The notes below the pieces were generated by a model. The model did not search any database, was not told the DNA's origin, and saw only the letters and a program-made list of their open reading frames with translations. Below are positions 1 to 64,000 of a DNA stretch of 64,000 bases, one piece after another (within the stretch, counting starts at the first letter, position 1; the number at the start of each line of letters is the position of its first letter). Source of the stretch: Planctomycetia bacterium. GTDB lineage: Bacteria; Planctomycetota; Planctomycetia; Pirellulales; Thermoguttaceae. Made by a program: the position numbers and the translations under genes. The stretch spans positions 1 through 64,000 of the forward strand of contig JAUNBJ010000006.1 of the NCBI GenBank assembly GCA_030535245.1, given 5' to 3'.

Positions 1-160
1 AGGGGTTTGGGGAGGAACCTCTTTTTCAAAAGGGTTCCTTCCCAAAGGTTGGAAGTTCGGTAGTTAAAACGATTGCGCTTCCAACCTTTTGAGAGGAAAC
101 ATTTTTGAAAAATTGTTTCCTCTCAAACTCTCCTTCAAAAAACTTTTACTACGATCACTT
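1..160. repeat. Hairpin-rich dispersed repeat at the window edge
   Basis: Three nested dyads are visible: GGAACC/GGTTCC near 15-40, GGTTGGAAG/CTTCCAACC between about 49 and 92, and GAGAGGAAACA/TGTTTCCTCTC between about 90 and 126. Parts of the block (the gaggaacc...cttttcaaaagggt piece and the ctctcaaactct...ttcaaaaaact piece) recur at 1936-2010 inside a dead transposase. It lies downstream of hisG and may act as a terminator, but its recurrence elsewhere argues for a dispersed element. The left end is cut by the window. Confidence 0.55.
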
Positions 161-208
161 CGTTCGCTAAATATTTTAACAAAACATCAGGGATTCCAAA
201 AAGGAAAA

Positions 209-1093
209 TCATCCGATGATCTTGTTGATCGGCATCTCCACGATCCCGCTTGCCCCCGCTTCCCGCAAACGCGGCAGCAACGAACGAATCTCCCGCTCGT
301 TCACAATCGTGTTGATCGCCACCCAATTATCGTCGGCCAGCGAACTGATCGTCGGTTTCTGCAACGCCGGCAAAATGTCCAGCACCGACAACAACGAATC
401 CCGACGCAGGTTCATCGCCAGATACACATGATCCTCCGCATTCATCGCCCCCTGGAGCATGGTGGCAATGTCCTGAATCTTGTGCTGCTTCCACGGATCC
501 GCCCATGCCGCATGGTTGCAAATCATCCGCGTCGTGCTCTGAAGCACCTCGTCCACAATCCGAAGATTGTTCGCCCGCAGGGAACTGCCCGTCTCCGTCA
601 CCTCCACAATCGCGTCGGCCAGCTTCGGCGGCTTCACTTCCGTAGCCCCCCAGCTAAATTCCACCCTCGCCGTCACCCCATGCGACTGCAAATAACGCGT
701 CGTCAGCCCGACCACTTCCGTCGCAATCCGCTTGCCTTCCAAATCCTTCACGCTCTGCACCGGGGAATCCTCCGGAACACACAGCACCCAACGCACCGGA
801 CGTCGGCTCACCTTGGAGAAAATCAACTCCGCCACCTCGTGAACGTCGGCCCCCGTTTCCATGATCCAATCGTACCCGGTCAGCCCCGCATCCAGCACGC
901 CGTCGGCAATATACCTCGCCATTTCCTGCGCCCGAATCGTCATGCACTCGATTTCCACGTCGTCAATCGACGGATAGTAACTACGCGACTGAATTTTAAT
1001 GTTCCAGCCCGCACGACGGAAAAGCTCCACCGTCGCTTCCTGCAAACTGCCCGCCGGAATCCCCAATTTCAATACTTTCTTTTCGTCTGCCAT
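209..1093 (-). CDS. hisG: ATP phosphoribosyltransferase, long form
   Basis: This enzyme catalyses the first step of histidine biosynthesis, condensing ATP with PRPP in the cytoplasm. The 294-residue product reads as a full HisG of the long type: an N-terminal catalytic part (start [18 protein letters not shown], internal [11 protein letters not shown]) and a C-terminal ACT-like regulatory part ([15 protein letters not shown] at the end). The long form is normally allosterically inhibited by histidine and needs no HisZ. It follows hisI by 29 nt on the same strand, so the two are probably co-transcribed. No other his genes are nearby, so the pathway is scattered in this genome. Confidence 0.95.
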
Positions 1094-1122
1094 TTTTTCT
1101 TTCCTTTGCTTTCCGTTTCTTC

Positions 1123-1524
1123 CTATTTCTTACCATAGACCTCTTTGGGGTCAAACACACGTTTGCCGACAATCTCGAAATGTCCGTCCGATGTCACCTT
1201 GCGGAAAAAGCAGCTCGGATACCCTTCATGGCAGGCCGAACCACCAATCTGCTCCACCTTCAAAAGAACCGCGTCCCGGTCGCAATCGATAAAGACCTCT
1301 TTCACCAACTGCACGTTTCCACTCTCCTCGCCCTTCCGCCAGAGTTTCTGACGACTGCGGCTAAAATAGACCGCACGACCCGTCGCCAACGTCTCGTCGT
1401 AGCTCTCCTCGTTCATATAAGCCAACATCAGCACCTCGCCCGTTTGAGCGTCCTGCGCAATGGTCGTGACCAGCCCACCACCCTTGGCAAAGTCCGGACG
1501 AATCGTTTCTCCGTTTTCCGACAT
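1123..1524 (-). CDS. hisI: Phosphoribosyl-AMP cyclohydrolase
   Basis: This enzyme catalyses the third step of histidine synthesis, opening the adenine ring of phosphoribosyl-AMP. The protein has 133 residues, a normal length for the stand-alone cyclohydrolase without a HisE domain. The signature metal-binding region is visible around residues 80-105: DCDRDAVLL, then [12 protein letters not shown], supplying the conserved Asp and Cys ligands. The start is preceded by a purine-rich AGGGAGAG ribosome site. It is the upstream gene of a two-gene hisI-hisG unit. Confidence 0.95.
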
Positions 1525-1638
1525 CTTCTCTCCCTTTCTGTTCCAACTCCGACCTTCATGATATGTTTTGAAACATTATACCACATTTTTAAAAACGTGG
1601 CAGGGGGAAGCTGACGAACAGTGAGCAATGGGGTGCAT

Positions 1639-2469
1639 TCAAATTTCGTGGGTACCCATTTGGGGGGTATAGGTTTTTCGTTGCCAGTAGTTTTTCCACA
1701 TGTCGGTACTGTGCAGGAGGCAGAGGGCGCCGAGGATGCGGTTTAGGTTACGAATGTGCCAGCTCGCTCCTGAAAGTTTCAGACGACGACCAACCACTTG
1801 TTTGCAACTTCCCTCCACCGGGCCACTGCCAATCGAAAGGCCGGCCGCAAGTCGTTCTGGATAGCAAAGTTGGAAACGGCGTCTGTACTACTCCGTCACG
1901 AAAATAAATCCTTGTAGCCATAGTAAAAAGTTTTGGGAGGTGGGGTCTGGGGAGGAACCGCTTTTTCAAAAGGGTGCCTCTCAAACTCTCTTTCAAAAAA
2001 CTTTCCCAGTGACGACGAAACTGCTCCTTCTTCTCCACGTAAGCAAAAGCAAACATCCGATGAGGCTTCGGAAGGTGACGCTCCAACCTCTGGTCTGGAC
2101 GGGCTGAAGCTCCCGCATAACGCTTGGACATAATCCCTATCCGTACCTCACGGTATCCATCCATGGTGTTCACACATGTCCCGTCCGTTGTGAACTCCGC
2201 ATCTCCCGAAGCGGTCGCAAAGGATTCTCGAATTTCGGGACTGGCACCATCTAAAAACCGATCTCTTGGAATCTCCGAGTGAATGATGCGACAGCGATTT
2301 CGAGTTTGATTCTTCCCTCAGGCGTTTGTAGTAATTCCTCCAGAGCAACTCGTTTCTTTGCTTCCAGTTCCTGCTTTCTTTCGTGTTTTTCTTCGTCATG
2401 ATATCTCTCCATTTTAAGATGAACTATCTTGCGTAAAACCGTAATATGCCGTATCTTACCCAATCGCAC
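1639..2469 (-). pseudogene. Remnant of an ISKra4-type transposase
   Basis: Fragments of one transposase can be read on the minus strand in shifted frames. An N-terminal piece (2251-2469) is followed by a core piece crossing 2090-2270 with FTTDGTCVNTMDGYREV and GIMSKR. A C-terminal piece (1639-1870) reads IGSGPVEGSCKQVVGRRLK and ends TDMWKNYW. The TDG...CVNT and GSGPVEG...K..VGRRLK motifs are characteristic of ISKra4-family DDE transposases. Frames are broken, and much of the middle is missing, occupied by the hairpin repeat at 1936-2010. No functional product is expected. Confidence 0.8.
1936..2010. repeat. Second copy of the hairpin-rich repeat
   Basis: The block ggggaggaacc-ctttttcaaaagggt followed by ctctcaaactctctttcaaaaaactt matches the repeat at the left edge of the window. 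It lies inside the ISKra4 remnant in place of missing transposase sequence, so either it inserted there or recombination between copies deleted the transposase core. Confidence 0.55.
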
Positions 2470-2581
2470 AATAAGGGTCGAGAATACCCACTTTTTTTCT
2501 TTTTGTGTAACACCGCCGCGTTCTTTTCATGGCAAGGAAGAAACAGGTTCTTCCAGATTTTTAACCCGGAGGGAGGCAACA

Positions 2582-3007
2582 ATGTTCAAACGATGGATTT
2601 TGGTGTGGGTGGCTGTTTTGGGGATGGGGCCGATGGCCATGGCTCAGTTCGGCGCATCGTATTACAATGGCGATGGAAGCTACGGCGGACATGCGTCTTT
2701 TAACGGCGGTACGACAAATTACTACGGTTCCAACGGTGGTTATGCAGGACAGTCCAACACGTTCGGCAACACCACGAGCCACTACGGTTCCAACGGTGGT
2801 TATGCAGGACGGTCCAGCACGTTCGGCAACACCACGAGCCACTACGGTTCCAACGGCAGCTATACCGGACGCTCCACCACGATGGGGAACACGATCTATC
2901 ATTACGGTTCGGATGGCTCCTATCAGGGAAGTACGAGCGTAAACGGCAATCAGGCGAATCATTATAATTCGTCCGGTGGATTCCTCGGCTGGCTCCTGGG
3001 GAACTGA
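2582..3007 (+). CDS. Secreted Tyr/Gly/Ser-rich 20-residue-repeat protein
   Basis: The protein has 141 residues, beginning MFKRWILVWVAVLGMGPMAMA, a clear signal peptide with cleavage near residue 21-22. The start at 2582 is chosen because GGAGGG lies 8-14 nt upstream and the signal peptide begins there. The mature part is built from 20-residue repeats (core HYGSNGGYAGRSSTFGNTTS), encoded by 60-bp units running from about 2710 to 2949. No catalytic motif is visible; it is probably a structural or surface protein exported to the periplasm or beyond. A hairpin with a T-run follows the stop. Function unknown. Confidence 0.75.
   Translation: MFKRWILVWVAVLGMGPMAMAQFGASYYNGDGSYGGHASFNGGTTNYYGSNGGYAGQSNTFGNTTSHYGSNGGYAGRSSTFGNTTSHYGSNGSYTGRSTTMGNTIYHYGSDGSYQGSTSVNGNQANHYNSSGGFLGWLLGN
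2710..2949 (+). repeat. 60-bp tandem repeats, four units
   Basis: Four consecutive 60-bp units encode the YGSNG repeat. Units two and three are nearly identical and the outer ones have diverged, especially the last, as expected for an array evolving by unequal recombination. There are no spacers, so it is not CRISPR-like. Confidence 0.85.
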
Positions 3008-3035
3008 TTTTTGGAAAGTCTTAAACAGAACCGAA

Positions 3036-3060
3036 CGGGGGGCGAAAGCTCCCTGTTTTT
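3036..3060 (+). terminator. Intrinsic terminator after the repeat protein
   Basis: An eight-pair stem (CGGGGGGC / GCTCCCTG, with wobble pairs) closes a GAAA tetraloop and is followed by five T. It sits 29 nt after the stop at 3007. Confidence 0.65.
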
Positions 3061-3086
3061 GAATTTCTTGCTCCCTGTCTGAAAAC

Positions 3087-3115
3087 TTGACTTTTTCGTT
3101 CCGTCATGGTATAAT
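3087..3115 (+). promoter_or_regulatory. Sigma-70-type promoter for the Rpn gene
   Basis: TTGACT at 3087-3092 and TATAAT at 3110-3115 are separated by 17 nt, close to the housekeeping consensus. The Rpn start codon is 24 nt downstream of the -10 box. Confidence 0.75.
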
Positions 3116-3138
3116 TCTTTCCGAAAGGGGAAATTGCG

Positions 3139-4098
3139 ATGGAACATCTTCCGTTAAGTCCGACAATGGACGTTGTATTTCAGTACATATTTTCGAGCGA
3201 AGGGAGCGAGGAGGGATTGCTTTCTTTCCTCAACGCCGTAATGGTCCATTCCGGGAAACCGCTGCTGCGGGAAGTCACGGTTCTGAATCCGTTTAATGTT
3301 CGCCGGTTCCGTGAAGATAAGGAACTGATCATGGACATTCGCGCCGTGGACGAAATGGGCCGTGTTTTTGACGTGGAAATGCAATCGGTGAACCAGTTGG
3401 GATTCGAGAACCGTATCCTCTATTACTGGAGTCGATTGTACTGTACGCAGATTCAGAAAGGAGAAGATTACCGGGAACTTCATCCGGTGGTTTCCATCAT
3501 CCTGATGAATTTTGAACTTTTCGAGAAATTGCCCGATCTGCACAACGAGTTTTACATTGCGGCAAAAGCGAACCCGGAGTTAGCATTGACGGACGATTTG
3601 CAGATACATACGTTTGAGTTGTCGGGAAAGAAATTGAAACAGTTACCGAAGTTGGAGGAACTGCTTCAGGCTTGGTTGGACTTTTTTTGTCACGCAGAAG
3701 AAAAGACGGAGAATGAGATGGAAGTATTATTGAAAAAAGATCGAGGATTGAAACGCGCGTATCAGAAATACCACGAGTTTACACGCGACGACGAACTTCG
3801 CGAAATTGCAGAGGCTCGCGAAAAGAACGAACGTGATCGCCGTGGTCAGATGGACTACGCCCATGCTTCCGGTGTGAAGGAAGGGATGGAAAAGGGGATG
3901 GAAAAGGGACGTGCGGAAGGGATTGCGCGGAGCATTGTTCGATTTTTGCGGAAACGTTTTCCATTGGAATTTTCCTCGGAGTTGGAAACGCGTATTATGG
4001 CGTTAACGGACACAGAGCATTTGGAGAACCTTTTTATGGTGGCGTACGAGTCGCCGACGTTAGAAGCGTTTGTGCGGCAACTGGAAAGGAAAGCATAG
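3139..4098 (+). CDS. Rpn-family PD-(D/E)XK nuclease / putative transposase
   Basis: The 319-residue protein begins MEHLPLSPTMDVVFQYIFS and contains ELIMDIRAVDEMGRVFDVEMQ, in which the DIRA...DVEMQ residues form the PD-(D/E)XK catalytic core of the Rpn (recombination-promoting nuclease, PDDEXK_2) family. The C-terminal third is charged, with a repeated EKGMEKGRAEG-type linker near residue 255 as in many members. The family cleaves DNA and promotes RecA-independent recombination in Escherichia coli; genomes often carry many copies. It has its own strong promoter and is followed after 9 nt by a membrane protein gene. Confidence 0.85.
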   Translation: MEHLPLSPTMDVVFQYIFSSEGSEEGLLSFLNAVMVHSGKPLLREVTVLNPFNVRRFREDKELIMDIRAVDEMGRVFDVEMQSVNQLGFENRILYYWSRLYCTQIQKGEDYRELHPVVSIILMNFELFEKLPDLHNEFYIAAKANPELALTDDLQIHTFELSGKKLKQLPKLEELLQAWLDFFCHAEEKTENEMEVLLKKDRGLKRAYQKYHEFTRDDELREIAEAREKNERDRRGQMDYAHASGVKEGMEKGMEKGRAEGIARSIVRFLRKRFPLEFSSELETRIMALTDTEHLENLFMVAYESPTLEAFVRQLERKA

Positions 4099-4107
4099 GA
4101 GGTATCC

Positions 4108-4641
4108 ATGTTTCCGACACTTTTGGCCAACGTAGGCGTTCCGATGATTTTCCTGATGCTGTCGATGATGATGGTTCTACTGATTCCGGTGATTGGGATA
4201 GAGTATCTGGTGGCGTGGAGGATGGTGCCGGAGGAGAGTTGGGGGAGGAAACTTGGGGGGATCGCCTACGCGAATCTGGTTTCGACGTTTGTGGGTTGGC
4301 CGGTGGCGTGGTTTCTTTTATTGCTGTTCAATCTGCTGGTTTTGGGAGGGCGGGCGTACGGACTGGATTCGCCGTTGCAGGCATTCGTTACGGTGGTGCT
4401 ACAGGCGACTTGGCTGGTACCTTACGAGGAGGAATTTTACTGGATGATTCCGACGGCGGCATCGGTGTTGCTGGTGCCGTTTTTTTTCGCGTCGGTGTAT
4501 CTGGAGCGTTGGTTGCTGTATCCCGTGTGGAAGAAAACGCCATGGAAAACGCTCTGTCGGTTTTCGTGGAGGAGCCATTGGGCGTCGTATCTGTTTCTTC
4601 TCGCGGCGTATTGGATTTTGCTGGGAACGTGGCCGTTTTAA
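4108..4641 (+). CDS. Predicted inner-membrane protein, unknown function
   Basis: The 177-residue, strongly hydrophobic protein has about four membrane segments (near residues 8-32, 52-75, 85-102 plus 115-130, and 158-174) and short charged loops such as PYEEEFYW. An AGGAGG ribosome site precedes the ATG. It starts 9 nt after the Rpn gene and is probably co-transcribed with it, though no functional link is evident. I do not recognise the family. Codon use looks like that of neighbouring genes. Confidence 0.6.
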   Translation: MFPTLLANVGVPMIFLMLSMMMVLLIPVIGIEYLVAWRMVPEESWGRKLGGIAYANLVSTFVGWPVAWFLLLLFNLLVLGGRAYGLDSPLQAFVTVVLQATWLVPYEEEFYWMIPTAASVLLVPFFFASVYLERWLLYPVWKKTPWKTLCRFSWRSHWASYLFLLAAYWILLGTWPF

Positions 4642-4647
4642 AAGGAG

Positions 4648-4677
4648 AGGTACGAAGATCGTGAAATCCTCGTACCT
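4648..4677. terminator. Hairpin between convergent genes
   Basis: The arms AGGTACGA and TCGTACCT form a perfect 8-bp stem, and a GGGG/CCCC mini-hairpin follows. It lies between the membrane protein gene (+) and prs (-). There is no clear T-run, so the terminator role is tentative. Confidence 0.35.
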
Positions 4678-4723
4678 TGGGGAATACCCCTCCGATTCAG
4701 GTGCGTCGCCTTGGAGTGCAACT

Positions 4724-4738
4724 GTTTTTAGAAGTTAC
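4724..4738. repeat. Short 3'-end repeat, TTTTTAGAAG type
   Basis: GTTTTTAGAAGTTAC lies directly behind the prs stop. The same 15-mer recurs directly behind the secA stop (60531-60545), and a variant lies at 5928-5944. The position behind the 3' ends of two unrelated genes suggests a REP-like element or shared processing signal. Confidence 0.45.
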
Positions 4739-4740
4739 TT

Positions 4741-5688
4741 TTATTCCAAATCGTCGCGGAACAGGCAGCTAACCGATTCGTTGAAATGAATCCGCCGAAT
4801 CGCCTCGCCCAAAAGCCGAGCCACGGAAAGCACCTTGACACGATTGGGGGTACGTTCGGGCGTCAGGGGGATGGTGTCGGTCAGGACGACTTCCTCAATC
4901 GGGGCCGCGTTTAGTTTTTCGACTGCCGAACCACAAAGCACGCCATGCGTTGCCGCGACGTAAACTTTGGCAGCACCGGCGTCTTTCACCATCTGGGCGG
5001 CGCCGCAAATGGAGCCACCGGTACTGATCATGTCGTCGAACAACACGGCCACTTTCCCATCGACGGAAGCACCGGTCAGGTTGGCCTGTTTGGTGTCGTG
5101 GGCACTGGAACGACGTTTATCGACGATAGCCAACGCACATCCCAGACGATTCTGGTGTTTCAGGGCGCGTTTGATGCTGCCGGCGTCCGGGCTGACGACC
5201 ACGAGGTCTTCCGGCGGAACGTTCAGCGACTTGAAATAATGATCCAGCACCATGCCGGCATTCAGATGATCGACGGGGATATTGAAGAACCCCTCAATTT
5301 GGGCGGCGTGTAAATCCATGGTCAGCACCCGATTGGCACCGGCGGTCACGAGCATGTCGGCGACCAGACGCGCGGTAATCGGCACACGTCCATCATCTTT
5401 GCGGTCTTGGCGGGCGTAACCGTAGTACGGCATCACCACGGAAATCCGCTTCACGCTGGCGCGGCGGAGGCATTCCATCATGATGAGCAGTTCCATCAGG
5501 CTTTCGTTTACCGGCTGGCAGGTGGATTGGATCAGGAAAATATCATGTCCACGAACATTTTCCTCGATTTTGCAGAAAATTTCCCCATCAGGAAAATTCG
5601 TAAGGTGGATTTTTCCCAGAGGGTGTCGGAGGTAATTGCAAATCCCTTCGGCAAGTTTTGGATTCGACCGTCCGCTGAAAATCTTCAT
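4741..5688 (-). CDS. prs: Ribose-phosphate pyrophosphokinase (PRPP synthase)
   Basis: This enzyme makes PRPP from ribose 5-phosphate and ATP for nucleotide, histidine and tryptophan synthesis. The start at 5688 gives MKIFSGRSNPKLAEGI, the classical Prs N-terminus, and 315 residues, the usual family length; an upstream in-frame start would add 20 atypical residues. Visible motifs are the GYARQDRK catalytic loop, the VVSPDAGSIKRAL region and the PRPP-binding loop DDMISTGGS. The gene is alone on the minus strand, convergent with the Rpn/membrane gene pair. Confidence 0.95.
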   Translation of the reverse strand: MKIFSGRSNPKLAEGICNYLRHPLGKIHLTNFPDGEIFCKIEENVRGHDIFLIQSTCQPVNESLMELLIMMECLRRASVKRISVVMPYYGYARQDRKDDGRVPITARLVADMLVTAGANRVLTMDLHAAQIEGFFNIPVDHLNAGMVLDHYFKSLNVPPEDLVVVSPDAGSIKRALKHQNRLGCALAIVDKRRSSAHDTKQANLTGASVDGKVAVLFDDMISTGGSICGAAQMVKDAGAAKVYVAATHGVLCGSAVEKLNAAPIEEVVLTDTIPLTPERTPNRVKVLSVARLLGEAIRRIHFNESVSCLFRDDLE

Positions 5689-5988
5689 GTTCTGGATTCC
5701 TGTTTGTTTCGTGCGACCTTTTTCATTCTGAATCTGCTTCAGGCCCACATTATATAACAGGAAAAAAAACCATGAAGGGGGGTGCGATCAAATTTTTTGT
5801 GCAGGGGAGAAACGGGACAAATATTGGTGTGCATTTGCCCCTCCTACTGGACAGGGAGGGGATTTTTTGATAGTTTATATATATTGTGGTGATTTCTGAA
5901 ATTGCGTTTCCGTTCCCAGGCAGTCGCGGTTTTTGGAAGGTGCCTATAATAAAAGGCGGTTGGGGGAAGCCGTCGGAAAGAGCCTATT
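5689..5988. other. Intergenic region with MITE end and hairpin
   Basis: Around 5774-5795 a ggggtgcgatcaaa end matches the terminus of the MITE-like family found complete at 26668, 39639 and 57135; no second end is visible, so it is a solo relic. A GC stem (CCCCTCC at 5838-5844, GGAGGGG at 5855-5861) followed by six T reads as a plus-strand terminator, although no plus-strand gene precedes it. The variant 3'-end repeat lies at 5928-5944, followed by a TATAAT at 5945-5950 that could be the -10 box of the next gene. No gene seen. Confidence 0.5.
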
Positions 5989-6876
5989 TTGGATAACATG
6001 GATCAGTATCAGCGAACCGCCGAAGAAGCTATCGCGATTTTTCATCAGGCGACCGACGCCAATAATCAGACGGCGACGCATCAGGGGAATATCATCCAAC
6101 TGGATGGCACGACGGCGGACGACGTGTTCCTGACGGGGGACTTGCATGGCAATGCGGCCAATTTCCGAACCATTGTAGCGCGTGCGGATTTGGATCGCCA
6201 TAGCAAACGTCATCTGGTGTTTCAGGAAATCTGTCACGGTGGGGAAGCGTATCCCAACGGCGGGGGGTGTCGTTCTCACGAAGTGTTGACCAATGTCGCC
6301 GAGATGAAACTTCTCTATCCCGACCGCGTTCATCATATCATGAGCAATCACGAGCTGGCCGAGCTGACGGAGTATCCGATTCAAAAGAGCCGCCAGTTGC
6401 TGAATTTATCGTTTGCGTGGGGGCTGAAATATTGCTACGGTCGCAAGGCGGAGGAGGTTCGTCTGGCGATGTTGGGGTATTTGGAGACCTGTCCACTGGC
6501 GGTACGGCTGGGGCAGAGCGTGTTTTTTTCGCACAGCATCCCCGACGGTCTGGATCAGCTGGGGCGGCCGTTTGACGAGACGATCTTTTATCGTTCGCTG
6601 GATCCCAGTTCCGATTTTCTGCGGGAGGGTTCCGTCTATCGGCTGGTCTGGGGGCGGGATTACCGTCAACGAAATGCCGACCTGTTTGCGAAAATTGTTG
6701 GCACCGAAATTTTGGTTTGTGGGCACGACCCTTGCCTGGAGGGGTGTAAATTCCCCAATTCGCGGCAGGCGGTTATCGACTGTTGCGGTCCGGCGGCGTG
6801 CTGTATGCTGATTCCCATGCGAGAGCCGGTGGCGCAGTGGAACTACCGAACGTTTGTTTTTCCGTTGAATCGATAG
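5989..6876 (+). CDS. Calcineurin-like metallophosphoesterase
   Basis: The roughly 295-residue cytoplasmic protein carries the signature metal-binding motifs of the calcineurin-like phosphoesterase fold in order: GDLHGN near residue 50, SNHE near 118 and GHDP near 247. The catalytic substrate is unknown; relatives hydrolyse phosphoproteins, dinucleotides or phosphodiesters. Two starts are possible: TTG at 5989, well spaced behind GGAAAG, and ATG at 5998, three codons later. The C-terminus has Cys pairs (CC near residues 264 and 271) that could bind metal. It is followed after 25 nt by an SDR gene and probably leads that operon. Confidence 0.8.
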   Translation: MDNMDQYQRTAEEAIAIFHQATDANNQTATHQGNIIQLDGTTADDVFLTGDLHGNAANFRTIVARADLDRHSKRHLVFQEICHGGEAYPNGGGCRSHEVLTNVAEMKLLYPDRVHHIMSNHELAELTEYPIQKSRQLLNLSFAWGLKYCYGRKAEEVRLAMLGYLETCPLAVRLGQSVFFSHSIPDGLDQLGRPFDETIFYRSLDPSSDFLREGSVYRLVWGRDYRQRNADLFAKIVGTEILVCGHDPCLEGCKFPNSRQAVIDCCGPAACCMLIPMREPVAQWNYRTFVFPLNR

Positions 6877-6901
6877 ATCGGAAAGTGTATACGGATAAGT
6901 T

Positions 6902-7942
6902 ATGGCAGAGAAAATGGTTTTTGTGACCGGGGCGACCGGTTTTATTGGAACGACGGTGGTGGAGAAACTGCTGGCTCGTGGATACCGGGTGCGGGGGATG
7001 GGGCGCCGCGAGACACCGGTTTTGCCGCAGGGGGGAATCACCACGATGGAAAAGACGTTTGGGCATCCGAATTTTGAATATTGCCGTGGTGACGTAACCG
7101 ACGCAAAAACGCTTTCTGACGGCATTCGGGGGTGCCAATACGTGATTCATTTGGCGGCCTACGCGAACAACTGGGCGCGGAAACGGGAGACGTTCGACCA
7201 GATCAACATGGGCGGCACCCAAAACGTTTTGCAGGCGATTCGCGACCATGGCGTGGAAAAGGCGGTATTGACGTCCACCATCATGACGCTTGGGGTGACA
7301 CCGCCGGGCAAAATCTGCGACGAGACTTTGGAGCGGACAGACGGTGTGTATTTCACTGATTACGAACGAACCAAACGGGCGGCCGAGCAGGAGATTTTCC
7401 GACAGGTGCGTACGTACGGTGTGCCGGTGGTGGTAGTCAACCCGACGCGTGTTTTCGGCCCCGGTCAGCTTTCCGAGTCCAATTCCGTCGTCAAAATCAT
7501 GGACATGTACGAGCGGGGAATCTTCCCCTTTTTGCCCAATTTTGGTAAGAATTTAGGGAATTACGTGCTGGTTGACGACGTGGCGGAGGGGGAAATTTTG
7601 GCGTTGGAAAAGGGACGCGTCGGGGAGCGGTACATTTTGGGGGGCGACGAAAACATCACGCTCCGCCAGCTTTTCGAGTATGTGGACGAATTTCGTGGAC
7701 GACGTGGGTTCAAGTTGCCGCTATGGAAATTTTGGCCGATGGTGGTGGGGCACAGTTTGAACCTGTTTGCCAACTGCACCGGCATCTACCCCGCCATTAC
7801 GCCCGGCTGGGTCAAGACGTTCATCCACGACGCCGCATTCACCCCCGCCAAAGCCGAGCGAGAACTGGGGTATCGCCCTACTCCGCTTCGGGAGTCGCTG
7901 AAAAAGGCTTACGACTGGATGCATTCGATTGAGATGAAATAA
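6902..7942 (+). CDS. Extended SDR, NAD(P)-dependent epimerase/dehydratase
   Basis: The 346-residue protein has the extended short-chain dehydrogenase layout: an N-terminal Rossmann TGATGFIG motif (residues about 10-17), HLAAYANNW as the usual HxAA segment, and the catalytic YxxxK as DYERTKRAAEQE near residue 158. It resembles dihydroflavonol-4-reductase/HpnA-like NAD-dependent sugar or sterol-like reductases, but the substrate cannot be assigned. It lies between a phosphoesterase and mtnA, separated from mtnA by 8 nt, so co-transcription is likely. Confidence 0.85.
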   Translation: MAEKMVFVTGATGFIGTTVVEKLLARGYRVRGMGRRETPVLPQGGITTMEKTFGHPNFEYCRGDVTDAKTLSDGIRGCQYVIHLAAYANNWARKRETFDQINMGGTQNVLQAIRDHGVEKAVLTSTIMTLGVTPPGKICDETLERTDGVYFTDYERTKRAAEQEIFRQVRTYGVPVVVVNPTRVFGPGQLSESNSVVKIMDMYERGIFPFLPNFGKNLGNYVLVDDVAEGEILALEKGRVGERYILGGDENITLRQLFEYVDEFRGRRGFKLPLWKFWPMVVGHSLNLFANCTGIYPAITPGWVKTFIHDAAFTPAKAERELGYRPTPLRESLKKAYDWMHSIEMK

Positions 7943-7950
7943 GGAATATC

Positions 7951-9009
7951 ATGAACGTAGAAACGTTGCGCTGGAAAGGTGGAATCGACGGAACGCTGGA
8001 AATGATCGATCAGACGCTTCTGCCGACGGAAAGGGTCGTGCTGGAGTTTTCGTGCGGGCAGGTGGAAAAGGTCTGGGAAGCGATCAAAAAACTGCGGGTT
8101 CGGGGGGCGCCGGCCATTGGAATCGCGGCGGGCTACGGGGTCTGTATCGGAATGCAGACGGTATTGGATGCGGACAAAACCACCTTTTTTGCCCGATTCG
8201 ACGAGGTGACGGCTTACCTGGCGACGAGCCGGCCGACGGCGGTGAATCTGTTCTGGGTGCTGGATCGGATGAAGACGCTGGGCGACTGCCTGAAGCGGTT
8301 GGAAAATTTCGATTCCCGGCGGGCGGCCCAGGGGCTTTTGGACGAAGCCAGGAAAATCCACGAGGACGACCGGGCGATCTGCCATGCCATCGGTGATTTT
8401 GGGCAGGCGTTGATTCCCGACGGTGCCGGGGTGTTGACGCACTGCAACGCAGGCGGGCTGGCCACGTCGGAATATGGCACGGCCCTGTCGGTTTTCGCCA
8501 AGGCGTTCGAGGCGGGCAAAAAAATCCACGTGTATGCCGACGAAACGCGTCCGCTTTTGCAGGGTGCCCGACTGACGACGTGGGAGATGCGGGAACGCGG
8601 CATTCCCGTAACGCTGATTTGCGACTCCATGGCGGCCCAGGTCATGCGTGAGGGAAAAATTCAGGCGGTGGTCGTCGGTGCCGACCGAATCACGGCCAAC
8701 GGCGATACGGCCAACAAAATCGGAACGTACAGCGTCGCGTGCCTGGCGTACCTGCACCAGATTCCCTTTTACGTGGCGGCGCCGAAAAGCACGTTCGATT
8801 TAACGCTCTCCAGCGGCGACCAGATTCCCATCGAGCAGCGCGACCCCGAAGAAGTCACATGCGGCATGGGGCGTCGGACGGCTCCGGACGGGATCGACGT
8901 TTACAACCCCGCGTTCGACGTGACGCCCGCGCGGTACATTCGTGGAATCATCACGGAAAAAGGGGTCGTTTCGCCCGTCACAGAGGAAAACATCCGGAAA
9001 ATTTTTTGA
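7951..9009 (+). CDS. mtnA: S-methyl-5-thioribose-1-phosphate isomerase
   Basis: MtnA converts methylthioribose 1-phosphate to methylthioribulose 1-phosphate in the methionine salvage pathway. The 352-residue protein has the expected features: LRVRGAPAIGIAAGYG near residue 50, the catalytic Cys in THCNAGGLAT near residue 165, and the catalytic Asp in VGADRITANGD near 248. The C-terminal DVTPARYIRGIITEKG is typical of the family. The start has a near-consensus AAGGAA site. No other salvage gene is in this window; the downstream phosphatase is of the YqeG type rather than MtnX. Confidence 0.95.
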   Translation: MNVETLRWKGGIDGTLEMIDQTLLPTERVVLEFSCGQVEKVWEAIKKLRVRGAPAIGIAAGYGVCIGMQTVLDADKTTFFARFDEVTAYLATSRPTAVNLFWVLDRMKTLGDCLKRLENFDSRRAAQGLLDEARKIHEDDRAICHAIGDFGQALIPDGAGVLTHCNAGGLATSEYGTALSVFAKAFEAGKKIHVYADETRPLLQGARLTTWEMRERGIPVTLICDSMAAQVMREGKIQAVVVGADRITANGDTANKIGTYSVACLAYLHQIPFYVAAPKSTFDLTLSSGDQIPIEQRDPEEVTCGMGRRTAPDGIDVYNPAFDVTPARYIRGIITEKGVVSPVTEENIRKIF

Positions 9010-9018
9010 GAATCGCCC

Positions 9019-9618
9019 ATGAAAATCCGCTATTCCGCCCTGACAAAACTGCTGCTGCGTCCGTTTTTGCCCGACCTTCGGGTGAACGTGGTCAGCGAGT
9101 TGACGCCCGGCATGTTGAAAGAAGCGGGGATTACGTCCGTGCTGCTGGATGTGGACTGCACGCTCAAGCGGTACGATACGGATATTCTGGAGGGGGAAGT
9201 CCAAATCTGGCTTGAAACGCTTAAAAACACGGGGATTCGCGTCTGTCTGCTCTCCAACGGCAAAGGCCCGCGCATTGGTCGATTTGCGGCGCGGTACGGG
9301 CTGCCGTTTGTGGCAATGGCGCTAAAGCCGATGCCGTTCGGCTGCTGGCGGGCGGTACGGGAACAGGGCTGGGACGGAGCGAAAACCGCCATGGTCGGCG
9401 ATCAGATTTTTGCCGACGTCATGGCAGGAAACCTGGCCGGATTGACGACCATTCTGGTCACGCCGATTCATCCGGAGATGGAGCCGCTGTTCACGCGGGT
9501 GAAGCGACCGTTCGAGAAAATCATTCTACGGGCGATTCCGATTCAAAATGCAGCTGAATCACCTTCCCATTCCCGCGACGGTCAAGCTCCGCCGCCGAAA
9601 TCCCCCGCGTCACCGTGA
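9019..9618 (+). CDS. YqeG-type HAD IIIA phosphatase
   Basis: The protein has 199 residues, of which about 170 form the HAD fold: nucleophile motif LLDVDCTLKRYD near residue 41 (family consensus DxDNTL, here DCT), LLSNGKGPRI near 79, and AMVGDQIFADVMAGN near 124 with the acidic motif. YqeG/GEP4-like proteins act on phosphatidylglycerophosphate in mitochondria; bacterial roles are less clear. It begins 9 nt after mtnA. The last ~30 residues, rich in Ser/Pro, are unusual and overlap the convergent DUF4261 gene by 98 bp, so the true C-terminus may have been extended by loss of an earlier stop. Confidence 0.8.
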   Translation: MKIRYSALTKLLLRPFLPDLRVNVVSELTPGMLKEAGITSVLLDVDCTLKRYDTDILEGEVQIWLETLKNTGIRVCLLSNGKGPRIGRFAARYGLPFVAMALKPMPFGCWRAVREQGWDGAKTAMVGDQIFADVMAGNLAGLTTILVTPIHPEMEPLFTRVKRPFEKIILRAIPIQNAAESPSHSRDGQAPPPKSPASP

Positions 9619-10321
9619 ATTTCTCGGAATCTTTGGAGCCGAACGTCTGTTCGCTTTCAAACACCGGGCCATTTTCCAGCACGAAATGCGACAGGTTGAA
9701 AATCCACCGCAAAAGCCATCGTAAATCCCGCCGGGAGTGCGAAACCTCGAACTCGTCCAGCGCGAACCCCTCCAACCCCCACGTTCCCACGGACAGGCTC
9801 TGGTCGGAGTTCTGGACGATGCGAAATTCCACCCACAGCTCGACCGGCAGCGTCTGCCGATTCATCCCCTCGGTATGCCGCGTAAATTCCTCCGGAGCGT
9901 GCAGCATTCCCGAAGCGTTCCAGAGGATGGCGGTAGCGGCGGTACACTGCGCAACGGCGGAGGCCAGGCAGGTCAACAGAAGGGCGACGTCCACCGCGTC
10001 CAGCTCCTTTTCGTCCGGCATGACGGCGACGACCATCCGATGCGTTCCCTGCGTCAGCCCAAAAGACGCTTCCGGCCAATGCCACGCCCGCCGACACGCC
10101 TGCTTCAGTTCCTCCATCGGAACGGGGCTTTCGTCAACCAGCGTCACGGCCAGCGTCGCGTACCGGGTACGAAACACCCATTTCTCCGGTTCCCGCGTAA
10201 TCCATTCAAAATCCAGCGTTTCGTAACCGGGAATTTCCCGCATCTTCGCCAACACGTCCTCCATTGCCGGAAGCGTTTCCGAAGTGGTCCAAATCGTCGC
10301 GAGCCAGGGTTTTTGCAACAT
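9521..10321 (-). CDS. DUF4261-like cytoplasmic protein
   Basis: The 266-residue protein has no signal peptide or membrane segments. The region GLEGFALDEFEVSHSRRDLR followed by FNLSHFVLENGPVF resembles the DUF4261 family (function unknown). It is the last gene of a minus-strand run (TPR lipoprotein, GlmU-like, cmk, plsC, then this gene 26 nt later). Its 3' end overlaps the convergent YqeG-type gene by 98 bp. The family assignment is from memory of the motif and is moderately sure. Confidence 0.65.
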   Translation of the reverse strand: MLQKPWLATIWTTSETLPAMEDVLAKMREIPGYETLDFEWITREPEKWVFRTRYATLAVTLVDESPVPMEELKQACRRAWHWPEASFGLTQGTHRMVVAVMPDEKELDAVDVALLLTCLASAVAQCTAATAILWNASGMLHAPEEFTRHTEGMNRQTLPVELWVEFRIVQNSDQSLSVGTWGLEGFALDEFEVSHSRRDLRWLLRWIFNLSHFVLENGPVFESEQTFGSKDSEKFTVTRGISAAELDRRGNGKVIQLHFESESPVE

Positions 10322-10347
10322 AAAAAATCCTTCTTTCCGGGGTCTTT

Positions 10348-10986
10348 CTATTCTACCGTTTTCGGCAACGCCTCCGGTGGAAGCAACGCGGCAATCTTCT
10401 GGTACAGCAACTCCATAAGTTCCTGCTCCGTCATTCCCTCAATGGCTTCCGGAGGAATGACTTCACCATAACGCACCGTCACCTTACAGGGCCAAATCAG
10501 CGACGAACCACGCGGCATGGCTTGGTGTGCTCCCCAGATCGAACAGGGGATAATCGGAACCTTCGCACGTTTGGCAATCATCAGGATTCCCCCCTGAAAC
10601 GGTTGAAGCGTACCGTCCAGACTTCGCGAACCCTCCGGGAAAATCAGCACGCACTGGTCGTTTTTCAGCAGCTTGAACGTCGTTTTGATTCCCGCAACGG
10701 CGTTCCCCTCCTGCGAAACGGGATATGCGTTAAGCTGGCGAAGGTGCCAGCCAAACAGCCCCCGAAACAACGTCTTGCGGGCCATGTACCACGAATATCG
10801 CTTCAACCCCACTCCCAGAAGCGGCGGGTCGAGAAAACTCTGATGATTGGCAATCAGGATCAGCGACCCCGTTCGAGGCACGCTCCGCCAGTTCACGTAC
10901 TTCACCCGCAGCCAGATTTTCCCAAACAGCCAAATCAACGCGCACCAGGATGAATAATAACAACGTTTGAAAAAAGTGTTTTCCAT
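10348..10986 (-). CDS. plsC: 1-acyl-sn-glycerol-3-phosphate acyltransferase
   Basis: PlsC transfers the second acyl chain onto lysophosphatidic acid at the inner membrane. The start at 10986 (MENTFFKRCYYSS) gives 212 residues and lies 8 nt after the cmk stop. A longer open frame continues upstream but is the wrong frame of cmk. The catalytic HX4D box is NHQSFLDP (about residue 47), and the second acyltransferase motif is FPEGSRS (about 122). An N-terminal hydrophobic stretch (residues 11-24) can anchor it. The cmk-plsC order is conserved in many bacteria. Confidence 0.92.
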   Translation of the reverse strand: MENTFFKRCYYSSWCALIWLFGKIWLRVKYVNWRSVPRTGSLILIANHQSFLDPPLLGVGLKRYSWYMARKTLFRGLFGWHLRQLNAYPVSQEGNAVAGIKTTFKLLKNDQCVLIFPEGSRSLDGTLQPFQGGILMIAKRAKVPIIPCSIWGAHQAMPRGSSLIWPCKVTVRYGEVIPPEAIEGMTEQELMELLYQKIAALLPPEALPKTVE

Positions 10987-10994
10987 GATCTCCC

Positions 10995-11645
10995 CTATTC
11001 CCTGCAACCGTCGAGAATCCTTTTCAGCCGAGAGACCACCTGATCGGCAGTCATTCCGTCGGTGACAATCACCATGGCGTCGTCCGCCTTCCGCATCGCC
11101 CCTACCGGACGGTGCGCGTCCTCGTCGTCCCGCTGAAGAATCCCTCGCAAAATTTCCTCGTAATCTGCCGGCTCCCCAAGCTGCTGCTTTTGAACAAAAC
11201 GCCGTCGGGCACGTTCTTCCGGGGTCGCCTCCAGAAAAAATTTGTACTCCGCATTCGGAAACACCTCCGTTCCCTGGTCGCGTCCTTCCGTCACGCAGGA
11301 ATGCCCCTTCGCGTACTCCCGCTGCAAATGGGTCAGCCACTCCCGAATCTTCGGATGCCCGGCGGCGTATTTCGTCACGGCGGTGACTTCCCTGGTCTCC
11401 ACCTCCTGGGAAACATCCTCCCCATCCAGAAAAACCCGCGACCCGTCCATCGTGATATTGGCCGTCCGGCATATCTCCAGCAGATCGTCCGGCTGCGACC
11501 AGTCCACCCCCCTTCGCAGCCCCGCCAACGCGACCGCACGGTACATACGTCCGGTGGGGAGGCAATCGAACCCCAGCACTTCCGCCAGCTTTTCCGCAAC
11601 CGTACTTTTTCCCGACCCCGCCGGGCCATCTAACGTAATGATCAT
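10995..11645 (-). CDS. cmk: Cytidylate kinase
   Basis: Cmk phosphorylates CMP and dCMP. The start at 11645 puts the P-loop ITLDGPAGSGKST at the N-terminus, as the family requires, giving 216 residues. Other family features are PTGRMYRAVAL (normally DTGAMYRAV), VTEGRDQGTEVFPNA (normally GRDIGT) and the CMP-binding DDEDAHRPVGAM (usually RDxxDSxR). Several canonical positions are substituted (D to P in DTG, I to Q in RDIGT), which is unusual for a housekeeping enzyme. It starts 4 nt after the GlmU-like gene. Confidence 0.9.
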   Translation of the reverse strand: MIITLDGPAGSGKSTVAEKLAEVLGFDCLPTGRMYRAVALAGLRRGVDWSQPDDLLEICRTANITMDGSRVFLDGEDVSQEVETREVTAVTKYAAGHPKIREWLTHLQREYAKGHSCVTEGRDQGTEVFPNAEYKFFLEATPEERARRRFVQKQQLGEPADYEEILRGILQRDDEDAHRPVGAMRKADDAMVIVTDGMTADQVVSRLKRILDGCRE

Positions 11646-11649
11646 GGGA

Positions 11650-12969
11650 CTACAACGACAAAGGTTCGTTCTCCATCTGCCGTTCCGATTGGGTAAGCGC
11701 AAACATTTTGTGGAGCAACTCCACATGAACCAGCGTCTGCGCGACGTTTCGCCGGGCAAACATCCGTTTTTGCGTGCTGATCATCACCTCCACCGGCAGT
11801 TCCGTGCATTGATTGAACGACCGGGCATAATTCACGAAACTGGGCACGTTCCGCGTTACAAAACCGTAAATCATGCTGCAACTTCCGATGATCTTGCCGG
11901 TAAAAATGCTGGTATTGATGGCCGTCTTGGAGTAATCGCCAATGATACAGCCGTGGAACTGCATCGTCGTGGCAACGCGGCCCGAATCGTACGTCATGGA
12001 GACGGTACCGTACGTGTTCTTCAAATCACTGTTGCACGTTCCGGCCCCCAGGTTGATCCAGCTCCCCAGGTACGAATGCCCCAGAAAACCATGGTGCTGC
12101 TTGTTCGTGTACGGTTCGATCGTGGACGCCTCCACCTCGCCGCCCACTTTGGTGGTATGCGTCATGCCGACGTAATCCTTCAACGCCGCGTGCTCGATGA
12201 TTTTGGAATACGGCCCCACGTAAACCGGCCCCTTCAAAAAACAAAACGGCCCCACGCTGGCCCCCTCGTCGATCAGGATCGGCCCCTGGGTGGTATCCGT
12301 CACCAGATATTCCCCCACCCGAACGTTCTTCCCGACAAACACCCCGTCACGAATTTCCTTCCAGGAACCGTCCGTTTTCGGCGATTCCGCACGACCGGTC
12401 GCCGTCAGGATATGCTTTTGAAGCCGGCATTCCAGATTCCCGTTGAACAGTGCCATGTTCTCCCGAACAATGTCGTGCGGAAAGTCAAACAGTTCCAGCG
12501 AATGATCCGTCGCATGTTCCGTAACACGCTGCTCTTTTGCGCAGAGTTCGGACAAATCGTAAAAATCATCTGGCCTGCCGTCAAGCATTTCCAGAAGTTC
12601 CGCCGTCGAATAAACCACCGCCGCCAACGTATCCTGCCAGCAAAGCGGCTCGGAGCTGCGAAACGACGCTAAAAACTCCAGAAACTCGGCGTTCGGCACC
12701 ATGCGGGCGTTCACCACCAGCACCAACTCGTCGGGATTGGCGTTTTCCAAATCCTCACGCAACGCGCTTAACCCGAACCGCGCCGCAGGATATTCCAACC
12801 GCGAAATCCCCTCCAGATAGGGACGGCACAACACGTAAAGCGATCGGGAAAGTTCCTCCAGCAAATCGATGATCCGAAACGTTCCGCACGTGATGGCAAA
12901 CGCACCGCGTCCGACCGTTATCGGATAAAGCTGCTCGACCAGGTGATCCTCAAACAGGACGATCTTCAT
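11650..12969 (-). CDS. GlmU-like putative sugar nucleotidyltransferase/acetyltransferase
   Basis: The 439-residue two-domain protein has an N-terminal nucleotidyltransferase-like half beginning MKIVLFEDHLVEQLYPIT and a C-terminal left-handed beta-helix half with hexapeptide repeats (residues about 200-400, for example GPFCFLKGPVYVGPYSKI). This matches the alternative GlmU-like family seen in Bacteroidota and Planctomycetota (TIGR03991 type), proposed to make UDP-GlcNAc. The typical GlmU LAAGxGTRM motif is absent, as in that family. It lies between a TPR lipoprotein (2 nt gap) and cmk (4 nt gap), consistent with an envelope-precursor operon with plsC. Confidence 0.85.
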   Translation of the reverse strand: MKIVLFEDHLVEQLYPITVGRGAFAITCGTFRIIDLLEELSRSLYVLCRPYLEGISRLEYPAARFGLSALREDLENANPDELVLVVNARMVPNAEFLEFLASFRSSEPLCWQDTLAAVVYSTAELLEMLDGRPDDFYDLSELCAKEQRVTEHATDHSLELFDFPHDIVRENMALFNGNLECRLQKHILTATGRAESPKTDGSWKEIRDGVFVGKNVRVGEYLVTDTTQGPILIDEGASVGPFCFLKGPVYVGPYSKIIEHAALKDYVGMTHTTKVGGEVEASTIEPYTNKQHHGFLGHSYLGSWINLGAGTCNSDLKNTYGTVSMTYDSGRVATTMQFHGCIIGDYSKTAINTSIFTGKIIGSCSMIYGFVTRNVPSFVNYARSFNQCTELPVEVMISTQKRMFARRNVAQTLVHVELLHKMFALTQSERQMENEPLSL

Positions 12970-12971
12970 GA

Positions 12972-13442
12972 TTACTTCCTTTTTTTGGAGGATTTTTTCG
13001 CTTTTTCCTGTTCGATGTAATCCCGATTTTTTTCCATCTGCTTCTGCTGATTTTCCATGGCAATCGTGTCGTATTTTTTCGCCATGGCCTTGTCCCCCTT
13101 CTCACGGGCAAGGTAGGCAATCTGCTGGGCACAGTAGAATTCCTCCGGATCGAGTTCCATCACCTTCAGATAGTCGGTCAACGCCTTGTCATTCTGTTTG
13201 TTGTTGGCGTAAAACATGGCCCGATACATGAACCCCTGTTTGTCGTCGGGGTGCTTCTCAACCACGCTGTTGTAGAGTTCCAGGGCCTTTTCGCGTTCCC
13301 CTTTCTGTTCCAGCTGAACCGCCTTGTGCAGGGTTTTCTTCACCGTATCCTTGTAGGTTTTTTGTCCCCCGCACCCCGCAAGAAACAGCACCGACACACA
13401 CCACACCACCGACAACCCCATCGCAACCCGTTTCGCAAACAT
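12972..13442 (-). CDS. TPR-containing lipoprotein
   Basis: The start at 13442 (MFAKRVAMGLS) gives 156 residues with a signal peptide and lipobox VLFLAGC, so Cys about residue 24 should be lipidated. Two to three TPR units follow (EKALELYNSVVEKHPDD, then KALTDYLKVMELDPEE, then AREKGDKAMAKKYDTIA), ending in a Lys-rich tail. TPR lipoproteins usually scaffold envelope complexes. It is the first gene of the run leading to the GlmU-like protein, cmk, plsC and DUF4261. No specific partner can be named. Confidence 0.8.
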   Translation of the reverse strand: MFAKRVAMGLSVVWCVSVLFLAGCGGQKTYKDTVKKTLHKAVQLEQKGEREKALELYNSVVEKHPDDKQGFMYRAMFYANNKQNDKALTDYLKVMELDPEEFYCAQQIAYLAREKGDKAMAKKYDTIAMENQQKQMEKNRDYIEQEKAKKSSKKRK

Positions 13443-13813
13443 GCCACACCTCGCTGAAAAGGAAAACTCTGCCACAACCATTTCTCCCCATTATAACGTA
13501 TTGGAACCCACCTGACAAGCGCCCCTTCAAAGAATGAATCTATGTATCCTTTTGAAAGAGGGAAATCGGTATCGTGCCCGTTCATGTATTCTTGTCTGGC
13601 ATAACTGGTGGGCCGTGGATTCTCTACGATTTTAGGTGCAGTCTAAATTTTTTATTTTTTGGAAAATTTTTCTTGATTTCTCGAAAAGTTGGATTATAAT
13701 ATCGGAATGCTTTCTGAGAATCGCTTTCCTGTTCGGCAGGAAGGGCGTTTTCAGAAGGTTCCATTGTTGTATTCCTGGAAATGTCCTGTAGGAAAGCGAC
13801 CACGAAAGTTGAA
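13443..13813. other. Intergenic region with divergent upstream sequences
   Basis: The region lies between the minus-strand TPR lipoprotein and the plus-strand PEP-CTERM gene. It holds the plus-strand promoter at 13673-13700. The rest (13500-13670) becomes AT-rich toward the right; no gene or clear repeat is seen. Confidence 0.5.
13673..13700 (+). promoter_or_regulatory. Promoter of the PEP-CTERM/DUF1559 operon
   Basis: TTGATT at 13673-13678 and TATAAT at 13695-13700 are separated by 16 nt within an AT-rich stretch. A leader of about 107 nt precedes the probable start codon. Confidence 0.65.
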
Positions 13814-15668
13814 ATGATGAAAAATTCTATGAAAAAAACCGGTTGGATGGTTTGTTGGTTGGGATTGGTTTGTCCCGCTTTTGCGGCTACGTTGAACGTG
13901 GATTCTGGAACCTTGTTGCAAAGCGAGGATCCCCTAAACTCCGCCCCCATCACCGGCAGTGAAACGATTACCAAAACCGGCTCGGGTACGTATATTATCG
14001 ATCTCACCAACACGACGTCCGGAACCACAACCCTTTCCGAAGGGACGTTACAAATCGGAAACGGCACGACTTCGCCTGCCATCGGTTCCCCCATCATCAA
14101 CATGGCTTCAGGAACCATGCTCTCGTTTAATTACGGGACGCAGAAAAATCTCCCCAACGTCACGGTCAATATTACGGGCACGGCGACACTCCGACAGGCC
14201 AATTCCTCTGGAAGTAATAATTACCTGGGGTGCAATGGGCTGAAAATCGCAGGAAACAACAGCACGTTATTCCTCGATGGAGCGAGTGGCACCTCGAATA
14301 ATTACGCGTTTTACAATCCCGATTTAACCGGATTGACGAACAGTGAGATTGTTCTTTCCACGACGTTGGGGATTTCCGGACAACGCAATTTGGGAGCCAC
14401 TGGCTCTGGAAACGTTCTCATTCTGGATGGTTCTCGTCTTTCGTCCAGTGGTACAGACACGGTTGGTACCTTTGACAACGACATCCTTATTCGGCACGAC
14501 GTCCGAACCACATCCACCATCGCGGCAGGTTGGGGAGAATTGAATCAATTTACTTTTACGGGGAATATCTCGGATTACGACAGTAGCACGAGTGGATACC
14601 TCTACTTGACATCAGGCGTCATCAATCTCAACGGAACGGTCAACAGTAACGTGGTTTTGGGTTTAACTCTTGCTGGCGACAGTCGTACCACGTTGGGCAG
14701 CTCGACGTCCCAACCCATGCGATGGGGTGGTCTGACGGGAAACGGAACGTTTGTCGTCACTTCCACCGATGCAAAACCGGTTACGCTGGATACGCAGGCC
14801 AACGCGACCTATAATGGTGTGATTTCCGGGCCTGTCAATCTGACGAAAACGGGCAACGCGACACAGACGTTTTCGAATGTTCAGAAGTATACTGGTACCA
14901 CAACGGTATCGGGCGGGGTACTTCAATTGACGGCTGAGGACGCGATCGCCACAAGTGCGGCGGTCGAGGTGAACGCCACGTTGGATATGGCGTCTACCAC
15001 GTCACAAACGTTGGTCAATCTTTCGGGAACGGGAAGCGTGACGCATTCGGGAACGAACGCCGCGACGCTGACCGTCATGAACGATGCCGACACCACGTTT
15101 TCCGGGAACATTACCAACGATTTAGGAACGGTCGCCCTGACTAAAACAGGGGGGGAAAACGCTCACGCTTTCGGGGGAAAACACCTTTACCGGTGCCACT
15201 ACGATCGCCGACGGAACGTTGAAAATTACGGGAAGCGTTGATTCCGACGTTACCGTCAACGCCGTGGAAGGTGCGACAACGCCCGGCATTATTCTGAATG
15301 GTGAAATTGCAGGAGATTTGAGCGTCAACGGGATTTATCTGCTGGATTTCCGTGATGGAACGACACAAACAGGAATCGTGCAGGAGGATCTTTTGTTTGG
15401 CGACGACGCCTTGTTGGGAATGCTGACGGACGCATATACGCAGGCGGATCATTACACGTTGAGTGCGAATTCCATCGATTACGGAACGCGGTCGTTTGCG
15501 GAGATTTACGCCGACTCGGTTGCGGCCGGGGTATTGAAGGATTACTGGACTTTTACCGCCAACGACACTTCGTTCACGTTGCACATCGACGCTGCCAAAG
15601 TACCGGAACCGGCTTCCTGGTGGTTGCTTCTGGGAGGGTTGGGGCTTCTGTTTCGCCGAAAAAAATAA
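13814..15668 (+). pseudogene. PEP-CTERM autotransporter-repeat surface protein, frameshifted at a G7 tract
   Basis: Reading from MMKNSMKKTGWMVCW there is a signal peptide ending CPAFA. Thr/Gly/Asn-rich passenger repeats of the autotransporter-associated type follow (units such as LTKTGGKTLTLSGENTF and YTGTTTVSGGVLQL). The frame is lost at the run of seven G at 15149-15155: removing one G restores GGKTLTLSGENTFTGATTIA and continues to a normal PEP-CTERM end VPEPASWWLLLGGLGLLFRR at 15668. Unshifted translation ends at 15241 without the sorting signal. The cause may be phase variation, slippage at the G run, real decay or an assembly error. The next gene is a DUF1559 pseudopilin. Confidence 0.8.
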
Positions 15669-15681
15669 ACGGAGAAAATTC

Positions 15682-17049
15682 GTGAAACATTTTAAGGATT
15701 CTGCTTTTCGGAAAACTGAAGTGGAGCGATTCGTCGCGTTTTTGTTGTGGTGCAAGGGGGGCCAGAAGCGAAGCGACTGCCTCCCGGACTACTGGCAACC
15801 GGCGGTAGCCGTAGTCGCCCCCGGTCGTACCGGGTTGTTGTGGCGCAAGGGGGGCCAGAAGCGAAGCGACTGTCCCCCGGTGAGGTTGCAACCGGCGGTA
15901 GCCGTAGTCGCCCCCGGTCGTACCGGGTTGTCACGGTGCAAGGGGGGCCAGAAGCGAAGCGACTGTCCCCCGGCGAGGTTGCAACCGGCGGTAGCCGTAG
16001 TCGCCCCCGGTCGTACCGGGTTGTTGTGGCGCAAGGGGGGCCAGAAGCGAAGCGATTGCCTCTCGATGAGGTTGCACCCGGCCTTTACGTTGGTGGAGTT
16101 GTTGGTGGTGATTGCGATTATCGGGATGCTGGTGGGGCTTCTCCTGCCAGCGGTGCAGCAGGCGCGGGAAGCAGCAAGGCAGATGCAGTGTAGCAATCAG
16201 TTACGGCAGATGTCGTTAGCGGCGTTGAATCATGAATCGTCCATGCGTTTTTTTCCCAATTCGGGCTGGTTTTGTTATTATGCAGGCGATGCGGATTTAG
16301 GGCTTGGAAAGAAGCAGTGTGGCAGTTGGCAGTTTCAGCTCCTGCCGTTTTTGGAACAGGATGCGCTTTATCAGCTCACATCGAATAACAACCCCGCGTC
16401 GCCATACAAGGAGGGGATTACGACGTTGATTCAAACGCCGCTTGCGATGTTTCGTTGCCCGTCTCGCCGTTCTGCAAAGGTGTACCCTACCGATTCATAC
16501 CCCAGCAGCAACGCCAATTCGGTTTCGGAATTAGCAAAATCGGACTATGCCGCCAATTTCGGTTCTGTGGGCTACGGTGCGGACAACAATTACCGTCCGA
16601 GCAACAATTCTCATGTTAGTTATTCCATTATCAACGGGAGCCAACCGGAGCTTACGGATTATTCGTCCAAAGTAACGGGAGTCGTATTTGCGTTTAGCCA
16701 GATACGGACAGGAGAGATTCGAGACGGACTTTCCAATACGGTCTTGTTTGGCGAGAAGTACGTTCAGCCGGAATACTACGAAGCGAGTGGCAACTCGGCC
16801 GACGATCTGGGGACGTTTTGCGGTACGGACAACGACAACAGCCGTTCCGGGAACAATACGTACCGACCGTATCAGGATCGTTCGGGATTTGGTTCGCCAA
16901 ACGGGTGGGGGTTTGGGAGCAGTCATGCCAGCTCGTTTGGCATCTCGTTGTGTGACGGCAGCGTCCAGCGGCTCACATACAGCATCGATGGCACGACATG
17001 GCAGCATCTTTGTCATCGTAGCGACGGCAACGTGGTTACGCTTCCGTAG
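15682..17049 (+). CDS. DUF1559 pseudopilin-like protein with 93-bp-repeat N-terminal extension
   Basis: Planctomycete DUF1559 proteins have a type IV pilin-like N-terminus; here it is FTLVELLVVIAIIGMLVGLL. The C-terminal DUF1559 part contains FGEKYVQPEYYE and SLCDGSVQRLTYS (the usual H-x9-DG motif region). A GTG start at 15682 behind GGAG gives 455 residues, but then about 130 residues, mostly four 31-residue repeats (KGGQKRSDCPP.RLQPAVAVV), precede the prepilin motif. An ATG at 16066 (MRLHPAFTLVE) would give a normal short leader and 327 residues but has no evident ribosome site. The gene pairs with the upstream PEP-CTERM gene, an arrangement repeated at 51.4-54.7 kb. Confidence 0.8.
   Translation: MKHFKDSAFRKTEVERFVAFLLWCKGGQKRSDCLPDYWQPAVAVVAPGRTGLLWRKGGQKRSDCPPVRLQPAVAVVAPGRTGLSRCKGGQKRSDCPPARLQPAVAVVAPGRTGLLWRKGGQKRSDCLSMRLHPAFTLVELLVVIAIIGMLVGLLLPAVQQAREAARQMQCSNQLRQMSLAALNHESSMRFFPNSGWFCYYAGDADLGLGKKQCGSWQFQLLPFLEQDALYQLTSNNNPASPYKEGITTLIQTPLAMFRCPSRRSAKVYPTDSYPSSNANSVSELAKSDYAANFGSVGYGADNNYRPSNNSHVSYSIINGSQPELTDYSSKVTGVVFAFSQIRTGEIRDGLSNTVLFGEKYVQPEYYEASGNSADDLGTFCGTDNDNSRSGNNTYRPYQDRSGFGSPNGWGFGSSHASSFGISLCDGSVQRLTYSIDGTTWQHLCHRSDGNVVTLP
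15752..16082 (+). repeat. 93-bp tandem repeat array inside the pseudopilin 5' end
   Basis: Unit starts (GCAAGGGGGGCCAGAAGCG) fall at 15752, 15845, 15938 and 16031, a constant 93-bp period; the last unit runs into the gene's own MRLHPA codons. Each full unit ends with the dyad CCCGGTCGTACCGGG. The period is divisible by three and the array is open in several frames on both strands. Confidence 0.9.
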
Positions 17050-17060
17050 CGAGCGGGGCG

Positions 17061-19097
17061 TCACCACAAATCGGTCTGCTTGTGAATCCATTCGTCGAGG
17101 GTGGTGCCTTCTTCCTCCAACACGTTTTCAAACGATTCGTCATCGTAAGGGCTTTCCGTGGAGGCGGTCTCCTCGTGAAAGGCGCTGCGAAGGATTCGTG
17201 GGGGGAGAAAACGGGTGGGGAGCACACGGCTGAACGCATCGCTCCAACTGGGGCCGATGTGGAAATACTTCATGGGGCAGGTAATGTACAGGTAGTCGCG
17301 GGCACGGGTCATGGCGACGTAAAACAGACGCAGCTCCTCGTCGATCTCCTCCGGACGCCCCGTGGAAAAGTCCGACGGGATGTTTCCATCGCTGGCATGG
17401 ATGATGTAAACGCTGTCCCATTCCAGCCCTTTTGCCGAATGGATGGTGCTCAGGTTGAGATAATCGTCGTCGATGTCCGGGCGGTCGGCAAATTCTTCGG
17501 AAGACTGCGGGGGATCCAGCACAAAATCGGCCAGCATTTCCCGTCGGCTGCGGAATTTTCCCGAAACGCTGGCAAGCTGTTCCAGATCGTTGTAGCGGGA
17601 ATCGGAATCGTGAGGATAAAGGTCTTGCAACAGGGGTTTGTAGAATTGGAGAACCGCGGAGATCTGTTCCTCAAGCGGCATCTTCTCGTCGGCAATGTTT
17701 TTCAGCAGCGTTACGGTGGGGAACCAGATTTTTTGGGTGGCTTTCGGAGGCGTCCAGGCACTCCAGACGTCGAAATTCCCCTCTGCCGTGCGTAAAAGTT
17801 GCAGCAGGCCGTTCGCTTTTTTCGGGCCGATTCCAGGCAGAAGGGTCAACATTCGCAGTCCGGCAGGGCGGTCGTTGGGATTTTCGACCAGCCGCAAAAA
17901 GGCCAGCAGATCCTTGACATGCGACGACTCCGTGAATTTCATCCCGCCATATTTGACATAGGGAATACGACGCCGCGTCAGCTCCACTTCCAGCCGGGTA
18001 CTGTGCGACGCGTTTCGGAACAACACCGCCTGCCGAACCAGCGGAATCCCCTGCTCCAAATGCTCCAGAATCCGCTCCACCACGTAGTTGGACTGAACGT
18101 CCTCGTCGTCACAACGGACAAATTCCGGCCGAACGCCCCCCTTTCGGGTGGAAAACAACGACTTGCGATAACGCTCTTTCAGCTGCGCCACAACCTGGTT
18201 CGTCGCGTCCAGGATCGGTTCGCAGCTCCGGTAATTTTCTTCAAGCGGCACAATTTTCGTGGCAGGGAACTTTTGGGGTAAATCCAGAATGTTCCGCACC
18301 GTCGCCGCGCGAAAGGAGTAAATCGACTGCGCGTCGTCCCCCACCACGGTCAGCCCCTCGCCAGTGGGAACCAAGCCGTACACGATGTCCGCCTGAATCA
18401 GGTTCGTGTCCTGATACTCGTCCACCAGCACCCAGTCAAAACGTCGGCGAATCCGTTCCCCGATCACCGAATGCCGCATCATCGCCAACCAGTAGAGCAA
18501 CAGATCGTCGTAATCCAACGTCGCGTCGGCCAGCTTGCGGCTCGTGTAGGCGTCGAACAGTTTCGCCAGCTCGTCGTGGAACTCCGCCAGCTTCGGATAG
18601 TAGAGGTTCAGAATCTCGAACAGCTTTTGCCGCGAATTGATGCACCGACTGTAAATCGACACGCACGTTCCCTTTTTCGGAAAACGTTGCTTCTCGGTTT
18701 TCAAATCCAGCTCGGAACGGACCAGGTTCATCAAATCTTCCTGATCGCCCCGGTCGATGATCGAGAAATTCGGCGGCAACCCCAGCGATTGACCATAAAT
18801 CCGCAACAGACGCATTCCCACGGCATGAAACGTCCCTCCCCAGATGGCCGACACGTTCTTTTCCTTCACCGCAGCATGATTCCACAAAAGCCGCTTCGCC
18901 CGGTCGACAAGCTCCGTCGCCGCCCGCCGTGTAAAGGTTAAAAGAAGAATCCGCTCCGGTTCCGCCCCCTGCGATACCAGATACGCCACCCGGTGCGCCA
19001 GCATGGTCGTCTTGCCCGTGCCCGCCCCGGCAACGACTAAAAGCGGCGAACGCCCATGCTCCACCGCTTCCCGTTGTGCTGCGTTCAGCCCGTCCAT
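17061..19097 (-). CDS. UvrD/Rep/PcrA-type superfamily 1 DNA helicase
   Basis: The 678-residue ATP-dependent 3'-5' helicase has all core motifs in order: LNAAQREAVEH (Q motif), VVAGAGTGKTTML (Walker A), LLLTFTRRAATEL (Ia), WVLVDEYQDTN (II), VVGDDAQSIYSFRAA (III), LEENYRSCEPILDAT (IV), LSTIHSAKGLEWDSVYI (V) and LFYVAMTRARDYLYI (VI). Such enzymes act in nucleotide excision and mismatch repair or fork restart; Rep, PcrA and UvrD cannot be separated here. The acidic C-terminal tail lacks the Tudor-like extension seen in PcrA. It starts 4 nt after the lpxA stop. Confidence 0.93.
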   Translation of the reverse strand: MDGLNAAQREAVEHGRSPLLVVAGAGTGKTTMLAHRVAYLVSQGAEPERILLLTFTRRAATELVDRAKRLLWNHAAVKEKNVSAIWGGTFHAVGMRLLRIYGQSLGLPPNFSIIDRGDQEDLMNLVRSELDLKTEKQRFPKKGTCVSIYSRCINSRQKLFEILNLYYPKLAEFHDELAKLFDAYTSRKLADATLDYDDLLLYWLAMMRHSVIGERIRRRFDWVLVDEYQDTNLIQADIVYGLVPTGEGLTVVGDDAQSIYSFRAATVRNILDLPQKFPATKIVPLEENYRSCEPILDATNQVVAQLKERYRKSLFSTRKGGVRPEFVRCDDEDVQSNYVVERILEHLEQGIPLVRQAVLFRNASHSTRLEVELTRRRIPYVKYGGMKFTESSHVKDLLAFLRLVENPNDRPAGLRMLTLLPGIGPKKANGLLQLLRTAEGNFDVWSAWTPPKATQKIWFPTVTLLKNIADEKMPLEEQISAVLQFYKPLLQDLYPHDSDSRYNDLEQLASVSGKFRSRREMLADFVLDPPQSSEEFADRPDIDDDYLNLSTIHSAKGLEWDSVYIIHASDGNIPSDFSTGRPEEIDEELRLFYVAMTRARDYLYITCPMKYFHIGPSWSDAFSRVLPTRFLPPRILRSAFHEETASTESPYDDESFENVLEEEGTTLDEWIHKQTDLW

Positions 19098-19101
19098 GGC
19101 C

Positions 19102-19989
19102 TCAACCCGTCACGCGAATCGCCTGGACCGATTCCTCCTCGGACACCCGTGAAACCATTTTCACGCGAGCCGACTCCGCTTCGTCAACACGCACCAGCTT
19201 CAACGGATTGCTGCGACGATCCAGAATAATACCACGCTTCTTCGCACCTTCCAGAAAATCGGCAAAATGCGACGCCATGCCACTCGGAAAACGACTCCGC
19301 AACGATTCCACAATCATCGGCCACGGATGGCGTTCCCCATAAAGCACCTTGTACGCCGCCTGAATCTGACGAATCTCCGCATTGGAAACGTTCGCACGAC
19401 GCAACCCAATCAGGTTCACCCCCACCGCAAGCGACGTGCCCCCGTCAACCGTCACGAACGGAGGGACATCCTGCACAATCAACGCCGTGCCCCCCACCAT
19501 GGCAAACATCCCAATCCGACAGAATTGATGCACCCCCACCAGCCCCGAAATGTTGGCATGATCCTCTACCTGGACGTGTCCGGCGAGCATGGCGTTGTTC
19601 GTAAGAATAATGTGGTTCCCAAAGACACAATCGTGAGCGATATGCGCCCCGGCCATGATAAAATTGGAATCCCCCACCTGCGTGCATTTGTCCGGATACA
19701 TGGCACAGTGAATCGTACAATGTTCCCGAATCGTGTTGTCCCGTCCAATAATCAACCCGCCGTACGGTTCCGTCATATGGATATGCTGCGGACGATGCCC
19801 CAAAATCGACCCCTCACAGACGACGTTGCCCTCCCCCAGCGTTGTTCCCCGCTTCACGGAAACCCGAGGTTCCAAAACGCAGCCGCTTTCAATGACGGTT
19901 CCGGCTTCCACAATAGCAAACGGACCGATTTCGACATTCGAAGCAATCTTTGCCTCGGAACTGACGATGGCTGTTGGATGTATATTCAC
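19102..19989 (-). CDS. lpxA: UDP-N-acetylglucosamine O-acyltransferase
   Basis: LpxA catalyses the first step of lipid A synthesis, moving a hydroxyacyl chain from ACP to UDP-GlcNAc. The protein starts MNIHPTAIVSSEAKIA and shows hexapeptide repeats through residue ~190. The catalytic His lies in GDSNFIMAGAHIAHDC near residue 124. The C-terminal helical domain (IRQIQAAYKVLYGE) is present. At 295 residues it is longer than the usual ~262, with about 30 extra residues at the C-terminus (RRSNPLKL...). The gene supports an LPS-type outer membrane and is transcribed ahead of the helicase gene. Confidence 0.93.
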   Translation of the reverse strand: MNIHPTAIVSSEAKIASNVEIGPFAIVEAGTVIESGCVLEPRVSVKRGTTLGEGNVVCEGSILGHRPQHIHMTEPYGGLIIGRDNTIREHCTIHCAMYPDKCTQVGDSNFIMAGAHIAHDCVFGNHIILTNNAMLAGHVQVEDHANISGLVGVHQFCRIGMFAMVGGTALIVQDVPPFVTVDGGTSLAVGVNLIGLRRANVSNAEIRQIQAAYKVLYGERHPWPMIVESLRSRFPSGMASHFADFLEGAKKRGIILDRRSNPLKLVRVDEAESARVKMVSRVSEEESVQAIRVTG

Positions 19990-20365
19990 AGTCTCTTCCT
20001 TAATCTGGCGGACAATCGGCGGAAATTCGTTTCAGGAACCCGCACTGGAAAGACCCACGCCCTTCCCAGTGGATTCCCAACATCTATATTAGTAACCATT
20101 CTATGACGAACGGAAATTTTTTTCAATCCGGGTTTATCAAAAAAAGGAACAAATAATTGTTTTTTTCGGAAAATATCGCAGTTGATAGGGATTGCACAAA
20201 ATAGGAAATCTACTTTTTCCAAACGTTCTTCCCCCAACGGAGTAAAATTTCTGTTATTTTCCCAAATTTTGAAATTTATACAAGCCCCCTCTGGGAGAAA
20301 TTTTCAAAAGAGGCTATACTATAAGGGTTGTCCGTCGTGAAAGGTCGGAGGAAAGAGGAGGAATC
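19990..20365. other. AT-rich divergent intergenic region
   Basis: The region separates lpxA (-) from the TPR/zinc-ribbon/hemB operon (+). It is AT-rich with homopolymer runs (20115-20170). A possible -10 box TATACT lies at 20315-20320 and AGGAGG precedes the TPR gene, but I see no convincing -35. No gene or repeat found. Confidence 0.4.
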
Positions 20366-20716
20366 ATGCCTGAAACCAAAGAATCCCGCTATGACGAAGC
20401 GGTAAATCTGAAGGCTGCCGGAAAAACCGACGCCGCTATCGAATCCATGGAAAAATTGTGTGTCGATTTTCCCGAATACGCTCTGCCGCACGCCGCGTTG
20501 AGCATGTGGTATACTACCGCCGCCAACTCGGTCAAGGCAATGGAACATGCCACGCGGGTCTGCGAGCTGGAACCGGAAGATCCGTTCAGCTTCATTGCCA
20601 TGTCCGCCCTGGCCGTGAAATCTGGCGACCACAAAGCTGCGGAGGAAGCCCTCGGCAAAGTCCGCATGATCCAATTGAAACACCTCATGGAACAACAAAA
20701 ACAACAGGAATCCTGA
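20366..20716 (+). CDS. Small cytoplasmic TPR protein
   Basis: The protein has 116 residues with no signal peptide. Tetratricopeptide helices are visible: AVNLKAAGKTDAAIESMEKL, then ALPHAALSMWYTTAANSVKA and MEHATRVCELEPEDPFSFIA, then a third pair. It is small enough to be one protein-interaction platform. The start has a strong AGGAGG site. The zinc-ribbon protein gene begins 24 nt downstream, followed by hemB, making a three-gene operon. No specific role can be read. Confidence 0.75.
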   Translation: MPETKESRYDEAVNLKAAGKTDAAIESMEKLCVDFPEYALPHAALSMWYTTAANSVKAMEHATRVCELEPEDPFSFIAMSALAVKSGDHKAAEEALGKVRMIQLKHLMEQQKQQES

Positions 20717-20740
20717 CCCCCGACAAGACCGGAGTTTGCC

Positions 20741-21415
20741 ATGGCTGAAATCCTTCGCGTGCAATGTTTTTCCTGCGAATCCGTCATGAAAATCCGTGCC
20801 GACCTTGCGGGTCGGGCGGCGAAATGTCCGGCGTGCGGGGCGTATTTTATCGTCCCCAAAGCCAGTGGCGTGGCGGTGGAACCGTCTTTGGAGATGATCA
20901 AAAAACTCAAAGAGCGGGCCGAGGAAAAGAACCGAATCGAAGTCAAGCCGGAAGAAATCGAAACGATTCACCCGGTGGAGCACCCCCACAGACTGAACCC
21001 GGAAAACCGATACGTCATTCTGGATTCCAGCCGGTTGGTAGCCTACTGGCAGACCGGAAAGGGGTGGCAGGTTCCAGCAGCTGGCAAACTGGTTCCCGCC
21101 CGACGGCAACCCGACCTGCTCCCCAAACAGGGGGATTTCACGCTGGTGGAGCTGCAACTGAACACAATGCCGGAGGGAATTCGGTTGACGGGGATGCAGA
21201 TTTTCAAATTGGCCCGGCAGTATTCCGTCACTCGGCTGGCGGGCGACGAGTTCGCCGTGCTGGAGACCATCACCGGACATGCGGGGCTGTTGCGTCCCCA
21301 GAAAATGGCCCTGCTCGAAACGCTTCGGAAATATTTCATGCGGGAAACCTGGTCGGAAAATAAAAAAATCTACGCGTACCTGACCAACTTCACGGTACTG
21401 TTCGAGGAATCATAA
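20741..21415 (+). CDS. Zinc-ribbon-containing protein of unknown function
   Basis: The N-terminus carries a CxxC...CxxC zinc ribbon: [27 protein letters not shown] (ligand cysteines near 9, 12, 31 and 34), a small module very common in planctomycete proteins. It is followed by a charged helix ([12 protein letters not shown]) and a ~130-residue C-terminal domain I do not recognise (with FTLVELQLN and [15 protein letters not shown]). No membrane segment, 224 residues. It lies between the TPR gene and hemB (10 nt gap). Confidence 0.65.
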
Positions 21416-21425
21416 AGGGAAGAAA

Positions 21426-22427
21426 ATGGAAGATTACGACAGTTACATGCCGGTACGTCCCCGGCGATTGCGCCAGAATCCGGCCATACGGAATTTAGTG
21501 ACGGAATACCGCGTCACGCCTCAGCGATTGATCCTGCCGTTGTTCGTGTGCGAGGGGTCGCAAGTCCGACGGGAAATCCCCTCCATGCCGGGCGTGTTTC
21601 AAATGTCGCTCGACGTGCTGGCTGAGGAAGTCCGCGAAATCGAGGGGCTGGGAATCGGCGGGATCCTGCTTTTCGGCATTCCCGAAAAAAAAGACGAGAT
21701 CGGTTCCGATGCCCTTTCCCCCGAAGGAATCATTGCCCGTGCGGTTCGGACGGTGAAAAAAACGACGCCGAATCTGCTCTGCGTGACGGACGTCTGCTTT
21801 TGCGAGTACACGTCGCACGGGCATTGCGGGGCACTGCGTAAGATCGGCGGGCGGATGGACGTCGACAACGACGCGACGCTGGAGCTGCTTCAGAAACAGG
21901 TGCTGGTGCAGGCCGACGCGGGGGTCGATATGGTGGCCCCAAGCGGCATGATGGACGGCATGGTCGGAGCGATTCGCGAGGCGTTCGACGACAACGGCTA
22001 CGAGCACCTCCCCATCATGAGCTACGCGGTAAAATATGCCAGCGCATTTTACGGGCCGTTCCGGGACGCGGCGGACAGTGCCCCGCAGTTCGGCGACCGT
22101 CGCAGTTACCAGATGTCCCCGGCGGCAGTGGCGGAATCGGCATTGCGGGAGGTCGAGTTGGATCTGGGCGAGGGGGCCGATATTATCATGGTCAAACCAG
22201 CCCTGGCGTACCTCGATATTGTGCGGCTGGTACATGACAGTTACCCCGATATTCCGCTGGCGACGTACAACGTTTCGGGAGAGTACAGCATGGTCAAGGC
22301 GGCCGCCGCTGCGGGCTGGATCGACGAGAAACGAGTGGTGCTGGAATCCCTGACGGCCATGGTACGTGCCGGGGCGGGAATCATCATCACCTACTGGGCC
22401 AAAGACGTGGCGTACTCCATCAGCTGA
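21426..22427 (+). CDS. hemB: Delta-aminolevulinic acid dehydratase (porphobilinogen synthase)
   Basis: HemB condenses two 5-aminolevulinate molecules to porphobilinogen in haem and tetrapyrrole synthesis. The 333 residues are standard. Diagnostic segments are [15 protein letters not shown] at the N-terminus, [14 protein letters not shown] (metal-binding region, here with Cys positions), [19 protein letters not shown] with the first Schiff-base Lys, and [12 protein letters not shown] with the second. The [14 protein letters not shown] segment fits the zinc-using type. It is the last gene of the TPR/zinc-ribbon operon and convergent with the SGNH hydrolase. Confidence 0.96.
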
Positions 22428-22450
22428 CGCCACGCCCTGTAGAACCCCTT

Positions 22451-23785
22451 TCAGCGAATCGTGTAAACATGCTTCACCGGCCGGGCCGCTTCCCGCATTG
22501 CCTGAGTCTGCTCGGCCAGCGTGGAAACCACTTCCGCCCGGTTCGGCCAACCCTTCACATAATCCGGAACTTTGGCCTCAAAATAACCGTTCTTGTTTTG
22601 CAAACCGTTGTAATGCGCCATGGCCGCTTCCAGATCGTCCGGGTTGCAATGCCGGCGTAAATACCACCGCACCGCCGCGTAATTGCGAAGAATCCGCTCC
22701 GTGGCCGCCCGTGCATCCCCCAGCAGACGCACCTGCTGCGCCTGAGCGTACTGCGGCGTGTTCGCGTTTGTCGCCAGATTAATTCCCGCTTCCAGCTCCC
22801 CCTTCGTGTAGGTTCCCACGACTTTTCCGTCGATGGAAAGCTCGTACGAATCCTTGGAAAGCCCCGAAATACGCAACGTTTCCTGGTTCAAATCCTGCGT
22901 GAACGGAATCAGCTCCAGCACCGAAACGGCCTCTGGATTCACCGGGTACGGCAACGCGTTTTCTAACACCGTAAACGTGAGCGTGCCGTTTTCCGACACC
23001 ACCTCCGAGACCGTCGCATTCTCCGCCTGGAGGATTTTCCCGTCCGCCGACAACGCCACGTTGGAAACCAACGCCGGAGCACCCTGCTCTTTCAGGAAAA
23101 GATACGCCATCATCAAATGCCCCGCCTGCCTCGGATGAACGCGGTCGGGGCCAACGATGGTGAACTGCGGGTCTTTTTTCTGCTGCTCCAGATTCAGAGC
23201 AATCATCGGCCCGCTGAAATCGACCAGCGTCGCATGATTTTCCGCCGCCAGCTTTTTCGCAAACTCCCCGCACCGGGCCAATCCCGCCGTGCAACCCGGA
23301 TTGTTGTTGTCCCGGTCGTTGACGCACGTGTCGTCATACGGCGACGGCGTGCTGTACATCAGCGTAACGCCCGGCAAATGCTTCTGCAATTCCTGCGTCA
23401 ATCGGACCATGTTGTTTTCATGGTTTTTCAACGCGCCCGCCTGCCTTGCCAACTGCTCCGGCGTGGGATTCAGGGAAAAATTGCCCCGGCCAACGTCGTT
23501 CATGCCGAACATGAGAAACACCGTATCCGGCTTCTTCACATACACGTCTTCTTCCAGACGCCCCTGGCACCCCCCCGCCGTGTCGCCGGAAACCCCCGCG
23601 TTGAACATGCGAACGTCCCGGTCCGGGAACCGCGTCACGTAGTACGTATAAACGTTGTAGTGGAAAATACCACCATGCGTGATGCTGTCTCCCAGAAAGC
23701 AGACGTTCTGCCCATTCTGAAAAACTTCCGCACTTGCAAACGTCGTAAACCAGGCAAGCACTACGGCCAGCAATAATTTTTTCAT
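22451..23785 (-). CDS. Secreted SGNH/GDSL-family hydrolase
   Basis: The 444-residue protein starts MKKLLLAVVLAWFTTFASA, a signal peptide. Block I is CFLGDSITHGG (nucleophile Ser), block III is MFGMNDVGRGN with the oxyanion Asn, and block V is DRVHPRQAGH supplying catalytic Asp/His. Such proteins are carbohydrate esterases or lipases. The C-terminal ~190 residues form a second helical region as in planctomycete SGNH esterases. The gene begins 36 nt after gyrA on the same strand, perhaps only by read-through. The substrate is unknown; sugar-ester deacetylation is plausible. Confidence 0.85.
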   Translation of the reverse strand: MKKLLLAVVLAWFTTFASAEVFQNGQNVCFLGDSITHGGIFHYNVYTYYVTRFPDRDVRMFNAGVSGDTAGGCQGRLEEDVYVKKPDTVFLMFGMNDVGRGNFSLNPTPEQLARQAGALKNHENNMVRLTQELQKHLPGVTLMYSTPSPYDDTCVNDRDNNNPGCTAGLARCGEFAKKLAAENHATLVDFSGPMIALNLEQQKKDPQFTIVGPDRVHPRQAGHLMMAYLFLKEQGAPALVSNVALSADGKILQAENATVSEVVSENGTLTFTVLENALPYPVNPEAVSVLELIPFTQDLNQETLRISGLSKDSYELSIDGKVVGTYTKGELEAGINLATNANTPQYAQAQQVRLLGDARAATERILRNYAAVRWYLRRHCNPDDLEAAMAHYNGLQNKNGYFEAKVPDYVKGWPNRAEVVSTLAEQTQAMREAARPVKHVYTIR

Positions 23786-23821
23786 GACAGGGTTCCTTAA
23801 AATAAAAGGGAGGGAAAATTT

Positions 23822-26560
23822 CTAAAATTCGGCGTCCTCTTCCGGCACATCCTCCTCACGCGGGACGGTACGGATGCCGACCAATGCGTCGCCGTCGTCC
23901 ACGTTCATCACCCGAACGCCCTGCGTACCGCGGCTGGTCATGCGGACGTCGTTGACTTCAATGCGCTGAATCTTGCCGCGAGCGGTCATCATCAGAATCT
24001 GCTCGTCAGGATGAATCGCCAGACACCCCACCACCGGCCCGGTTTTGCTATTAATCCGCATGTCGAGAACCCCCTGGCAACCACGGGTCTGCCGACGATA
24101 CGACTTGGCACTGGCGTCGAACTGATCCTCCGACTCCGACGTGGATTCCGGTTCCGATTCCGAAACGTCGCTGTCGTTCTCCGCATCCATCGCCTCTTTC
24201 GCAAGCTGGGCGGCCGAAGTAATCCCCGAACCAAACGGCGTCTGCTTGCCGTAGCCGTTTTCGGTAATCGTCAGCAGGTTGGCGTCCGGACGGGCAATCG
24301 CCATGCCAATCACGCTGTCCCCCGCCTTGAGCTTGATTCCCCGAACCCCCGTCGCCGTGCGACCCATCGGTCGAACGTCGGTATGGTCGAACCGAATGGC
24401 CCGACCGTTGCGGGTGGACAACACAACATCCTCCCCCGGCCCCACAATATCCACCCCGATCAACTCGTCGTCGTCACGCAGATTGATCGCGATCAAACCC
24501 GCCTTGCGGGGGTTGCGATAATCCGAAAGATTGGTCTTTTTAATGACCCCCTTCTTCGTCGCCATGACCAGATAACGGTCGGGTTCGTCGAAATTGCGAA
24601 TCGCACGGCACTCGGCAATCGTTTCTTCCTTGTCCAACGCAAGGAAATTCACAATCGCCCGCCCCATTGCGTCGCGAGCCGCTTCGGGAATCTGGTAAAT
24701 CTTCCGCCAGTACACCTTCCCCTTGTTCGTGAAGAACATCAGATAATCGTGCGTGCTGCCGACGACCAGATGCTGGATCGGATCGGCATTCTTCGTGCGA
24801 GCACCTTTCATCCCCTTGCCACCGCGACGCTGCGACTTGAACGTGGCCGACGAGGTACGTTTGATATACCCCCCCGCCGTGATGGAAACGACCATGTTTT
24901 CCTCCATGATCAAATCCTCCGGCGTGGCGTCGAGATCCACCGCCTCGATCCCCGTGCGACGCATGTCGCCGTACTTGTCCCGCATCTCCTCCAAATCCTG
25001 GCGGATGATCGCGTAAATGTTGTCGTCCGACGACAGAATCCGGTTGTACTCCGTGATGTCCGCCAAAAGCTGATGGTACTCGTCCGCAAGCTTCTCCTGC
25101 TCCAGATTGACCAACTGCCCCAACGTCATGCGAAGGATCGCATCCACCTGCACCGGCGAGAGGTAATAATCCTCCTGACGCCCATAGTCGGCAGCAAAAT
25201 TCGCAAACCCTTCCTCCCCAAGCGCCCGCTCGATAAGCGCCGCAGGACACCGAATCTCCGTCAGCAGACGCTGCTTCGCCTCCACCTGCGTTTTGGACGT
25301 CCGAATGACACGAATCACCTGGTCGATGTTCGCGTGGGCCAACAACAACCCCTCCACCGTATGCTTCCGCTGGCGGGCTTTGGCCAAAAGGAACATCGTC
25401 CGACGCCGAATCACGTTCAGACGGTGACGGAGGAATTCCTCCAACATCTCTTTCAGCGTCAGGATACGCGGCTTGCCGTCGACAAGCGCCAGCAATATAA
25501 TCGAGAACCCCGCCTGCAACGGCGAAAACTGGTAAAGCTGATTCAGCACCACGTTCGGATCCGCGTCCCGCTTCAATTCCAGAATCAGACGCACCGGCTC
25601 CTTCAAATCACTTTCGTTGCGGATTGCGGAAATCCCCTCGATTCGCCCCGACGTGACCAACTCGGCAATTTTCTCCTCCACCCGGTCGCGCGCCTGCTGG
25701 TACGGAATTTCCGTTACCACAATCCGCGAACGGTTGTTCTTCATCTCCTCAATTTTCGCGCGGGCACGCACCACAATATTGCTGCGTCCCGTGGCATACC
25801 CCCGAAGGATGCCGCTTTTGCCGCAGATAATCCCCCCCGTCGGGAAGTCCGGCCCCTTCACAATATCCATCAACCCCAAAATCGACACGCCCGGATCGTC
25901 AATCACCCGAATCAACGCGTTGCAGATTTCCGTTAGATTGTGCGGCGGAATCGACGTGGCCATCCCCACCGCAATCCCGTTCGCCCCGTTCACCAACAGG
26001 TTCGGGAACTTCGACGGCAGCACCACCGGTTCCGTCCGGCTCTCGTCGTACGTCGGCACAAAGTCCACCGTGTCGAGCTTCAAATCCTCCAGCATGAGCG
26101 ACGCAAACCGCGACATGCGGGCCTCAGTATATCGCATGGCCGCCGGCGGCAACCCCGCAATCGACCCGAAATTCCCCTGCTTGTCGATCAGCACGTAGCG
26201 CAAATTCCACTCCTGCGCCAGCCGCACCATCGTCGGATAAACGATACTCTCACCATGCGGGTGGTAATTTCCCGACGTATCACCGCAGATTTTCGCACTT
26301 TTAACCCGCGACGCCGTGGGGCCGAGATTCAAATCGTTCATCGCCACCAGCACACGCCGCTGCGACGGTTTCAGACCATCGTGAACATTCGGCAACGCCC
26401 GGCTCACAATGACGCTCATCGCGTACGTCAGGTAGCTGGTCTTCATCTCGTCTTCGACGTTGAACTCCACTACCCTGCCGCCGTCAACCACCTCGGCCTC
26501 CGGCATGTTTTCCATCGATTCGTTTTCCGGATTCACCGGCAAATCTGCATCATCAGCCAC
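23822..26560 (-). CDS. gyrA: DNA gyrase subunit A
   Basis: GyrA is the cleavage/rejoining subunit of gyrase. The 912-residue protein shows ALPNVHDGLKPSQRRVL, the region containing AAMRYTEARMSR with the catalytic Tyr, AVGMATSIPPHNL, and the gyrase-specific GyrA box QRRGGKG at SQRRGGKGMKGAR, so it is GyrA rather than ParC. In the quinolone-resistance region the sequence is HPHGESIVYPT: Ser83 (E. coli numbering) is retained but Asp87 is Pro. The C-terminal domain has an acidic Ser/Glu/Asp-rich insert (DAENDSDVSESEPESTSESE). A palindrome lies upstream at 26612-26635. Confidence 0.96.
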   Translation of the reverse strand: MADDADLPVNPENESMENMPEAEVVDGGRVVEFNVEDEMKTSYLTYAMSVIVSRALPNVHDGLKPSQRRVLVAMNDLNLGPTASRVKSAKICGDTSGNYHPHGESIVYPTMVRLAQEWNLRYVLIDKQGNFGSIAGLPPAAMRYTEARMSRFASLMLEDLKLDTVDFVPTYDESRTEPVVLPSKFPNLLVNGANGIAVGMATSIPPHNLTEICNALIRVIDDPGVSILGLMDIVKGPDFPTGGIICGKSGILRGYATGRSNIVVRARAKIEEMKNNRSRIVVTEIPYQQARDRVEEKIAELVTSGRIEGISAIRNESDLKEPVRLILELKRDADPNVVLNQLYQFSPLQAGFSIILLALVDGKPRILTLKEMLEEFLRHRLNVIRRRTMFLLAKARQRKHTVEGLLLAHANIDQVIRVIRTSKTQVEAKQRLLTEIRCPAALIERALGEEGFANFAADYGRQEDYYLSPVQVDAILRMTLGQLVNLEQEKLADEYHQLLADITEYNRILSSDDNIYAIIRQDLEEMRDKYGDMRRTGIEAVDLDATPEDLIMEENMVVSITAGGYIKRTSSATFKSQRRGGKGMKGARTKNADPIQHLVVGSTHDYLMFFTNKGKVYWRKIYQIPEAARDAMGRAIVNFLALDKEETIAECRAIRNFDEPDRYLVMATKKGVIKKTNLSDYRNPRKAGLIAINLRDDDELIGVDIVGPGEDVVLSTRNGRAIRFDHTDVRPMGRTATGVRGIKLKAGDSVIGMAIARPDANLLTITENGYGKQTPFGSGITSAAQLAKEAMDAENDSDVSESEPESTSESEDQFDASAKSYRRQTRGCQGVLDMRINSKTGPVVGCLAIHPDEQILMMTARGKIQRIEVNDVRMTSRGTQGVRVMNVDDGDALVGIRTVPREEDVPEEDAEF

Positions 26561-26611
26561 GGAATTACCTTCCCCTATAATATATTGTAGAAAAACACAA
26601 AATACACCGTC

Positions 26612-26635
26612 ATTTTAGCAGGTTTCCGCTAAAAT
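26612..26635 (-). promoter_or_regulatory. Perfect dyad upstream of gyrA
   Basis: ATTTTAGC and GCTAAAAT form an exact 8-bp inverted repeat with an 8-nt loop, centred about 63 nt before the gyrA start. It could be an operator or a transcript hairpin. No firm promoter boxes were identified beside it. Confidence 0.35.
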
Positions 26636-26667
26636 ACAAGGGGTCGGGCAATCAAATTCGCATCAGG

Positions 26668-26845
26668 GGGTGCGATCAAACTTTCTGCGCGCCGTACGAA
26701 TTCCCCTTCTTTGAAGGGGGGTAGTTCCGAAGTGGTGAACGCTTTCCCAAGTTTAAAACACCCCGCGAGCCTCGGCTGCCACCCCTCTGAAAAGAGGGGA
26801 ATTACCCCATCTCGCCCAAACTCGCAAGGAAATTTGATCGCACCC
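26668..26845. mobile_element. MITE-like element, copy A
   Basis: The ends GGGTGCGATCAAA and TTTGATCGCACCC are inverted repeats. Inside are the arms ccccttctttgaaggggg and cccctctgaaaagagggg, plus a stretch matching copies B and C. The 178-bp element is non-coding and shorter than the others because the internal tacgcccgtagggc segment is missing. The target duplication is not clear here. It lies between gyrA and a membrane protein gene. Confidence 0.75.
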
Positions 26846-26866
26846 CTCACAGAAAGAATCAGATTC

Positions 26867-27796
26867 TTAGTTCATGAAAAGGTAGTATGCTGCGACCAAC
26901 AGGCCCGCTACGGCCAAAAACCAGAGCGCAAGCGATACGCAACACTTCCACCGCATGGCAATGTCCCCCGCAGAAGTAACATACAAATCCTTCTGTAAAT
27001 CCTCCAGCGAAACCGCACCCCCAGGATGATTCGGATCGTACAAAATCGTGTCGGACTCCGTTGTCGAAAAACGGTCGATGTCATACGTCCTTACAAACGC
27101 CGCACGATTTTCCCCCGAAGCGGTTTGGAACATGTATTTCACCCGGTATTCCGGCCGCTGGTTGTACCGCACACCCGTTTCCTCCGCACCACACGGAATC
27201 CCTACCGCCGCGTCCCCATATTTCAAAAGACGCACCGCCCGCCAGCCCGACCGGAACTGCCCGACGACCATCCCCAACCCCACAAGCGGAAATATCCCCA
27301 CCAGCAGCAACACCCACGCCCCCACCAATGCCCCGGTCATGACCGGACGAACATACCCCCACCGCCGTTCCAACAGAATCTGTTCCCCATCCTGCCAGGA
27401 ACAGAGCGTTTTGTACGTCCTGACTATCTTCCGGTCGCCGTCGGTATATTCAAACGTCAACCGAAACACCGGCGAATCGTTGACACGCAGGTTCATCTCC
27501 TCGCACGTGACCACCGTTCCATAGTCTGGCAAGGTTTCCCACGGCACGATAAACGATGGTATCCACTCCGTAACGTTATTGCAGGCCAGGGTAAAGACCA
27601 CCAGCGTGGCCATCGCCCCAAACAAGAAGAAAAGCCACGCGAAACATCCCGTATTCTGCGTCAGCAACAGCGTCCCCATCGCTCCCGGCGACACCCCACG
27701 CGGCGAAGGAGAAAGCATCCGCATCCCTTCCGGTTGCGACACCTTTTTCGGCTGCGGGTCGCCAAACAGTTCTTCCGGTTTCAGCGTGTCGTCCAT
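26867..27796 (-). CDS. Membrane protein with two DUF3592-like halves
   Basis: The 309-residue protein has membrane segments near residues 52-70, 162-180 and 283-305, and two extracytoplasmic beta-rich halves: FRLTFEYTDGDRKIVRTYKT and EYRVKYMFQTASGENRAAFV, each followed by a short acidic/proline turn (LYDPNHPGGAVS). This organisation resembles DUF3592 proteins, whose function is unknown. The start is preceded by GAAGGAAG. It stands alone between the MITE copy A and a 343-bp intergenic region. Confidence 0.65.
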   Translation of the reverse strand: MDDTLKPEELFGDPQPKKVSQPEGMRMLSPSPRGVSPGAMGTLLLTQNTGCFAWLFFLFGAMATLVVFTLACNNVTEWIPSFIVPWETLPDYGTVVTCEEMNLRVNDSPVFRLTFEYTDGDRKIVRTYKTLCSWQDGEQILLERRWGYVRPVMTGALVGAWVLLLVGIFPLVGLGMVVGQFRSGWRAVRLLKYGDAAVGIPCGAEETGVRYNQRPEYRVKYMFQTASGENRAAFVRTYDIDRFSTTESDTILYDPNHPGGAVSLEDLQKDLYVTSAGDIAMRWKCCVSLALWFLAVAGLLVAAYYLFMN

Positions 27797-27992
27797 TTTT
27801 CTTCCTTCTTTCCCAAATCCTCCAAACTACCGTCACACACGCCACAAGGCCAATTTTATTTTACTCCAGTTCGACGAAAAATCCATACGAAATGCAAAAA
27901 AACAGGAAAACAGGAGAAATTTTCACCCTTTTCGGCATCTTTTGTCGTTTATCGAAAGAAACCACCACTCCCGAAACGGCATGAACAAAAGT

Positions 27993-28018
27993 AATTATCA
28001 ATTATCAATTATCAATTC
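27993..28018. repeat. AATTATC heptamer tandem repeat, copy 1
   Basis: Three AATTATC units followed by AATTC. An almost identical run occurs at 57405-57436, next to MITE copy C. Such microsatellites commonly lie at the edges of inserted or recombined segments. Confidence 0.7.
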
Positions 28019-28063
28019 AAAGAACGTTTTGGACGAAGCAAAGCGAACCGTGTGGGCAATCCG

Positions 28064-28110
28064 GAAAAACAAAATCCGCCTTGCGCGATCCGCAGACCAC
28101 GCAAGGCGGA
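28064..28110 (-). terminator. Intrinsic terminator of the Tyr-rich PDZ gene 1
   Basis: On the minus strand, an 11-bp perfect stem (arms at 28100-28110 and 28075-28085) is followed by a T-rich tract (ttttgttttt, 28065-28074 complement). It lies about 30 nt after the gene's stop codon. Confidence 0.8.
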
Positions 28111-28139
28111 GGATTCATCCGATCAAGTTTCGATTCGAA

Positions 28140-29003
28140 TCAATACTCGTTCGCCCCATATTCCTGAGCCGGAGCCGCCTGCGTCGCCGGAGCTTTTTCC
28201 AGGCTGTCGTAGTATTCGTACAGGGACATCTCGCTCTTCTGGATTTCCTTGATGGAATCCACCGTCACGTCGTTGGACTTGGAACCGTCGCTGACCTGGA
28301 CGCTCTTGCTATTCCCCTGGAGAATCGGCTTGCCCGCGACTTTGATCTGGTTGCCGCGAACGTAGGTGATGTTGGAATCCGCCTTGATTCGACGGGCATC
28401 CAGCAGGGAGTTCACCGCATTTCCATCCACCGTCGTGATGATGTCGCCCGAACGAAGCCCCATCTTGAACAGGGGAGAGGTGGCAGGAACGGTCGCGTCA
28501 ATGACCGCACCCTTGGCAACCCGACCCGAGGAGGGGAGAAATTTCGTGACGACGCTCGCCGTCGCCGTGGCCGTTGCGTCGCCTGTGGACGCCACCGCCG
28601 TCGCGGAAGCCTGCGTCTGTGCCGGCTGCGTCGGAGTGACGACCTGCGTCTGCACCGTCTGCACCGGCTGAACCGTGACGACCGGGACGGAATAGGTCAC
28701 GATACGAAGCGGAACATAGTAAACCGGGCAGTACCACGTGTAGTAGTAATAGCACGGATAGTAATACCGCACGGGACGACGCCAGCACCAGAACCAACAC
28801 TTCGCAGCACCATCGTTGCCCTCGCTCGCCTCAAGCTCCTGAGCAAACTTCGCGTCACTCGAAGTGTCCATGGTTTCAAGGTTGGCGAACAGGCTCGCTT
28901 CCAAAGCGGCGACCTGCTCCGCGGTGACTTTCTCTTCTGCACTGCAAACACCAACGACCGCGGCGAAAACAACCGCTAAACTGAACACAGCAATACGTTT
29001 CAT
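28140..29003 (-). CDS. Secreted Tyr-rich PDZ protein 1
   Basis: The 287-residue protein starts MKRIAVFSLAVVFAAVVGVCSA (signal peptide). Residues ~70-105 are extremely rich in Tyr, Trp, Arg and Pro (WFWCWRRPVRYYYPCYYYYT). A Thr/Gln/Ala-rich linker follows, then a PDZ-like domain (~155-260) with SPLFKMGLRSGDIITTVDGNAV. It ends EYGANEY. A smaller paralogue at 33587-34183 shares the whole layout, the EYGA-EY tail and a spaced promoter block. PDZ domains bind C-terminal tails or internal strands, so it may dock onto the PDZ-caspase of the same cluster. It is the last gene of the minus-strand group. Confidence 0.75.
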   Translation of the reverse strand: MKRIAVFSLAVVFAAVVGVCSAEEKVTAEQVAALEASLFANLETMDTSSDAKFAQELEASEGNDGAAKCWFWCWRRPVRYYYPCYYYYTWYCPVYYVPLRIVTYSVPVVTVQPVQTVQTQVVTPTQPAQTQASATAVASTGDATATATASVVTKFLPSSGRVAKGAVIDATVPATSPLFKMGLRSGDIITTVDGNAVNSLLDARRIKADSNITYVRGNQIKVAGKPILQGNSKSVQVSDGSKSNDVTVDSIKEIQKSEMSLYEYYDSLEKAPATQAAPAQEYGANEY

Positions 29004-29069
29004 AGTGGATCTCCTTCATGATTGTGAAATGGATGAAATGGTGAAGTCTTCGGTTGACTTCTCTCCATG

Positions 29070-29102
29070 AACAATATGGTAAAACAAAAACAAATGTGAA
29101 AC
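29070..29102 (-). promoter_or_regulatory. Conserved promoter block of Tyr-rich PDZ gene 1
   Basis: Minus strand: GTTTCACA, 10 nt, then TTTTACCATATTGTT. The identical motif with identical spacing lies before the paralogue (34245-34277). TTTCAC and CATATT are 17 nt apart, compatible with -35/-10 boxes of a specific sigma factor. Confidence 0.6.
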
Positions 29103-29168
29103 AGGGTCGTCAAAAAAATTAAAAATTTCGGAATTTTTTTCTTTGTCGGACAACCCTATTTCGTACGC

Positions 29169-29203
29169 CCGGTAACTGTTTCGGATAAGGAAAACAGTAC
29201 CGG
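29169..29203 (-). terminator. Hairpin after the serpin gene
   Basis: Arms CCGGTACTGTTT and AAACAGTTACCGG (one bulged base) can form a 12-bp stem about 30 nt beyond the serpin stop. No clear T-run follows, so it may be a processing or stability hairpin rather than an efficient terminator. Confidence 0.45.
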
Positions 29204-29233
29204 ACACAACGTCAATTGGGAGGGGTCGGTCTG

Positions 29234-30604
29234 CTACTGAATGGTTCCCCCAACGCCTGAAGTGTGAAAATTCAACGGCGCAGGGGTGCTTTTGGTGCCG
29301 TTTTCCTTTACTTCCGGTTTCTGGGTCTCTTTATCCGTCTGCGAAGGGGTTGCGGTCTCCAACTCCGGAAGCGACTCCATCTCTTTTTCCATTGCCTCCG
29401 GATCCACGAAGCGTCCCATAAAGAGAATTCCCCCCGTCTTTCTTTCCGCAATCACAAAAATAAAAGGTCGGTCTGCGTAAAACGTCGGATTTTCCTTCGG
29501 TATCATCGATTTCCAGATCATTTCCGCTGCCGCAGCCGATGCCGCTTCCGTCCCTTTTTCATCCACCTTCAGGTACGTCCCTTGCAGGATCGTGGAAACC
29601 ATCAACTCGTTGCCCTTGGAAATCAGCGAGAAATCTGCCGTCGTCTGGAAGGCGTCCTCCATGCCCATCTTTTTAAGAACCGGCACCGCCTGCGAATCCC
29701 CCTGGAACGTAAACCGCGGAATACGCACATCCACCGTAACCAGGCTTGCTTTCGCCAGGCAGTCACGAATCAACGAGGCGCCGACCCGTTTTTCCACCTC
29801 CGCGAAATTCTCCCCCTTTTGCGGCAGAAAAATTCCCATGAAAAATTCCCCGTCACGATACGGAAGCTCCAGCCACTGAAAATCTTCCCCCTTCCAATAA
29901 CGATACTTCCCTTCCCGCTGCATGATCGGGAAACGAACCTCTTTCCCTTCCAAACTGGTGAAATACCCCTTACGCGTGTCCCGCTTGTCAAACGCGTTCG
30001 CCCACTGGCCGCTGAAAGTCAGCGTATCGCACAGGAGCAATTCCGTGTTCTTGGGAAGACTCTGGAGTAACTGCGGAATTTTCCCCTGAGTTTGTCGGGA
30101 AATCCACCCGTTGATCTCCTTCCGGGTGGACTTGTTTCCAAAATCGATGTTCCGCACCTCCGCATTACCAAGCTCGCGTAAGACACCAACATAATTGCCA
30201 TCCAGCGGAAACCTGTTCTGTACCCATACGCTGTCCGCAATTTGCACCTCCGACCTGTTTTGGAATCGCAAAAACAAGTCACGCATCCCTTGAAAATACG
30301 CTTCCTCGCTTCCGGTCCAACCCATGGCCGCCGCGATCTGCGCGTGCGTTTTATTCTGGCTTCCGGCATAAAGCATCCCCAGGAGCCGATACATCCCAAG
30401 CGGCGACGTAACCCAATTTGCTTTCGGTTGCTCCGCCACATTTTTCTGATACCAATCCCAGGAAAAGGCTGTAAACGATTCCTCGAAGCTCACATTTTCC
30501 GGTTGCGACAGAGCTGGAGGAACAGGAGCGTCCTGGCCCCAAACCCCGTTTGAAAATCCCCAAAGCAACAGCGGCATCAGCAAAAACAAACGTGACTTTT
30601 TCAT
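29234..30604 (-). CDS. Secreted serpin with Lys-Ser reactive site
   Basis: Serpins are suicide inhibitors that trap serine or some cysteine proteases. The 456-residue protein has a signal peptide (MKKSRLFLLMPLLLWGFSNG) and a complete fold: WVTSPLGMYRLLGMLYAGS, LLLCDTLTFSGQWANAF, and the C-terminal FYADRPFIFVIAERKTGGILFMGR. The hinge GTEAASAAAAE (351-361) has small residues as needed for loop insertion, so it should be inhibitory. Aligning with alpha-1-antitrypsin puts P1-P1' at Lys365-Ser366. A ~50-residue Thr/Glu/Pro-rich tail follows the fold. It lies 12 nt behind the PDZ-caspase gene, with AAGGAG overlapping that gene's stop region, so the two are almost surely co-expressed. Confidence 0.92.
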   Translation of the reverse strand: MKKSRLFLLMPLLLWGFSNGVWGQDAPVPPALSQPENVSFEESFTAFSWDWYQKNVAEQPKANWVTSPLGMYRLLGMLYAGSQNKTHAQIAAAMGWTGSEEAYFQGMRDLFLRFQNRSEVQIADSVWVQNRFPLDGNYVGVLRELGNAEVRNIDFGNKSTRKEINGWISRQTQGKIPQLLQSLPKNTELLLCDTLTFSGQWANAFDKRDTRKGYFTSLEGKEVRFPIMQREGKYRYWKGEDFQWLELPYRDGEFFMGIFLPQKGENFAEVEKRVGASLIRDCLAKASLVTVDVRIPRFTFQGDSQAVPVLKKMGMEDAFQTTADFSLISKGNELMVSTILQGTYLKVDEKGTEAASAAAAEMIWKSMIPKENPTFYADRPFIFVIAERKTGGILFMGRFVDPEAMEKEMESLPELETATPSQTDKETQKPEVKENGTKSTPAPLNFHTSGVGGTIQ

Positions 30605-30616
30605 GATATAAACTCC

Positions 30617-32428
30617 TTATTTGTTCAACTGAACCACGATACTTTCTTCTTTATTCGTGCGATGGTCACGAATCACCAACTGTGCATTCTTCCCAGACGC
30701 ATCCACCGCTCGCGAAAAGTCGCTTCCGTTGTGGATTGTTGCACCGTTAAACTGGAGGATTTGATCCTGCACCTCAATTCCGATATTCGCGGCGGGCGAG
30801 TTCGGAATAACCGCCACGACACGATTCCCATCCGCCTGAATCGAAACACCAAAGACCGGCACCGTTGATGGCGTTGACGGCGCAGGCGGCGTCGTGGGTT
30901 GCGTGGCGGGCGGAGCGACCTGGTTGCCACCGGTCGTTTGCGTCGTTTGCGTTGCCTGTACCGTCGGTGGGGTTCCCTCGGCAGGTTTGTTCAAAAGCAG
31001 GCTCATCGTGGTAATCGACGAATCCCCCTTCTTCAAAATCATCAACGTCGCGGCCCGTGGGGAAGCGTCCACCGCCCTCTCAAAGTCCGCTCCGGTGCGA
31101 ATCGCCTGACCGTTCATCTGCAAAATTTGATCTCCAATTCCCAAACCCGCAGCCGATGCCGGTGAGTTCGGAAGAACATTGACGATGGTATTCCCCTGAA
31201 TCGAAACGCCAAAAATTGGGCCGTTGTTCACCGGGGCTGCGTTCGCTTCCGTATTTTGATTTTGCGGATTTGAATTCCCGTAAACCGAAGGATCCAGCGA
31301 CGCGGAACCGCCGTTCCCCCCACCCGTTCGAGAAGCTGCCGACACGGTGGACGGAACTTCTCTCGGTTCTCCATTCAATTCCGCTTCGACCTTCATCTCC
31401 TGATCGTTTCTCTTGAATGTGATCGTACATTTCGTCGGGGACGAATCAATCGCGATCGCGTACTCCCGCTCGTCGAGAACTTCCTGACCATTTACGAACG
31501 TGATGACGTCTCTTACGCGTAATCCCGCTTTTTCTCCGGGGAATCCCGGCACCACTTCCTCAATGCGCACATTGCCGACGCTTTGCGTCAACACGGAAAT
31601 TCCCAAACGCGGGATTCCCGGATACGCATAAACATGAGGAACCTGGGATCGCTGATTTTGCGGTGGTGCTCCCTTCGGGTATTTCTCCTTGAAAAGAACC
31701 GACGATTTTTCCGTCAGATCATTTGCAACGTCCTGCCACGTAATCTTTACGCCATTGACGGCGTCGTTATTCATTTTCTCAAACGACATGACCATCGCAA
31801 CCGTAAAAATGGAACCATCCTTCAACGCGTAAGAATACTGCCCAACTTTGGAGGAGGTTATATCCACCACCCCCTTGCAGTTGAAAAACAACTCTTGTAT
31901 CGCGGGGGTCGGCACCTTGACGCTTCCACGCGTTGGGGCAAGTTTAAAGCCCATTTTGGCATTTTCATCGAACACATTGCAGCAGTCGGTGAGAAGCACC
32001 ACGAGCCGACAATCTTTCTCTTGCATGATGTATTTAACATCAACGCGTTTCATGCTGGTCGCTTCCCCTTTTTCATCGCGAAGCTGGAAAAACTGCCCGC
32101 CGTTGGTGGAGTCGTTCGCCGCATGGCCGCTGTAGTAAAAAACGATCACATCGTCCGGTTGCGTGTTTAAGTTCCGAATGGTTTGTGCAATCGCGTTGGG
32201 CGTCGTCATCTCTCCATCCACGTTACGGAGGTTCAGCTGATGTGCGGGAACGGATTTTTGGAACATAGAAGTCACGTTCTGAATATCCCGAATGATCCCC
32301 TGCCGTGCTTCACCACGAAACCCACGTAAATCCCCCACCGTTACCAGGTGCAGCGTTTGCGCATAAAGGCTCAACGACATTCCCAGCGCCAACATCAGGC
32401 AAAGCGTTCCTTTGAGGAAAATTTTCAT
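30617..32428 (-). CDS. Secreted caspase-like protease with three PDZ domains
   Basis: The 603-residue protein starts MKIFLKGTLCLMLALGMSLS (signal peptide to about residue 23). Residues 25-250 form a peptidase C14 (caspase/metacaspase) p20-like domain: catalytic His102 in VFYYSGHAAND and catalytic Cys150 in LLTDCCNVF. Three PDZ domains follow at about 270-352, 405-480 and 525-602 (repeated NSPA...G...DQILQ.NG), joined by Ser/Asn- and Thr/Pro-rich linkers. The usual His-Ser-Gly after Cys (CHSG) is replaced by NVF. PDZ domains should recruit substrates or regulate as in HtrA. The serpin follows directly; the DUF4384-like gene is upstream on the same strand. Confidence 0.88.
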   Translation of the reverse strand: MKIFLKGTLCLMLALGMSLSLYAQTLHLVTVGDLRGFRGEARQGIIRDIQNVTSMFQKSVPAHQLNLRNVDGEMTTPNAIAQTIRNLNTQPDDVIVFYYSGHAANDSTNGGQFFQLRDEKGEATSMKRVDVKYIMQEKDCRLVVLLTDCCNVFDENAKMGFKLAPTRGSVKVPTPAIQELFFNCKGVVDITSSKVGQYSYALKDGSIFTVAMVMSFEKMNNDAVNGVKITWQDVANDLTEKSSVLFKEKYPKGAPPQNQRSQVPHVYAYPGIPRLGISVLTQSVGNVRIEEVVPGFPGEKAGLRVRDVITFVNGQEVLDEREYAIAIDSSPTKCTITFKRNDQEMKVEAELNGEPREVPSTVSAASRTGGGNGGSASLDPSVYGNSNPQNQNTEANAAPVNNGPIFGVSIQGNTIVNVLPNSPASAAGLGIGDQILQMNGQAIRTGADFERAVDASPRAATLMILKKGDSSITTMSLLLNKPAEGTPPTVQATQTTQTTGGNQVAPPATQPTTPPAPSTPSTVPVFGVSIQADGNRVVAVIPNSPAANIGIEVQDQILQFNGATIHNGSDFSRAVDASGKNAQLVIRDHRTNKEESIVVQLNK

Positions 32429-32463
32429 GATTCCAATCTCCTTTATTCATTATAATAATAGAA

Positions 32464-32490
32464 GAAGAAGCGGCTCCTCACCGCTTCTTT
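32464..32490 (-). terminator. Hairpin between DUF4384-like and PDZ-caspase genes
   Basis: GAAGAAGCGG and CCGCTTCTTT pair with a 7-nt loop just after the DUF4384-like stop, followed on the minus strand by a pyrimidine-rich tract. It may be a partial terminator that allows some read-through into the caspase-serpin pair. Confidence 0.5.
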
Positions 32491-32504
32491 CCCTCAAAGT
32501 TTGG

Positions 32505-33485
32505 TTATTTTTTAATCGTCAGCTGCCACTGGCCAACATTCCCCGCTCCAAACATGTAGAAGCAAACATCGTTCGGCTGGCTTGAGGTGGCCACTTCCGA
32601 ACCGACAATCTGGAACTTCACGCTCTCGGAAGCCGCATTCACAGCGTTGGCGATATTTTCCGCTTCCTTCTTGCTGATTCCTTCGATGGTTTTCTGCACT
32701 TCGTCGGCCGTCGCCTTTTCTTTGGTCACGGCGGAGTCATTGATGCTTTTCATCGTGCCCACACCGCGGGTCGTCACCTGAGCGCTGACCTGCGTCGTGC
32801 CGTTATTGTTCACCACGCTGGCGGTCGCCTGAGCCGTCAAACCATTCTGAATACCTTCCCAGTCGGCACGCACCACCACCATCGACATTACTTCGTCACG
32901 CATATCGTCGTCCATCTCGAAAAGGACGGGAAGTTTCGTCGTCTGGCCGGGCTGAAGTGCTTTGAAGCTGTCCGGGTATTTGGCGTTGGGGTAAATCTGA
33001 CGCGAAGTCGGGCGGCTGTCCGGGTAATTCTGGAACAGCGCGACGTACACCGGAACGGCGGTCTGGACGTGAACGTAAAATCGTTCTTTCGGTTTCCATT
33101 CTTTTTTGGTCGGGTTGACGATCGTGCCATCCGCAAGCTCAAACCAGACTTTGATTCCGAGTTTGCTCGGTGTCGTGGCGGTCGTGGTCTGCGTGCTGGT
33201 GGTCGTCTGTCCGGTTCCGTTGGTGGTGGTCGTCGTCACGGTCGTTTGCGAGGGGGCATTCACTTCGGCAATCTGGAACTTCACATCAAGCACGCCTTTT
33301 GTCCCCTCCTCCTTCACCTTCTGAACTCCGTTCAACGCATTGATGGCGTTGCTGGTAAGCTGGGAGAAAGCCTGTTCCGAGGCCGAACGAATCATCCCCG
33401 TATCTTCTTCCGCCGCAGAGACTCCGCAAATGCTGGAGGTCAGAAGCAGCGCGACAATACCCAATTCTCTGAATAAACGTTTCAT
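32505..33485 (-). CDS. Secreted DUF4384-like protein
   Basis: The start at 33485 (MKRLFRELGIVALLLTSSICGVSAAEE) gives a signal peptide and 326 residues. Residues ~130-225 (ELADGTIVNPTKKEWKPKER, FYVHVQTAVPVYVALFQNYP, RQIYPNAKYPDS and ALQPGQTTKLP) match the DUF4384 pattern, a beta-sandwich often found fused or adjacent to bacterial caspases. A Thr-rich linker (TTTTTNGTGQTTTSTQTTT) separates an N-terminal helical segment. The upstream leader holds TTGACA without a good -10 box. The context fits a companion of the caspase next door; its action is unknown. Confidence 0.72.
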   Translation of the reverse strand: MKRLFRELGIVALLLTSSICGVSAAEEDTGMIRSASEQAFSQLTSNAINALNGVQKVKEEGTKGVLDVKFQIAEVNAPSQTTVTTTTTNGTGQTTTSTQTTTATTPSKLGIKVWFELADGTIVNPTKKEWKPKERFYVHVQTAVPVYVALFQNYPDSRPTSRQIYPNAKYPDSFKALQPGQTTKLPVLFEMDDDMRDEVMSMVVVRADWEGIQNGLTAQATASVVNNNGTTQVSAQVTTRGVGTMKSINDSAVTKEKATADEVQKTIEGISKKEAENIANAVNAASESVKFQIVGSEVATSSQPNDVCFYMFGAGNVGQWQLTIKK

Positions 33486-33536
33486 GATAGTGTTCCTTTC
33501 GATTCTGAAGTTTCGTATCCTATATAATTTCAATGT

Positions 33537-33572
33537 CAAAAACCGGGGAGAGCAACCATGGTCACTCTCCCC
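33537..33572 (-). terminator. Intrinsic terminator of Tyr-rich PDZ gene 2
   Basis: On the minus strand GGGGAGAG and CTCTCCCC form an 8-bp stem with a 12-nt loop, followed by a T-run (the complement of CAAAAACC at 33538-33543). It lies just behind the stop at 33587. Confidence 0.75.
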
Positions 33573-33586
33573 AGACCTCCCTGTTT

Positions 33587-34183
33587 TTAGTATTCCAAAG
33601 CGCCGTATTCGTATTCGACTTCCGGCGCCTGAGGTGCCGTTGCACCGACGGGATTCGTACCGCCGTTGACCTTCAAAATGACCAGCTTGGAATCCGCGGC
33701 AATCGTGTCAATCTGAGCGGGGTCGGTAATTTTCTGTCCATTGATGTGCGTAATGACATCCCCTTTCACGACTCCATGGGCGGCAAGCGGCGTACCTGCC
33801 AGGGGAGCCTCCTCGATCAGAACGCCGGTATCGTTCGTTGCCGATTTGACGTCCGCACTCTTGTAAAAAGTGATGTACCGATACGTGTAACGATAATAGT
33901 ATGTCCGATACCATCGGTAGTACACCGGGCGATAGTAGTAGTACACCGGGCGATAGTAGTAGTACCCGCACCAACGATAACGGAAGAAGCATTTCACGCC
34001 ATCCTCGCTTTCGTTACCCTCGCTGACCGGCGTCGCGTCCGGGGCGATGGGGGCGGCGGGGGCTTCCGCCTGCTCCATGGGAACGGTGCCGGTATAATCG
34101 TTTTCACCATACTCGGCCGCGTTCAAATTCCCCACCACAAATCCTGCAACGACACAACCCACCAAAACAAACATCTTTTTCAT
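33587..34183 (-). CDS. Secreted Tyr-rich PDZ protein 2
   Basis: The 198-residue paralogue of the protein at 28140-29003 has a signal peptide MKKMFVLVGCVVAGFVVGNLNA, an acidic stretch, a Tyr/Arg-rich block (YYYYRPVYYYYRPVYYRWYR, residues ~74-105) and a PDZ-like half ending GVVKGDVITHINGQKI. The C-terminus is YEYGALEY, matching EYGANEY of protein 1. The Thr/Gln linker of protein 1 is missing. It carries its own promoter block and terminator. Tyr-rich secreted regions can be cross-linked or bind aromatic/glycan surfaces; that is only a possibility. Confidence 0.75.
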   Translation of the reverse strand: MKKMFVLVGCVVAGFVVGNLNAAEYGENDYTGTVPMEQAEAPAAPIAPDATPVSEGNESEDGVKCFFRYRWCGYYYYRPVYYYYRPVYYRWYRTYYYRYTYRYITFYKSADVKSATNDTGVLIEEAPLAGTPLAAHGVVKGDVITHINGQKITDPAQIDTIAADSKLVILKVNGGTNPVGATAPQAPEVEYEYGALEY

Positions 34184-34244
34184 TTTCTGGCTCCTTTGTG
34201 AAAATTGTTTCGTGATTTCCGAAAGATTTTTTCTTTCTCATACC

Positions 34245-34277
34245 AACAATATGGTAAAAGATCGCCTTTTGTGAAAC
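34245..34277 (-). promoter_or_regulatory. Conserved promoter block of Tyr-rich PDZ gene 2
   Basis: Minus strand: GTTTCACA, 10 nt, TTTTACCATATTGTT, exactly as before gene 1 (29070-29102). The intervening 10 nt differ, so the block is conserved by selection rather than by recent duplication of the whole leader. Confidence 0.65.
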
Positions 34278-34361
34278 CCCAACAAAAAAATTTTCAAAAA
34301 AGATACCAACGCTTAACAAAACAACAATACACGATTTTTGAATCGATTAAAAGGGGGGGCA

Positions 34362-34397
34362 ACAAAAAAGCCCCTGGATAACCAGAGGCTCTTTTTT
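34362..34397. terminator. Bidirectional terminator behind the autotransporter
   Basis: AGCCCCTGG (34370-34378) and CCAGAGGCT (34382-34390) pair around an ATAA loop, with an A-run on the left and a T-run on the right, so it should terminate transcripts from either side. It follows the autotransporter stop. Confidence 0.85.
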
Positions 34398-34418
34398 CTT
34401 CCATTACAGGAACAGCAT

Positions 34419-36830
34419 TTAGAATCTCCACTGCAAACCGGCCGTGATGTTCTGCGTCATGGCATGGCTATACATAACCGCGTTGTAATCCGCACTCAAC
34501 GAGAGCGTTTTCGCATAGTTCAGGTAACGGTACATACCAAGACCGAGGTTCAGAGAATCGCGTCCCATGGCGTTTCCGGTAATGTCCCAACCCCTTTTGA
34601 AGTTCTCATTCCAGAGGTGAACCGTCGCGGCGTCCTCATCTCCGAGCTGACGTCCGTAGAAGATACGTGCCGTCATGCCGAACATCTGGCTAAGGTCGGT
34701 GCAATGTCCCGACAAACCGATACGAAGCGTTTCCCGATGATAATGGATGTCGTCGTAACTAAATCGCTGCGTGGAGAGAATCATATAGTTGTTCTGAACA
34801 TCGTTACCTTCTTCCGAGAACCCATCAATCCAGCTATGCTCAATATCCAACCCGAACGTCGGGCTGAGGGAAAGGAACTCGGTGAACTGGAGACGTTTGA
34901 CCAGATAGAAGGTCGCGGTAAACGTATTTCCCGAAGTATCGCTGGTGTACAACTCATTGACATTCGGCAAAAACACCCTCCGTTCCCAATCCAGGGACTG
35001 CGCACCACCACCAACGAATACCGACAATTCCCAATTCCGTGCCAACATCTTTTCAAAGTGGAGGGCGAATTGAAAATCATCCATATCGATATTCGAAGCG
35101 TAGCCCCCGTCTCGATTCTCGCTGAAGCCTTCGTAAATTCCGCTCTGGGAGAGTTCGGGGGAGGAATAGGCGAACAGGATACCGCCGGAGAACGTATCGC
35201 TCAACTGGCGTCGCAGACCAGTCAGGAAACCGGTTCGTCGCACATCGTAACCGTCATAATGGATTCCACCTTCATCATACGCGGAGCCGTTGATGGAGGT
35301 ATGGGAGAAGCTCGCCCAGGCAGTCCACTTGTTGCTCGGATAGGACTGAGACGAAGAAGAAGTCGTCTCTTTCGCCGCCGTTCCCGGATCGCTCGGCTTC
35401 GCTTCCGGTGCATTCTCTTCCTGCCCACGGGTTGTCGTTCCGCTCATGGAGGTCAAGCCGCCTCCAAAGAACGTACTGGTCGGATTCCCCATATGCCCCG
35501 CCATCATCGTCACGTTCTCAATACCACTACCACGCGCAAGGTTGTGGATGGTTTGCTTGACATCTTTAGCACTCGCATTGAAGAGAGCGTCATTAAATGG
35601 AGAGAACATGTTATTGGCAGCAGCATCTTGACGAAGGTCATCAATCGTCTGAGCATATTCCTGCTCTTCGGCAGACATGTTCTGATTTTGTGCAAATGTT
35701 GCGACATCCCAAACGGTTGAAACAATCTGGAAACCATCTGTCGTCGTCGCGGCTTTTGCATTCACCAAACCAGTACTGAAAATACCGTTCAAAAGGTCGA
35801 TACTATCCTTGTTATTCTCGGTCACCTGCACCTCATCGTCAGTTCCATATCCTGTATCGATGGAAATATCGCTGGCATTCAAATTGAATGTTAATTGAGT
35901 GCCTTCGTCTAAGGTTGAAACATGATCATACCAAACCGAAGTATCTTTCGCAATTGTAATCGATTGGGCATTGATAGTACCTAATGTACGATTGGTACTA
36001 AAGTCGAATATTTCTTTGCCTGCCCCGTCAACACCAGACACTCGGTCAACACTCAGCCACAAACGGGCACCACCGCCAAATCTAGCATCAGCGTCTGCTG
36101 TGTCATCTGAGAGATATGCTCCAAAATTCACTTCTTTTGCATTCACAATAGGAGCGATATCATTCGTGGCCGAAAATGTATGCGCCGCCATGAAAGCAAG
36201 TTGTCCTAAGGATAAAACTTCATATCTTGCAATGTTCTTTTTTGTGGAAGGATCGCTATATTCTGCTTTCAAGACCTCGCGATAAATGTTAAACGTTCCG
36301 TCACTTGTATTTCCATATACCCCTTCTGTTACATTCGTAGTAGCCAATACCATAGCACCCTTATAAAGCTGAGTATCTCCATTAAATTCGCTTTGATTTC
36401 CGGTAAAAATTATATTATACGCATTTGCTTCTCTAGGTGCTGACGCAGAAACGTCACCGCTCTGCTGAATAGAAACAACCCCATCGCTTTTCAATTTTCC
36501 CATAAAAATATGTGATCCACGTATAGAAGCTCTAATGTTATCATAGGTAACATCATAATCAATCGCTGTAGGGTCTCCATTCTCATCTTTGGTAACAAAC
36601 ATGTAATTGCTCTCATACCAACTCCCGTCTCCAGCATCAAAACTTCCTAGATTTTGATCATCCAAGACATCTACCTTGTAGAGCTTCCCATCCGTAAATA
36701 CTACCTGGGAATTCGTATGAATCGTAATTTCGGAATCTGTGACAATCAATGGGTTCACAATCAAAAGAGATCTATCCGTAGATGAATTTTCACTTCCTAC
36801 CGTGACTTTTCCACCTGCCTCTCCACCCAA
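34419..36830 (-). CDS. Autotransporter with C-terminal beta-barrel, 5'-truncated
   Basis: The C-terminal ~270 residues form an autotransporter beta-barrel domain (WTAWASFSHTSINGSAYDEG onward, ending ITAGLQWRF with the terminal Phe of outer-membrane proteins). The passenger is beta-strand rich with no catalytic motif recognised. No signal peptide or credible start exists: the frame continues upstream of 36830 (LEITNSSRVLWTGDNLGLGG) to a TAG at 36897-36899, where a perfect 14-bp palindrome sits. The N-terminal passenger DNA is visibly more AT-rich than the barrel part. I infer loss of the 5' end by recombination, so the gene is probably silent or a recombination donor. Confidence 0.72.
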   Translation of the reverse strand: MGGEAGGKVTVGSENSSTDRSLLIVNPLIVTDSEITIHTNSQVVFTDGKLYKVDVLDDQNLGSFDAGDGSWYESNYMFVTKDENGDPTAIDYDVTYDNIRASIRGSHIFMGKLKSDGVVSIQQSGDVSASAPREANAYNIIFTGNQSEFNGDTQLYKGAMVLATTNVTEGVYGNTSDGTFNIYREVLKAEYSDPSTKKNIARYEVLSLGQLAFMAAHTFSATNDIAPIVNAKEVNFGAYLSDDTADADARFGGGARLWLSVDRVSGVDGAGKEIFDFSTNRTLGTINAQSITIAKDTSVWYDHVSTLDEGTQLTFNLNASDISIDTGYGTDDEVQVTENNKDSIDLLNGIFSTGLVNAKAATTTDGFQIVSTVWDVATFAQNQNMSAEEQEYAQTIDDLRQDAAANNMFSPFNDALFNASAKDVKQTIHNLARGSGIENVTMMAGHMGNPTSTFFGGGLTSMSGTTTRGQEENAPEAKPSDPGTAAKETTSSSSQSYPSNKWTAWASFSHTSINGSAYDEGGIHYDGYDVRRTGFLTGLRRQLSDTFSGGILFAYSSPELSQSGIYEGFSENRDGGYASNIDMDDFQFALHFEKMLARNWELSVFVGGGAQSLDWERRVFLPNVNELYTSDTSGNTFTATFYLVKRLQFTEFLSLSPTFGLDIEHSWIDGFSEEGNDVQNNYMILSTQRFSYDDIHYHRETLRIGLSGHCTDLSQMFGMTARIFYGRQLGDEDAATVHLWNENFKRGWDITGNAMGRDSLNLGLGMYRYLNYAKTLSLSADYNAVMYSHAMTQNITAGLQWRF

Positions 36831-37026
36831 TCCGAGGTTGTCACCAGTCCATAAAACCCTTGAGGAGTTCGTAATCTCCAGTCCTGAATATTCAGGCTAA
36901 ATAACTCCAGTAAATTTTTGATAAATAGACTAAATTCCTGCGGAAATTTCAAATAGCAAATTTTTTTCTATTATTTTTCGCGGATGATTTCACTCTTTTT
37001 TATTTTTGGGCATATATAGAAATATC

Positions 37027-37494
37027 CCACCCACATTTCCTCGGAAACGGGACAGGCAAAGGTGGTGTGGGCGAGCCGTGGACGGAGCAAAGCGCAGTCC
37101 CGGAGTACGGAAAAGTATCCACCTATTTCTCCGGAAAAACGGACTGCGTCCTCCGTTCACGGCCCCCTACACCCATTGGATTCCACCCACATTTCCCCGG
37201 AAACAAGACAGGCAAAGGTGGTGTGGGCGAGCCGTGGACGGAGCAAAGCGCAGTCCCGGAGTACGGAAAAGTATCCACCTATTTCTCCGGAAAAACGGAC
37301 TGCGTCCTCCGTTCACGGCCCCCTACACCCATTGGATTCCACCCACATTTCCCCGGAAACAAGACAGGCAAAGGTGGTGTGGGCGAGCCGTGGACGGAGC
37401 AAAGCGCAGTCCCGGAGTACGGAAAAGTATCCACCTATTTCTCCGGAAAAACGGACTGCGTCCTCCGTTCACGGCCCCCTACACCCATTAGAAT
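37027..37494 (+). repeat. Three 156-bp tandem repeats
   Basis: Unit starts (CCACCCACATTTCC) fall at 37027, 37183 and 37339, a constant 156-bp period, and the copies are nearly identical. Each unit contains a long imperfect dyad: GTGGACGGAG..GCGCAGTCC..CGGAG against CTCCGG..GGACTGCGTCCTCCGTTCAC. All three plus frames stay open because the period is a multiple of three, but there is no ribosome site or signal peptide, so I do not call a protein. It ends 34 nt before the promoter of the first plus-strand caspase. Confidence 0.9.
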
Positions 37495-37528
37495 TGTACC
37501 CAAAATTTTCTTTGAAAAATCCAAAGAC

Positions 37529-37556
37529 TTGACTTTTTTCGTCAGAAATGTATAAT
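37529..37556 (+). promoter_or_regulatory. Promoter of the first plus-strand caspase
   Basis: TTGACT (37529-37534) and TATAAT (37551-37556) with a 16-nt spacer. The start codon is 64 nt downstream of the -10 box. Confidence 0.75.
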
Positions 37557-37620
37557 GGTTAACATTCCTGTTTCGAGTGACATTCAAAAATTCCGAACGC
37601 GTGAATCAGAAAAATCGATT

Positions 37621-39606
37621 ATGAAAAAAACAGCCTGCACCCTTTTTATGATTGCAATGGTATTGTTCTCACGCGTTTCCACCCTTTACGCGAGTGAGAG
37701 AAACCTTGCCATCCTGATCGGCGTAACCCATTACGACAGCGACGCATATGAAGACGACCGAAGCAGTCTCCGCGTCGGTGGCGATGTCGCGGCACTTTCC
37801 GAACGGTTTGCCGAAGGTGGAAATGGTTTTGAAGTCGTCACGCTAACGGGGGATTCCGCCACTCGGGATTTCATCCAGCAGACCCTCCGAGAAAAACTCG
37901 CCCCCAACCGCTGCCAGTTTCGCGATACCGTTATCGTTTATTTCAGCGGTCATGGCACGGTCAGCGCCGCCGATAGTAATCGCGTCCTCCTTGCGGTCAA
38001 GGATTCAAGCAACGAGGAATCCACGTTCCTTGCCGCTAATGATATTCGTCAAAGCCTTGCCCGGTGCGGCGCCGCAAACACCCTTTTCATCCTCGACGCA
38101 TGCCATTCCGGAGGCGTTAAAAACGATGCCCAACCGATCGTTCGCGATACGAGTATTCCGGGGGTCGTCACGTTGGCAAGCTGCCAAAATACCGAAAGCA
38201 GCGGTACCTGGGCGGAAAAAAATATGTCGAATTTCTCCTACTGGCTGAACGAAGCGCTGAAAGGTTACGCCGATTCCGACCTCAGCGGTTCCGTCGATAC
38301 CGAGGAACTGGCAAACTACGTCACGGCAAATTTGCGTTTTAAAACCAAACTCCAACACCCCGTGGTGGTAAAACATCCAGATACGGAGCACTTTCCGGTT
38401 TTCAAACCCCGTTCCCGCCAGCTTTACGCCGTGCTGGACGACATTGCCGAGCAGATCATCCTGTACGCAAGCCTGAAAAACATCCAATCCTTTCATTCGC
38501 AGGGATTCCTCACTTCCTTGCGTGTGGGAACGTTTCGCTCGTCTGGCCTGGACGATGAAGAATTCAACGACATCAAAAAAGTTTCCACGTTCTGCGCGTC
38601 GGAACTGGAACGCCGTGTCGGTCTGAAAAGTCGCGGGGAGGTCACGATTTCCCCCCATGCCAACGCACATGGCCCCAGCCTGCAAGGTACGATTCGGCGG
38701 AAAGAAAAACGTTATTTTCTGTCGCTCACCTGCACGCTCTCCGCCACGAAAAGCGATTCGGAAGGACAAGAGGAAACGCAACAGGTGAAAATCTCCCAGC
38801 AGTTCCCCATTCGCGCGGCTTACGAAGCCCCCGCACCCCAGGCACCGCCCGCCGATTACGTTCCCTGCCAGGTTTTTCTGGAGGTGAAAACCCCCAACGG
38901 CTACGTGCCGCGGGCCATCGAAAAAATCCGGGGGCAATATTATGCCGCTCTGGACGCCGGGGAAGTTTACCGTGTGGTGGTTCAGCGATTTCAGCAGCCG
39001 GGCGTGAATCCGCGTCGCCTCGGTTTGAAACTGTTCGTCGATGGGTGCAGCACCATCCCGCAGGCCCTGTCGAAAGTCAGCGCGTCCAAATTTCAGATTG
39101 CCGGGGAAGCGGCCACTTCCCCCCCGCGTCGTCCCGACGTGCCCGCCGCCAGTACGAACGCTCCCCAGGCGATCCTTTCCAGCCCGGCGGAAGTGGAAGC
39201 TCCGAACATACCGTTGGACGCCGCGAGTTTTTATTTCCTTTGCGGTCAGGACGTCGATTCGCCTTATAATTTTAACGCACAACATCCGTTCCATGGTTTT
39301 TTGAAAACGACGGGAGAATCCGCTTCATACCGTGAATTTCTCGTCGCGCCGGGAAACGAATCGGTCGGCAGCGGTGAAAATATCGGGCTGATAACGGCTG
39401 CGTTTTACGAGCTGGTAAACGTTCCGGAAGGGTCGGCCACCCGTGGCACCATCGAAGGGGGCTGGGGAACCACCCGCGCACCGGAAGTCCATGGCATGAC
39501 CACCGGGCCGCTCCTGCAAAAAGTCACGATTCGTTACGTCCCCCAAAACGAATTGGAAACATACCGGCAGGGGGCGCCCATCGAACTTGTGCATGGGGCG
39601 GAATAG
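37621..39606 (+). CDS. Secreted caspase-like protease with large C-terminal region
   Basis: The start at 37621 begins MKKTACTLFMIAMVLFSRVS, a signal peptide cleaved near residue 25, giving 661 residues; an upstream in-frame start would bury it. Residues 27-245 form a peptidase C14 domain: NLAILIGVTHYD strand, catalytic His111 in VYFSGHGTV and catalytic Cys161 in FILDACHSGG. The domain ends with an acidic GYADSDLSGSVDTEELANYV segment. The C-terminal ~400 residues contain a DUF4384-like beta part (CQVFLEVKTPNGYVPRA...) and a Pro-rich linker. A MITE and a new promoter separate it from the next, homologous gene. Confidence 0.88.
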   Translation: MKKTACTLFMIAMVLFSRVSTLYASERNLAILIGVTHYDSDAYEDDRSSLRVGGDVAALSERFAEGGNGFEVVTLTGDSATRDFIQQTLREKLAPNRCQFRDTVIVYFSGHGTVSAADSNRVLLAVKDSSNEESTFLAANDIRQSLARCGAANTLFILDACHSGGVKNDAQPIVRDTSIPGVVTLASCQNTESSGTWAEKNMSNFSYWLNEALKGYADSDLSGSVDTEELANYVTANLRFKTKLQHPVVVKHPDTEHFPVFKPRSRQLYAVLDDIAEQIILYASLKNIQSFHSQGFLTSLRVGTFRSSGLDDEEFNDIKKVSTFCASELERRVGLKSRGEVTISPHANAHGPSLQGTIRRKEKRYFLSLTCTLSATKSDSEGQEETQQVKISQQFPIRAAYEAPAPQAPPADYVPCQVFLEVKTPNGYVPRAIEKIRGQYYAALDAGEVYRVVVQRFQQPGVNPRRLGLKLFVDGCSTIPQALSKVSASKFQIAGEAATSPPRRPDVPAASTNAPQAILSSPAEVEAPNIPLDAASFYFLCGQDVDSPYNFNAQHPFHGFLKTTGESASYREFLVAPGNESVGSGENIGLITAAFYELVNVPEGSATRGTIEGGWGTTRAPEVHGMTTGPLLQKVTIRYVPQNELETYRQGAPIELVHGAE

Positions 39607-39638
39607 GTTGCCCCTGTTCCCCAAGTGTCGTTGGCAGG

Positions 39639-39835
39639 GGGTGCGATCAAACTTCCTTGCGAATTTGGACAAGATGGGTGATTCCCCTCTTTTCAGAGGG
39701 GTGGCAGCCGTAGGCTGACGGGGTGTTTTGAACTTGGGAAAGCGTTCCCCACTTCGGAACTACCCCCCGCCCTGACGGGCGTACCCCTTCAAAGAAGGGG
39801 AATTTGTACGGCGCGCAGAAAATTGGATCGCACCC
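39639..39835. mobile_element. MITE-like element, copy B, with 9-bp target duplication
   Basis: Ends GGGTGCGATC and GATCGCACCC enclose 197 bp matching copies A and C in inverted orientation, including the cccctcttttcagaggggt and ccccttcaaagaaggggaa hairpins. The flanks show an exact direct repeat GTTGGCAGG (39630-39638 and 39836-39844), strong evidence for a transposition event that split the caspase cluster. Confidence 0.85.
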
Positions 39836-39863
39836 GTTGGCAGGAAAATGCCCTGGGAGCGTC

Positions 39864-39892
39864 TTGACATTTTTCATACACCCATGTATAAC
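39864..39892 (+). promoter_or_regulatory. Promoter of the pseudo-caspase/sigma/kinase operon
   Basis: TTGACA (39864-39869), 17-nt spacer, TATAAC (39887-39892). It lies just to the right of MITE copy B and outside it. Confidence 0.75.
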
Positions 39893-39968
39893 AGTAGTAT
39901 TCACAAAAATCAGAACCGAGGTGTTCGCAGAAACCACTTCGGTTTTGAAAAAATCAAGGAGATGCCAC

Positions 39969-40979
39969 GTGAGTAAAATCCTTTTTTGTAGCGTTTTCAT
40001 AGCGTTCTGCGTCGGGGCGTCGGGGGCGGAAACGTCACAGGGAGGGCCAGGTTCCGAAATACCAGGTGCCAAACGGTTCGCCATTATTTTTGACACGACC
40101 ACTCCGCCGGCAAACCAGCAAAACGAGTACGAAACCGCAATCCAAACGTTGGCCGATTGCCTGAAAGCGTCGGGGATTCCAGAGAAAAACATCCATGTTT
40201 ATTCCTCCTTTTCCACCCCCGCCACCCGAAAAAAAATGCAAAGCGCCCTGCGTCGCAAATCGTGGAAAAGCAATCCGCCGGAAGAACTCCAGGTTTACAT
40301 TACCGCAAACGGTCTGAGTAACGGCACGAAAGATATGCTGGTTCCTTCGGGCGTTTCGGTGGAAGATGTTCAGGAAACGGGGGATTCGCGTTTGATTGCG
40401 TTTGAGGAGATTCAAAAGATGATTGCCAACAGCGGCGCAACGCGTATCCTGCTTGTGATGAATTTCCAGTCGGTCAAGGCCGTGACGCGTTCGTCAGGGG
40501 CAGGTTCCAAACTCCAGAACGTACGGATTCAGGGGTATCGCGGCCTCCGTTCCAACGAGTATTTCGACGACGAGGAATCAGAAACGGAAAACGCAGAGGA
40601 CAATCCGAAAAAAAATTTCCAGTTCCTGCAAATTGTAACCCGCGACCAGGATATTCGTGGCACCCGAATCAGTGATTTTTATCAGACGTTTCGCGGTGCC
40701 ATGGAAGGATACGCCGACATTTCGGGGAATAACGACGGGAAGATTCAGGCGGAAGAATTAGCGCACTACCTCCGAGACAATACGGAAATGACGGTTGAGA
40801 TTTCCCGTAACGGCAACGCGGAGTACCTTTTATGCGAAGCGAAGAAAAAAGCACAGATTCCCGCAGAAATTTTTGAGAGCTTGCAACGCACCTTTACACG
40901 CGAAGAATTCCGGCAGGAACGGGACTCTGCGGCACAGCGTGCAACCGTCATTCGGAACGCAAAGGGGGGGAATCCATGA
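39969..40979 (+). CDS. Secreted pseudo-caspase lacking catalytic His and Cys
   Basis: A GTG start at 39969 with AAGGAG 7 nt upstream gives 336 residues beginning (V/M)SKILFCSVFIAFCVGASGA, a signal peptide. The fold follows the neighbouring caspases: RFAIIFDTTTPP first strand, LQVYITANGLSNG where VYFSGHG is expected, ATRILLVMNFQSV where LFILDACHSG is expected, and GYADISGNNDGKIQAEELAHYL, which clearly aligns with GYADSDLSGSVDTEELANYV of the first caspase. The His and Cys positions are both replaced (apparently Asn114 and Asn165), so it should be inactive, perhaps a decoy, scaffold or allosteric partner. Its stop overlaps the next start (ATGA). Confidence 0.8.
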   Translation: MSKILFCSVFIAFCVGASGAETSQGGPGSEIPGAKRFAIIFDTTTPPANQQNEYETAIQTLADCLKASGIPEKNIHVYSSFSTPATRKKMQSALRRKSWKSNPPEELQVYITANGLSNGTKDMLVPSGVSVEDVQETGDSRLIAFEEIQKMIANSGATRILLVMNFQSVKAVTRSSGAGSKLQNVRIQGYRGLRSNEYFDDEESETENAEDNPKKNFQFLQIVTRDQDIRGTRISDFYQTFRGAMEGYADISGNNDGKIQAEELAHYLRDNTEMTVEISRNGNAEYLLCEAKKKAQIPAEIFESLQRTFTREEFRQERDSAAQRATVIRNAKGGNP

Positions 40980-42541
40980 AAACGTTAGGATTTTGGAGCG
41001 TTTGGATTTTCGTGCTGTTCGGAACTTTCGTCGAACTTGCGGCGGATTGGAATTCCGACTTTTATCACGGGGTCGTTCGTCCTGCCACCTCGCTTCCGCC
41101 CAGTTCGTCGCGAAGCACAGGGTATCCTCACGTACCCTCCAGCCAAAAAAGAGTGACACGGGCGATTTTGTTTGCCGTGAACGAATACGACGGAAAAATG
41201 GACTCCCTTTCCGGCTGTATCAACGATATAGAGCGTGTTCGAGAATGGCTCCAGCAAACTCACGATATTCATCCGGAACATCTGGAGATCCTCACGGATC
41301 GCAGTGCGACGTACGCGAATCTGGATGCGGCGTTAAAGCGGGCGGCTCAGGTTCCTTCGGATCGCCTGGTGGTTGTGATTGCGTGTCATGGCGGTTCGGC
41401 CCATGGTAAAAGTTTCATCTGTCCGCAAGATATGTTGAACGTTGATTTCTCCGACACGGCGGGGGACGATGTGCTGGCCACGATTCGGGAACGGCGTCTT
41501 TTCCCACTTTCCGACATACTGGCGGCCCTGAAAGCGCTTCCGACGCGTGAAATTCTTTTGATTCTGGACTCCTGCCGCAAGGTGGAAGCGGGGAGTAACG
41601 ATTTCATGCAGGAATTTCAGGAGCTGATGCACAACGATAACCAATACTTCCAAAAAGTGGGGGGAAGTTTTGCGGTCGTCACCAGCTGCTCCTTTGGCCA
41701 GCAGGCGGAGGAATACTCCAGCGCGAACAAAGACTACGGTAAATTTCTCTACTTTTTTACGGAGGGGCTTACCGGGAAGGCAGATTTTACGGGGTGCTAC
41801 GACAACAGCGTGACCCTGACGGAAGCGTACAACTATGCGTACGCGCAGATGGAAGGTTCCCAAACGCCTGAAATTTTCATGGCCTCCTCCAGCGGGAATA
41901 TGGTTCTCGCAAATTATGCGGATCTTCCACGTCCCACGGACGTTTCCCAGGAGAGCGACCTTGCGTTTCTTTTGCGTACGGGGGTTATCCTCTCCAACGT
42001 AAAGCGGTGGAATGAAAAGACGAATCGGGAAGGACTGAAGGCGCTCGACTGCGTTTTGGAAAATGTACCGAACAACGCGTTGGCATGTTCCGTTCGGGGA
42101 AGCGTCCATCGTCGTCTTGGAAATTACGAGCAGACGATGCTTGACTGGAGCAAAGTCGGGCACAAGCTCCAACTTTACGCAGGCGTGGGCGAGACCGGAT
42201 CCCTGAGCGAGATTCCGTTCTACACTTCCCCCGACACGGCAGCCAAATCCTCATCGGGCCAACTGAAAACGAACGACCTTTTGACGGTTTCAGGAATTCG
42301 AGGCGATTTCCTTCTGATTTCCGAAGTGAACAATGCGCCTGTCACCGCAAGTTGGGTCAAGCGCAGCGACGTACACTGGAATTATAAAACGGCCTCGGAA
42401 AGAACCACGGCAACGCAGAATCAGCGTTCGCGTGATTACTCCGCCTCATACGGTAATGCGACACCGATGGAACGCATGACGATGAGAACTCAACCTTCAC
42501 GTGGCGGTGGAGAAAGCGGCCCCATTGCGCGTGGTCCATGA
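40976..42541 (+). CDS. Secreted caspase-like protease (third caspase gene)
   Basis: The start overlaps the pseudo-caspase stop by 4 nt (ATGA), implying translational coupling. The N-terminus MKTLGFWSVWIFVLFGTFVE is a signal sequence or anchor. The C14 domain spans ~60-320: AILFAVNEYDGKMDSLSGCIND, catalytic His138 in VVVIACHGGSAHG, catalytic Cys200 in LLILDSCRKVE. The C-terminal ~190 residues hold a short TPR-like part (LACSVRGSVHRRLGNYEQTM) and an SH3-like module (LKTNDLLTVSGIRGDFLLIS). With the pseudo-caspase it may form an active/inactive pair. The sigma factor gene follows 58 nt later. Confidence 0.87.
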   Translation: MKTLGFWSVWIFVLFGTFVELAADWNSDFYHGVVRPATSLPPSSSRSTGYPHVPSSQKRVTRAILFAVNEYDGKMDSLSGCINDIERVREWLQQTHDIHPEHLEILTDRSATYANLDAALKRAAQVPSDRLVVVIACHGGSAHGKSFICPQDMLNVDFSDTAGDDVLATIRERRLFPLSDILAALKALPTREILLILDSCRKVEAGSNDFMQEFQELMHNDNQYFQKVGGSFAVVTSCSFGQQAEEYSSANKDYGKFLYFFTEGLTGKADFTGCYDNSVTLTEAYNYAYAQMEGSQTPEIFMASSSGNMVLANYADLPRPTDVSQESDLAFLLRTGVILSNVKRWNEKTNREGLKALDCVLENVPNNALACSVRGSVHRRLGNYEQTMLDWSKVGHKLQLYAGVGETGSLSEIPFYTSPDTAAKSSSGQLKTNDLLTVSGIRGDFLLISEVNNAPVTASWVKRSDVHWNYKTASERTTATQNQRSRDYSASYGNATPMERMTMRTQPSRGGGESGPIARGP

Positions 42542-42599
42542 CGTTATTGAAATTCAAGACATACTCCTCGAATTGAATGAATTAAGGTGGAAAAATACG

Positions 42600-43535
42600 A
42601 TGCAGCAAAGTGTCCTCATGAGTCGTTGGATTTCCAAACTTGGCGATGGAAATCCGGACGCGATGGAACTGGTGTTCCGGCGTTATTTTGAAAAATTGAT
42701 TTCCCTGGCCTCATACCGAATGAAAGGGATCAATCGGGCGGAATGTTCCGGCGAGGATGTGGCGTTAAGTGCGATAAACAGCTTCTACAACACCCTTCAG
42801 CGTGGAAATATCCAACTGAATACGGAAGACGACCTTTGGGGATGTCTTTTTTGCATTATGATACGAAAGATTTCCGCACAACGACGTCGGGAATTTGCCC
42901 AGAGGCGTGGGGGTGGAAAAGTTGCAAAAATCAGCGGCGACACGGCTTTCGAGGAGGAGGGGGAGGCGATTTTTGCATCCATTGCAGGCAGCGAGCCGTC
43001 GCCGGAGCTTGCGGGCCAGTTGACGGAAACCACGGACGAACTTTTGAATCTTTTCGATAAAGATTCGACGCAATATAAAATCATTTCGATGAAGTTGCAG
43101 GGGTTTTCCGTCGCAGAAATTGCCGAGGAGCTGAATCTGTTGCCACGTACCATTTTTTGGCACCTGGATACCATTCGGAAGAACTGGGATTATTGGAACG
43201 GCATCGAATACCTGATTGAAAACAGCCTGGAGGGAGCCTCTTTTGCACACATGGCGACGTTTTTGGAAAAGACGCCGGAGATACTGGACGAGATTCTGGA
43301 GAAAATCCTGTTTCTCTGGAAAAAGGAGGCTTCCGAAGAAAAATGTCAGTCGCTTCGGCTGCTTTGGCACAACCGGGAGGCTTTTCAATCACTTTTGAAT
43401 CAGCAGGATTCCGCCGCACTGGAATTGGAGTCGCAACGGGGCAAGATTTTCAAACGGTGGCTTTCCCTGGCCCGTTCGGAATGGAAAAATGAACTGCTGA
43501 AAATCTGGACAAGAAAAAAGACCGCTTCGCCATGA
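42600..43535 (+). CDS. ECF-type RNA polymerase sigma factor with C-terminal extension
   Basis: The start at 42600 (MQQSVLMSRWISKLGDGNPD) has AAGGTGG 9 nt upstream; 311 residues. Region 2 (about 25-105) reads RRYFEKLISLASYRMKGINR...GEDVALSAINSFYNTLQRGN...DDLWGCLFCIMIRKISAQRR, typical of planctomycete ECF factors. Region 4 is YKIISMKLQGFSVAEIAEEL.LLPRTIFWHLDTIRKNW (about 160-200). About 110 extra residues follow, unlike minimal ECF factors, and could take signals. It is coupled by a 4-nt overlap to a Ser/Thr kinase; kinase-linked ECF groups are known to be activated by phosphorylation. No anti-sigma gene is visible. Confidence 0.88.
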   Translation: MQQSVLMSRWISKLGDGNPDAMELVFRRYFEKLISLASYRMKGINRAECSGEDVALSAINSFYNTLQRGNIQLNTEDDLWGCLFCIMIRKISAQRRREFAQRRGGGKVAKISGDTAFEEEGEAIFASIAGSEPSPELAGQLTETTDELLNLFDKDSTQYKIISMKLQGFSVAEIAEELNLLPRTIFWHLDTIRKNWDYWNGIEYLIENSLEGASFAHMATFLEKTPEILDEILEKILFLWKKEASEEKCQSLRLLWHNREAFQSLLNQQDSAALELESQRGKIFKRWLSLARSEWKNELLKIWTRKKTASP

Positions 43536-46150
43536 ATTCAAACGTCCTACAGAGGAATGGGGACTCCGAAAAACAGGAAGGTTCCAACCCTATTGAGTCG
43601 CAGGCGAACGCGATGGCGTTTTCCTCTTACTCAAGGCTGGCGGACATTAGTCTGTACTTTGAAAAAACCTGGACGGAGGAGCGGGTTTTATCCATTGAGG
43701 ATTGCCTTCGCATGGTTGGCGAGGAGGATCGCGAGGAGCTTTTTTCGCTGCTGCTTGAAATTGACGTCACCAAGGGATTTTTGGCCCGTGCGTTCGTCTC
43801 TATCGAGGAATATCAGACGCGATTTCCGCAGTGGAAGGAAATTGTCGACGTCGTTTTTTCGCAGTTCAACCAGCAGACGATTACCGGATACGGGCGTGTG
43901 GGGAAAAAAATCGGGCACTATTCGATTCAGGAAGTGCTTGGCAAAGGGGCGATGGGGATTGTTTTTCGGGCCACCGACGAGCACCTGCTTCGCACGGTTG
44001 CCATCAAGTATATTTTGCCGCTGAAGAATAAAACGCCGGAAAATCAGAAAAAACTGGTGGATCTTTTCCGCAATGAAGTCGCCATGCTGGGGCAGATGAA
44101 ACGCGACACGATGTTCGTTCAGGCCTATGAAAGCGACTGGGACGGCGATTTCATGTACCTGGTCATGGAATATGTTGACGGAAAGGATTTGGCAAAGTAC
44201 GTCCGACAAGAGGGGGGGAAACTCCCCTTCCCCGAAGCGGTGCGATACATCCGTCAAATTGCCGAGGGGCTGTGTGAAATCCATGATTTGGGAATCATCC
44301 ATCGGGACATTAAACCGGAAAACGTCGTACGATGCCAGGATGGTTCCATTCGCATTTTGGATTTGGGACTGGGCATTTTCAAGGATACGCATTCGGCATC
44401 GCGAATCCTGGAGCAGGTCCATCCTTCTAAAAAAGCGTTGGATCCCTCGACGCTGGTATTGATGGACAGCACCCAGGCCACTGCCGCCGGAACGCCCGCG
44501 TATTGGTCGCCGGAGGCGTATTACACTCCGGAAAGTGTGGACGCCCGAAGCGATCTGTTCAGTTTGGGGGGAACCTTTTTTTTCCTCTTAACGGGGCTTT
44601 TGCCGATTCAGTGGAGGAATCCCATTGAAAAGGCGGGGGAAAAGGAGCCTGTTTCTTTAAAGCAATTTCTGGAAACGCAAAAAATAGATCTTCCCGCCGA
44701 GGGGTTGGCCATTCTGGAGAAACTTCTGGAATTGGACGTGTCCCTTCGTTTTACTTCCGCGCACCAGCTACTGGAAGCGTTACAAAAGTTGGAAGAAAAA
44801 ATAACGCCGCGTCCCTGGTACGTTCGGTGGAAACGTTTCCTTCAGGGGGGAATGTTGCTGGTCGTCGTGGCCCTTTCTCTTTTGCTGTTTCACCTTTATT
44901 CGGGGGGGGCGAAATCGTTGGAATTGTCGGAATCGCAGATTGTCCAGACGAAATTCCAGACCGCGCAGCAGCTGGAAAAATCGGGGCAATCGAGTGCCGC
45001 GTTGGCATTGCTGATGGATTTATCCCCCGACTCCTTTGCCGATTCCGAAAAGGAAGCGTTCCTGGCTCTCCGTGGCGGGCTTTGCAAAGATCAATGGGAA
45101 AACCGGGAATACCTGCTGCGTGCCCAGAACGATTATTCCCAGTTAATTCAAATGAAGCCGGAGAATTTGAGTTATCACAAGGATTTGATTCGTCTGTATC
45201 TCGAACTTGGTGAGGAAGCACGGGCACGCGACGCGGTCATTCAAATTCAAAAACGTTACCCCAGGGAAGTGGTGTTTGCAATCCTGGACGCGGAAATTCA
45301 CATAACGGAAGCAGAAAACAAACATCTTTCCGAACCGGAAAAACATGCTCATTTGTCCGAGGCAATGGATATTTTAACCGACGTTCTGGGGCAGGACGCT
45401 TCCTTGTGGCAGGCTTATTTCTGGCGTGCCAGGGCCTACTACGCGATGCACCATATCGATTTCGCGCTGCGGGACCTGGAAGAACTTATGAAGCTGAACC
45501 GAAACATCCCTTCCGCCTGGCTTCTTTGGGCCGATCTTTACGTCGCGAAGAAAGATTATCCGGAGGCGCTGGAATGCTGGGATTACATCACACAACGGAA
45601 ACCCAATTTCACCAGTGCGGAATGGGCGGAGATTTTTCTAAAAAAGGCGCAGACGCTGTTTTTCCTTGAAAAATATGAAGAATGCATCGCGGCATGTTCC
45701 CGCAGTGAAAAAGAAGCGAAAGTTGCGTCGGCACAACTCCTGCAACTTCGGGCGGAATCTGCGTTTTACGCTTGCCGTTGGGAGATCGCGGCCGACGATT
45801 TCGAGAATTTATTCCTGGGGTATTCGCGTCAGCTTTTTTCCTCGAATCAGCAGATCATGTACGATACCATGCACGCCTTGTCCCTGTTTCAACTGGGTGA
45901 AAACGCGAAAAAGGTCGATTTGCGGAAAAAATACCTCAACGATTGTATTTCGGTCGTCGAGTCGAGCCAGAAACGCTTTTCCAATTCGGTAAAATTCTTC
46001 TTTTTCGAGAAGTATTGGAGTATGCGGGAAATTTACCTTCGGGCGAACATCCTTTTGGGAAACCAGGAGGTGGTACGCGAACATTCCGAATCCCTTTTCA
46101 AAACGATGCAGGAGACGGAGGCGCCTGCGTCCAACGCGACGCTGGAATAA
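43532..46150 (+). CDS. Transmembrane Ser/Thr protein kinase with TPRs
   Basis: The 872-residue protein overlaps the sigma gene stop by 4 nt. An N-terminal planctomycete-type extension (RFPQWKEIVDVVF, ~97-109) precedes the Hanks kinase domain (~130-420): loop GKGAMG, Lys159 in VAIKY, HRDIKPEN (257-264), DLG at 277 in place of DFG, and TPAYWSPEA. One membrane helix (~439-456) leads to ~410 residues of TPR-like helices that should lie in the periplasm, where the caspases are secreted. This suggests sensing outside and phosphorylating inside, with the sigma factor as the obvious candidate substrate. Confidence 0.92.
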   Translation: MNSNVLQRNGDSEKQEGSNPIESQANAMAFSSYSRLADISLYFEKTWTEERVLSIEDCLRMVGEEDREELFSLLLEIDVTKGFLARAFVSIEEYQTRFPQWKEIVDVVFSQFNQQTITGYGRVGKKIGHYSIQEVLGKGAMGIVFRATDEHLLRTVAIKYILPLKNKTPENQKKLVDLFRNEVAMLGQMKRDTMFVQAYESDWDGDFMYLVMEYVDGKDLAKYVRQEGGKLPFPEAVRYIRQIAEGLCEIHDLGIIHRDIKPENVVRCQDGSIRILDLGLGIFKDTHSASRILEQVHPSKKALDPSTLVLMDSTQATAAGTPAYWSPEAYYTPESVDARSDLFSLGGTFFFLLTGLLPIQWRNPIEKAGEKEPVSLKQFLETQKIDLPAEGLAILEKLLELDVSLRFTSAHQLLEALQKLEEKITPRPWYVRWKRFLQGGMLLVVVALSLLLFHLYSGGAKSLELSESQIVQTKFQTAQQLEKSGQSSAALALLMDLSPDSFADSEKEAFLALRGGLCKDQWENREYLLRAQNDYSQLIQMKPENLSYHKDLIRLYLELGEEARARDAVIQIQKRYPREVVFAILDAEIHITEAENKHLSEPEKHAHLSEAMDILTDVLGQDASLWQAYFWRARAYYAMHHIDFALRDLEELMKLNRNIPSAWLLWADLYVAKKDYPEALECWDYITQRKPNFTSAEWAEIFLKKAQTLFFLEKYEECIAACSRSEKEAKVASAQLLQLRAESAFYACRWEIAADDFENLFLGYSRQLFSSNQQIMYDTMHALSLFQLGENAKKVDLRKKYLNDCISVVESSQKRFSNSVKFFFFEKYWSMREIYLRANILLGNQEVVREHSESLFKTMQETEAPASNATLE

Positions 46151-46173
46151 TGCGGGAGTAAGGAGAACCTGTT

Positions 46174-46998
46174 TTGAAAAACCATTCCTTTGTAGCGACC
46201 GGGACACGGCTTGCGTTTCTCGGTTTTCTCCTCTGGGGAAAATGGTTGGCGGCAAGCGAAGTGGAGTGGAATCCTGAGGTACGGGAGGTGGGCGTTTTTC
46301 TGTGCCATGCCACCTTTTCGTGGGATATGGCAAAGGAACAGCTTCAGATACTGGCAAATTTGCAGCGCGATATTCAACAGAAACTGGGGCTTGGGGATCC
46401 CAGGGAAAAGGTGGAGGTTTTCCTTTTTTCGTCGCAGGAAACCTGGGCAAGGTACCATCGTCAATACCTTCCCGACACCCCCTTTCGCAGGGCGATGTTT
46501 CGGAAACCAGACGTTATTCTCAAAACAAAAAGCAGCCGGGGGAAGATTTACGCGTACCTTTCTCCCCAGCTCGAACAGGATTTGCGTCATGAGGGAACGC
46601 ATGCCATCCTGCACGCGACGCTTGGAAAGCCGCTCCCGATTTGGATTGACGAGGGATTGGCGGAGTATTTTGAGGTTTCTCTCCCCCCCTGGCAAAACCC
46701 CACCTGGTTGGAGCAAACGCGGAGCCGGCTCCAAAAGCACCAAACCATTCCGCTCAAAAAATTGGAAAAAATTACGGGAATGCGGGACATGACGCGAGAG
46801 GCCTATGGTGATTCGTGGGCCTGGGTGGTCTTTCTTTTGGACGGGCCTCAACCGATACGGCATATCTTACCCGATTACCTTCGAGACGTTTCCAAAAAGC
46901 TCTTTTATCCTTCCCTTTCCTCCCGAATCACAAAGGTTTCCAAAACGCCGCACGAAACGCTCCTGCAACGTTACTTTTTAAGGGAAATGCCCGATTAA
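46174..46998 (+). CDS. Secreted HExxH metallopeptidase, DUF1570-like
   Basis: A TTG start at 46174, with AAGGAG 8 nt upstream, gives 274 residues and a signal sequence (TRLAFLGFLLWGKWLAAS). The zinc site HEGTHAILH (139-147) is followed by WIDEGLAEYFE (~157-167), in which a Glu serves as the third ligand of the gluzincin type. This layout is the DUF1570/peptidase-MA-like group common in planctomycetes. It is the last gene of the run, 23 nt after the kinase, and would be co-expressed with caspases, sigma factor and kinase. The substrate is unknown. Confidence 0.82.
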   Translation: MKNHSFVATGTRLAFLGFLLWGKWLAASEVEWNPEVREVGVFLCHATFSWDMAKEQLQILANLQRDIQQKLGLGDPREKVEVFLFSSQETWARYHRQYLPDTPFRRAMFRKPDVILKTKSSRGKIYAYLSPQLEQDLRHEGTHAILHATLGKPLPIWIDEGLAEYFEVSLPPWQNPTWLEQTRSRLQKHQTIPLKKLEKITGMRDMTREAYGDSWAWVVFLLDGPQPIRHILPDYLRDVSKKLFYPSLSSRITKVSKTPHETLLQRYFLREMPD

Positions 46999-47029
46999 AC
47001 GGTGTTCCAAAGCATTGCGAACGAGCGTT

Positions 47030-49318
47030 TCAGAACGTTACTTTCCACGAAACGTTCACGCTCTTGGGGATGAATTTCACCCGAATAAGGTTCCCCTCCC
47101 GCGTCACTTCCGCCTGCTCGCCGCCGGAAATCTCCACCGTGGGAATCGAGCTTTCCGCAGCGTAAATCCGCAATTCATACGCCTCGCCCGCCACGGTTTC
47201 GCTCTTGCCGGAAAGCGTCTTTTCCGACCCGTTCCACACCTCGTCGGTCACGTCCAGAATCGGGCTGGCCACGTGCCGCGACGTCGAAAGCAACATCGGA
47301 TTCCCCGTCACTTCCCGCACCGCCAGAATCCGACAGACACCCCCCGGCAGCGTCTGCGTCAGGCGTCCGGAAAATTCCGGCACCAGACGGTTCTCCCAAA
47401 AGTCAAACGCCACGTACTTCCGATTCGCGTCGAAACCGACAAAATCCATGGCGTAATCGATCTTCGTTTCTTCCTTTTCTTTCCAGTTGAAAAGTCCCAA
47501 AATGTGATAATTCCCCTCCGAAAGCAGCCACACGTTGGCCAATTCGGAATGGAACAGATCGACCGGTCGCACGTTCGTTCGCTGGTGGTTCGGCATGGTG
47601 CGTCGCAGCACGTTCACCCGCTCGTCCGAAAGCTCCGGAAGCCAGTCACTGAACGCGTAAAGCTGCCCGGTTAACGCCACCCAGCTGGTAATCCATTGGG
47701 CACGCGAAAGCGGAATCGAATCCCGCACATACACCGGGTCGGGGTCGTTCCACCAGACGCGACCGTTGAAGAAATAACGGGCCGTTCCCCGCACCGGGCC
47801 GGCACAAATCCCCTCCCAGCTTGCACCGTTGTCCGGACCAATCCGCACGGCGTCCACCAGTCCATAATTCCCCCCCATCGTCCGCATGTTCTGCGAAATG
47901 TTGCACGACATGAGAAACACATCGTCGCCCGCCGCACTGCGAACCTGCCGCCACGCATCGCGAAAAACCTCCACGTTCGTCATCGTTTCGTCGTCGAAAT
48001 CCTGCAACCCGATATCGTCGGGCAGGTATTCATCGTTTACGTAAAGCTGCTCGACCGCCATGGCCGTCCATGTGCCGTCGATTTTGAAGTATTTATACCC
48101 CCAGTCCTTCGCAATCCGCGACACTTCCTCTTTCACGTACGCCTTCACCGCACAGTCGGTCATATCCAGGCACGTCCCTCCCCAGAACGTCTCGTACGGC
48201 GCCCCCTTTTTCTGCTTCACACGGTCGAATTTACGCGTGCTTTTCTCGCCGGGAGCCGGATAGTCGATTTTGCTTTTCACGAACCATTCCTGCTTGTCGG
48301 CATAATACGGGTCGTTGTAATTCCCCGAAAACGGCATGAACCACAGCCCCGCCGTCAGGCCATGCGCAACCAAATCATCCGCCGTGACTTTCATCCCATT
48401 CGGATACGGCCCCGCCGGGTCGGCCGCCGTGAAATTCTTCTTCGGGCCATTCTTCTTGGTGCCCAGCTGCCAGCAGTCGTCTATCTGGAAGAAATTCATT
48501 CCCCACGGCACCAGCTTTTTCGCCGCCATCTCCGCAAATTCCCGCGTGGAGGCTTCCGAACCCGCCTTGCCGTTTTTGTTGGAATACCACGTGCAATACC
48601 CCGTCGGACAAGGTTTCATCGTTATGTTATGGACTTTTGCCACAAAATCCGCGTACGCTTCCAGCCCCAGCCGGGCATCGGCAAATCGACCGATCACGAA
48701 CCAATCGCATTCCCGCCCCCCGTCCGCCGCCAGTGGAAGACGCCCAAATTCCTCAAACGCCGTCAGCGTCACCTGCGTGTCGCGTTTGCCGCTTTGCACG
48801 ATTCCGCTGCCCAACTCCGACGTGACCCAGCCCGCCACAACGCCCTCCCGCGTCTGGGGATGGGCCACCGCCAAAAACATGTAGCTGCCCTTGTGACCGT
48901 CCACCGCCCGCAACCCAGCCGTACCCAGCGCGGCCATTTTCGTGGGAACCCAATGTTCACTCAGCCGTATTTCCGGAAACGTCAGCTGCTTGACCACCGT
49001 TTCCTGCGACGCGTGCAACGAAACCATGAACACCGCCCACGGCAAATCTTTCTCCACCCGAATTTCCACCGCCGCCAGCACGCCGGGCTGAATCTCCACC
49101 CCCTCCAAAAGCAGTGAATCCTGCACGACGTTCGCCGACTTTGCCGCAACCTGCATTACCGCGAAATCGCCAATCTCCAACACGCTCCCCTCCGGATCGT
49201 ACGCAACCGAGAGCACACCGTTGGAAATCCGATATTCCCCTTCGTCCGCCCCTGCAAACGACACGCCCAGAACCCACATGCCCAGAACGACACCCAAACC
49301 CGCAATGCAACGTAACAT
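47030..49318 (-). CDS. Secreted GH36/GH27-like alpha-galactosidase
   Basis: The 762-residue protein starts MLRCIAGLGVVLGMWVLGVS (signal peptide). It has an N-terminal beta-sandwich, then a TIM barrel (~240-570): PTGYCTWYSNKNGKAG, FFQIDDCWQLG, and the nucleophile in YKYFKIDGTW (around residue 412). The acid/base Asp is in AVRIGPDNG (around 490). A C-terminal beta domain follows. It belongs to the clan D melibiase-type enzymes; the exact linkage is uncertain. An AAGGAG site precedes the start. It is the last gene of a unit with uxaC and two small membrane proteins. Confidence 0.85.
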   Translation of the reverse strand: MLRCIAGLGVVLGMWVLGVSFAGADEGEYRISNGVLSVAYDPEGSVLEIGDFAVMQVAAKSANVVQDSLLLEGVEIQPGVLAAVEIRVEKDLPWAVFMVSLHASQETVVKQLTFPEIRLSEHWVPTKMAALGTAGLRAVDGHKGSYMFLAVAHPQTREGVVAGWVTSELGSGIVQSGKRDTQVTLTAFEEFGRLPLAADGGRECDWFVIGRFADARLGLEAYADFVAKVHNITMKPCPTGYCTWYSNKNGKAGSEASTREFAEMAAKKLVPWGMNFFQIDDCWQLGTKKNGPKKNFTAADPAGPYPNGMKVTADDLVAHGLTAGLWFMPFSGNYNDPYYADKQEWFVKSKIDYPAPGEKSTRKFDRVKQKKGAPYETFWGGTCLDMTDCAVKAYVKEEVSRIAKDWGYKYFKIDGTWTAMAVEQLYVNDEYLPDDIGLQDFDDETMTNVEVFRDAWRQVRSAAGDDVFLMSCNISQNMRTMGGNYGLVDAVRIGPDNGASWEGICAGPVRGTARYFFNGRVWWNDPDPVYVRDSIPLSRAQWITSWVALTGQLYAFSDWLPELSDERVNVLRRTMPNHQRTNVRPVDLFHSELANVWLLSEGNYHILGLFNWKEKEETKIDYAMDFVGFDANRKYVAFDFWENRLVPEFSGRLTQTLPGGVCRILAVREVTGNPMLLSTSRHVASPILDVTDEVWNGSEKTLSGKSETVAGEAYELRIYAAESSIPTVEISGGEQAEVTREGNLIRVKFIPKSVNVSWKVTF

Positions 49319-49380
49319 AAATACTCCTTCTTGCGTTCCCGCTCAAATCCGAACCTTTAGAGAATCGCCGCTTTGCGACG

Positions 49381-49611
49381 TCACCTCCGGGGCGGCTCGA
49401 TTTGCGGAGGCTTCTTTTCCATCTCGAATTTTACCCGAATCGGCTTCAGGTCTTCCGTATCCCCCTTCTGCCGGGCCTGCTCGTAAACCTGCTCGGTGTG
49501 GGCAAACTTCACCCTCGTCTCGTTCCGATAAATCAAAAATCCTCCCACCGCACAGACAATCGCCAGCACGATAAGAAGGATCCATTCGATCAAAGCGTTT
49601 CCATTTCGCAT
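49381..49611 (-). CDS. Small single-span membrane protein
   Basis: The 76-residue protein starts MRNGNALIEWILLIVLAIVC: one N-terminal membrane helix (residues ~8-27) and a charged periplasmic or cytoplasmic tail (ETRVKFAHTEQVYEQARQKG, then PIRVKFEMEKKPPQIEPPRR). It begins 5 nt after the uxaC stop, and the GH36 gene begins 62 nt after it, so it is within the operon. A longer open frame running back through uxaC on this strand is the wrong frame of that gene. Function unknown. Confidence 0.6.
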   Translation of the reverse strand: MRNGNALIEWILLIVLAIVCAVGGFLIYRNETRVKFAHTEQVYEQARQKGDTEDLKPIRVKFEMEKKPPQIEPPRR

Positions 49612-49616
49612 CGGTC

Positions 49617-51035
49617 TTAAAACTGAAAATAACGTGCCGCGTTGTGATAACTGATGTCCGCAACCATCTCGCCAAGTAATTTTTCGTCGTTCGGCAAAAG
49701 GCCCTTTTTCACATCGTTCCCCAGCAAATTGCACAAAATGCGCCGGAAATATTCGTGACGCGTGTACGACAAAAACGACCGACTGTCCGTCAACATCCCC
49801 ACAAAACGACGCAAAAGCCCCAGATTCGACAACACGTTCATCTGCGTTTCCATGCCGTCTTTCTGATCCAGAAACCACCAGCCGCTCCCGAATTGAATCT
49901 TGCCGGGCGTCGTCCCATCCTGGAAATTCCCCAGCATCGTACCCACCACATGATTGTAAATCGGATTGAGGTTGTAAAGGATCGTGCGGGTCAGGTTCCC
50001 CTCTTTTTCCAATGCGTCGAAATACCGCGACATCGCCTGCGCCACGTCGCCGTCGCCGATGGAATCGAACCCCGTATCCGGCCCCAACTGCTCGTATTTT
50101 CGCGTATTGTTGTTCCGCATGGCGCCAAAATGGAACTGCTGCGTCCAGCCAAATTTCGCATTGAGCCTGCCCAGCTCGAACAGTACCCGCCACTGGAACG
50201 CGTCGCGCTCGGCCACCGAAACCGTGGCACTGCGGTCGGCCAGCACTTTTTTCAGCACGGCGTCGGCCGATTCCCGGGACACTTCCCCCATCGGAAACAG
50301 CCCCAACCCATGGTCTGAAAGCCGGCAACCGTGGGCATGGAAATACGCATACCGCTTCTCCAACGCCACCAAAAGTCCGTCGAAATCCCGAACGGTATCG
50401 CCCGTCACCTTTTCCAGCGCCGAAAGCCATGGGAAAAACACCGTCGGACAGTCAATCGCCATCGCCTTGTCCGGTCGAAACGTCGGCAGCACCCGCGTAC
50501 GAAACGCTCCGGTCGCGTTGGCCTGAGCGATCGCCGCATGAAATTCCAGCGAATCGACCGGGTCGTCGGTTGTGCAGACCGATTCCACCCGCATTTGCTC
50601 CATGATTCCCCGCGCGGAAAATTCCGGCTGTGCCAGTTTCTCATTGCACGCGTCCCAGATCGAGTCGGCCGTCTGGGGCGAGAGTAGCCGATCGTTGATT
50701 CCAAACGGACGATTCAGTTCCAAATGCGTCCAGTGGTACAGTGGATTCCGCAGCGTATACGGCACCGTCGCGGCCCAGGCGTCGTATTTTTCCCGGTCGG
50801 AAGCGTCGCCGGTGCAGAACCGTTCCGCCACGCCGTTGCTCCGCATGGCACGCCATTTGTAGTGGTCGCCGTAGAGCCAAATCTGCGTCAGGTTCTCGAA
50901 CCGCGTATCCTCAGCCACCTGTTGCGGCGGCAGGTGACAATGATAATCGATGATGGGTAAATCTTCCGCATACTGGTGAAACAACGTTTTTGCCAGCGGC
51001 GTTTCCAAAAGAAAATCGGGATGGATAAAATTCAT
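49617..51035 (-). CDS. uxaC: Glucuronate (uronate) isomerase
   Basis: UxaC isomerises glucuronate to fructuronate and galacturonate to tagaturonate, the entry step for hexuronate catabolism. The 472 residues match the family: [19 protein letters not shown] near the N-terminus with metal-ligand His residues, ...[38 protein letters not shown], and [18 protein letters not shown] near the C-terminus. It is flanked by two small membrane proteins and followed by the alpha-galactosidase, suggesting use of pectin- or mucin-like sugars. No uxaB/uxuA is present in the window. Confidence 0.95.
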
Positions 51036-51036
51036 C

Positions 51037-51219
51037 TTACTTTTGCTCCCGTAAGGCTCCCCAACCGAGCCAGATCATAACCGCCGAAGCCGCCATGAAC
51101 ACAATATCCATGAAGATACTGTATCGCTGGAACGGCATCTCCATGCAAAGGTCTACCAGAAAAATCAAAAATACGACGAGGGAAAGAACCATCCCCACCC
51201 AACAAAGTGCCTTGGACAT
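51037..51219 (-). CDS. Small two-span membrane protein
   Basis: The 60-residue protein starts [20 protein letters not shown] and has a second hydrophobic helix ([21 protein letters not shown]). A strong GGAGG site lies before the ATG, and its stop is 1 nt before the uxaC start, so the two are co-translated. Small two-helix proteins with this layout occur ahead of metabolic genes in planctomycetes; function unknown. Confidence 0.7.
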
Positions 51220-51360
51220 AATGCCTCCTGTCTGACGCGTGCGGCCCCATTTCCCTTAATCATATCACAAGTACCTCTCCCTGTCAAGAATCAACCCCTC
51301 CCTGCGAACGGTGAAACGGAGAATGCGGCCCGAAATTGCGGTAAATTTAACCCCCAACCC

Positions 51361-52377
51361 CTAAAACGAAACCACCTGACCGTCGTTCCGAATCCCCAGA
51401 TTCTGATGGGTTTTAGGATCCATGCTGTAAGACATGCGCTGCACCGAACCGTCACACATCGCCATCCCAAACGTTCCTGCATGCGCGGAGCCAAAACGAC
51501 TGGGGGCCGTGTCGTACTGCGGACGATCCTGAACGGGGTAGTAACTTTGCGAAGTGGTACGAAGCGTATCGCCATCCCCCCCGGAGTAACCGGTCGCGTC
51601 GTCTCCTCCACAAAGCAACGTCGATGTGCCCATGTAACGATCCGACGCCATGTACTTCTCCCCACAAAGGTAGGTGTTGCTCGTGCCGTCGCGGATTTCC
51701 GCCAGCTTCACCTGGCTCCCGTGGTAAATCACCCCCGTTCCAACCGGTTTCCACTGATTTTTACGCAAAATGTCCATCGCATCGTTCATATCCTTCACCT
51801 CGGTAATATGACCGGGATGCGTCGAACCACAATTCCCCGCGTAATCCGTTTTGACGACGTTCTGCTCCCCCGACGGAAGCTGCACATTTTGGAACGTTGA
51901 ACTCGTAAATTTCGTGTACGACGTCTGGCATGGCCGACGCGAAGGGCACAGAAACAACGCTATCGGCGTCGTGACGACCGTTTCGCTCTTCTGCTTCTGA
52001 TCCGAAGTGATCGTGTCCGGCTGCCCGTCCGAACCCATCTGGAAAAGAGCGTTCTGCTCCATAAACGGCAAGACCGAAAAAGTCCACGCTCCCGGCTGCG
52101 CATAGGAAAAACCACGATCCGGATCGCCGCACCACGAATAATACCACCCCCCCGACGGAAGATTTTGCTGCGAACTCTCCAAATTCAAACAGGCCAACGC
52201 CATTTGCCGCAGGTGGTTGCTGCACTGCATTTGCCGCGCCGCTTCCCGCGCCTGCTGGACGGCGGGCAAAAGAAGCCCCACCAACATCCCGATGATCGCA
52301 ATCACCACCAACAACTCCACGAGCGTAAAGCCCATACGCCGTCTAAACTCTGGAAAAAAAGTTGGTCTTGATGCCAT
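51361..52377 (-). CDS. DUF1559 pseudopilin-like protein
   Basis: The start at 52377 (MASRPTFFPEFRRRM) leads to the prepilin cleavage site G/FTLVELLVVIAIIGMLVG, a normal ~16-residue leader. The 338-residue protein has the DUF1559 body with LCGEKYMASDRYMGT and MAMCDGSVQRMSYSMD. It is the clean counterpart of the repeat-bearing DUF1559 protein at 15.7 kb. It lies 19 nt behind a PEP-CTERM protein gene, the same order as at 13.8-17.0 kb. Probably processed by prepilin peptidase and exported by a type II-like system; its role is unknown. Confidence 0.88.
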   Translation of the reverse strand: MASRPTFFPEFRRRMGFTLVELLVVIAIIGMLVGLLLPAVQQAREAARQMQCSNHLRQMALACLNLESSQQNLPSGGWYYSWCGDPDRGFSYAQPGAWTFSVLPFMEQNALFQMGSDGQPDTITSDQKQKSETVVTTPIALFLCPSRRPCQTSYTKFTSSTFQNVQLPSGEQNVVKTDYAGNCGSTHPGHITEVKDMNDAMDILRKNQWKPVGTGVIYHGSQVKLAEIRDGTSNTYLCGEKYMASDRYMGTSTLLCGGDDATGYSGGDGDTLRTTSQSYYPVQDRPQYDTAPSRFGSAHAGTFGMAMCDGSVQRMSYSMDPKTHQNLGIRNDGQVVSF

Positions 52378-52396
52378 GGAACCCCACCCTACTTCC

Positions 52397-54721
52397 TCAA
52401 AAACGCTGTTTTCCACGTCGCAGGCAGCCCCAAACCGCCAGCCCCATCGCCAGCAAAATCCAACTCCCCGGCTCCGGCACCGCCGCACGATCAACCCCCA
52501 GATAGAGTTGGCCTCCCTCTCCCCAGACGTTGAAATAATGCTGCTGTGCCCCCGAAAGCCACGTGGAAACATCCAGACTGGCCAGGTTGCCGATGGTGCC
52601 AAGATCCAACTGCCCCAGGGAATGCCAATCCACGTCCGCCGCAAGGTTCAGCACCAGGCCCCCGTCCGTCATATCCAGCGTATCGACCGAAAGCGTATCG
52701 TACCTGCTCGCGTCGAAAATGTCGATCTGCAACACGCCCCCCTCCTGAATGGTCAACGTTTTGCCTGCCGCAAACGTCGAATTTCCGTAAGGATCGGTCG
52801 TGTCGCCCGGAGAGAAAATCCCGCCCGACTCCACCTGCACGGAGAACGGAACCGACGCATCCAGCGACGAAACCTGTGCATCATCCGAACCCGCCACCAC
52901 GCGAACCGTATCGGTCGTGGTGTAGCTCCCCTTCGTTCCCAGCGAAAATTTTCCGCCCGCCAGAACAACTTCGGAACCCGCCAGCGCCGTATCGACCACC
53001 AAAACCCCATCTTCCACCAGCGTCGTCCCGGTATGCGAGAGCGTTCCTGTAAGCGTCTGCGTCCCCGCCCCCGTTTTCACCAGCGAAATTGCGTTTTTCA
53101 CCGTGCCGTTCCACGAGTAACTCTCCCCCGTGTCGACGGCAATCGTCAGCGTTGAGGCGGAATTTCCCGAATTGAGAATCGACCCCTGGTCTCCGGTAAC
53201 GCCCGCGATCGTGGCGGAATAGCCGTACAGATCGAGAAGCGACTCCACATGCCCGCTAACTTTCACAAACTCCATCACGCTGTTGGCGGAGAGAGCGTCG
53301 TTCGCCATGATCGCCAACCGTGCCGTGGCAGTAGAGGTCGTATTTCCCGCCGCCCCCAGAATCGTCTTGCCGGAATAGTTATTGTTCGGATTCGTCAGGA
53401 CGGTCCAGCCACCATTCCAGCAAATCGTCAGGCTCCCCGGCGTGTTGGCATTGGAATCGGAAATTTTCCCATCCAGTATCAAATACCAGTGGTCTGCCCG
53501 GTTTCCGACAAAAGCTTTCGCATCTTGAACCGCTTCGGCAAACGTGTTTTTATTGCTTCCCCACCCAACTTCAATTTTTCCGCCACCACTGGCAATCAGG
53601 ATGTCGTTGTACAGATGCAGCACTTCGTCCGTACCGCCGATACGACTTCCACCGTTGTTGGAAATGCCACCGTTATTCAGCGTAATCGCCCCTGTTCCGA
53701 AGCAACCCGACTCAATCTTTCCGTCCGCGCCCAGCGTTCCGCTGCTGTTGAATCGAACCCAACTTTTCTCGATGAGCGTCCCCCCTGTGTAGGTGTTCTC
53801 CCCATTGAGAAGCAAATTGGCCGTCTCCATCGTGTTTCCGTTACTGAAAATCAGCCCCAGATTCCCGGTAAATTTGCCAAAATAGGGGTTCGTCTGCCCG
53901 GTACTACCCGTAATATTTAACTGCGAGAGTCCCGTTTGGGTGTTCGTGATTTCCGCGTTGGCGTTTTTGGTCGTTTGCTGAAGCATTCCAATCGTTTCGC
54001 TATGTCCGTAAAGATCAAAAACGCCACCGTTGATGATCTGAACACGGGTGTCACTGAGCTGGTTTCCCCCCTTCCCGGTCAGACGCACCGTTCCACCATT
54101 CTGGATTAAAAAGTGCGCGGCATTAAAATCGGTCTTGTTCAGATTCAACGTCCCGCTTACCATCCGAATCGTCGTCGCCTCATTGTTGGCGCTCAACTTG
54201 TCTCCCCCCAAGGTCAACGCCCCCGCCCCATAATCGACTACCAGCGTAATATACTGAATCCCGCCGTTGATCGTATTCGACACTGTGCCGGTCGGTTTCA
54301 GGGTGAGCGTCGCTTTACTGCTATCCTTCGTCGAATTCGTAATGTACACCGCCGTATCGCTGGCTGTGGACTGTTCAAAGCTGGTCAGCGTTTCGTTGTG
54401 TCCGTTCAGGTCGAGCAACCCGCCGGCATTGGTGACGACCACACTCGATCCGATCTGGTTTCCGCCGGAACCGGTAATTTTCACCTTCCCTCCGGAAAGT
54501 GTCAGGTTGTTGACGACGTATTTCGAGTCCGTGCGGGCGAATTCGTAATCGCCACTGGAAAGAGTCAGCGCTTCTACCGAGCTGTCGCTGTCGTCATAAA
54601 CCGTCGCGGCCGGAAGAAGGGTGGCAAAAATTCCTGTCAGGAGAAAAAGGGAGACGCGAGAAAAGAATCGTCGCCATCTTTGGGAATCACCTATTCTGCC
54701 CCCCCCCCCCAATCTTAACAT
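52397..54721 (-). CDS. PEP-CTERM autotransporter-repeat surface protein with G12 tract at start
   Basis: The 774-residue protein has a signal peptide RVSLFLLTGIFATLLPAA, Thr/Gly/Asn-rich passenger strands of the autotransporter-associated type (LNGENTYTGGTLIEKSWVR; SLVKTGAGTQTLTGTLSHTG), and a PEP-CTERM end VPEPGSWILLAMGLAVWGC followed by RRGKQR. The only in-frame start I see is ATG at 54719-54721, and four codons later comes a run of 12 G (54699-54710 on the plus strand as C) encoding Gly residues before the signal peptide. Changing the run by one base would put everything out of frame: a candidate on/off switch. The ribosome site is weak. Confidence 0.85.
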   Translation of the reverse strand: MLRLGGGGRIGDSQRWRRFFSRVSLFLLTGIFATLLPAATVYDDSDSSVEALTLSSGDYEFARTDSKYVVNNLTLSGGKVKITGSGGNQIGSSVVVTNAGGLLDLNGHNETLTSFEQSTASDTAVYITNSTKDSSKATLTLKPTGTVSNTINGGIQYITLVVDYGAGALTLGGDKLSANNEATTIRMVSGTLNLNKTDFNAAHFLIQNGGTVRLTGKGGNQLSDTRVQIINGGVFDLYGHSETIGMLQQTTKNANAEITNTQTGLSQLNITGSTGQTNPYFGKFTGNLGLIFSNGNTMETANLLLNGENTYTGGTLIEKSWVRFNSSGTLGADGKIESGCFGTGAITLNNGGISNNGGSRIGGTDEVLHLYNDILIASGGGKIEVGWGSNKNTFAEAVQDAKAFVGNRADHWYLILDGKISDSNANTPGSLTICWNGGWTVLTNPNNNYSGKTILGAAGNTTSTATARLAIMANDALSANSVMEFVKVSGHVESLLDLYGYSATIAGVTGDQGSILNSGNSASTLTIAVDTGESYSWNGTVKNAISLVKTGAGTQTLTGTLSHTGTTLVEDGVLVVDTALAGSEVVLAGGKFSLGTKGSYTTTDTVRVVAGSDDAQVSSLDASVPFSVQVESGGIFSPGDTTDPYGNSTFAAGKTLTIQEGGVLQIDIFDASRYDTLSVDTLDMTDGGLVLNLAADVDWHSLGQLDLGTIGNLASLDVSTWLSGAQQHYFNVWGEGGQLYLGVDRAAVPEPGSWILLAMGLAVWGCLRRGKQRF

Positions 54722-54886
54722 TTTGCCATTGCATCGCCAACAAACAGTTCGGAATGGGATCGTACATCAAGCACCTCCAGCCAACGGGACAGGAAACGAC
54801 ATCCCTCCTTCCAGCGGCCATCGGGCAATCTGGAGAAAGAGCGATGTTTTGAAAATTTTGGTAATCCTCCCTGAAACGATAACATT

Positions 54887-54915
54887 ATTATATCAGAAAT
54901 CGTGTGGGGTGTCAA
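54887..54915 (-). promoter_or_regulatory. Promoter of the second PEP-CTERM/DUF1559 operon
   Basis: Minus strand TTGACA (54910-54915) and TATAAT (54887-54892), spacer 17 nt: full consensus at both boxes. Confidence 0.85.
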
Positions 54916-54970
54916 TAGGCGCATTTTTTAGCGAAATACCTTGAACAAGATCGGAATAATCCTCACTTGC

Positions 54971-54999
54971 TTGACAGGGAGGATTCCATATGTTACACT
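54971..54999 (+). promoter_or_regulatory. Promoter of the sialidase gene
   Basis: TTGACA (54971-54976), 17-nt spacer, TACACT (54994-54999), with the start codon 74 nt downstream behind AAGGAG. Confidence 0.75.
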
Positions 55000-55072
55000 A
55001 TATAAAAAGAATCAAGAAAACCACGTTAACGTATTAAATTTCGCTGAAAACGAAAAACAGAAGGAGAATCGT

Positions 55073-56611
55073 ATGTTGTCCCGCTTGCTGGTAGGGTCTG
55101 TCCTGTTGGGAATGATTGGAGGAAGTTTCGTGGCGATGGCGCAAGATGCGCCGCGTTTCCTGACGGCCAGCGAGTTGTCGATCGCTACCGGAAAGCCGTC
55201 GTTGGTGACCATGACAAGCGGTTCCACGCACGTTCCGGTCTGGTCGCTTTCCGGTGGTACGGAGGGGCAATCGGTCGCGGGGGTGGTGCCCGGATTCTCC
55301 GCCGACTATGCCGGTGTGCAGGTGGAAATCGTCGTGACGACCAACGAAGCGGAAACCAACGCTTCCCTGGAGAACGTCTATCGCGTCCACCTTTCGCAGT
55401 TAAACGCAAGCGGGATTTCAGGATACACGCTGGGAAAACCGGTACGAACGGCCCTTTCCAACGCACCGTTTCAAACGCGGACGATCGTGCTGGAATCTTT
55501 TTATCCGGTGACGCCGAACGTGCCGCTGGTGGTTCGGATTCAGCGGGAGCCGGGCGATCCTGCCGACACGTTTACGCGTCCGGACGGGCTGGTTCTGGTC
55601 AAGGTAACGCCGCTTAAAGCCCCCGCGAAAGCCCATCTGGTGCAGGACGTTCCCGGATACAATTCGTGGCCGGTAGTTCAGGCACTGGGCGACAAACTGG
55701 TTTGCGTTTACAGTCGTGGAACGGCACATACCATCGACGAGGATCTGCGTGCCGTATATGCGCGTACCTCCACCGATGCGGGGAAAACCTGGTCGCCGGA
55801 AACGGTCGTTGCCAACACGCCGGGCGGTGGGGAAGTCACCATCGGAAAAGGATTGGATTCCAAGGGGGCCATGCTTCTTTGGGTGCGGCGGATCGGTAAA
55901 GGGTGGAATCACGACCTGTATCGTACCACGGACGGCGTGACGTTTACCCACCTGGCCACGCCGAAATTCGATGTGGTCCCGATCCAGATTACCGACGTTT
56001 TTCATGTTCCAAAGGTCGGACTGATGGCGTTGTGGTTTGCCGGAAAATATGATGACAACGGCCCATGCCACGCGTGGGGAACGCTGACCAGCAGCGACGA
56101 CGGGGCGACCTGGACGCAGCATGTGGTCGAATCGGAGTTGACCAGAGAAGAATGGCCGACGGAACCTTCGGCGGTTTCGCTGGGGGATGGAACGATCCTT
56201 GCCGTGGCCCGTTCGGAAATGGGGGGGCCAACGACGGTATGCTCCCAGTTCCAGATGGTCTCGCGGGACGGCGGACGGACATGGAAACGGTTTCGCACCA
56301 ACATCGGCGACGTCCTTGCTTCCACGCCCAGCTTGATTTACGACGCTGCCACCGGCCTGCTGAGTAATTATTACTACGAACGTGGTCGCGGGGTTCTGCG
56401 GCGTCGGGTCGTGCGTCCGGACGATGTGCTGGAACGTCCGCTCGCGTGGCCTGCTTCCGAAGCGGTCGCCCTGGGGAGTGCCGTCACCTTCGACGCTGGA
56501 AACGTCAACGCGACGTTCCTGGGAAACACCCACTTCCTTGCGTACTATTCCGGGAAGGGGGCGAACACGTCCGTTTTGGTCGCCACAGCTTTTGCCCCCA
56601 CGAAAAAGTAG
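55073..56611 (+). CDS. Secreted sialidase-superfamily (BNR repeat) protein
   Basis: The start at 55073 has AAGGAG 7 nt upstream and a signal peptide MLSRLLVGSVLLGMIGGSFV. The first ~170 residues form an N-terminal beta domain; the remainder is a six-bladed propeller with Asp-box repeats: STDAGKTWSPE (~235), SSDDGATWTQ (~342) and SRDGGRTWKRF (~400). Conserved WPTEPSAV and EMGG-type segments fit exo-alpha-sialidase-like enzymes in planctomycetes. 512 residues. Whether it cleaves sialic acid or is a related glycan hydrolase cannot be decided by eye. Confidence 0.82.
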   Translation: MLSRLLVGSVLLGMIGGSFVAMAQDAPRFLTASELSIATGKPSLVTMTSGSTHVPVWSLSGGTEGQSVAGVVPGFSADYAGVQVEIVVTTNEAETNASLENVYRVHLSQLNASGISGYTLGKPVRTALSNAPFQTRTIVLESFYPVTPNVPLVVRIQREPGDPADTFTRPDGLVLVKVTPLKAPAKAHLVQDVPGYNSWPVVQALGDKLVCVYSRGTAHTIDEDLRAVYARTSTDAGKTWSPETVVANTPGGGEVTIGKGLDSKGAMLLWVRRIGKGWNHDLYRTTDGVTFTHLATPKFDVVPIQITDVFHVPKVGLMALWFAGKYDDNGPCHAWGTLTSSDDGATWTQHVVESELTREEWPTEPSAVSLGDGTILAVARSEMGGPTTVCSQFQMVSRDGGRTWKRFRTNIGDVLASTPSLIYDAATGLLSNYYYERGRGVLRRRVVRPDDVLERPLAWPASEAVALGSAVTFDAGNVNATFLGNTHFLAYYSGKGANTSVLVATAFAPTKK

Positions 56612-56642
56612 TCCGGAACATCCCCGGAACCCACGATTTCCT

Positions 56643-57098
56643 TCAGACGATTTCTGGAGAATCGGGGTTCGGGGCGGTGGACGGGCGGTTTTTCGGTTGC
56701 GATTCCAGCCACGAAGTCAGGATGATGTACGCCGCCAACATATCGCGACGCGCTTTGCGTTTTTTGGCAGTCAGTGGTTCCAGAAGTTCGTCGGCAAATT
56801 TGGAGGAGTACCGCTCGTCGAAAAACTCCACCGGAACCCCCGTCGTCTTTTCCAACCATGTCCCGAAAACACGGGCTTCCCGCGATTTTTCGCTCTCGTC
56901 GCCACTGGGGTACAGCGGCAACCCCACCACGAAACGCGTCACCCGTTCCTCACGTGCAAGTTGTGCGAAAAACTCTGCGTCTTTCTTTTCACTTCGACGC
57001 GAGTAATTTTCCCACGGGCTGGCCAACGTCTGATCCGGATCGGTCATCGCAATACCGATACGTACCGTTCCATAATCGATCCCTGCGACGCGTCCCAT
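56643..57098 (-). CDS. ruvX: YqgF/RuvX-type Holliday junction resolvase-like RNase H fold
   Basis: The start at 57098 (MGRVAGIDYGTVRIGIAM) gives 151 residues with the RNase H-fold motifs of YqgF: first catalytic Asp in GIDYGTVRIG, central VVGLPLYPSG, and the C-terminal DERYSSKFADELL and RRDMLAAYIIL. In Escherichia coli YqgF acts in 16S rRNA 5'-end maturation; Holliday junction cleavage was proposed first. It is convergent with the sialidase gene. Confidence 0.92.
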   Translation of the reverse strand: MGRVAGIDYGTVRIGIAMTDPDQTLASPWENYSRRSEKKDAEFFAQLAREERVTRFVVGLPLYPSGDESEKSREARVFGTWLEKTTGVPVEFFDERYSSKFADELLEPLTAKKRKARRDMLAAYIILTSWLESQPKNRPSTAPNPDSPEIV

Positions 57099-57134
57099 TT
57101 CGATTCTCCCTTTTTGGATTTCCTCCCCCTGCGA

Positions 57135-57329
57135 GGGTGCGATCAAACTTTCTGCGTGCCGTACGAATTCCCCTTCTTTGAAGGGGTACGCCCGTAGGGC
57201 GGGGGGTAGTTCCGAAGTGGTGAACGCTTTCCCGGTGCCAAAACACCCCGTCAGCCTACGGCTGCCACCCCTCTAAAAAGAGGGGAATCACCCATCTTGT
57301 CCAAATTCGCAAGGAAATTTGATCGCCCC
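57135..57329. mobile_element. MITE-like element, copy C
   Basis: Begins GGGTGCGATCAAACTTTC and ends GGAAATTTGATCGCCCC, with two bases lost at the right end. It contains the tacgcccgtagggcggggggtag and ccctctaaaaagaggg segments shared with copy B. The flanks contain CCTGCG on both sides, compatible with an eroded target duplication. Confidence 0.75.
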
Positions 57330-57404
57330 TCCTGCGTCTCTTTTTCGCCTGGGGGCTTTTCAATTTTTTCGCCTGATTTATACTAAATGGTAATGGTTAA
57401 TGAA

Positions 57405-57436
57405 ATTACCAATTATCAATTATCAATTATCAATTC
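57405..57436. repeat. AATTATC heptamer tandem repeat, copy 2
   Basis: AATTACC followed by three AATTATC units and AATTC, nearly identical to 27993-28018. It lies 75 bp from MITE copy C. Confidence 0.7.
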
Positions 57437-57476
57437 GTTTATTGTGATTATGCCATTTTTTTCCTTTTTGTCAACC

Positions 57477-57824
57477 ATGAAACTATTCCAAGTCCTTTTG
57501 TTACTGACCTGTTCCAACACTTTCATGACGTTTGCGTGGTATTCGCATCTGAAAAATCAGGCCGATGCGCCGCTTTTTCGTGTGATTCTTCTGTCGTGGT
57601 GCATTGCATTTTTCGAGTACCTGCTCATGATCCCGGCCAACCGGTTGGGAAATCAGTTCCTCACCCTTTCGCAACTCAAAATCCTTCAGGAGTGCGTCAG
57701 CATGAGCGTTTTCGTACCGTTTGCCATATTCTACATGGGGAAATCGATCACGTGGAATTACCTGCTGGCCGGACTGTGCATTTTGGGGGCGGTGTTTTTC
57801 ATTTTTCAGGACGCGCCCGCATGA
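57477..57824 (+). CDS. DUF486 family membrane protein
   Basis: The start at 57477 (MKLFQVLLLLTCSNTFMTFA) gives 115 residues, the usual DUF486 length; starts at 57450 or 57387 would add short odd extensions. There are four hydrophobic helices, with the family segments FMTFAWYSHLK, FEYLLMIPANRLG and ILGAVFFIFQ. The family belongs to the drug/metabolite transporter superfamily; function unknown. Its stop overlaps the methyltransferase start by 4 nt (ATGA). Confidence 0.85.
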   Translation: MKLFQVLLLLTCSNTFMTFAWYSHLKNQADAPLFRVILLSWCIAFFEYLLMIPANRLGNQFLTLSQLKILQECVSMSVFVPFAIFYMGKSITWNYLLAGLCILGAVFFIFQDAPA

Positions 57825-59599
57825 TCGACGAACAGCAAATTCAGGACGGTTTCGCCTACGAACAGCGGCTTGACAAATCCCAGCGTACCCGAACCGGAGC
57901 GTTTTACACCTCACGAAAACGGGCGGGGAACGTTGTGGAGAAAACGTTGGAACCGCTCCTGTTGCGGCCCGACGGCTCCCCCAAATCGGCCGAGGAACTG
58001 CTGGAGTTGAAACTCTGCGACCCGGCCTGCGGAACGGGAATTTTCCTTGCCGAGGCGTGCCGGATTCTGGCGGAAAAAGTCGGCGGCAAAGACGCCAAAC
58101 GGCAGGTCGCCAAACGGTGCCTCTACGGGTACGACATCGACCCCGAAGCGGTTCGGCTGGCCAACGCGATGTTCGACGGCCTCCCCATTTGCAGCGTCGC
58201 CGACAGCCTGCGTGTTCCGTTTCCTGAAAACGTTTTCGACGCCGTAATCGGCAATCCGCCATTTCTTGGGGGACGCAAAATCCGACGCGTTCTGGGGGAC
58301 GCTTCCTTTCATTTCCTTACGAAAACGTTCGCCCCCGGCGCCAGCGGAAACGCCGATTGGTGCGCGTACTTTTTCCGGCTGGCTGAAAAACTGCTGAAGC
58401 CGGGCGGCGTGTGCGGATTCCTTGCCACCAACACCATCGGTCAGGGCGATACCCGCGAAACCGGGCTGGGAGTGCTGGTGCGTCACGGTGCTCAGATTTA
58501 CCACGTCGAGAATTTCCCCTGGGATCGCGACGCGGCGGTGCATGTGCTTGCCGTTTGCCTGCGAATGCCCGGCGGAACCCCCTGGGACATTCCCTGTTCT
58601 CTGGATGGAAAACGGGTGCCCCAAATCCACGCCAACCTGAAAACCATCGACGTTTCCACCGGAGTTCGACGGTTTCCGGAAAACGAAAAACGTTGTTACC
58701 AGGGCTGGGTGCTGGCCGGAAAGGGATTCCTTCTTACCCCCCAGGAGGCACGCGAGCTTTTGGAAAAAGACCCCCAAAACCGTGACGTGATTCGCCCCTA
58801 CTTCACCGGCGACGACCTCTTTTCCGCCGTCGATTCCGAACGTCCGATTCCCCGGCGATTCGTCATCCACTTTCAGGATTGGGATCAGGCAGAGGCCCAA
58901 AAATACCCCGACGCGTTTCGGATTCTGGAGGAACGCGTGCTGCCCGTTCGGGAAAAAAGCCGACGCACCGCCCACCGCCGCTACTGGTGGCAGTTCGGCG
59001 ACAAACGCCCTGCCCTGACACACATCTTGCGGGAACAGCAACCCCAACGTATCCTCGTCCAGACCCGCCACGCCAAATTCCTCATCCCCACGTTCGTTCC
59101 CACCGATGCGATCTATTCCGAATCGACCGTGATCTTCCCGTCCGATTCCGACGCAATGTTCCAACTGCTCAACAGCGGAATCCACGAAACATGGGTGCGT
59201 GCCACCGACGGTACGCTCGGACAGGAACTCCGCTACACCCCTACCGACGGTTTTTACACGTTCCCCCTGCCCCCGCTTGAAAAAATCTCCTACGTCGATC
59301 TCCACCCCTGCCGGAAAGAACTCTGCCGCCAGAAGAACTGCGGACTAACCCCGCTTTACAACCGATTCCATACCCCGGACACAACCCTCTCCCCCCTGCG
59401 AGAACGGCACGAACAGAACGACCGCCACGTCCTGCGGGCCTACGGGTGGGACGATCTCGCCTCCCGCAACAGCCTGTACGCCTTCCACGACACCCCACGC
59501 GGCCGACGATTCACGCTACTGGAAAACGTTCAGGAAGAAATCCTTCGGCGGTTACACGAACTTCATGAACGCGATGCACGAGACCGGGCCAAACGGTGA
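57821..59599 (+). CDS. Orphan Eco57I-like N6-adenine DNA methyltransferase
   Basis: The 592-residue protein begins MIDEQQIQDGFAYEQRLDKS. SAM-binding motif I is LCDPACGTGIFL (~65-76), and catalytic motif IV is VIGNPPFLGG (~143-152), the NPPF of gamma-type adenine methyltransferases. The second half, with ...HFQDWDQAEAQKYPDAFRI and WQFGDKRPALTHIL, is a target-recognition region of the Eco57I/MmeI type. No nuclease motif (PD-(D/E)XK) is visible at the N-terminus and no restriction gene is adjacent, so it is probably a methyltransferase without a partner. It is translationally coupled to the DUF486 gene. The 3' end overlaps the DUF368 gene by 37 bp. Confidence 0.88.
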   Translation: MIDEQQIQDGFAYEQRLDKSQRTRTGAFYTSRKRAGNVVEKTLEPLLLRPDGSPKSAEELLELKLCDPACGTGIFLAEACRILAEKVGGKDAKRQVAKRCLYGYDIDPEAVRLANAMFDGLPICSVADSLRVPFPENVFDAVIGNPPFLGGRKIRRVLGDASFHFLTKTFAPGASGNADWCAYFFRLAEKLLKPGGVCGFLATNTIGQGDTRETGLGVLVRHGAQIYHVENFPWDRDAAVHVLAVCLRMPGGTPWDIPCSLDGKRVPQIHANLKTIDVSTGVRRFPENEKRCYQGWVLAGKGFLLTPQEARELLEKDPQNRDVIRPYFTGDDLFSAVDSERPIPRRFVIHFQDWDQAEAQKYPDAFRILEERVLPVREKSRRTAHRRYWWQFGDKRPALTHILREQQPQRILVQTRHAKFLIPTFVPTDAIYSESTVIFPSDSDAMFQLLNSGIHETWVRATDGTLGQELRYTPTDGFYTFPLPPLEKISYVDLHPCRKELCRQKNCGLTPLYNRFHTPDTTLSPLRERHEQNDRHVLRAYGWDDLASRNSLYAFHDTPRGRRFTLLENVQEEILRRLHELHERDARDRAKR

Positions 59600-60468
59600 A
59601 GCACCAATATCAGCACCAATCCTGCGGCTGCGGCAATCCCGACGTGACACCAGAGCGTGTTTGTAATCATCTCAACCGGCAACGGCTCAAACGCCTTTTT
59701 CCCCGCCCGCGTCACCATCACCTGCATCGGCCAAAGGCACTTCAACGACCCTAACATGAACCCGCACAGCACCGATACCGTCGTCTGATGAAAGTACGTC
59801 AACATCCATTTCAGGAATTTGGAAAACGCAATCAGCCCAATCACGCACCCCGCCGCGAAAATGGCCAACGTAGTCAACTCGCTCACGTTCGTCTGCAAGT
59901 GAATCACGTTCTTCACCTTCTCGATAATGAACGCGTACTCTCCCAGTAAAAGCAGGATGTACGAACCGCTGATCCCCGGCAAAATCATCGCGCAAATCGC
60001 CACGACGCCGCACACGAACACATACCCCGGATTCGGACTGCCCGCCAGCGTGTTGAGGCTGACGATTCCCCACGCCGCACACGCTCCCAGAACAAGCGAA
60101 ACATACGCCCCCACCCCTTTCCCTTTCAGGGCGTGGAACAGAATCCAGACGGAACCCAGAATCAGCCCCGCAAACGCCGCGAACGTCACCGGAAGATGGT
60201 TCTCCAGCAGGTACAGCACCAACGTTGTGGAACAGGCAATCCCCGCGACGACTCCAAGTAAAAGCTCGCACAGGAACCCTCCGTCCACCCGCTTGAACGC
60301 GTCGCGGAACTGCCCCTTCAGCACCATGGCCACCGTCTGGCCGTCCGCATGACTGATGGCCGTCACCAGCCGTTCGTAAATGCCGGTCAACACCGCGACC
60401 GTTCCGCCCGAAATGCCCGGAATCGTGTCCGCCGTACCCATCAATACGCCACGTAAAAAATGAAGCAT
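59563..60468 (-). CDS. DUF368 (PopT-type) polyprenyl-phosphate translocase
   Basis: The start at 60468 (MLHFLRGVLMGTADTIPGIS) gives 301 residues with eight or more membrane segments. The family signatures are ADTIPGISGGTVAVLTGIYERL near the N-terminus and CAMILPGISGSYILLLLGEY in the middle (two related PGISG motifs). DUF368 proteins have been shown to recycle undecaprenyl phosphate across the inner membrane for envelope synthesis. The 3' end overlaps the convergent methyltransferase by 37 bp. It lies 80 nt downstream of secA. Confidence 0.9.
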   Translation of the reverse strand: MLHFLRGVLMGTADTIPGISGGTVAVLTGIYERLVTAISHADGQTVAMVLKGQFRDAFKRVDGGFLCELLLGVVAGIACSTTLVLYLLENHLPVTFAAFAGLILGSVWILFHALKGKGVGAYVSLVLGACAAWGIVSLNTLAGSPNPGYVFVCGVVAICAMILPGISGSYILLLLGEYAFIIEKVKNVIHLQTNVSELTTLAIFAAGCVIGLIAFSKFLKWMLTYFHQTTVSVLCGFMLGSLKCLWPMQVMVTRAGKKAFEPLPVEMITNTLWCHVGIAAAAGLVLILVLHRLARSRASRS

Positions 60469-60492
60469 AAAAGTTTCCGTCCGCTCTTTTGT

Positions 60493-60546
60493 GGGCACCT
60501 TCTAAAAACCGCTTCCCTGGGCCGGAATTGGGTTTTTAGAAGTTAC
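60493..60546. repeat. Palindromic 3'-end repeat, complete copy
   Basis: Arms GGCACCTTCTAAAAACC (60493-60509) and GGTTTTTAGAAGTTACC (60530-60546) pair at 14 of 17 positions around a 20-nt loop. One arm recurs at 4724-4738 (behind prs) and a variant at 5928-5944. It follows the secA stop directly and could also terminate secA transcription. Confidence 0.6.
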
Positions 60547-60548
60547 CA

Positions 60549-63500
60549 TTATAAATTTTTGCCACAACACTTCTTGTACTTCTTGCCGCTGCCACAGGGA
60601 CATGGGTCGTTACGCCCCACTTTCGGCCCCATGTTGCGAATCGGCTCCCGACGCCGGTCGGCCTGCGTGCCGTCGATGGCCTTCTGCTGCTGGTCGGCAA
60701 TGTTGTCCTGCCCACCCCCCACGGCAACACGCGACGTCGTGGTCTCCTCATGAATCGCTTTCTGATTCGACCACGTGGAACCGACAAACCGCTCGTCCAA
60801 CTGCTCCATCCGGAACACAAGGTCGGTGACACGCTCGCCAATCGCCTTCCACATCGCGTCGAACGTTTTCATTCCTTCCCGCTTGTACTCCACTTTGGGA
60901 TCCACCTGCGCGTATCCCCGCAGACCCACGCTGCTTTTCAAATGGTCCATCGTCAGCAGGTTGTCCTTCCACGCGTTGTCCAGAATGGTCAGCACCAACG
61001 CCCGCTCCATCTTCCGCATTTCCGGACGATACCGGTCGTCCACCGCCTCGAACATCTTTTGACGGAACATCGCCGGTTCCAGCCCCTTCAGATCGTCCGG
61101 GTTCATCAGGATTCCCCAACGATTCTGAATGTCGCGGGTGAAATTCTCCAAATCGGCCTGGCTCGGTCGAAACGCATGGTTCTCCTCGTGTCGCGCAAGG
61201 AACGAATCCATCCCCGCCTGCGCTTCCCGAATGATCTCCTTCTCCTTCGTGGCCGATTGGCGGCTGCACTCTACCAGCATTTTATGGAACGCTTCTCGCG
61301 GGATATTTTTCAGCTCCTCGGCGGTAATCGTGACGCCAAAACGCGCCTCCGCCCACTTCACCATCCCCTCCCGGTTGTAAACCCGGTTGCCATTTTCATC
61401 ACGCCCGGTAAAGTGATACTCGCCAGCCAACACCGGGAACTCGACTTCCTTCTCGAAGTACGCTTTCTCCACCGCGTCGTAGAGCATCGTCTCGATTTCC
61501 GGCAGGCTCTTGCCTCGCATCCAATCCACCGGAAACGCAATCCCAAATTTGCCACGAATCCAGTTGCTCGCCGCGTTCAAACCATGCTCCGGCTCCAGAT
61601 AATGGGCACCCGCTGAAAGGTCGATTTTGCCGATGAACTCCCGCACCCGCTCCACCAGGTACGTGTCCACCATATCGCGGCCTTCCCGCTTCAAATCCCG
61701 ATCCCGAAGGCCCAGATTCCACCGCGTGTTGATCGCTTTGGCCATCGCGCCCCAGTTCCAGTCCTCCTCCTCCAAATCGGTGGAAAGGTTCTCCTCCAGA
61801 AGCTCCATGATCGTCGATTCGCACATCCGCGTCGCATCGTCAATCGCCTGCCGGGACGCTTCCTCGTAATTCATATTCCGGTAGTGCCGCGGCGTCAATT
61901 CCGTCGCCAGCTCTTTGCCCGCCCAGTTGCAGAACGCTTCCACCCCATAATTCGCGTTCAGGTACGCCCCCAGATTCAGCGAAATCTGCTGCCGCACCAT
62001 CTCGAAAATCAGGTCGCGACAGTTCACCCCGTCCAGAATGTCCTGACGATATCGGTACGTCCGCTTCCGCTGTTCGTCCATCACCTCGTCGTATTCCAGC
62101 AGGTTTTTCCGGATTTCAAAGTTCCGTTCTTCCACCTTCTTCTGTGCCCCCTCGACACGCCGCGTGACCATCGGGCTTTCGATTGCCTGACCATCCTCCA
62201 TCCCCATGTACGTAAGCGCCCGCTTCACCCAGTCGCCCGCGAAAATACGCATCAGATCGTCTTCCAACGAGAGGTAAAAACGGCTCGAACCCGGATCCCC
62301 CTGACGTCCGCAACGCCCACGAAGCTGAAGGTCGATTCGCCGCGCCTCATGACGTTCCGTACCGATCACGTACAGACCGCCCAATCTGCGGACTTCCTCC
62401 CCCTCCTCCTTCATGTGCTCTTTCGCCTCGATCTCCTTTTCCAGCTTCTCCCACTCCTCACGCGGAACGTCCAGCCGCGACTCGTACTTATCCTGAAGAA
62501 TGCTCCACGCCATCGCGTCCGCATTTCCCCCCAGGATAATGTCCGTACCACGCCCTGCCATGTTCGTGGCAATCGTCACCATCCCCTTACGCCCCGCCTG
62601 AGCGATAATTTCCGCCTCCTGCTTGTGGTTCTTCGCGTTCAGCACATTATGCTTCACCCCCATCCGATCCAGCATTCCCGAAACCTGCTCGCTCCGCTCA
62701 ATCGACGTCGTACCGACAAGAATCGGTCGGCCCGCCCGCTTCAAACTGTAAATGCGACTCTTGGGAACCCACTCCGGCTGCTTGTCCCCCTTGAACTCGA
62801 ACTCAATCGCATCCTCCGTCTCCGAACGCACATGCCCCAGCCATTCTTTGTCGTCTTTGTCCGTCAGCTCCAAAATGTCCCAACGGTTCACCCGCTCGAT
62901 TTCCTCGGCAACCGCCTGATACTTTTCCTTCTCCGAACGATAGATCAAATCCGGGAAGTTGATCCGCTGAAGTTTCCGGTTCGGCGGGATTGCAATCACG
63001 TCCAGCTTGTAAATCTTCCAGAACTCGTTCGCCTCGGTCATGGCCGTTCCCGTCATGCCGCAAATCTTCGGATACAGCTTGAAGAAATTCTGCAACGTCA
63101 CCGTCGCCAGCGTCTGGTTTTCCTGCTTGATTTCCACCCCTTCCTTCGCCTCGACCGCCTGGTGCAAGCCGTCCGACCAGTTTCGCCCCGGCATCAACCG
63201 CCCGGTGAACTCATCCACGATCACGATCTCGCCGTCGTTGATCACGTAGTTCACATCCAGCTTGTACAGGTGGTGCGCTTTGAGTGCATTATCGATCAAA
63301 TGCGGCCACTCCATGTTCCCCGCCGTGTAAAAACATTCCACCCCCGCCAGACGCTCCGCCACCCGAATCCCATCGTCCGTCAGGTTCGTGGTATGTTCCT
63401 TCTCGTTGACTTCAAAATCTTCCCCCTTGCGAAGTTGACGCGCAATCCGATCCGCTTCCCGATACTTGGAAATATCGCCATGTGCCGGCCCTGAAATGAT

Positions 63501-64000
63501 CAACGGCGTTCGCGCCTCGTCGATCAGGATATTATCCACCTCGTCGATGATTGCGTAGTTCAACGGCCCCTGCGACTGCTGGTACTCTTTGGGGTAACGC
63601 CAGTCCCCTTTTGCCGCCGGACGCATGTTATCTCGCAAATAATCGAATCCCAGCTCGTTGTTGGTGCCGTACGTGATATCGCACTTGTACGCCGCCTGCC
63701 GCGCTTCGGTCGAGATGTGCGACTGGATCGACCCCACCGTCAGTCCCAACGACATGTACAGCGGCCCCATCCATTCCATATCGCGTCGGGCCAGGTAGTC
63801 GTTCACCGTCACCACATGAACCCCCTTGCCGGAAATCGCGTTCAAGTACGCCGGCAACGTCGCCACCAGCGTTTTCCCTTCGCCCGTGATCATTTCCGCA
63901 ATTGCGCCACTGTGCAAGACCGCACCACCGACCAGCTGCACGTCGTAATGCCGCATTCCCAGCACCCGCTTGCCTGCCTCCCGACAGACTGCGAACGCCT
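60549..64000 (-). CDS. secA: Preprotein translocase ATPase SecA (N-terminus outside window)
   Basis: SecA drives protein export through SecYEG. The frame is open to the right edge of the window ([20 protein letters not shown] near the edge); judged by Escherichia coli SecA about 60 residues or more are missing. Visible are Walker [35 protein letters not shown], the DEAD-type [44 protein letters not shown], and the C-terminal zinc-binding [18 protein letters not shown]. At more than 1,150 residues it is longer than in E. coli (901), mostly through an insert-rich C-terminal helical part typical of planctomycetes. Confidence 0.97.

Follow-up and report, generated by a model that had tools for sequence, protein, structure and literature searches.

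In staphopain-staphostatin operons, a protease gene is directly followed by an inhibitor gene. The locus described here, from a gut planctomycete of the Pirellulales whose kin are named Thermoguttaceae, likewise carries an inhibitor gene directly 3' of a protease gene, although this inhibitor has a serpin fold, the protease belongs to the caspase family, and both are predicted to be exported. Plant and algal serpins inhibit metacaspases, the described pairs being AtSerpin1 with AtMC9 and AtMC1 and CrSERPIN with CrMCA-I (PMC10609998). Our locus resembles these pairs in joining a serpin to a C14B-type peptidase of predicted basic P1 specificity, but it is bacterial, its products are predicted to be exported, its genes are adjacent and coupled, and PDZ domains occur on the protease and, in one case, on the serpin; inhibition within the bacterial pair is a prediction.

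Bacterial orthocaspases include pseudo-variants without the His-Cys dyad, and DUF4384 occurs with some of them (PMC6426788). Our locus shares the C14 p20 domain and the dyad-less variants and has a DUF4384-like gene, whereas the text of that paper mentions neither planctomycetes nor serpins, and its pseudo-forms are chiefly alphaproteobacterial and cyanobacterial. Caspase conflict systems feature EACC domains, TRADD-N, and ECF genes and have planctomycetes among their hosts (PMC8195603). They too place caspase genes near ECF sigma factors, but the proteins studied here carry predicted export signals, no serpin is mentioned for the conflict systems, and no EACC1-type model exceeded its cut-off, C14b scoring 93.3 bits against that for the EACC1-associated caspase (NCBIfam NF047832; cut-off, 140 bits). 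ECF sigma factors under Ser/Thr kinase control include EcfP (ECF43) and ECF59/60, the critical site of EcfP being uncharged (PMC8103513). As in those groups, the ECF gene of our locus overlaps the gene for a transmembrane Ser/Thr kinase, although the ECF factors of this gene cluster, unlike EcfP-type factors, mostly retain an acidic DAED site and have a long C-terminal extension.

The proteases that most bacterial serpins act on are not known, and little is known of what regulates caspase homologues in bacteria; the pair described here gives a testable case. Searches of the open-licence literature yielded no account of a caspase-serpin pair in bacteria or of a link between serpins and planctomycetes; a report elsewhere is possible.

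RESULTS

Gene content of the locus

The window, i.e., the whole 64,000-nucleotide stretch that was analyzed, is part of contig C38 in a genome bin (G000) of 3.97 Mb that has 12 C14 matches. An initial annotation had proposed an envelope system of caspases, a pseudo-caspase, a serpin, PDZ proteins, an ECF sigma factor, a kinase, and a metallopeptidase, and every one of these genes was recovered at the coordinates given there (Table 1). Three C14 proteins have the catalytic His and Cys, while the fourth homologue and its orthologues lack both; the ECF factor, the single transmembrane segment of the kinase (about residues 437 to 455) with TPRs C-terminal to it, and the HEGTH peptidase also held up. 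The gene labeled DUF4384 exists, but its assignment is weak (18.9 bits against PF14326; cut-off, 27 bits), and we refer to it only as DUF4384-like. The proteins described as secreted have predicted exported N-termini, as judged by eye and from hydropathy only. The earlier gene list, although right, omitted an autotransporter ORF and a tandem repeat (156 bp, three copies), and it gave no special weight to the most telling link, the close pairing of C14 and serpin genes whose P1 specificities match.

Table 1. Features of the locus, with positions in the window
Feature	Positions	Strand	Remarks
PDZa: predicted exported, Tyr/Trp-rich segment, C-terminal PDZ	28140..29003	-	orthologue 61% identical in G002; also G005, G007
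Promoter-like element GTTTCACA-N10-TTTTACCATATTGTT upstream of PDZa	29070..29102	-	identical to element upstream of PDZb
Serpin: predicted exported, inhibitory hinge GTEAASAAA, P1-P1' Lys-Ser	29234..30604	-	Pfam PF00079, E=3e-97
C14/PDZ: predicted exported caspase-like peptidase with three PDZ domains	30617..32428	-	SGHA/TDCC; H102, C150; S1 Asp48, Asp148
Terminator/attenuator-like hairpin between DUF4384-like and C14/PDZ	32465..32489	-	similar hairpins upstream of C14/PDZ in L061, L062
DUF4384-like protein, predicted exported, likely start 33485	32505..33539	-	sub-threshold Pfam
Terminator-like hairpin after PDZb	33543..33574	-	
PDZb: small, predicted exported, Tyr-rich PDZ protein	33587..34183	-	
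Promoter-like element preceding PDZb, identical to that of PDZa	34245..34277	-	
Autotransporter beta-domain ORF	34419..36830	-	PF03797, 5e-22
Intergenic tandem repeat before C14b, three 156-bp copies	37027..37489	+	
Sigma70-like promoter match TTGACT-16-TATAAT before C14b	37529..37556	+	
C14b: caspase-like peptidase (SGHG/DACHSG), predicted exported, start probably at 37621	37555..39606	+	
Sigma70-like promoter match CTTGACA-17-TATAA before pseudo-C14 gene	39863..39891	+	
psC14: conserved pseudo-caspase, likely start GTG 39969	39804..40979	+	both catalytic residues lost
C14c: predicted exported metacaspase-like peptidase, GCxND/ACHG/DSC	40976..42541	+	overlaps psC14 by 4 bp
ECF sigma factor (PF07638), C-terminal extension	42501..43535	+	homology places the start near 42600
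Ser/Thr kinase with a single TM segment and extracytoplasmic TPRs	43532..46150	+	overlaps ECF by 4 bp
HEGTH metallopeptidase-like protein, predicted exported	46174..46998	+	DUF2268/DUF1570-like, sub-threshold

The gene cluster is conserved through rearrangement

The initial annotation had named neighborhood conservation as one check on its proposal, and this check came out in its favor. The locus consists of two blocks, C14b-psC14-C14c-ECF-kinase-HExxH and PDZb-DUF4384-like-C14/PDZ-serpin-PDZa, which stay together in other genomes despite inversions, interruptions, and different chromosomal sites. Relatives' genomes, which come from ruminant (goat colon for G002) and termite guts (termite-gut Planctomycetaceae), keep the blocks in G002, G005, G007, G064, G066, and G093, with order and flanking genes varying. 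The G002 genome has both on one co-directional 23-kb stretch, in the transcriptional order C14b, psC14, C14c, ECF, kinase, HExxH, PDZb, DUF4384-like, three tandem C14/PDZ-serpin pairs, PDZa, all on one strand; the window keeps this order within the second block, which there has the reverse orientation and is found on the opposite flank of C14b. In G066 and G093, the order is ECF-kinase-PDZb-DUF4384-like-C14-serpin and then C14b-psC14-C14c, with intervening ORFs in G093, while G064 has psC14-C14c-ECF-autotransporter-HExxH-DUF4384-like-C14/PDZ-serpin-C14. The blocks of G005 are on separate contigs, both of which end nearby. Of the seven congeners, only G002 and G005 have ECF orthologues (48 to 50% identity); a first scan of genome contigs with the ECF factor as the query gave no match.

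The DUF4384-like gene is present in 19 of the 119 genomes of the family, in six genera, nearly always adjacent to a C14 gene and mostly to a serpin gene. This core (DUF4384-like-C14-serpin), often with a kinase or ECF gene nearby, extends across several genera and to the marine species Rhodopirellula sallentina, where an ECF gene and a gene for a WD40-bearing kinase are divergent from DUF4384-like-C14/PDZ-serpin. Some loci have the C14 gene without the serpin (G113 contig C96, G015). In a sample of 397 genomes of the order, a single one outside the family (G757, apparently R. sallentina) had the DUF4384-like gene, and horizontal transfer is therefore possible. The cluster is flanked by gyrA in the window, by gyrB in G124, and, as judged by eye from sequence, by genes resembling obg in G002 and mutL in G005, so the arrangement is not frozen synteny. 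The repeated joint occurrence of these families elsewhere makes the grouping more than chance, and the conservation of the neighborhood despite rearrangement and across genera supports well the idea of one functional system. The proposal of the initial annotation is thereby supported in part, its wiring from kinase to sigma factor being a putative step. Other C14 clusters of the window's own genome (C71, C135, and others) were considered as copies and rejected, being unlike the module; the one on C71 (L028) has three C14 genes and a gene for a 1449-aa protein.

One could instead regard only C14/PDZ-serpin-DUF4384-like as a unit, with ECF-kinase-C14b-psC14-C14c being separate and merely tending to lie nearby. 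In genera g9 and g10, the core does occur without its ECF-containing partner, a triad without the core is found on G083 and G075 contigs (which are short), and the strands of the window differ in their promoter-like sequences. Nevertheless, both blocks adjoin in G000, G002, G064, G066, and G093, in varying orders and at varying chromosomal sites, and both G113 and R. sallentina have ECF/kinase genes adjoining the core. We thus consider two separate units unlikely and favor a single module, which is real, conserved, and resistant to rearrangement and whose most informative part is the caspase-family protease with its matched serpin.

A caspase-family protease gene is coupled to the gene for a serpin with a basic P1 residue

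The serpin gene starts 12 bp after the stop codon of C14/PDZ; in relatives, the two genes are on the same strand and mostly separated by 10 to 110 bp or slightly overlapping, and the pair has been duplicated as a unit, as in the three copies of G002. C14/PDZ, C14b, and C14c all exceed the Pfam cut-off and have the His-Cys dyad of C14B peptidases together with an acidic S1 pocket, formed by an Asp two residues before the Cys and an Asp on helix 1. The 15 active C14/PDZ proteins compared all share D48, H102, D148, and C150; D84 and D198 are likewise invariant in C14c, which can be aligned with plant metacaspases across the GCxND motif. Active metacaspases have a strict preference for Arg or Lys at P1, and Asp95 and Asp211 of TbMCA2 line the proposed S1 pocket (PMC4357240). 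From these residues, C14/PDZ is predicted to cleave after Lys or Arg.

The serpin combines the PF00079 fold with a small-residue hinge at P15 to P9, as expected of an inhibitory serpin. Although linked serpins are only 26 to 47% identical to that of the window, reactive-loop alignment showed Lys at P1 and Ser, Ala, or Gly at P1' in nearly all of them. Within the family, P1 was basic (Lys/Arg) in 19 of 21 C14-linked serpins but in only 3 of 27 unlinked ones (Fisher P = 2.6e-8, relatedness not corrected for); the two exceptions have Met or Ile. Divergent linked serpins examined afterwards had Lys (G131 C377 and G113 C5) or Arg (G126 C148), and P1 was varied among other planctomycete serpins, which served as a control. 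In a serpin tree built with the loop columns left out, the linked serpins did not form one clade. Well-supported branches gave four independent contrasts, in which P1 agreed with linkage in 3.3 on average and disagreed in about none, too few for a sign test to reach significance; linkage and P1 share ancestry. Given the linkage, the basic P1, the S1 aspartates, and the known inhibition of metacaspases by serpins, it is reasonable to infer that the co-encoded serpin inhibits C14/PDZ.

Two further serpins differ in architecture or loop. The second serpin of the window's genome (G000:C162; L213:1-1233), located away from C14 genes, has a Gly-rich, non-basic reactive loop. In the R. sallentina serpin (L219:3-791), an inserted PDZ domain separates the N-terminal helices from the remainder of the serpin fold; this serpin is cut by the start of its contig, and the P1 comparison excludes it.

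The serpin might instead act as a shield against exogenous trypsin-like proteases of the host gut or of other microbes, its linkage to C14 reflecting a shared envelope-stress regulon. The gut origin of the source genomes fits this idea, gut bacterial serpins that act on host proteases are known (PMC5127057), a P1 Lys suits trypsin as well, and serpins occur widely across the phylum (in 116 of 392 genomes). Against these points stand the rarity of a basic P1 in the unlinked serpins of the same gut family, the presence of the same pair in a marine species, and the tight coupling of C14 and serpin genes down to their joint duplication. A shield is consequently improbable in our view, and we retain the co-encoded C14 peptidase as the putative target.

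Catalytically dead paralogues recur

psC14 gave no Pfam match. A profile comparison with C14c yielded 97.7%, and its predicted structure (mean pLDDT of 71.5, about 90 in the core) had the MALT1 paracaspase as its best PDB match, both of which indicate a caspase fold. Asn replaces His and Gln replaces Cys, and the dyad is absent from all seven orthologues compared; as modeled, psC14 is a pseudo-orthocaspase, i.e., a caspase fold without the dyad. The C14b dyad is lost in the G002 orthologue, and termite-gut genera carry, after the serpin, a second PDZ-bearing C14 homologue with a broken dyad. Together with psC14, these cases make catalytically dead paralogues a recurring element of the locus.

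An autotransporter gene adjoins the module in some genomes

The autotransporter ORF of the window has a beta-domain but no signal peptide, and it lacks roughly the first 500 residues of its G005 relative; longer relatives (1090 to 1348 aa) adjoin the module in G005, G007, G064, and G083. The near-perfect, non-coding tandem repeat separates it from C14b, and the ORF at 37067-37555 (162 aa) was discarded as a spurious product of the repeat.

Such a neighbor, found in five genomes, raises the idea of an antagonism cassette in which exported C14 peptidases and the autotransporter attack competitors and the serpin is a periplasmic immunity protein. The patchy distribution and the tandem protease-serpin copies are in line with this idea, but the conserved partners include pseudo-caspases, the ECF factor, and the kinase, none of the known markers of toxin delivery is present, and a search for known systems matched only generic caspase and kinase models. 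Antagonism therefore seems very unlikely, and regulated proteolysis remains the preferred reading. Anti-phage defense was rejected, as its matches were confined to the same generic models.

ECF-kinase pair and candidate regulatory elements

An ECF gene with an adjacent Ser/Thr kinase gene is found in the window (4-bp overlap), G002, G005, G066, G093, and G113, and the pair is part of the module in several genera and R. sallentina. Since psC14-C14c and ECF-kinase overlap by 4 bp each and HExxH follows the kinase by 23 bp, the plus-strand block is probably transcribed together. The hallmark of EcfP-type phosphorylation, the replacement of DAED by uncharged residues, is absent, as the retained acidic site reads SGED in the window and DGED in R. 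sallentina; E85 and D86 are invariant among the ECF factors compared. An EcfP-like phospho-switch is thus not supported, and the kinase, if it controls the ECF factor, may act elsewhere, for instance on the C-terminal extension.

Sigma70-like sequences precede C14b and psC14. The exact element GTTTCACA-N10-TTTTACCATATTGTT occurs before PDZa and PDZb and nowhere else in the window, making it a candidate for co-regulation of these two genes. When the regions upstream of cluster genes in four genomes were searched by nucleotide pairs for a common ECF promoter, nothing rose above shuffled sequences. Hairpins after PDZb, the DUF4384-like gene, and PDZa suggest stepped expression of the minus-strand block.

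The kinases vary in architecture. That of R. sallentina (L219:5814-10130) carries WD40 propellers in place of the TPRs seen in the window kinase, and the sensor part appears to have been swapped. The G002 kinase (L026:8145-11165) has a long tail of PEGKPEDKP-type repeats at its extracytoplasmic C terminus.

DISCUSSION

We consider it somewhat probable that the locus encodes one functional module for exported proteolytic control, in which orthocaspase (C14B-type) peptidases and a dedicated serpin stand under an ECF-kinase pair. In this module, C14/PDZ would cut after Lys or Arg and may be anchored by its PDZ domains to partners of the PDZ or DUF4384-like kind, while the serpin encoded just downstream would trap it by presenting Lys at P1 of its reactive loop. 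The pseudo-caspase(s) may serve as non-catalytic regulators or decoys of C14b and C14c. The membrane kinase would monitor the envelope machinery through its external TPRs and control the adjacent ECF sigma factor, possibly by phosphorylation, and the sigma factor would adjust expression of part of the module. More tentatively, we propose an envelope circuit in which co-encoded serpins control caspase-family proteases, pseudo-caspases regulate them, and the kinase-sigma pair reads their state.

The linked pair with its conserved P1 provides a testable target for one group of serpins and a candidate inhibitor for one group of orthocaspases. If the circuit is real, it would be the prokaryotic equivalent of the cascades of proteases and serpins found in animals and plants, and it may wire serpin-caspase control to transcription. 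Serpin control of caspase-family proteases, so far a matter of plants and algae, would then also operate in bacteria; our findings suggest that some bacteria control their caspase relatives by serpins much as plants do.
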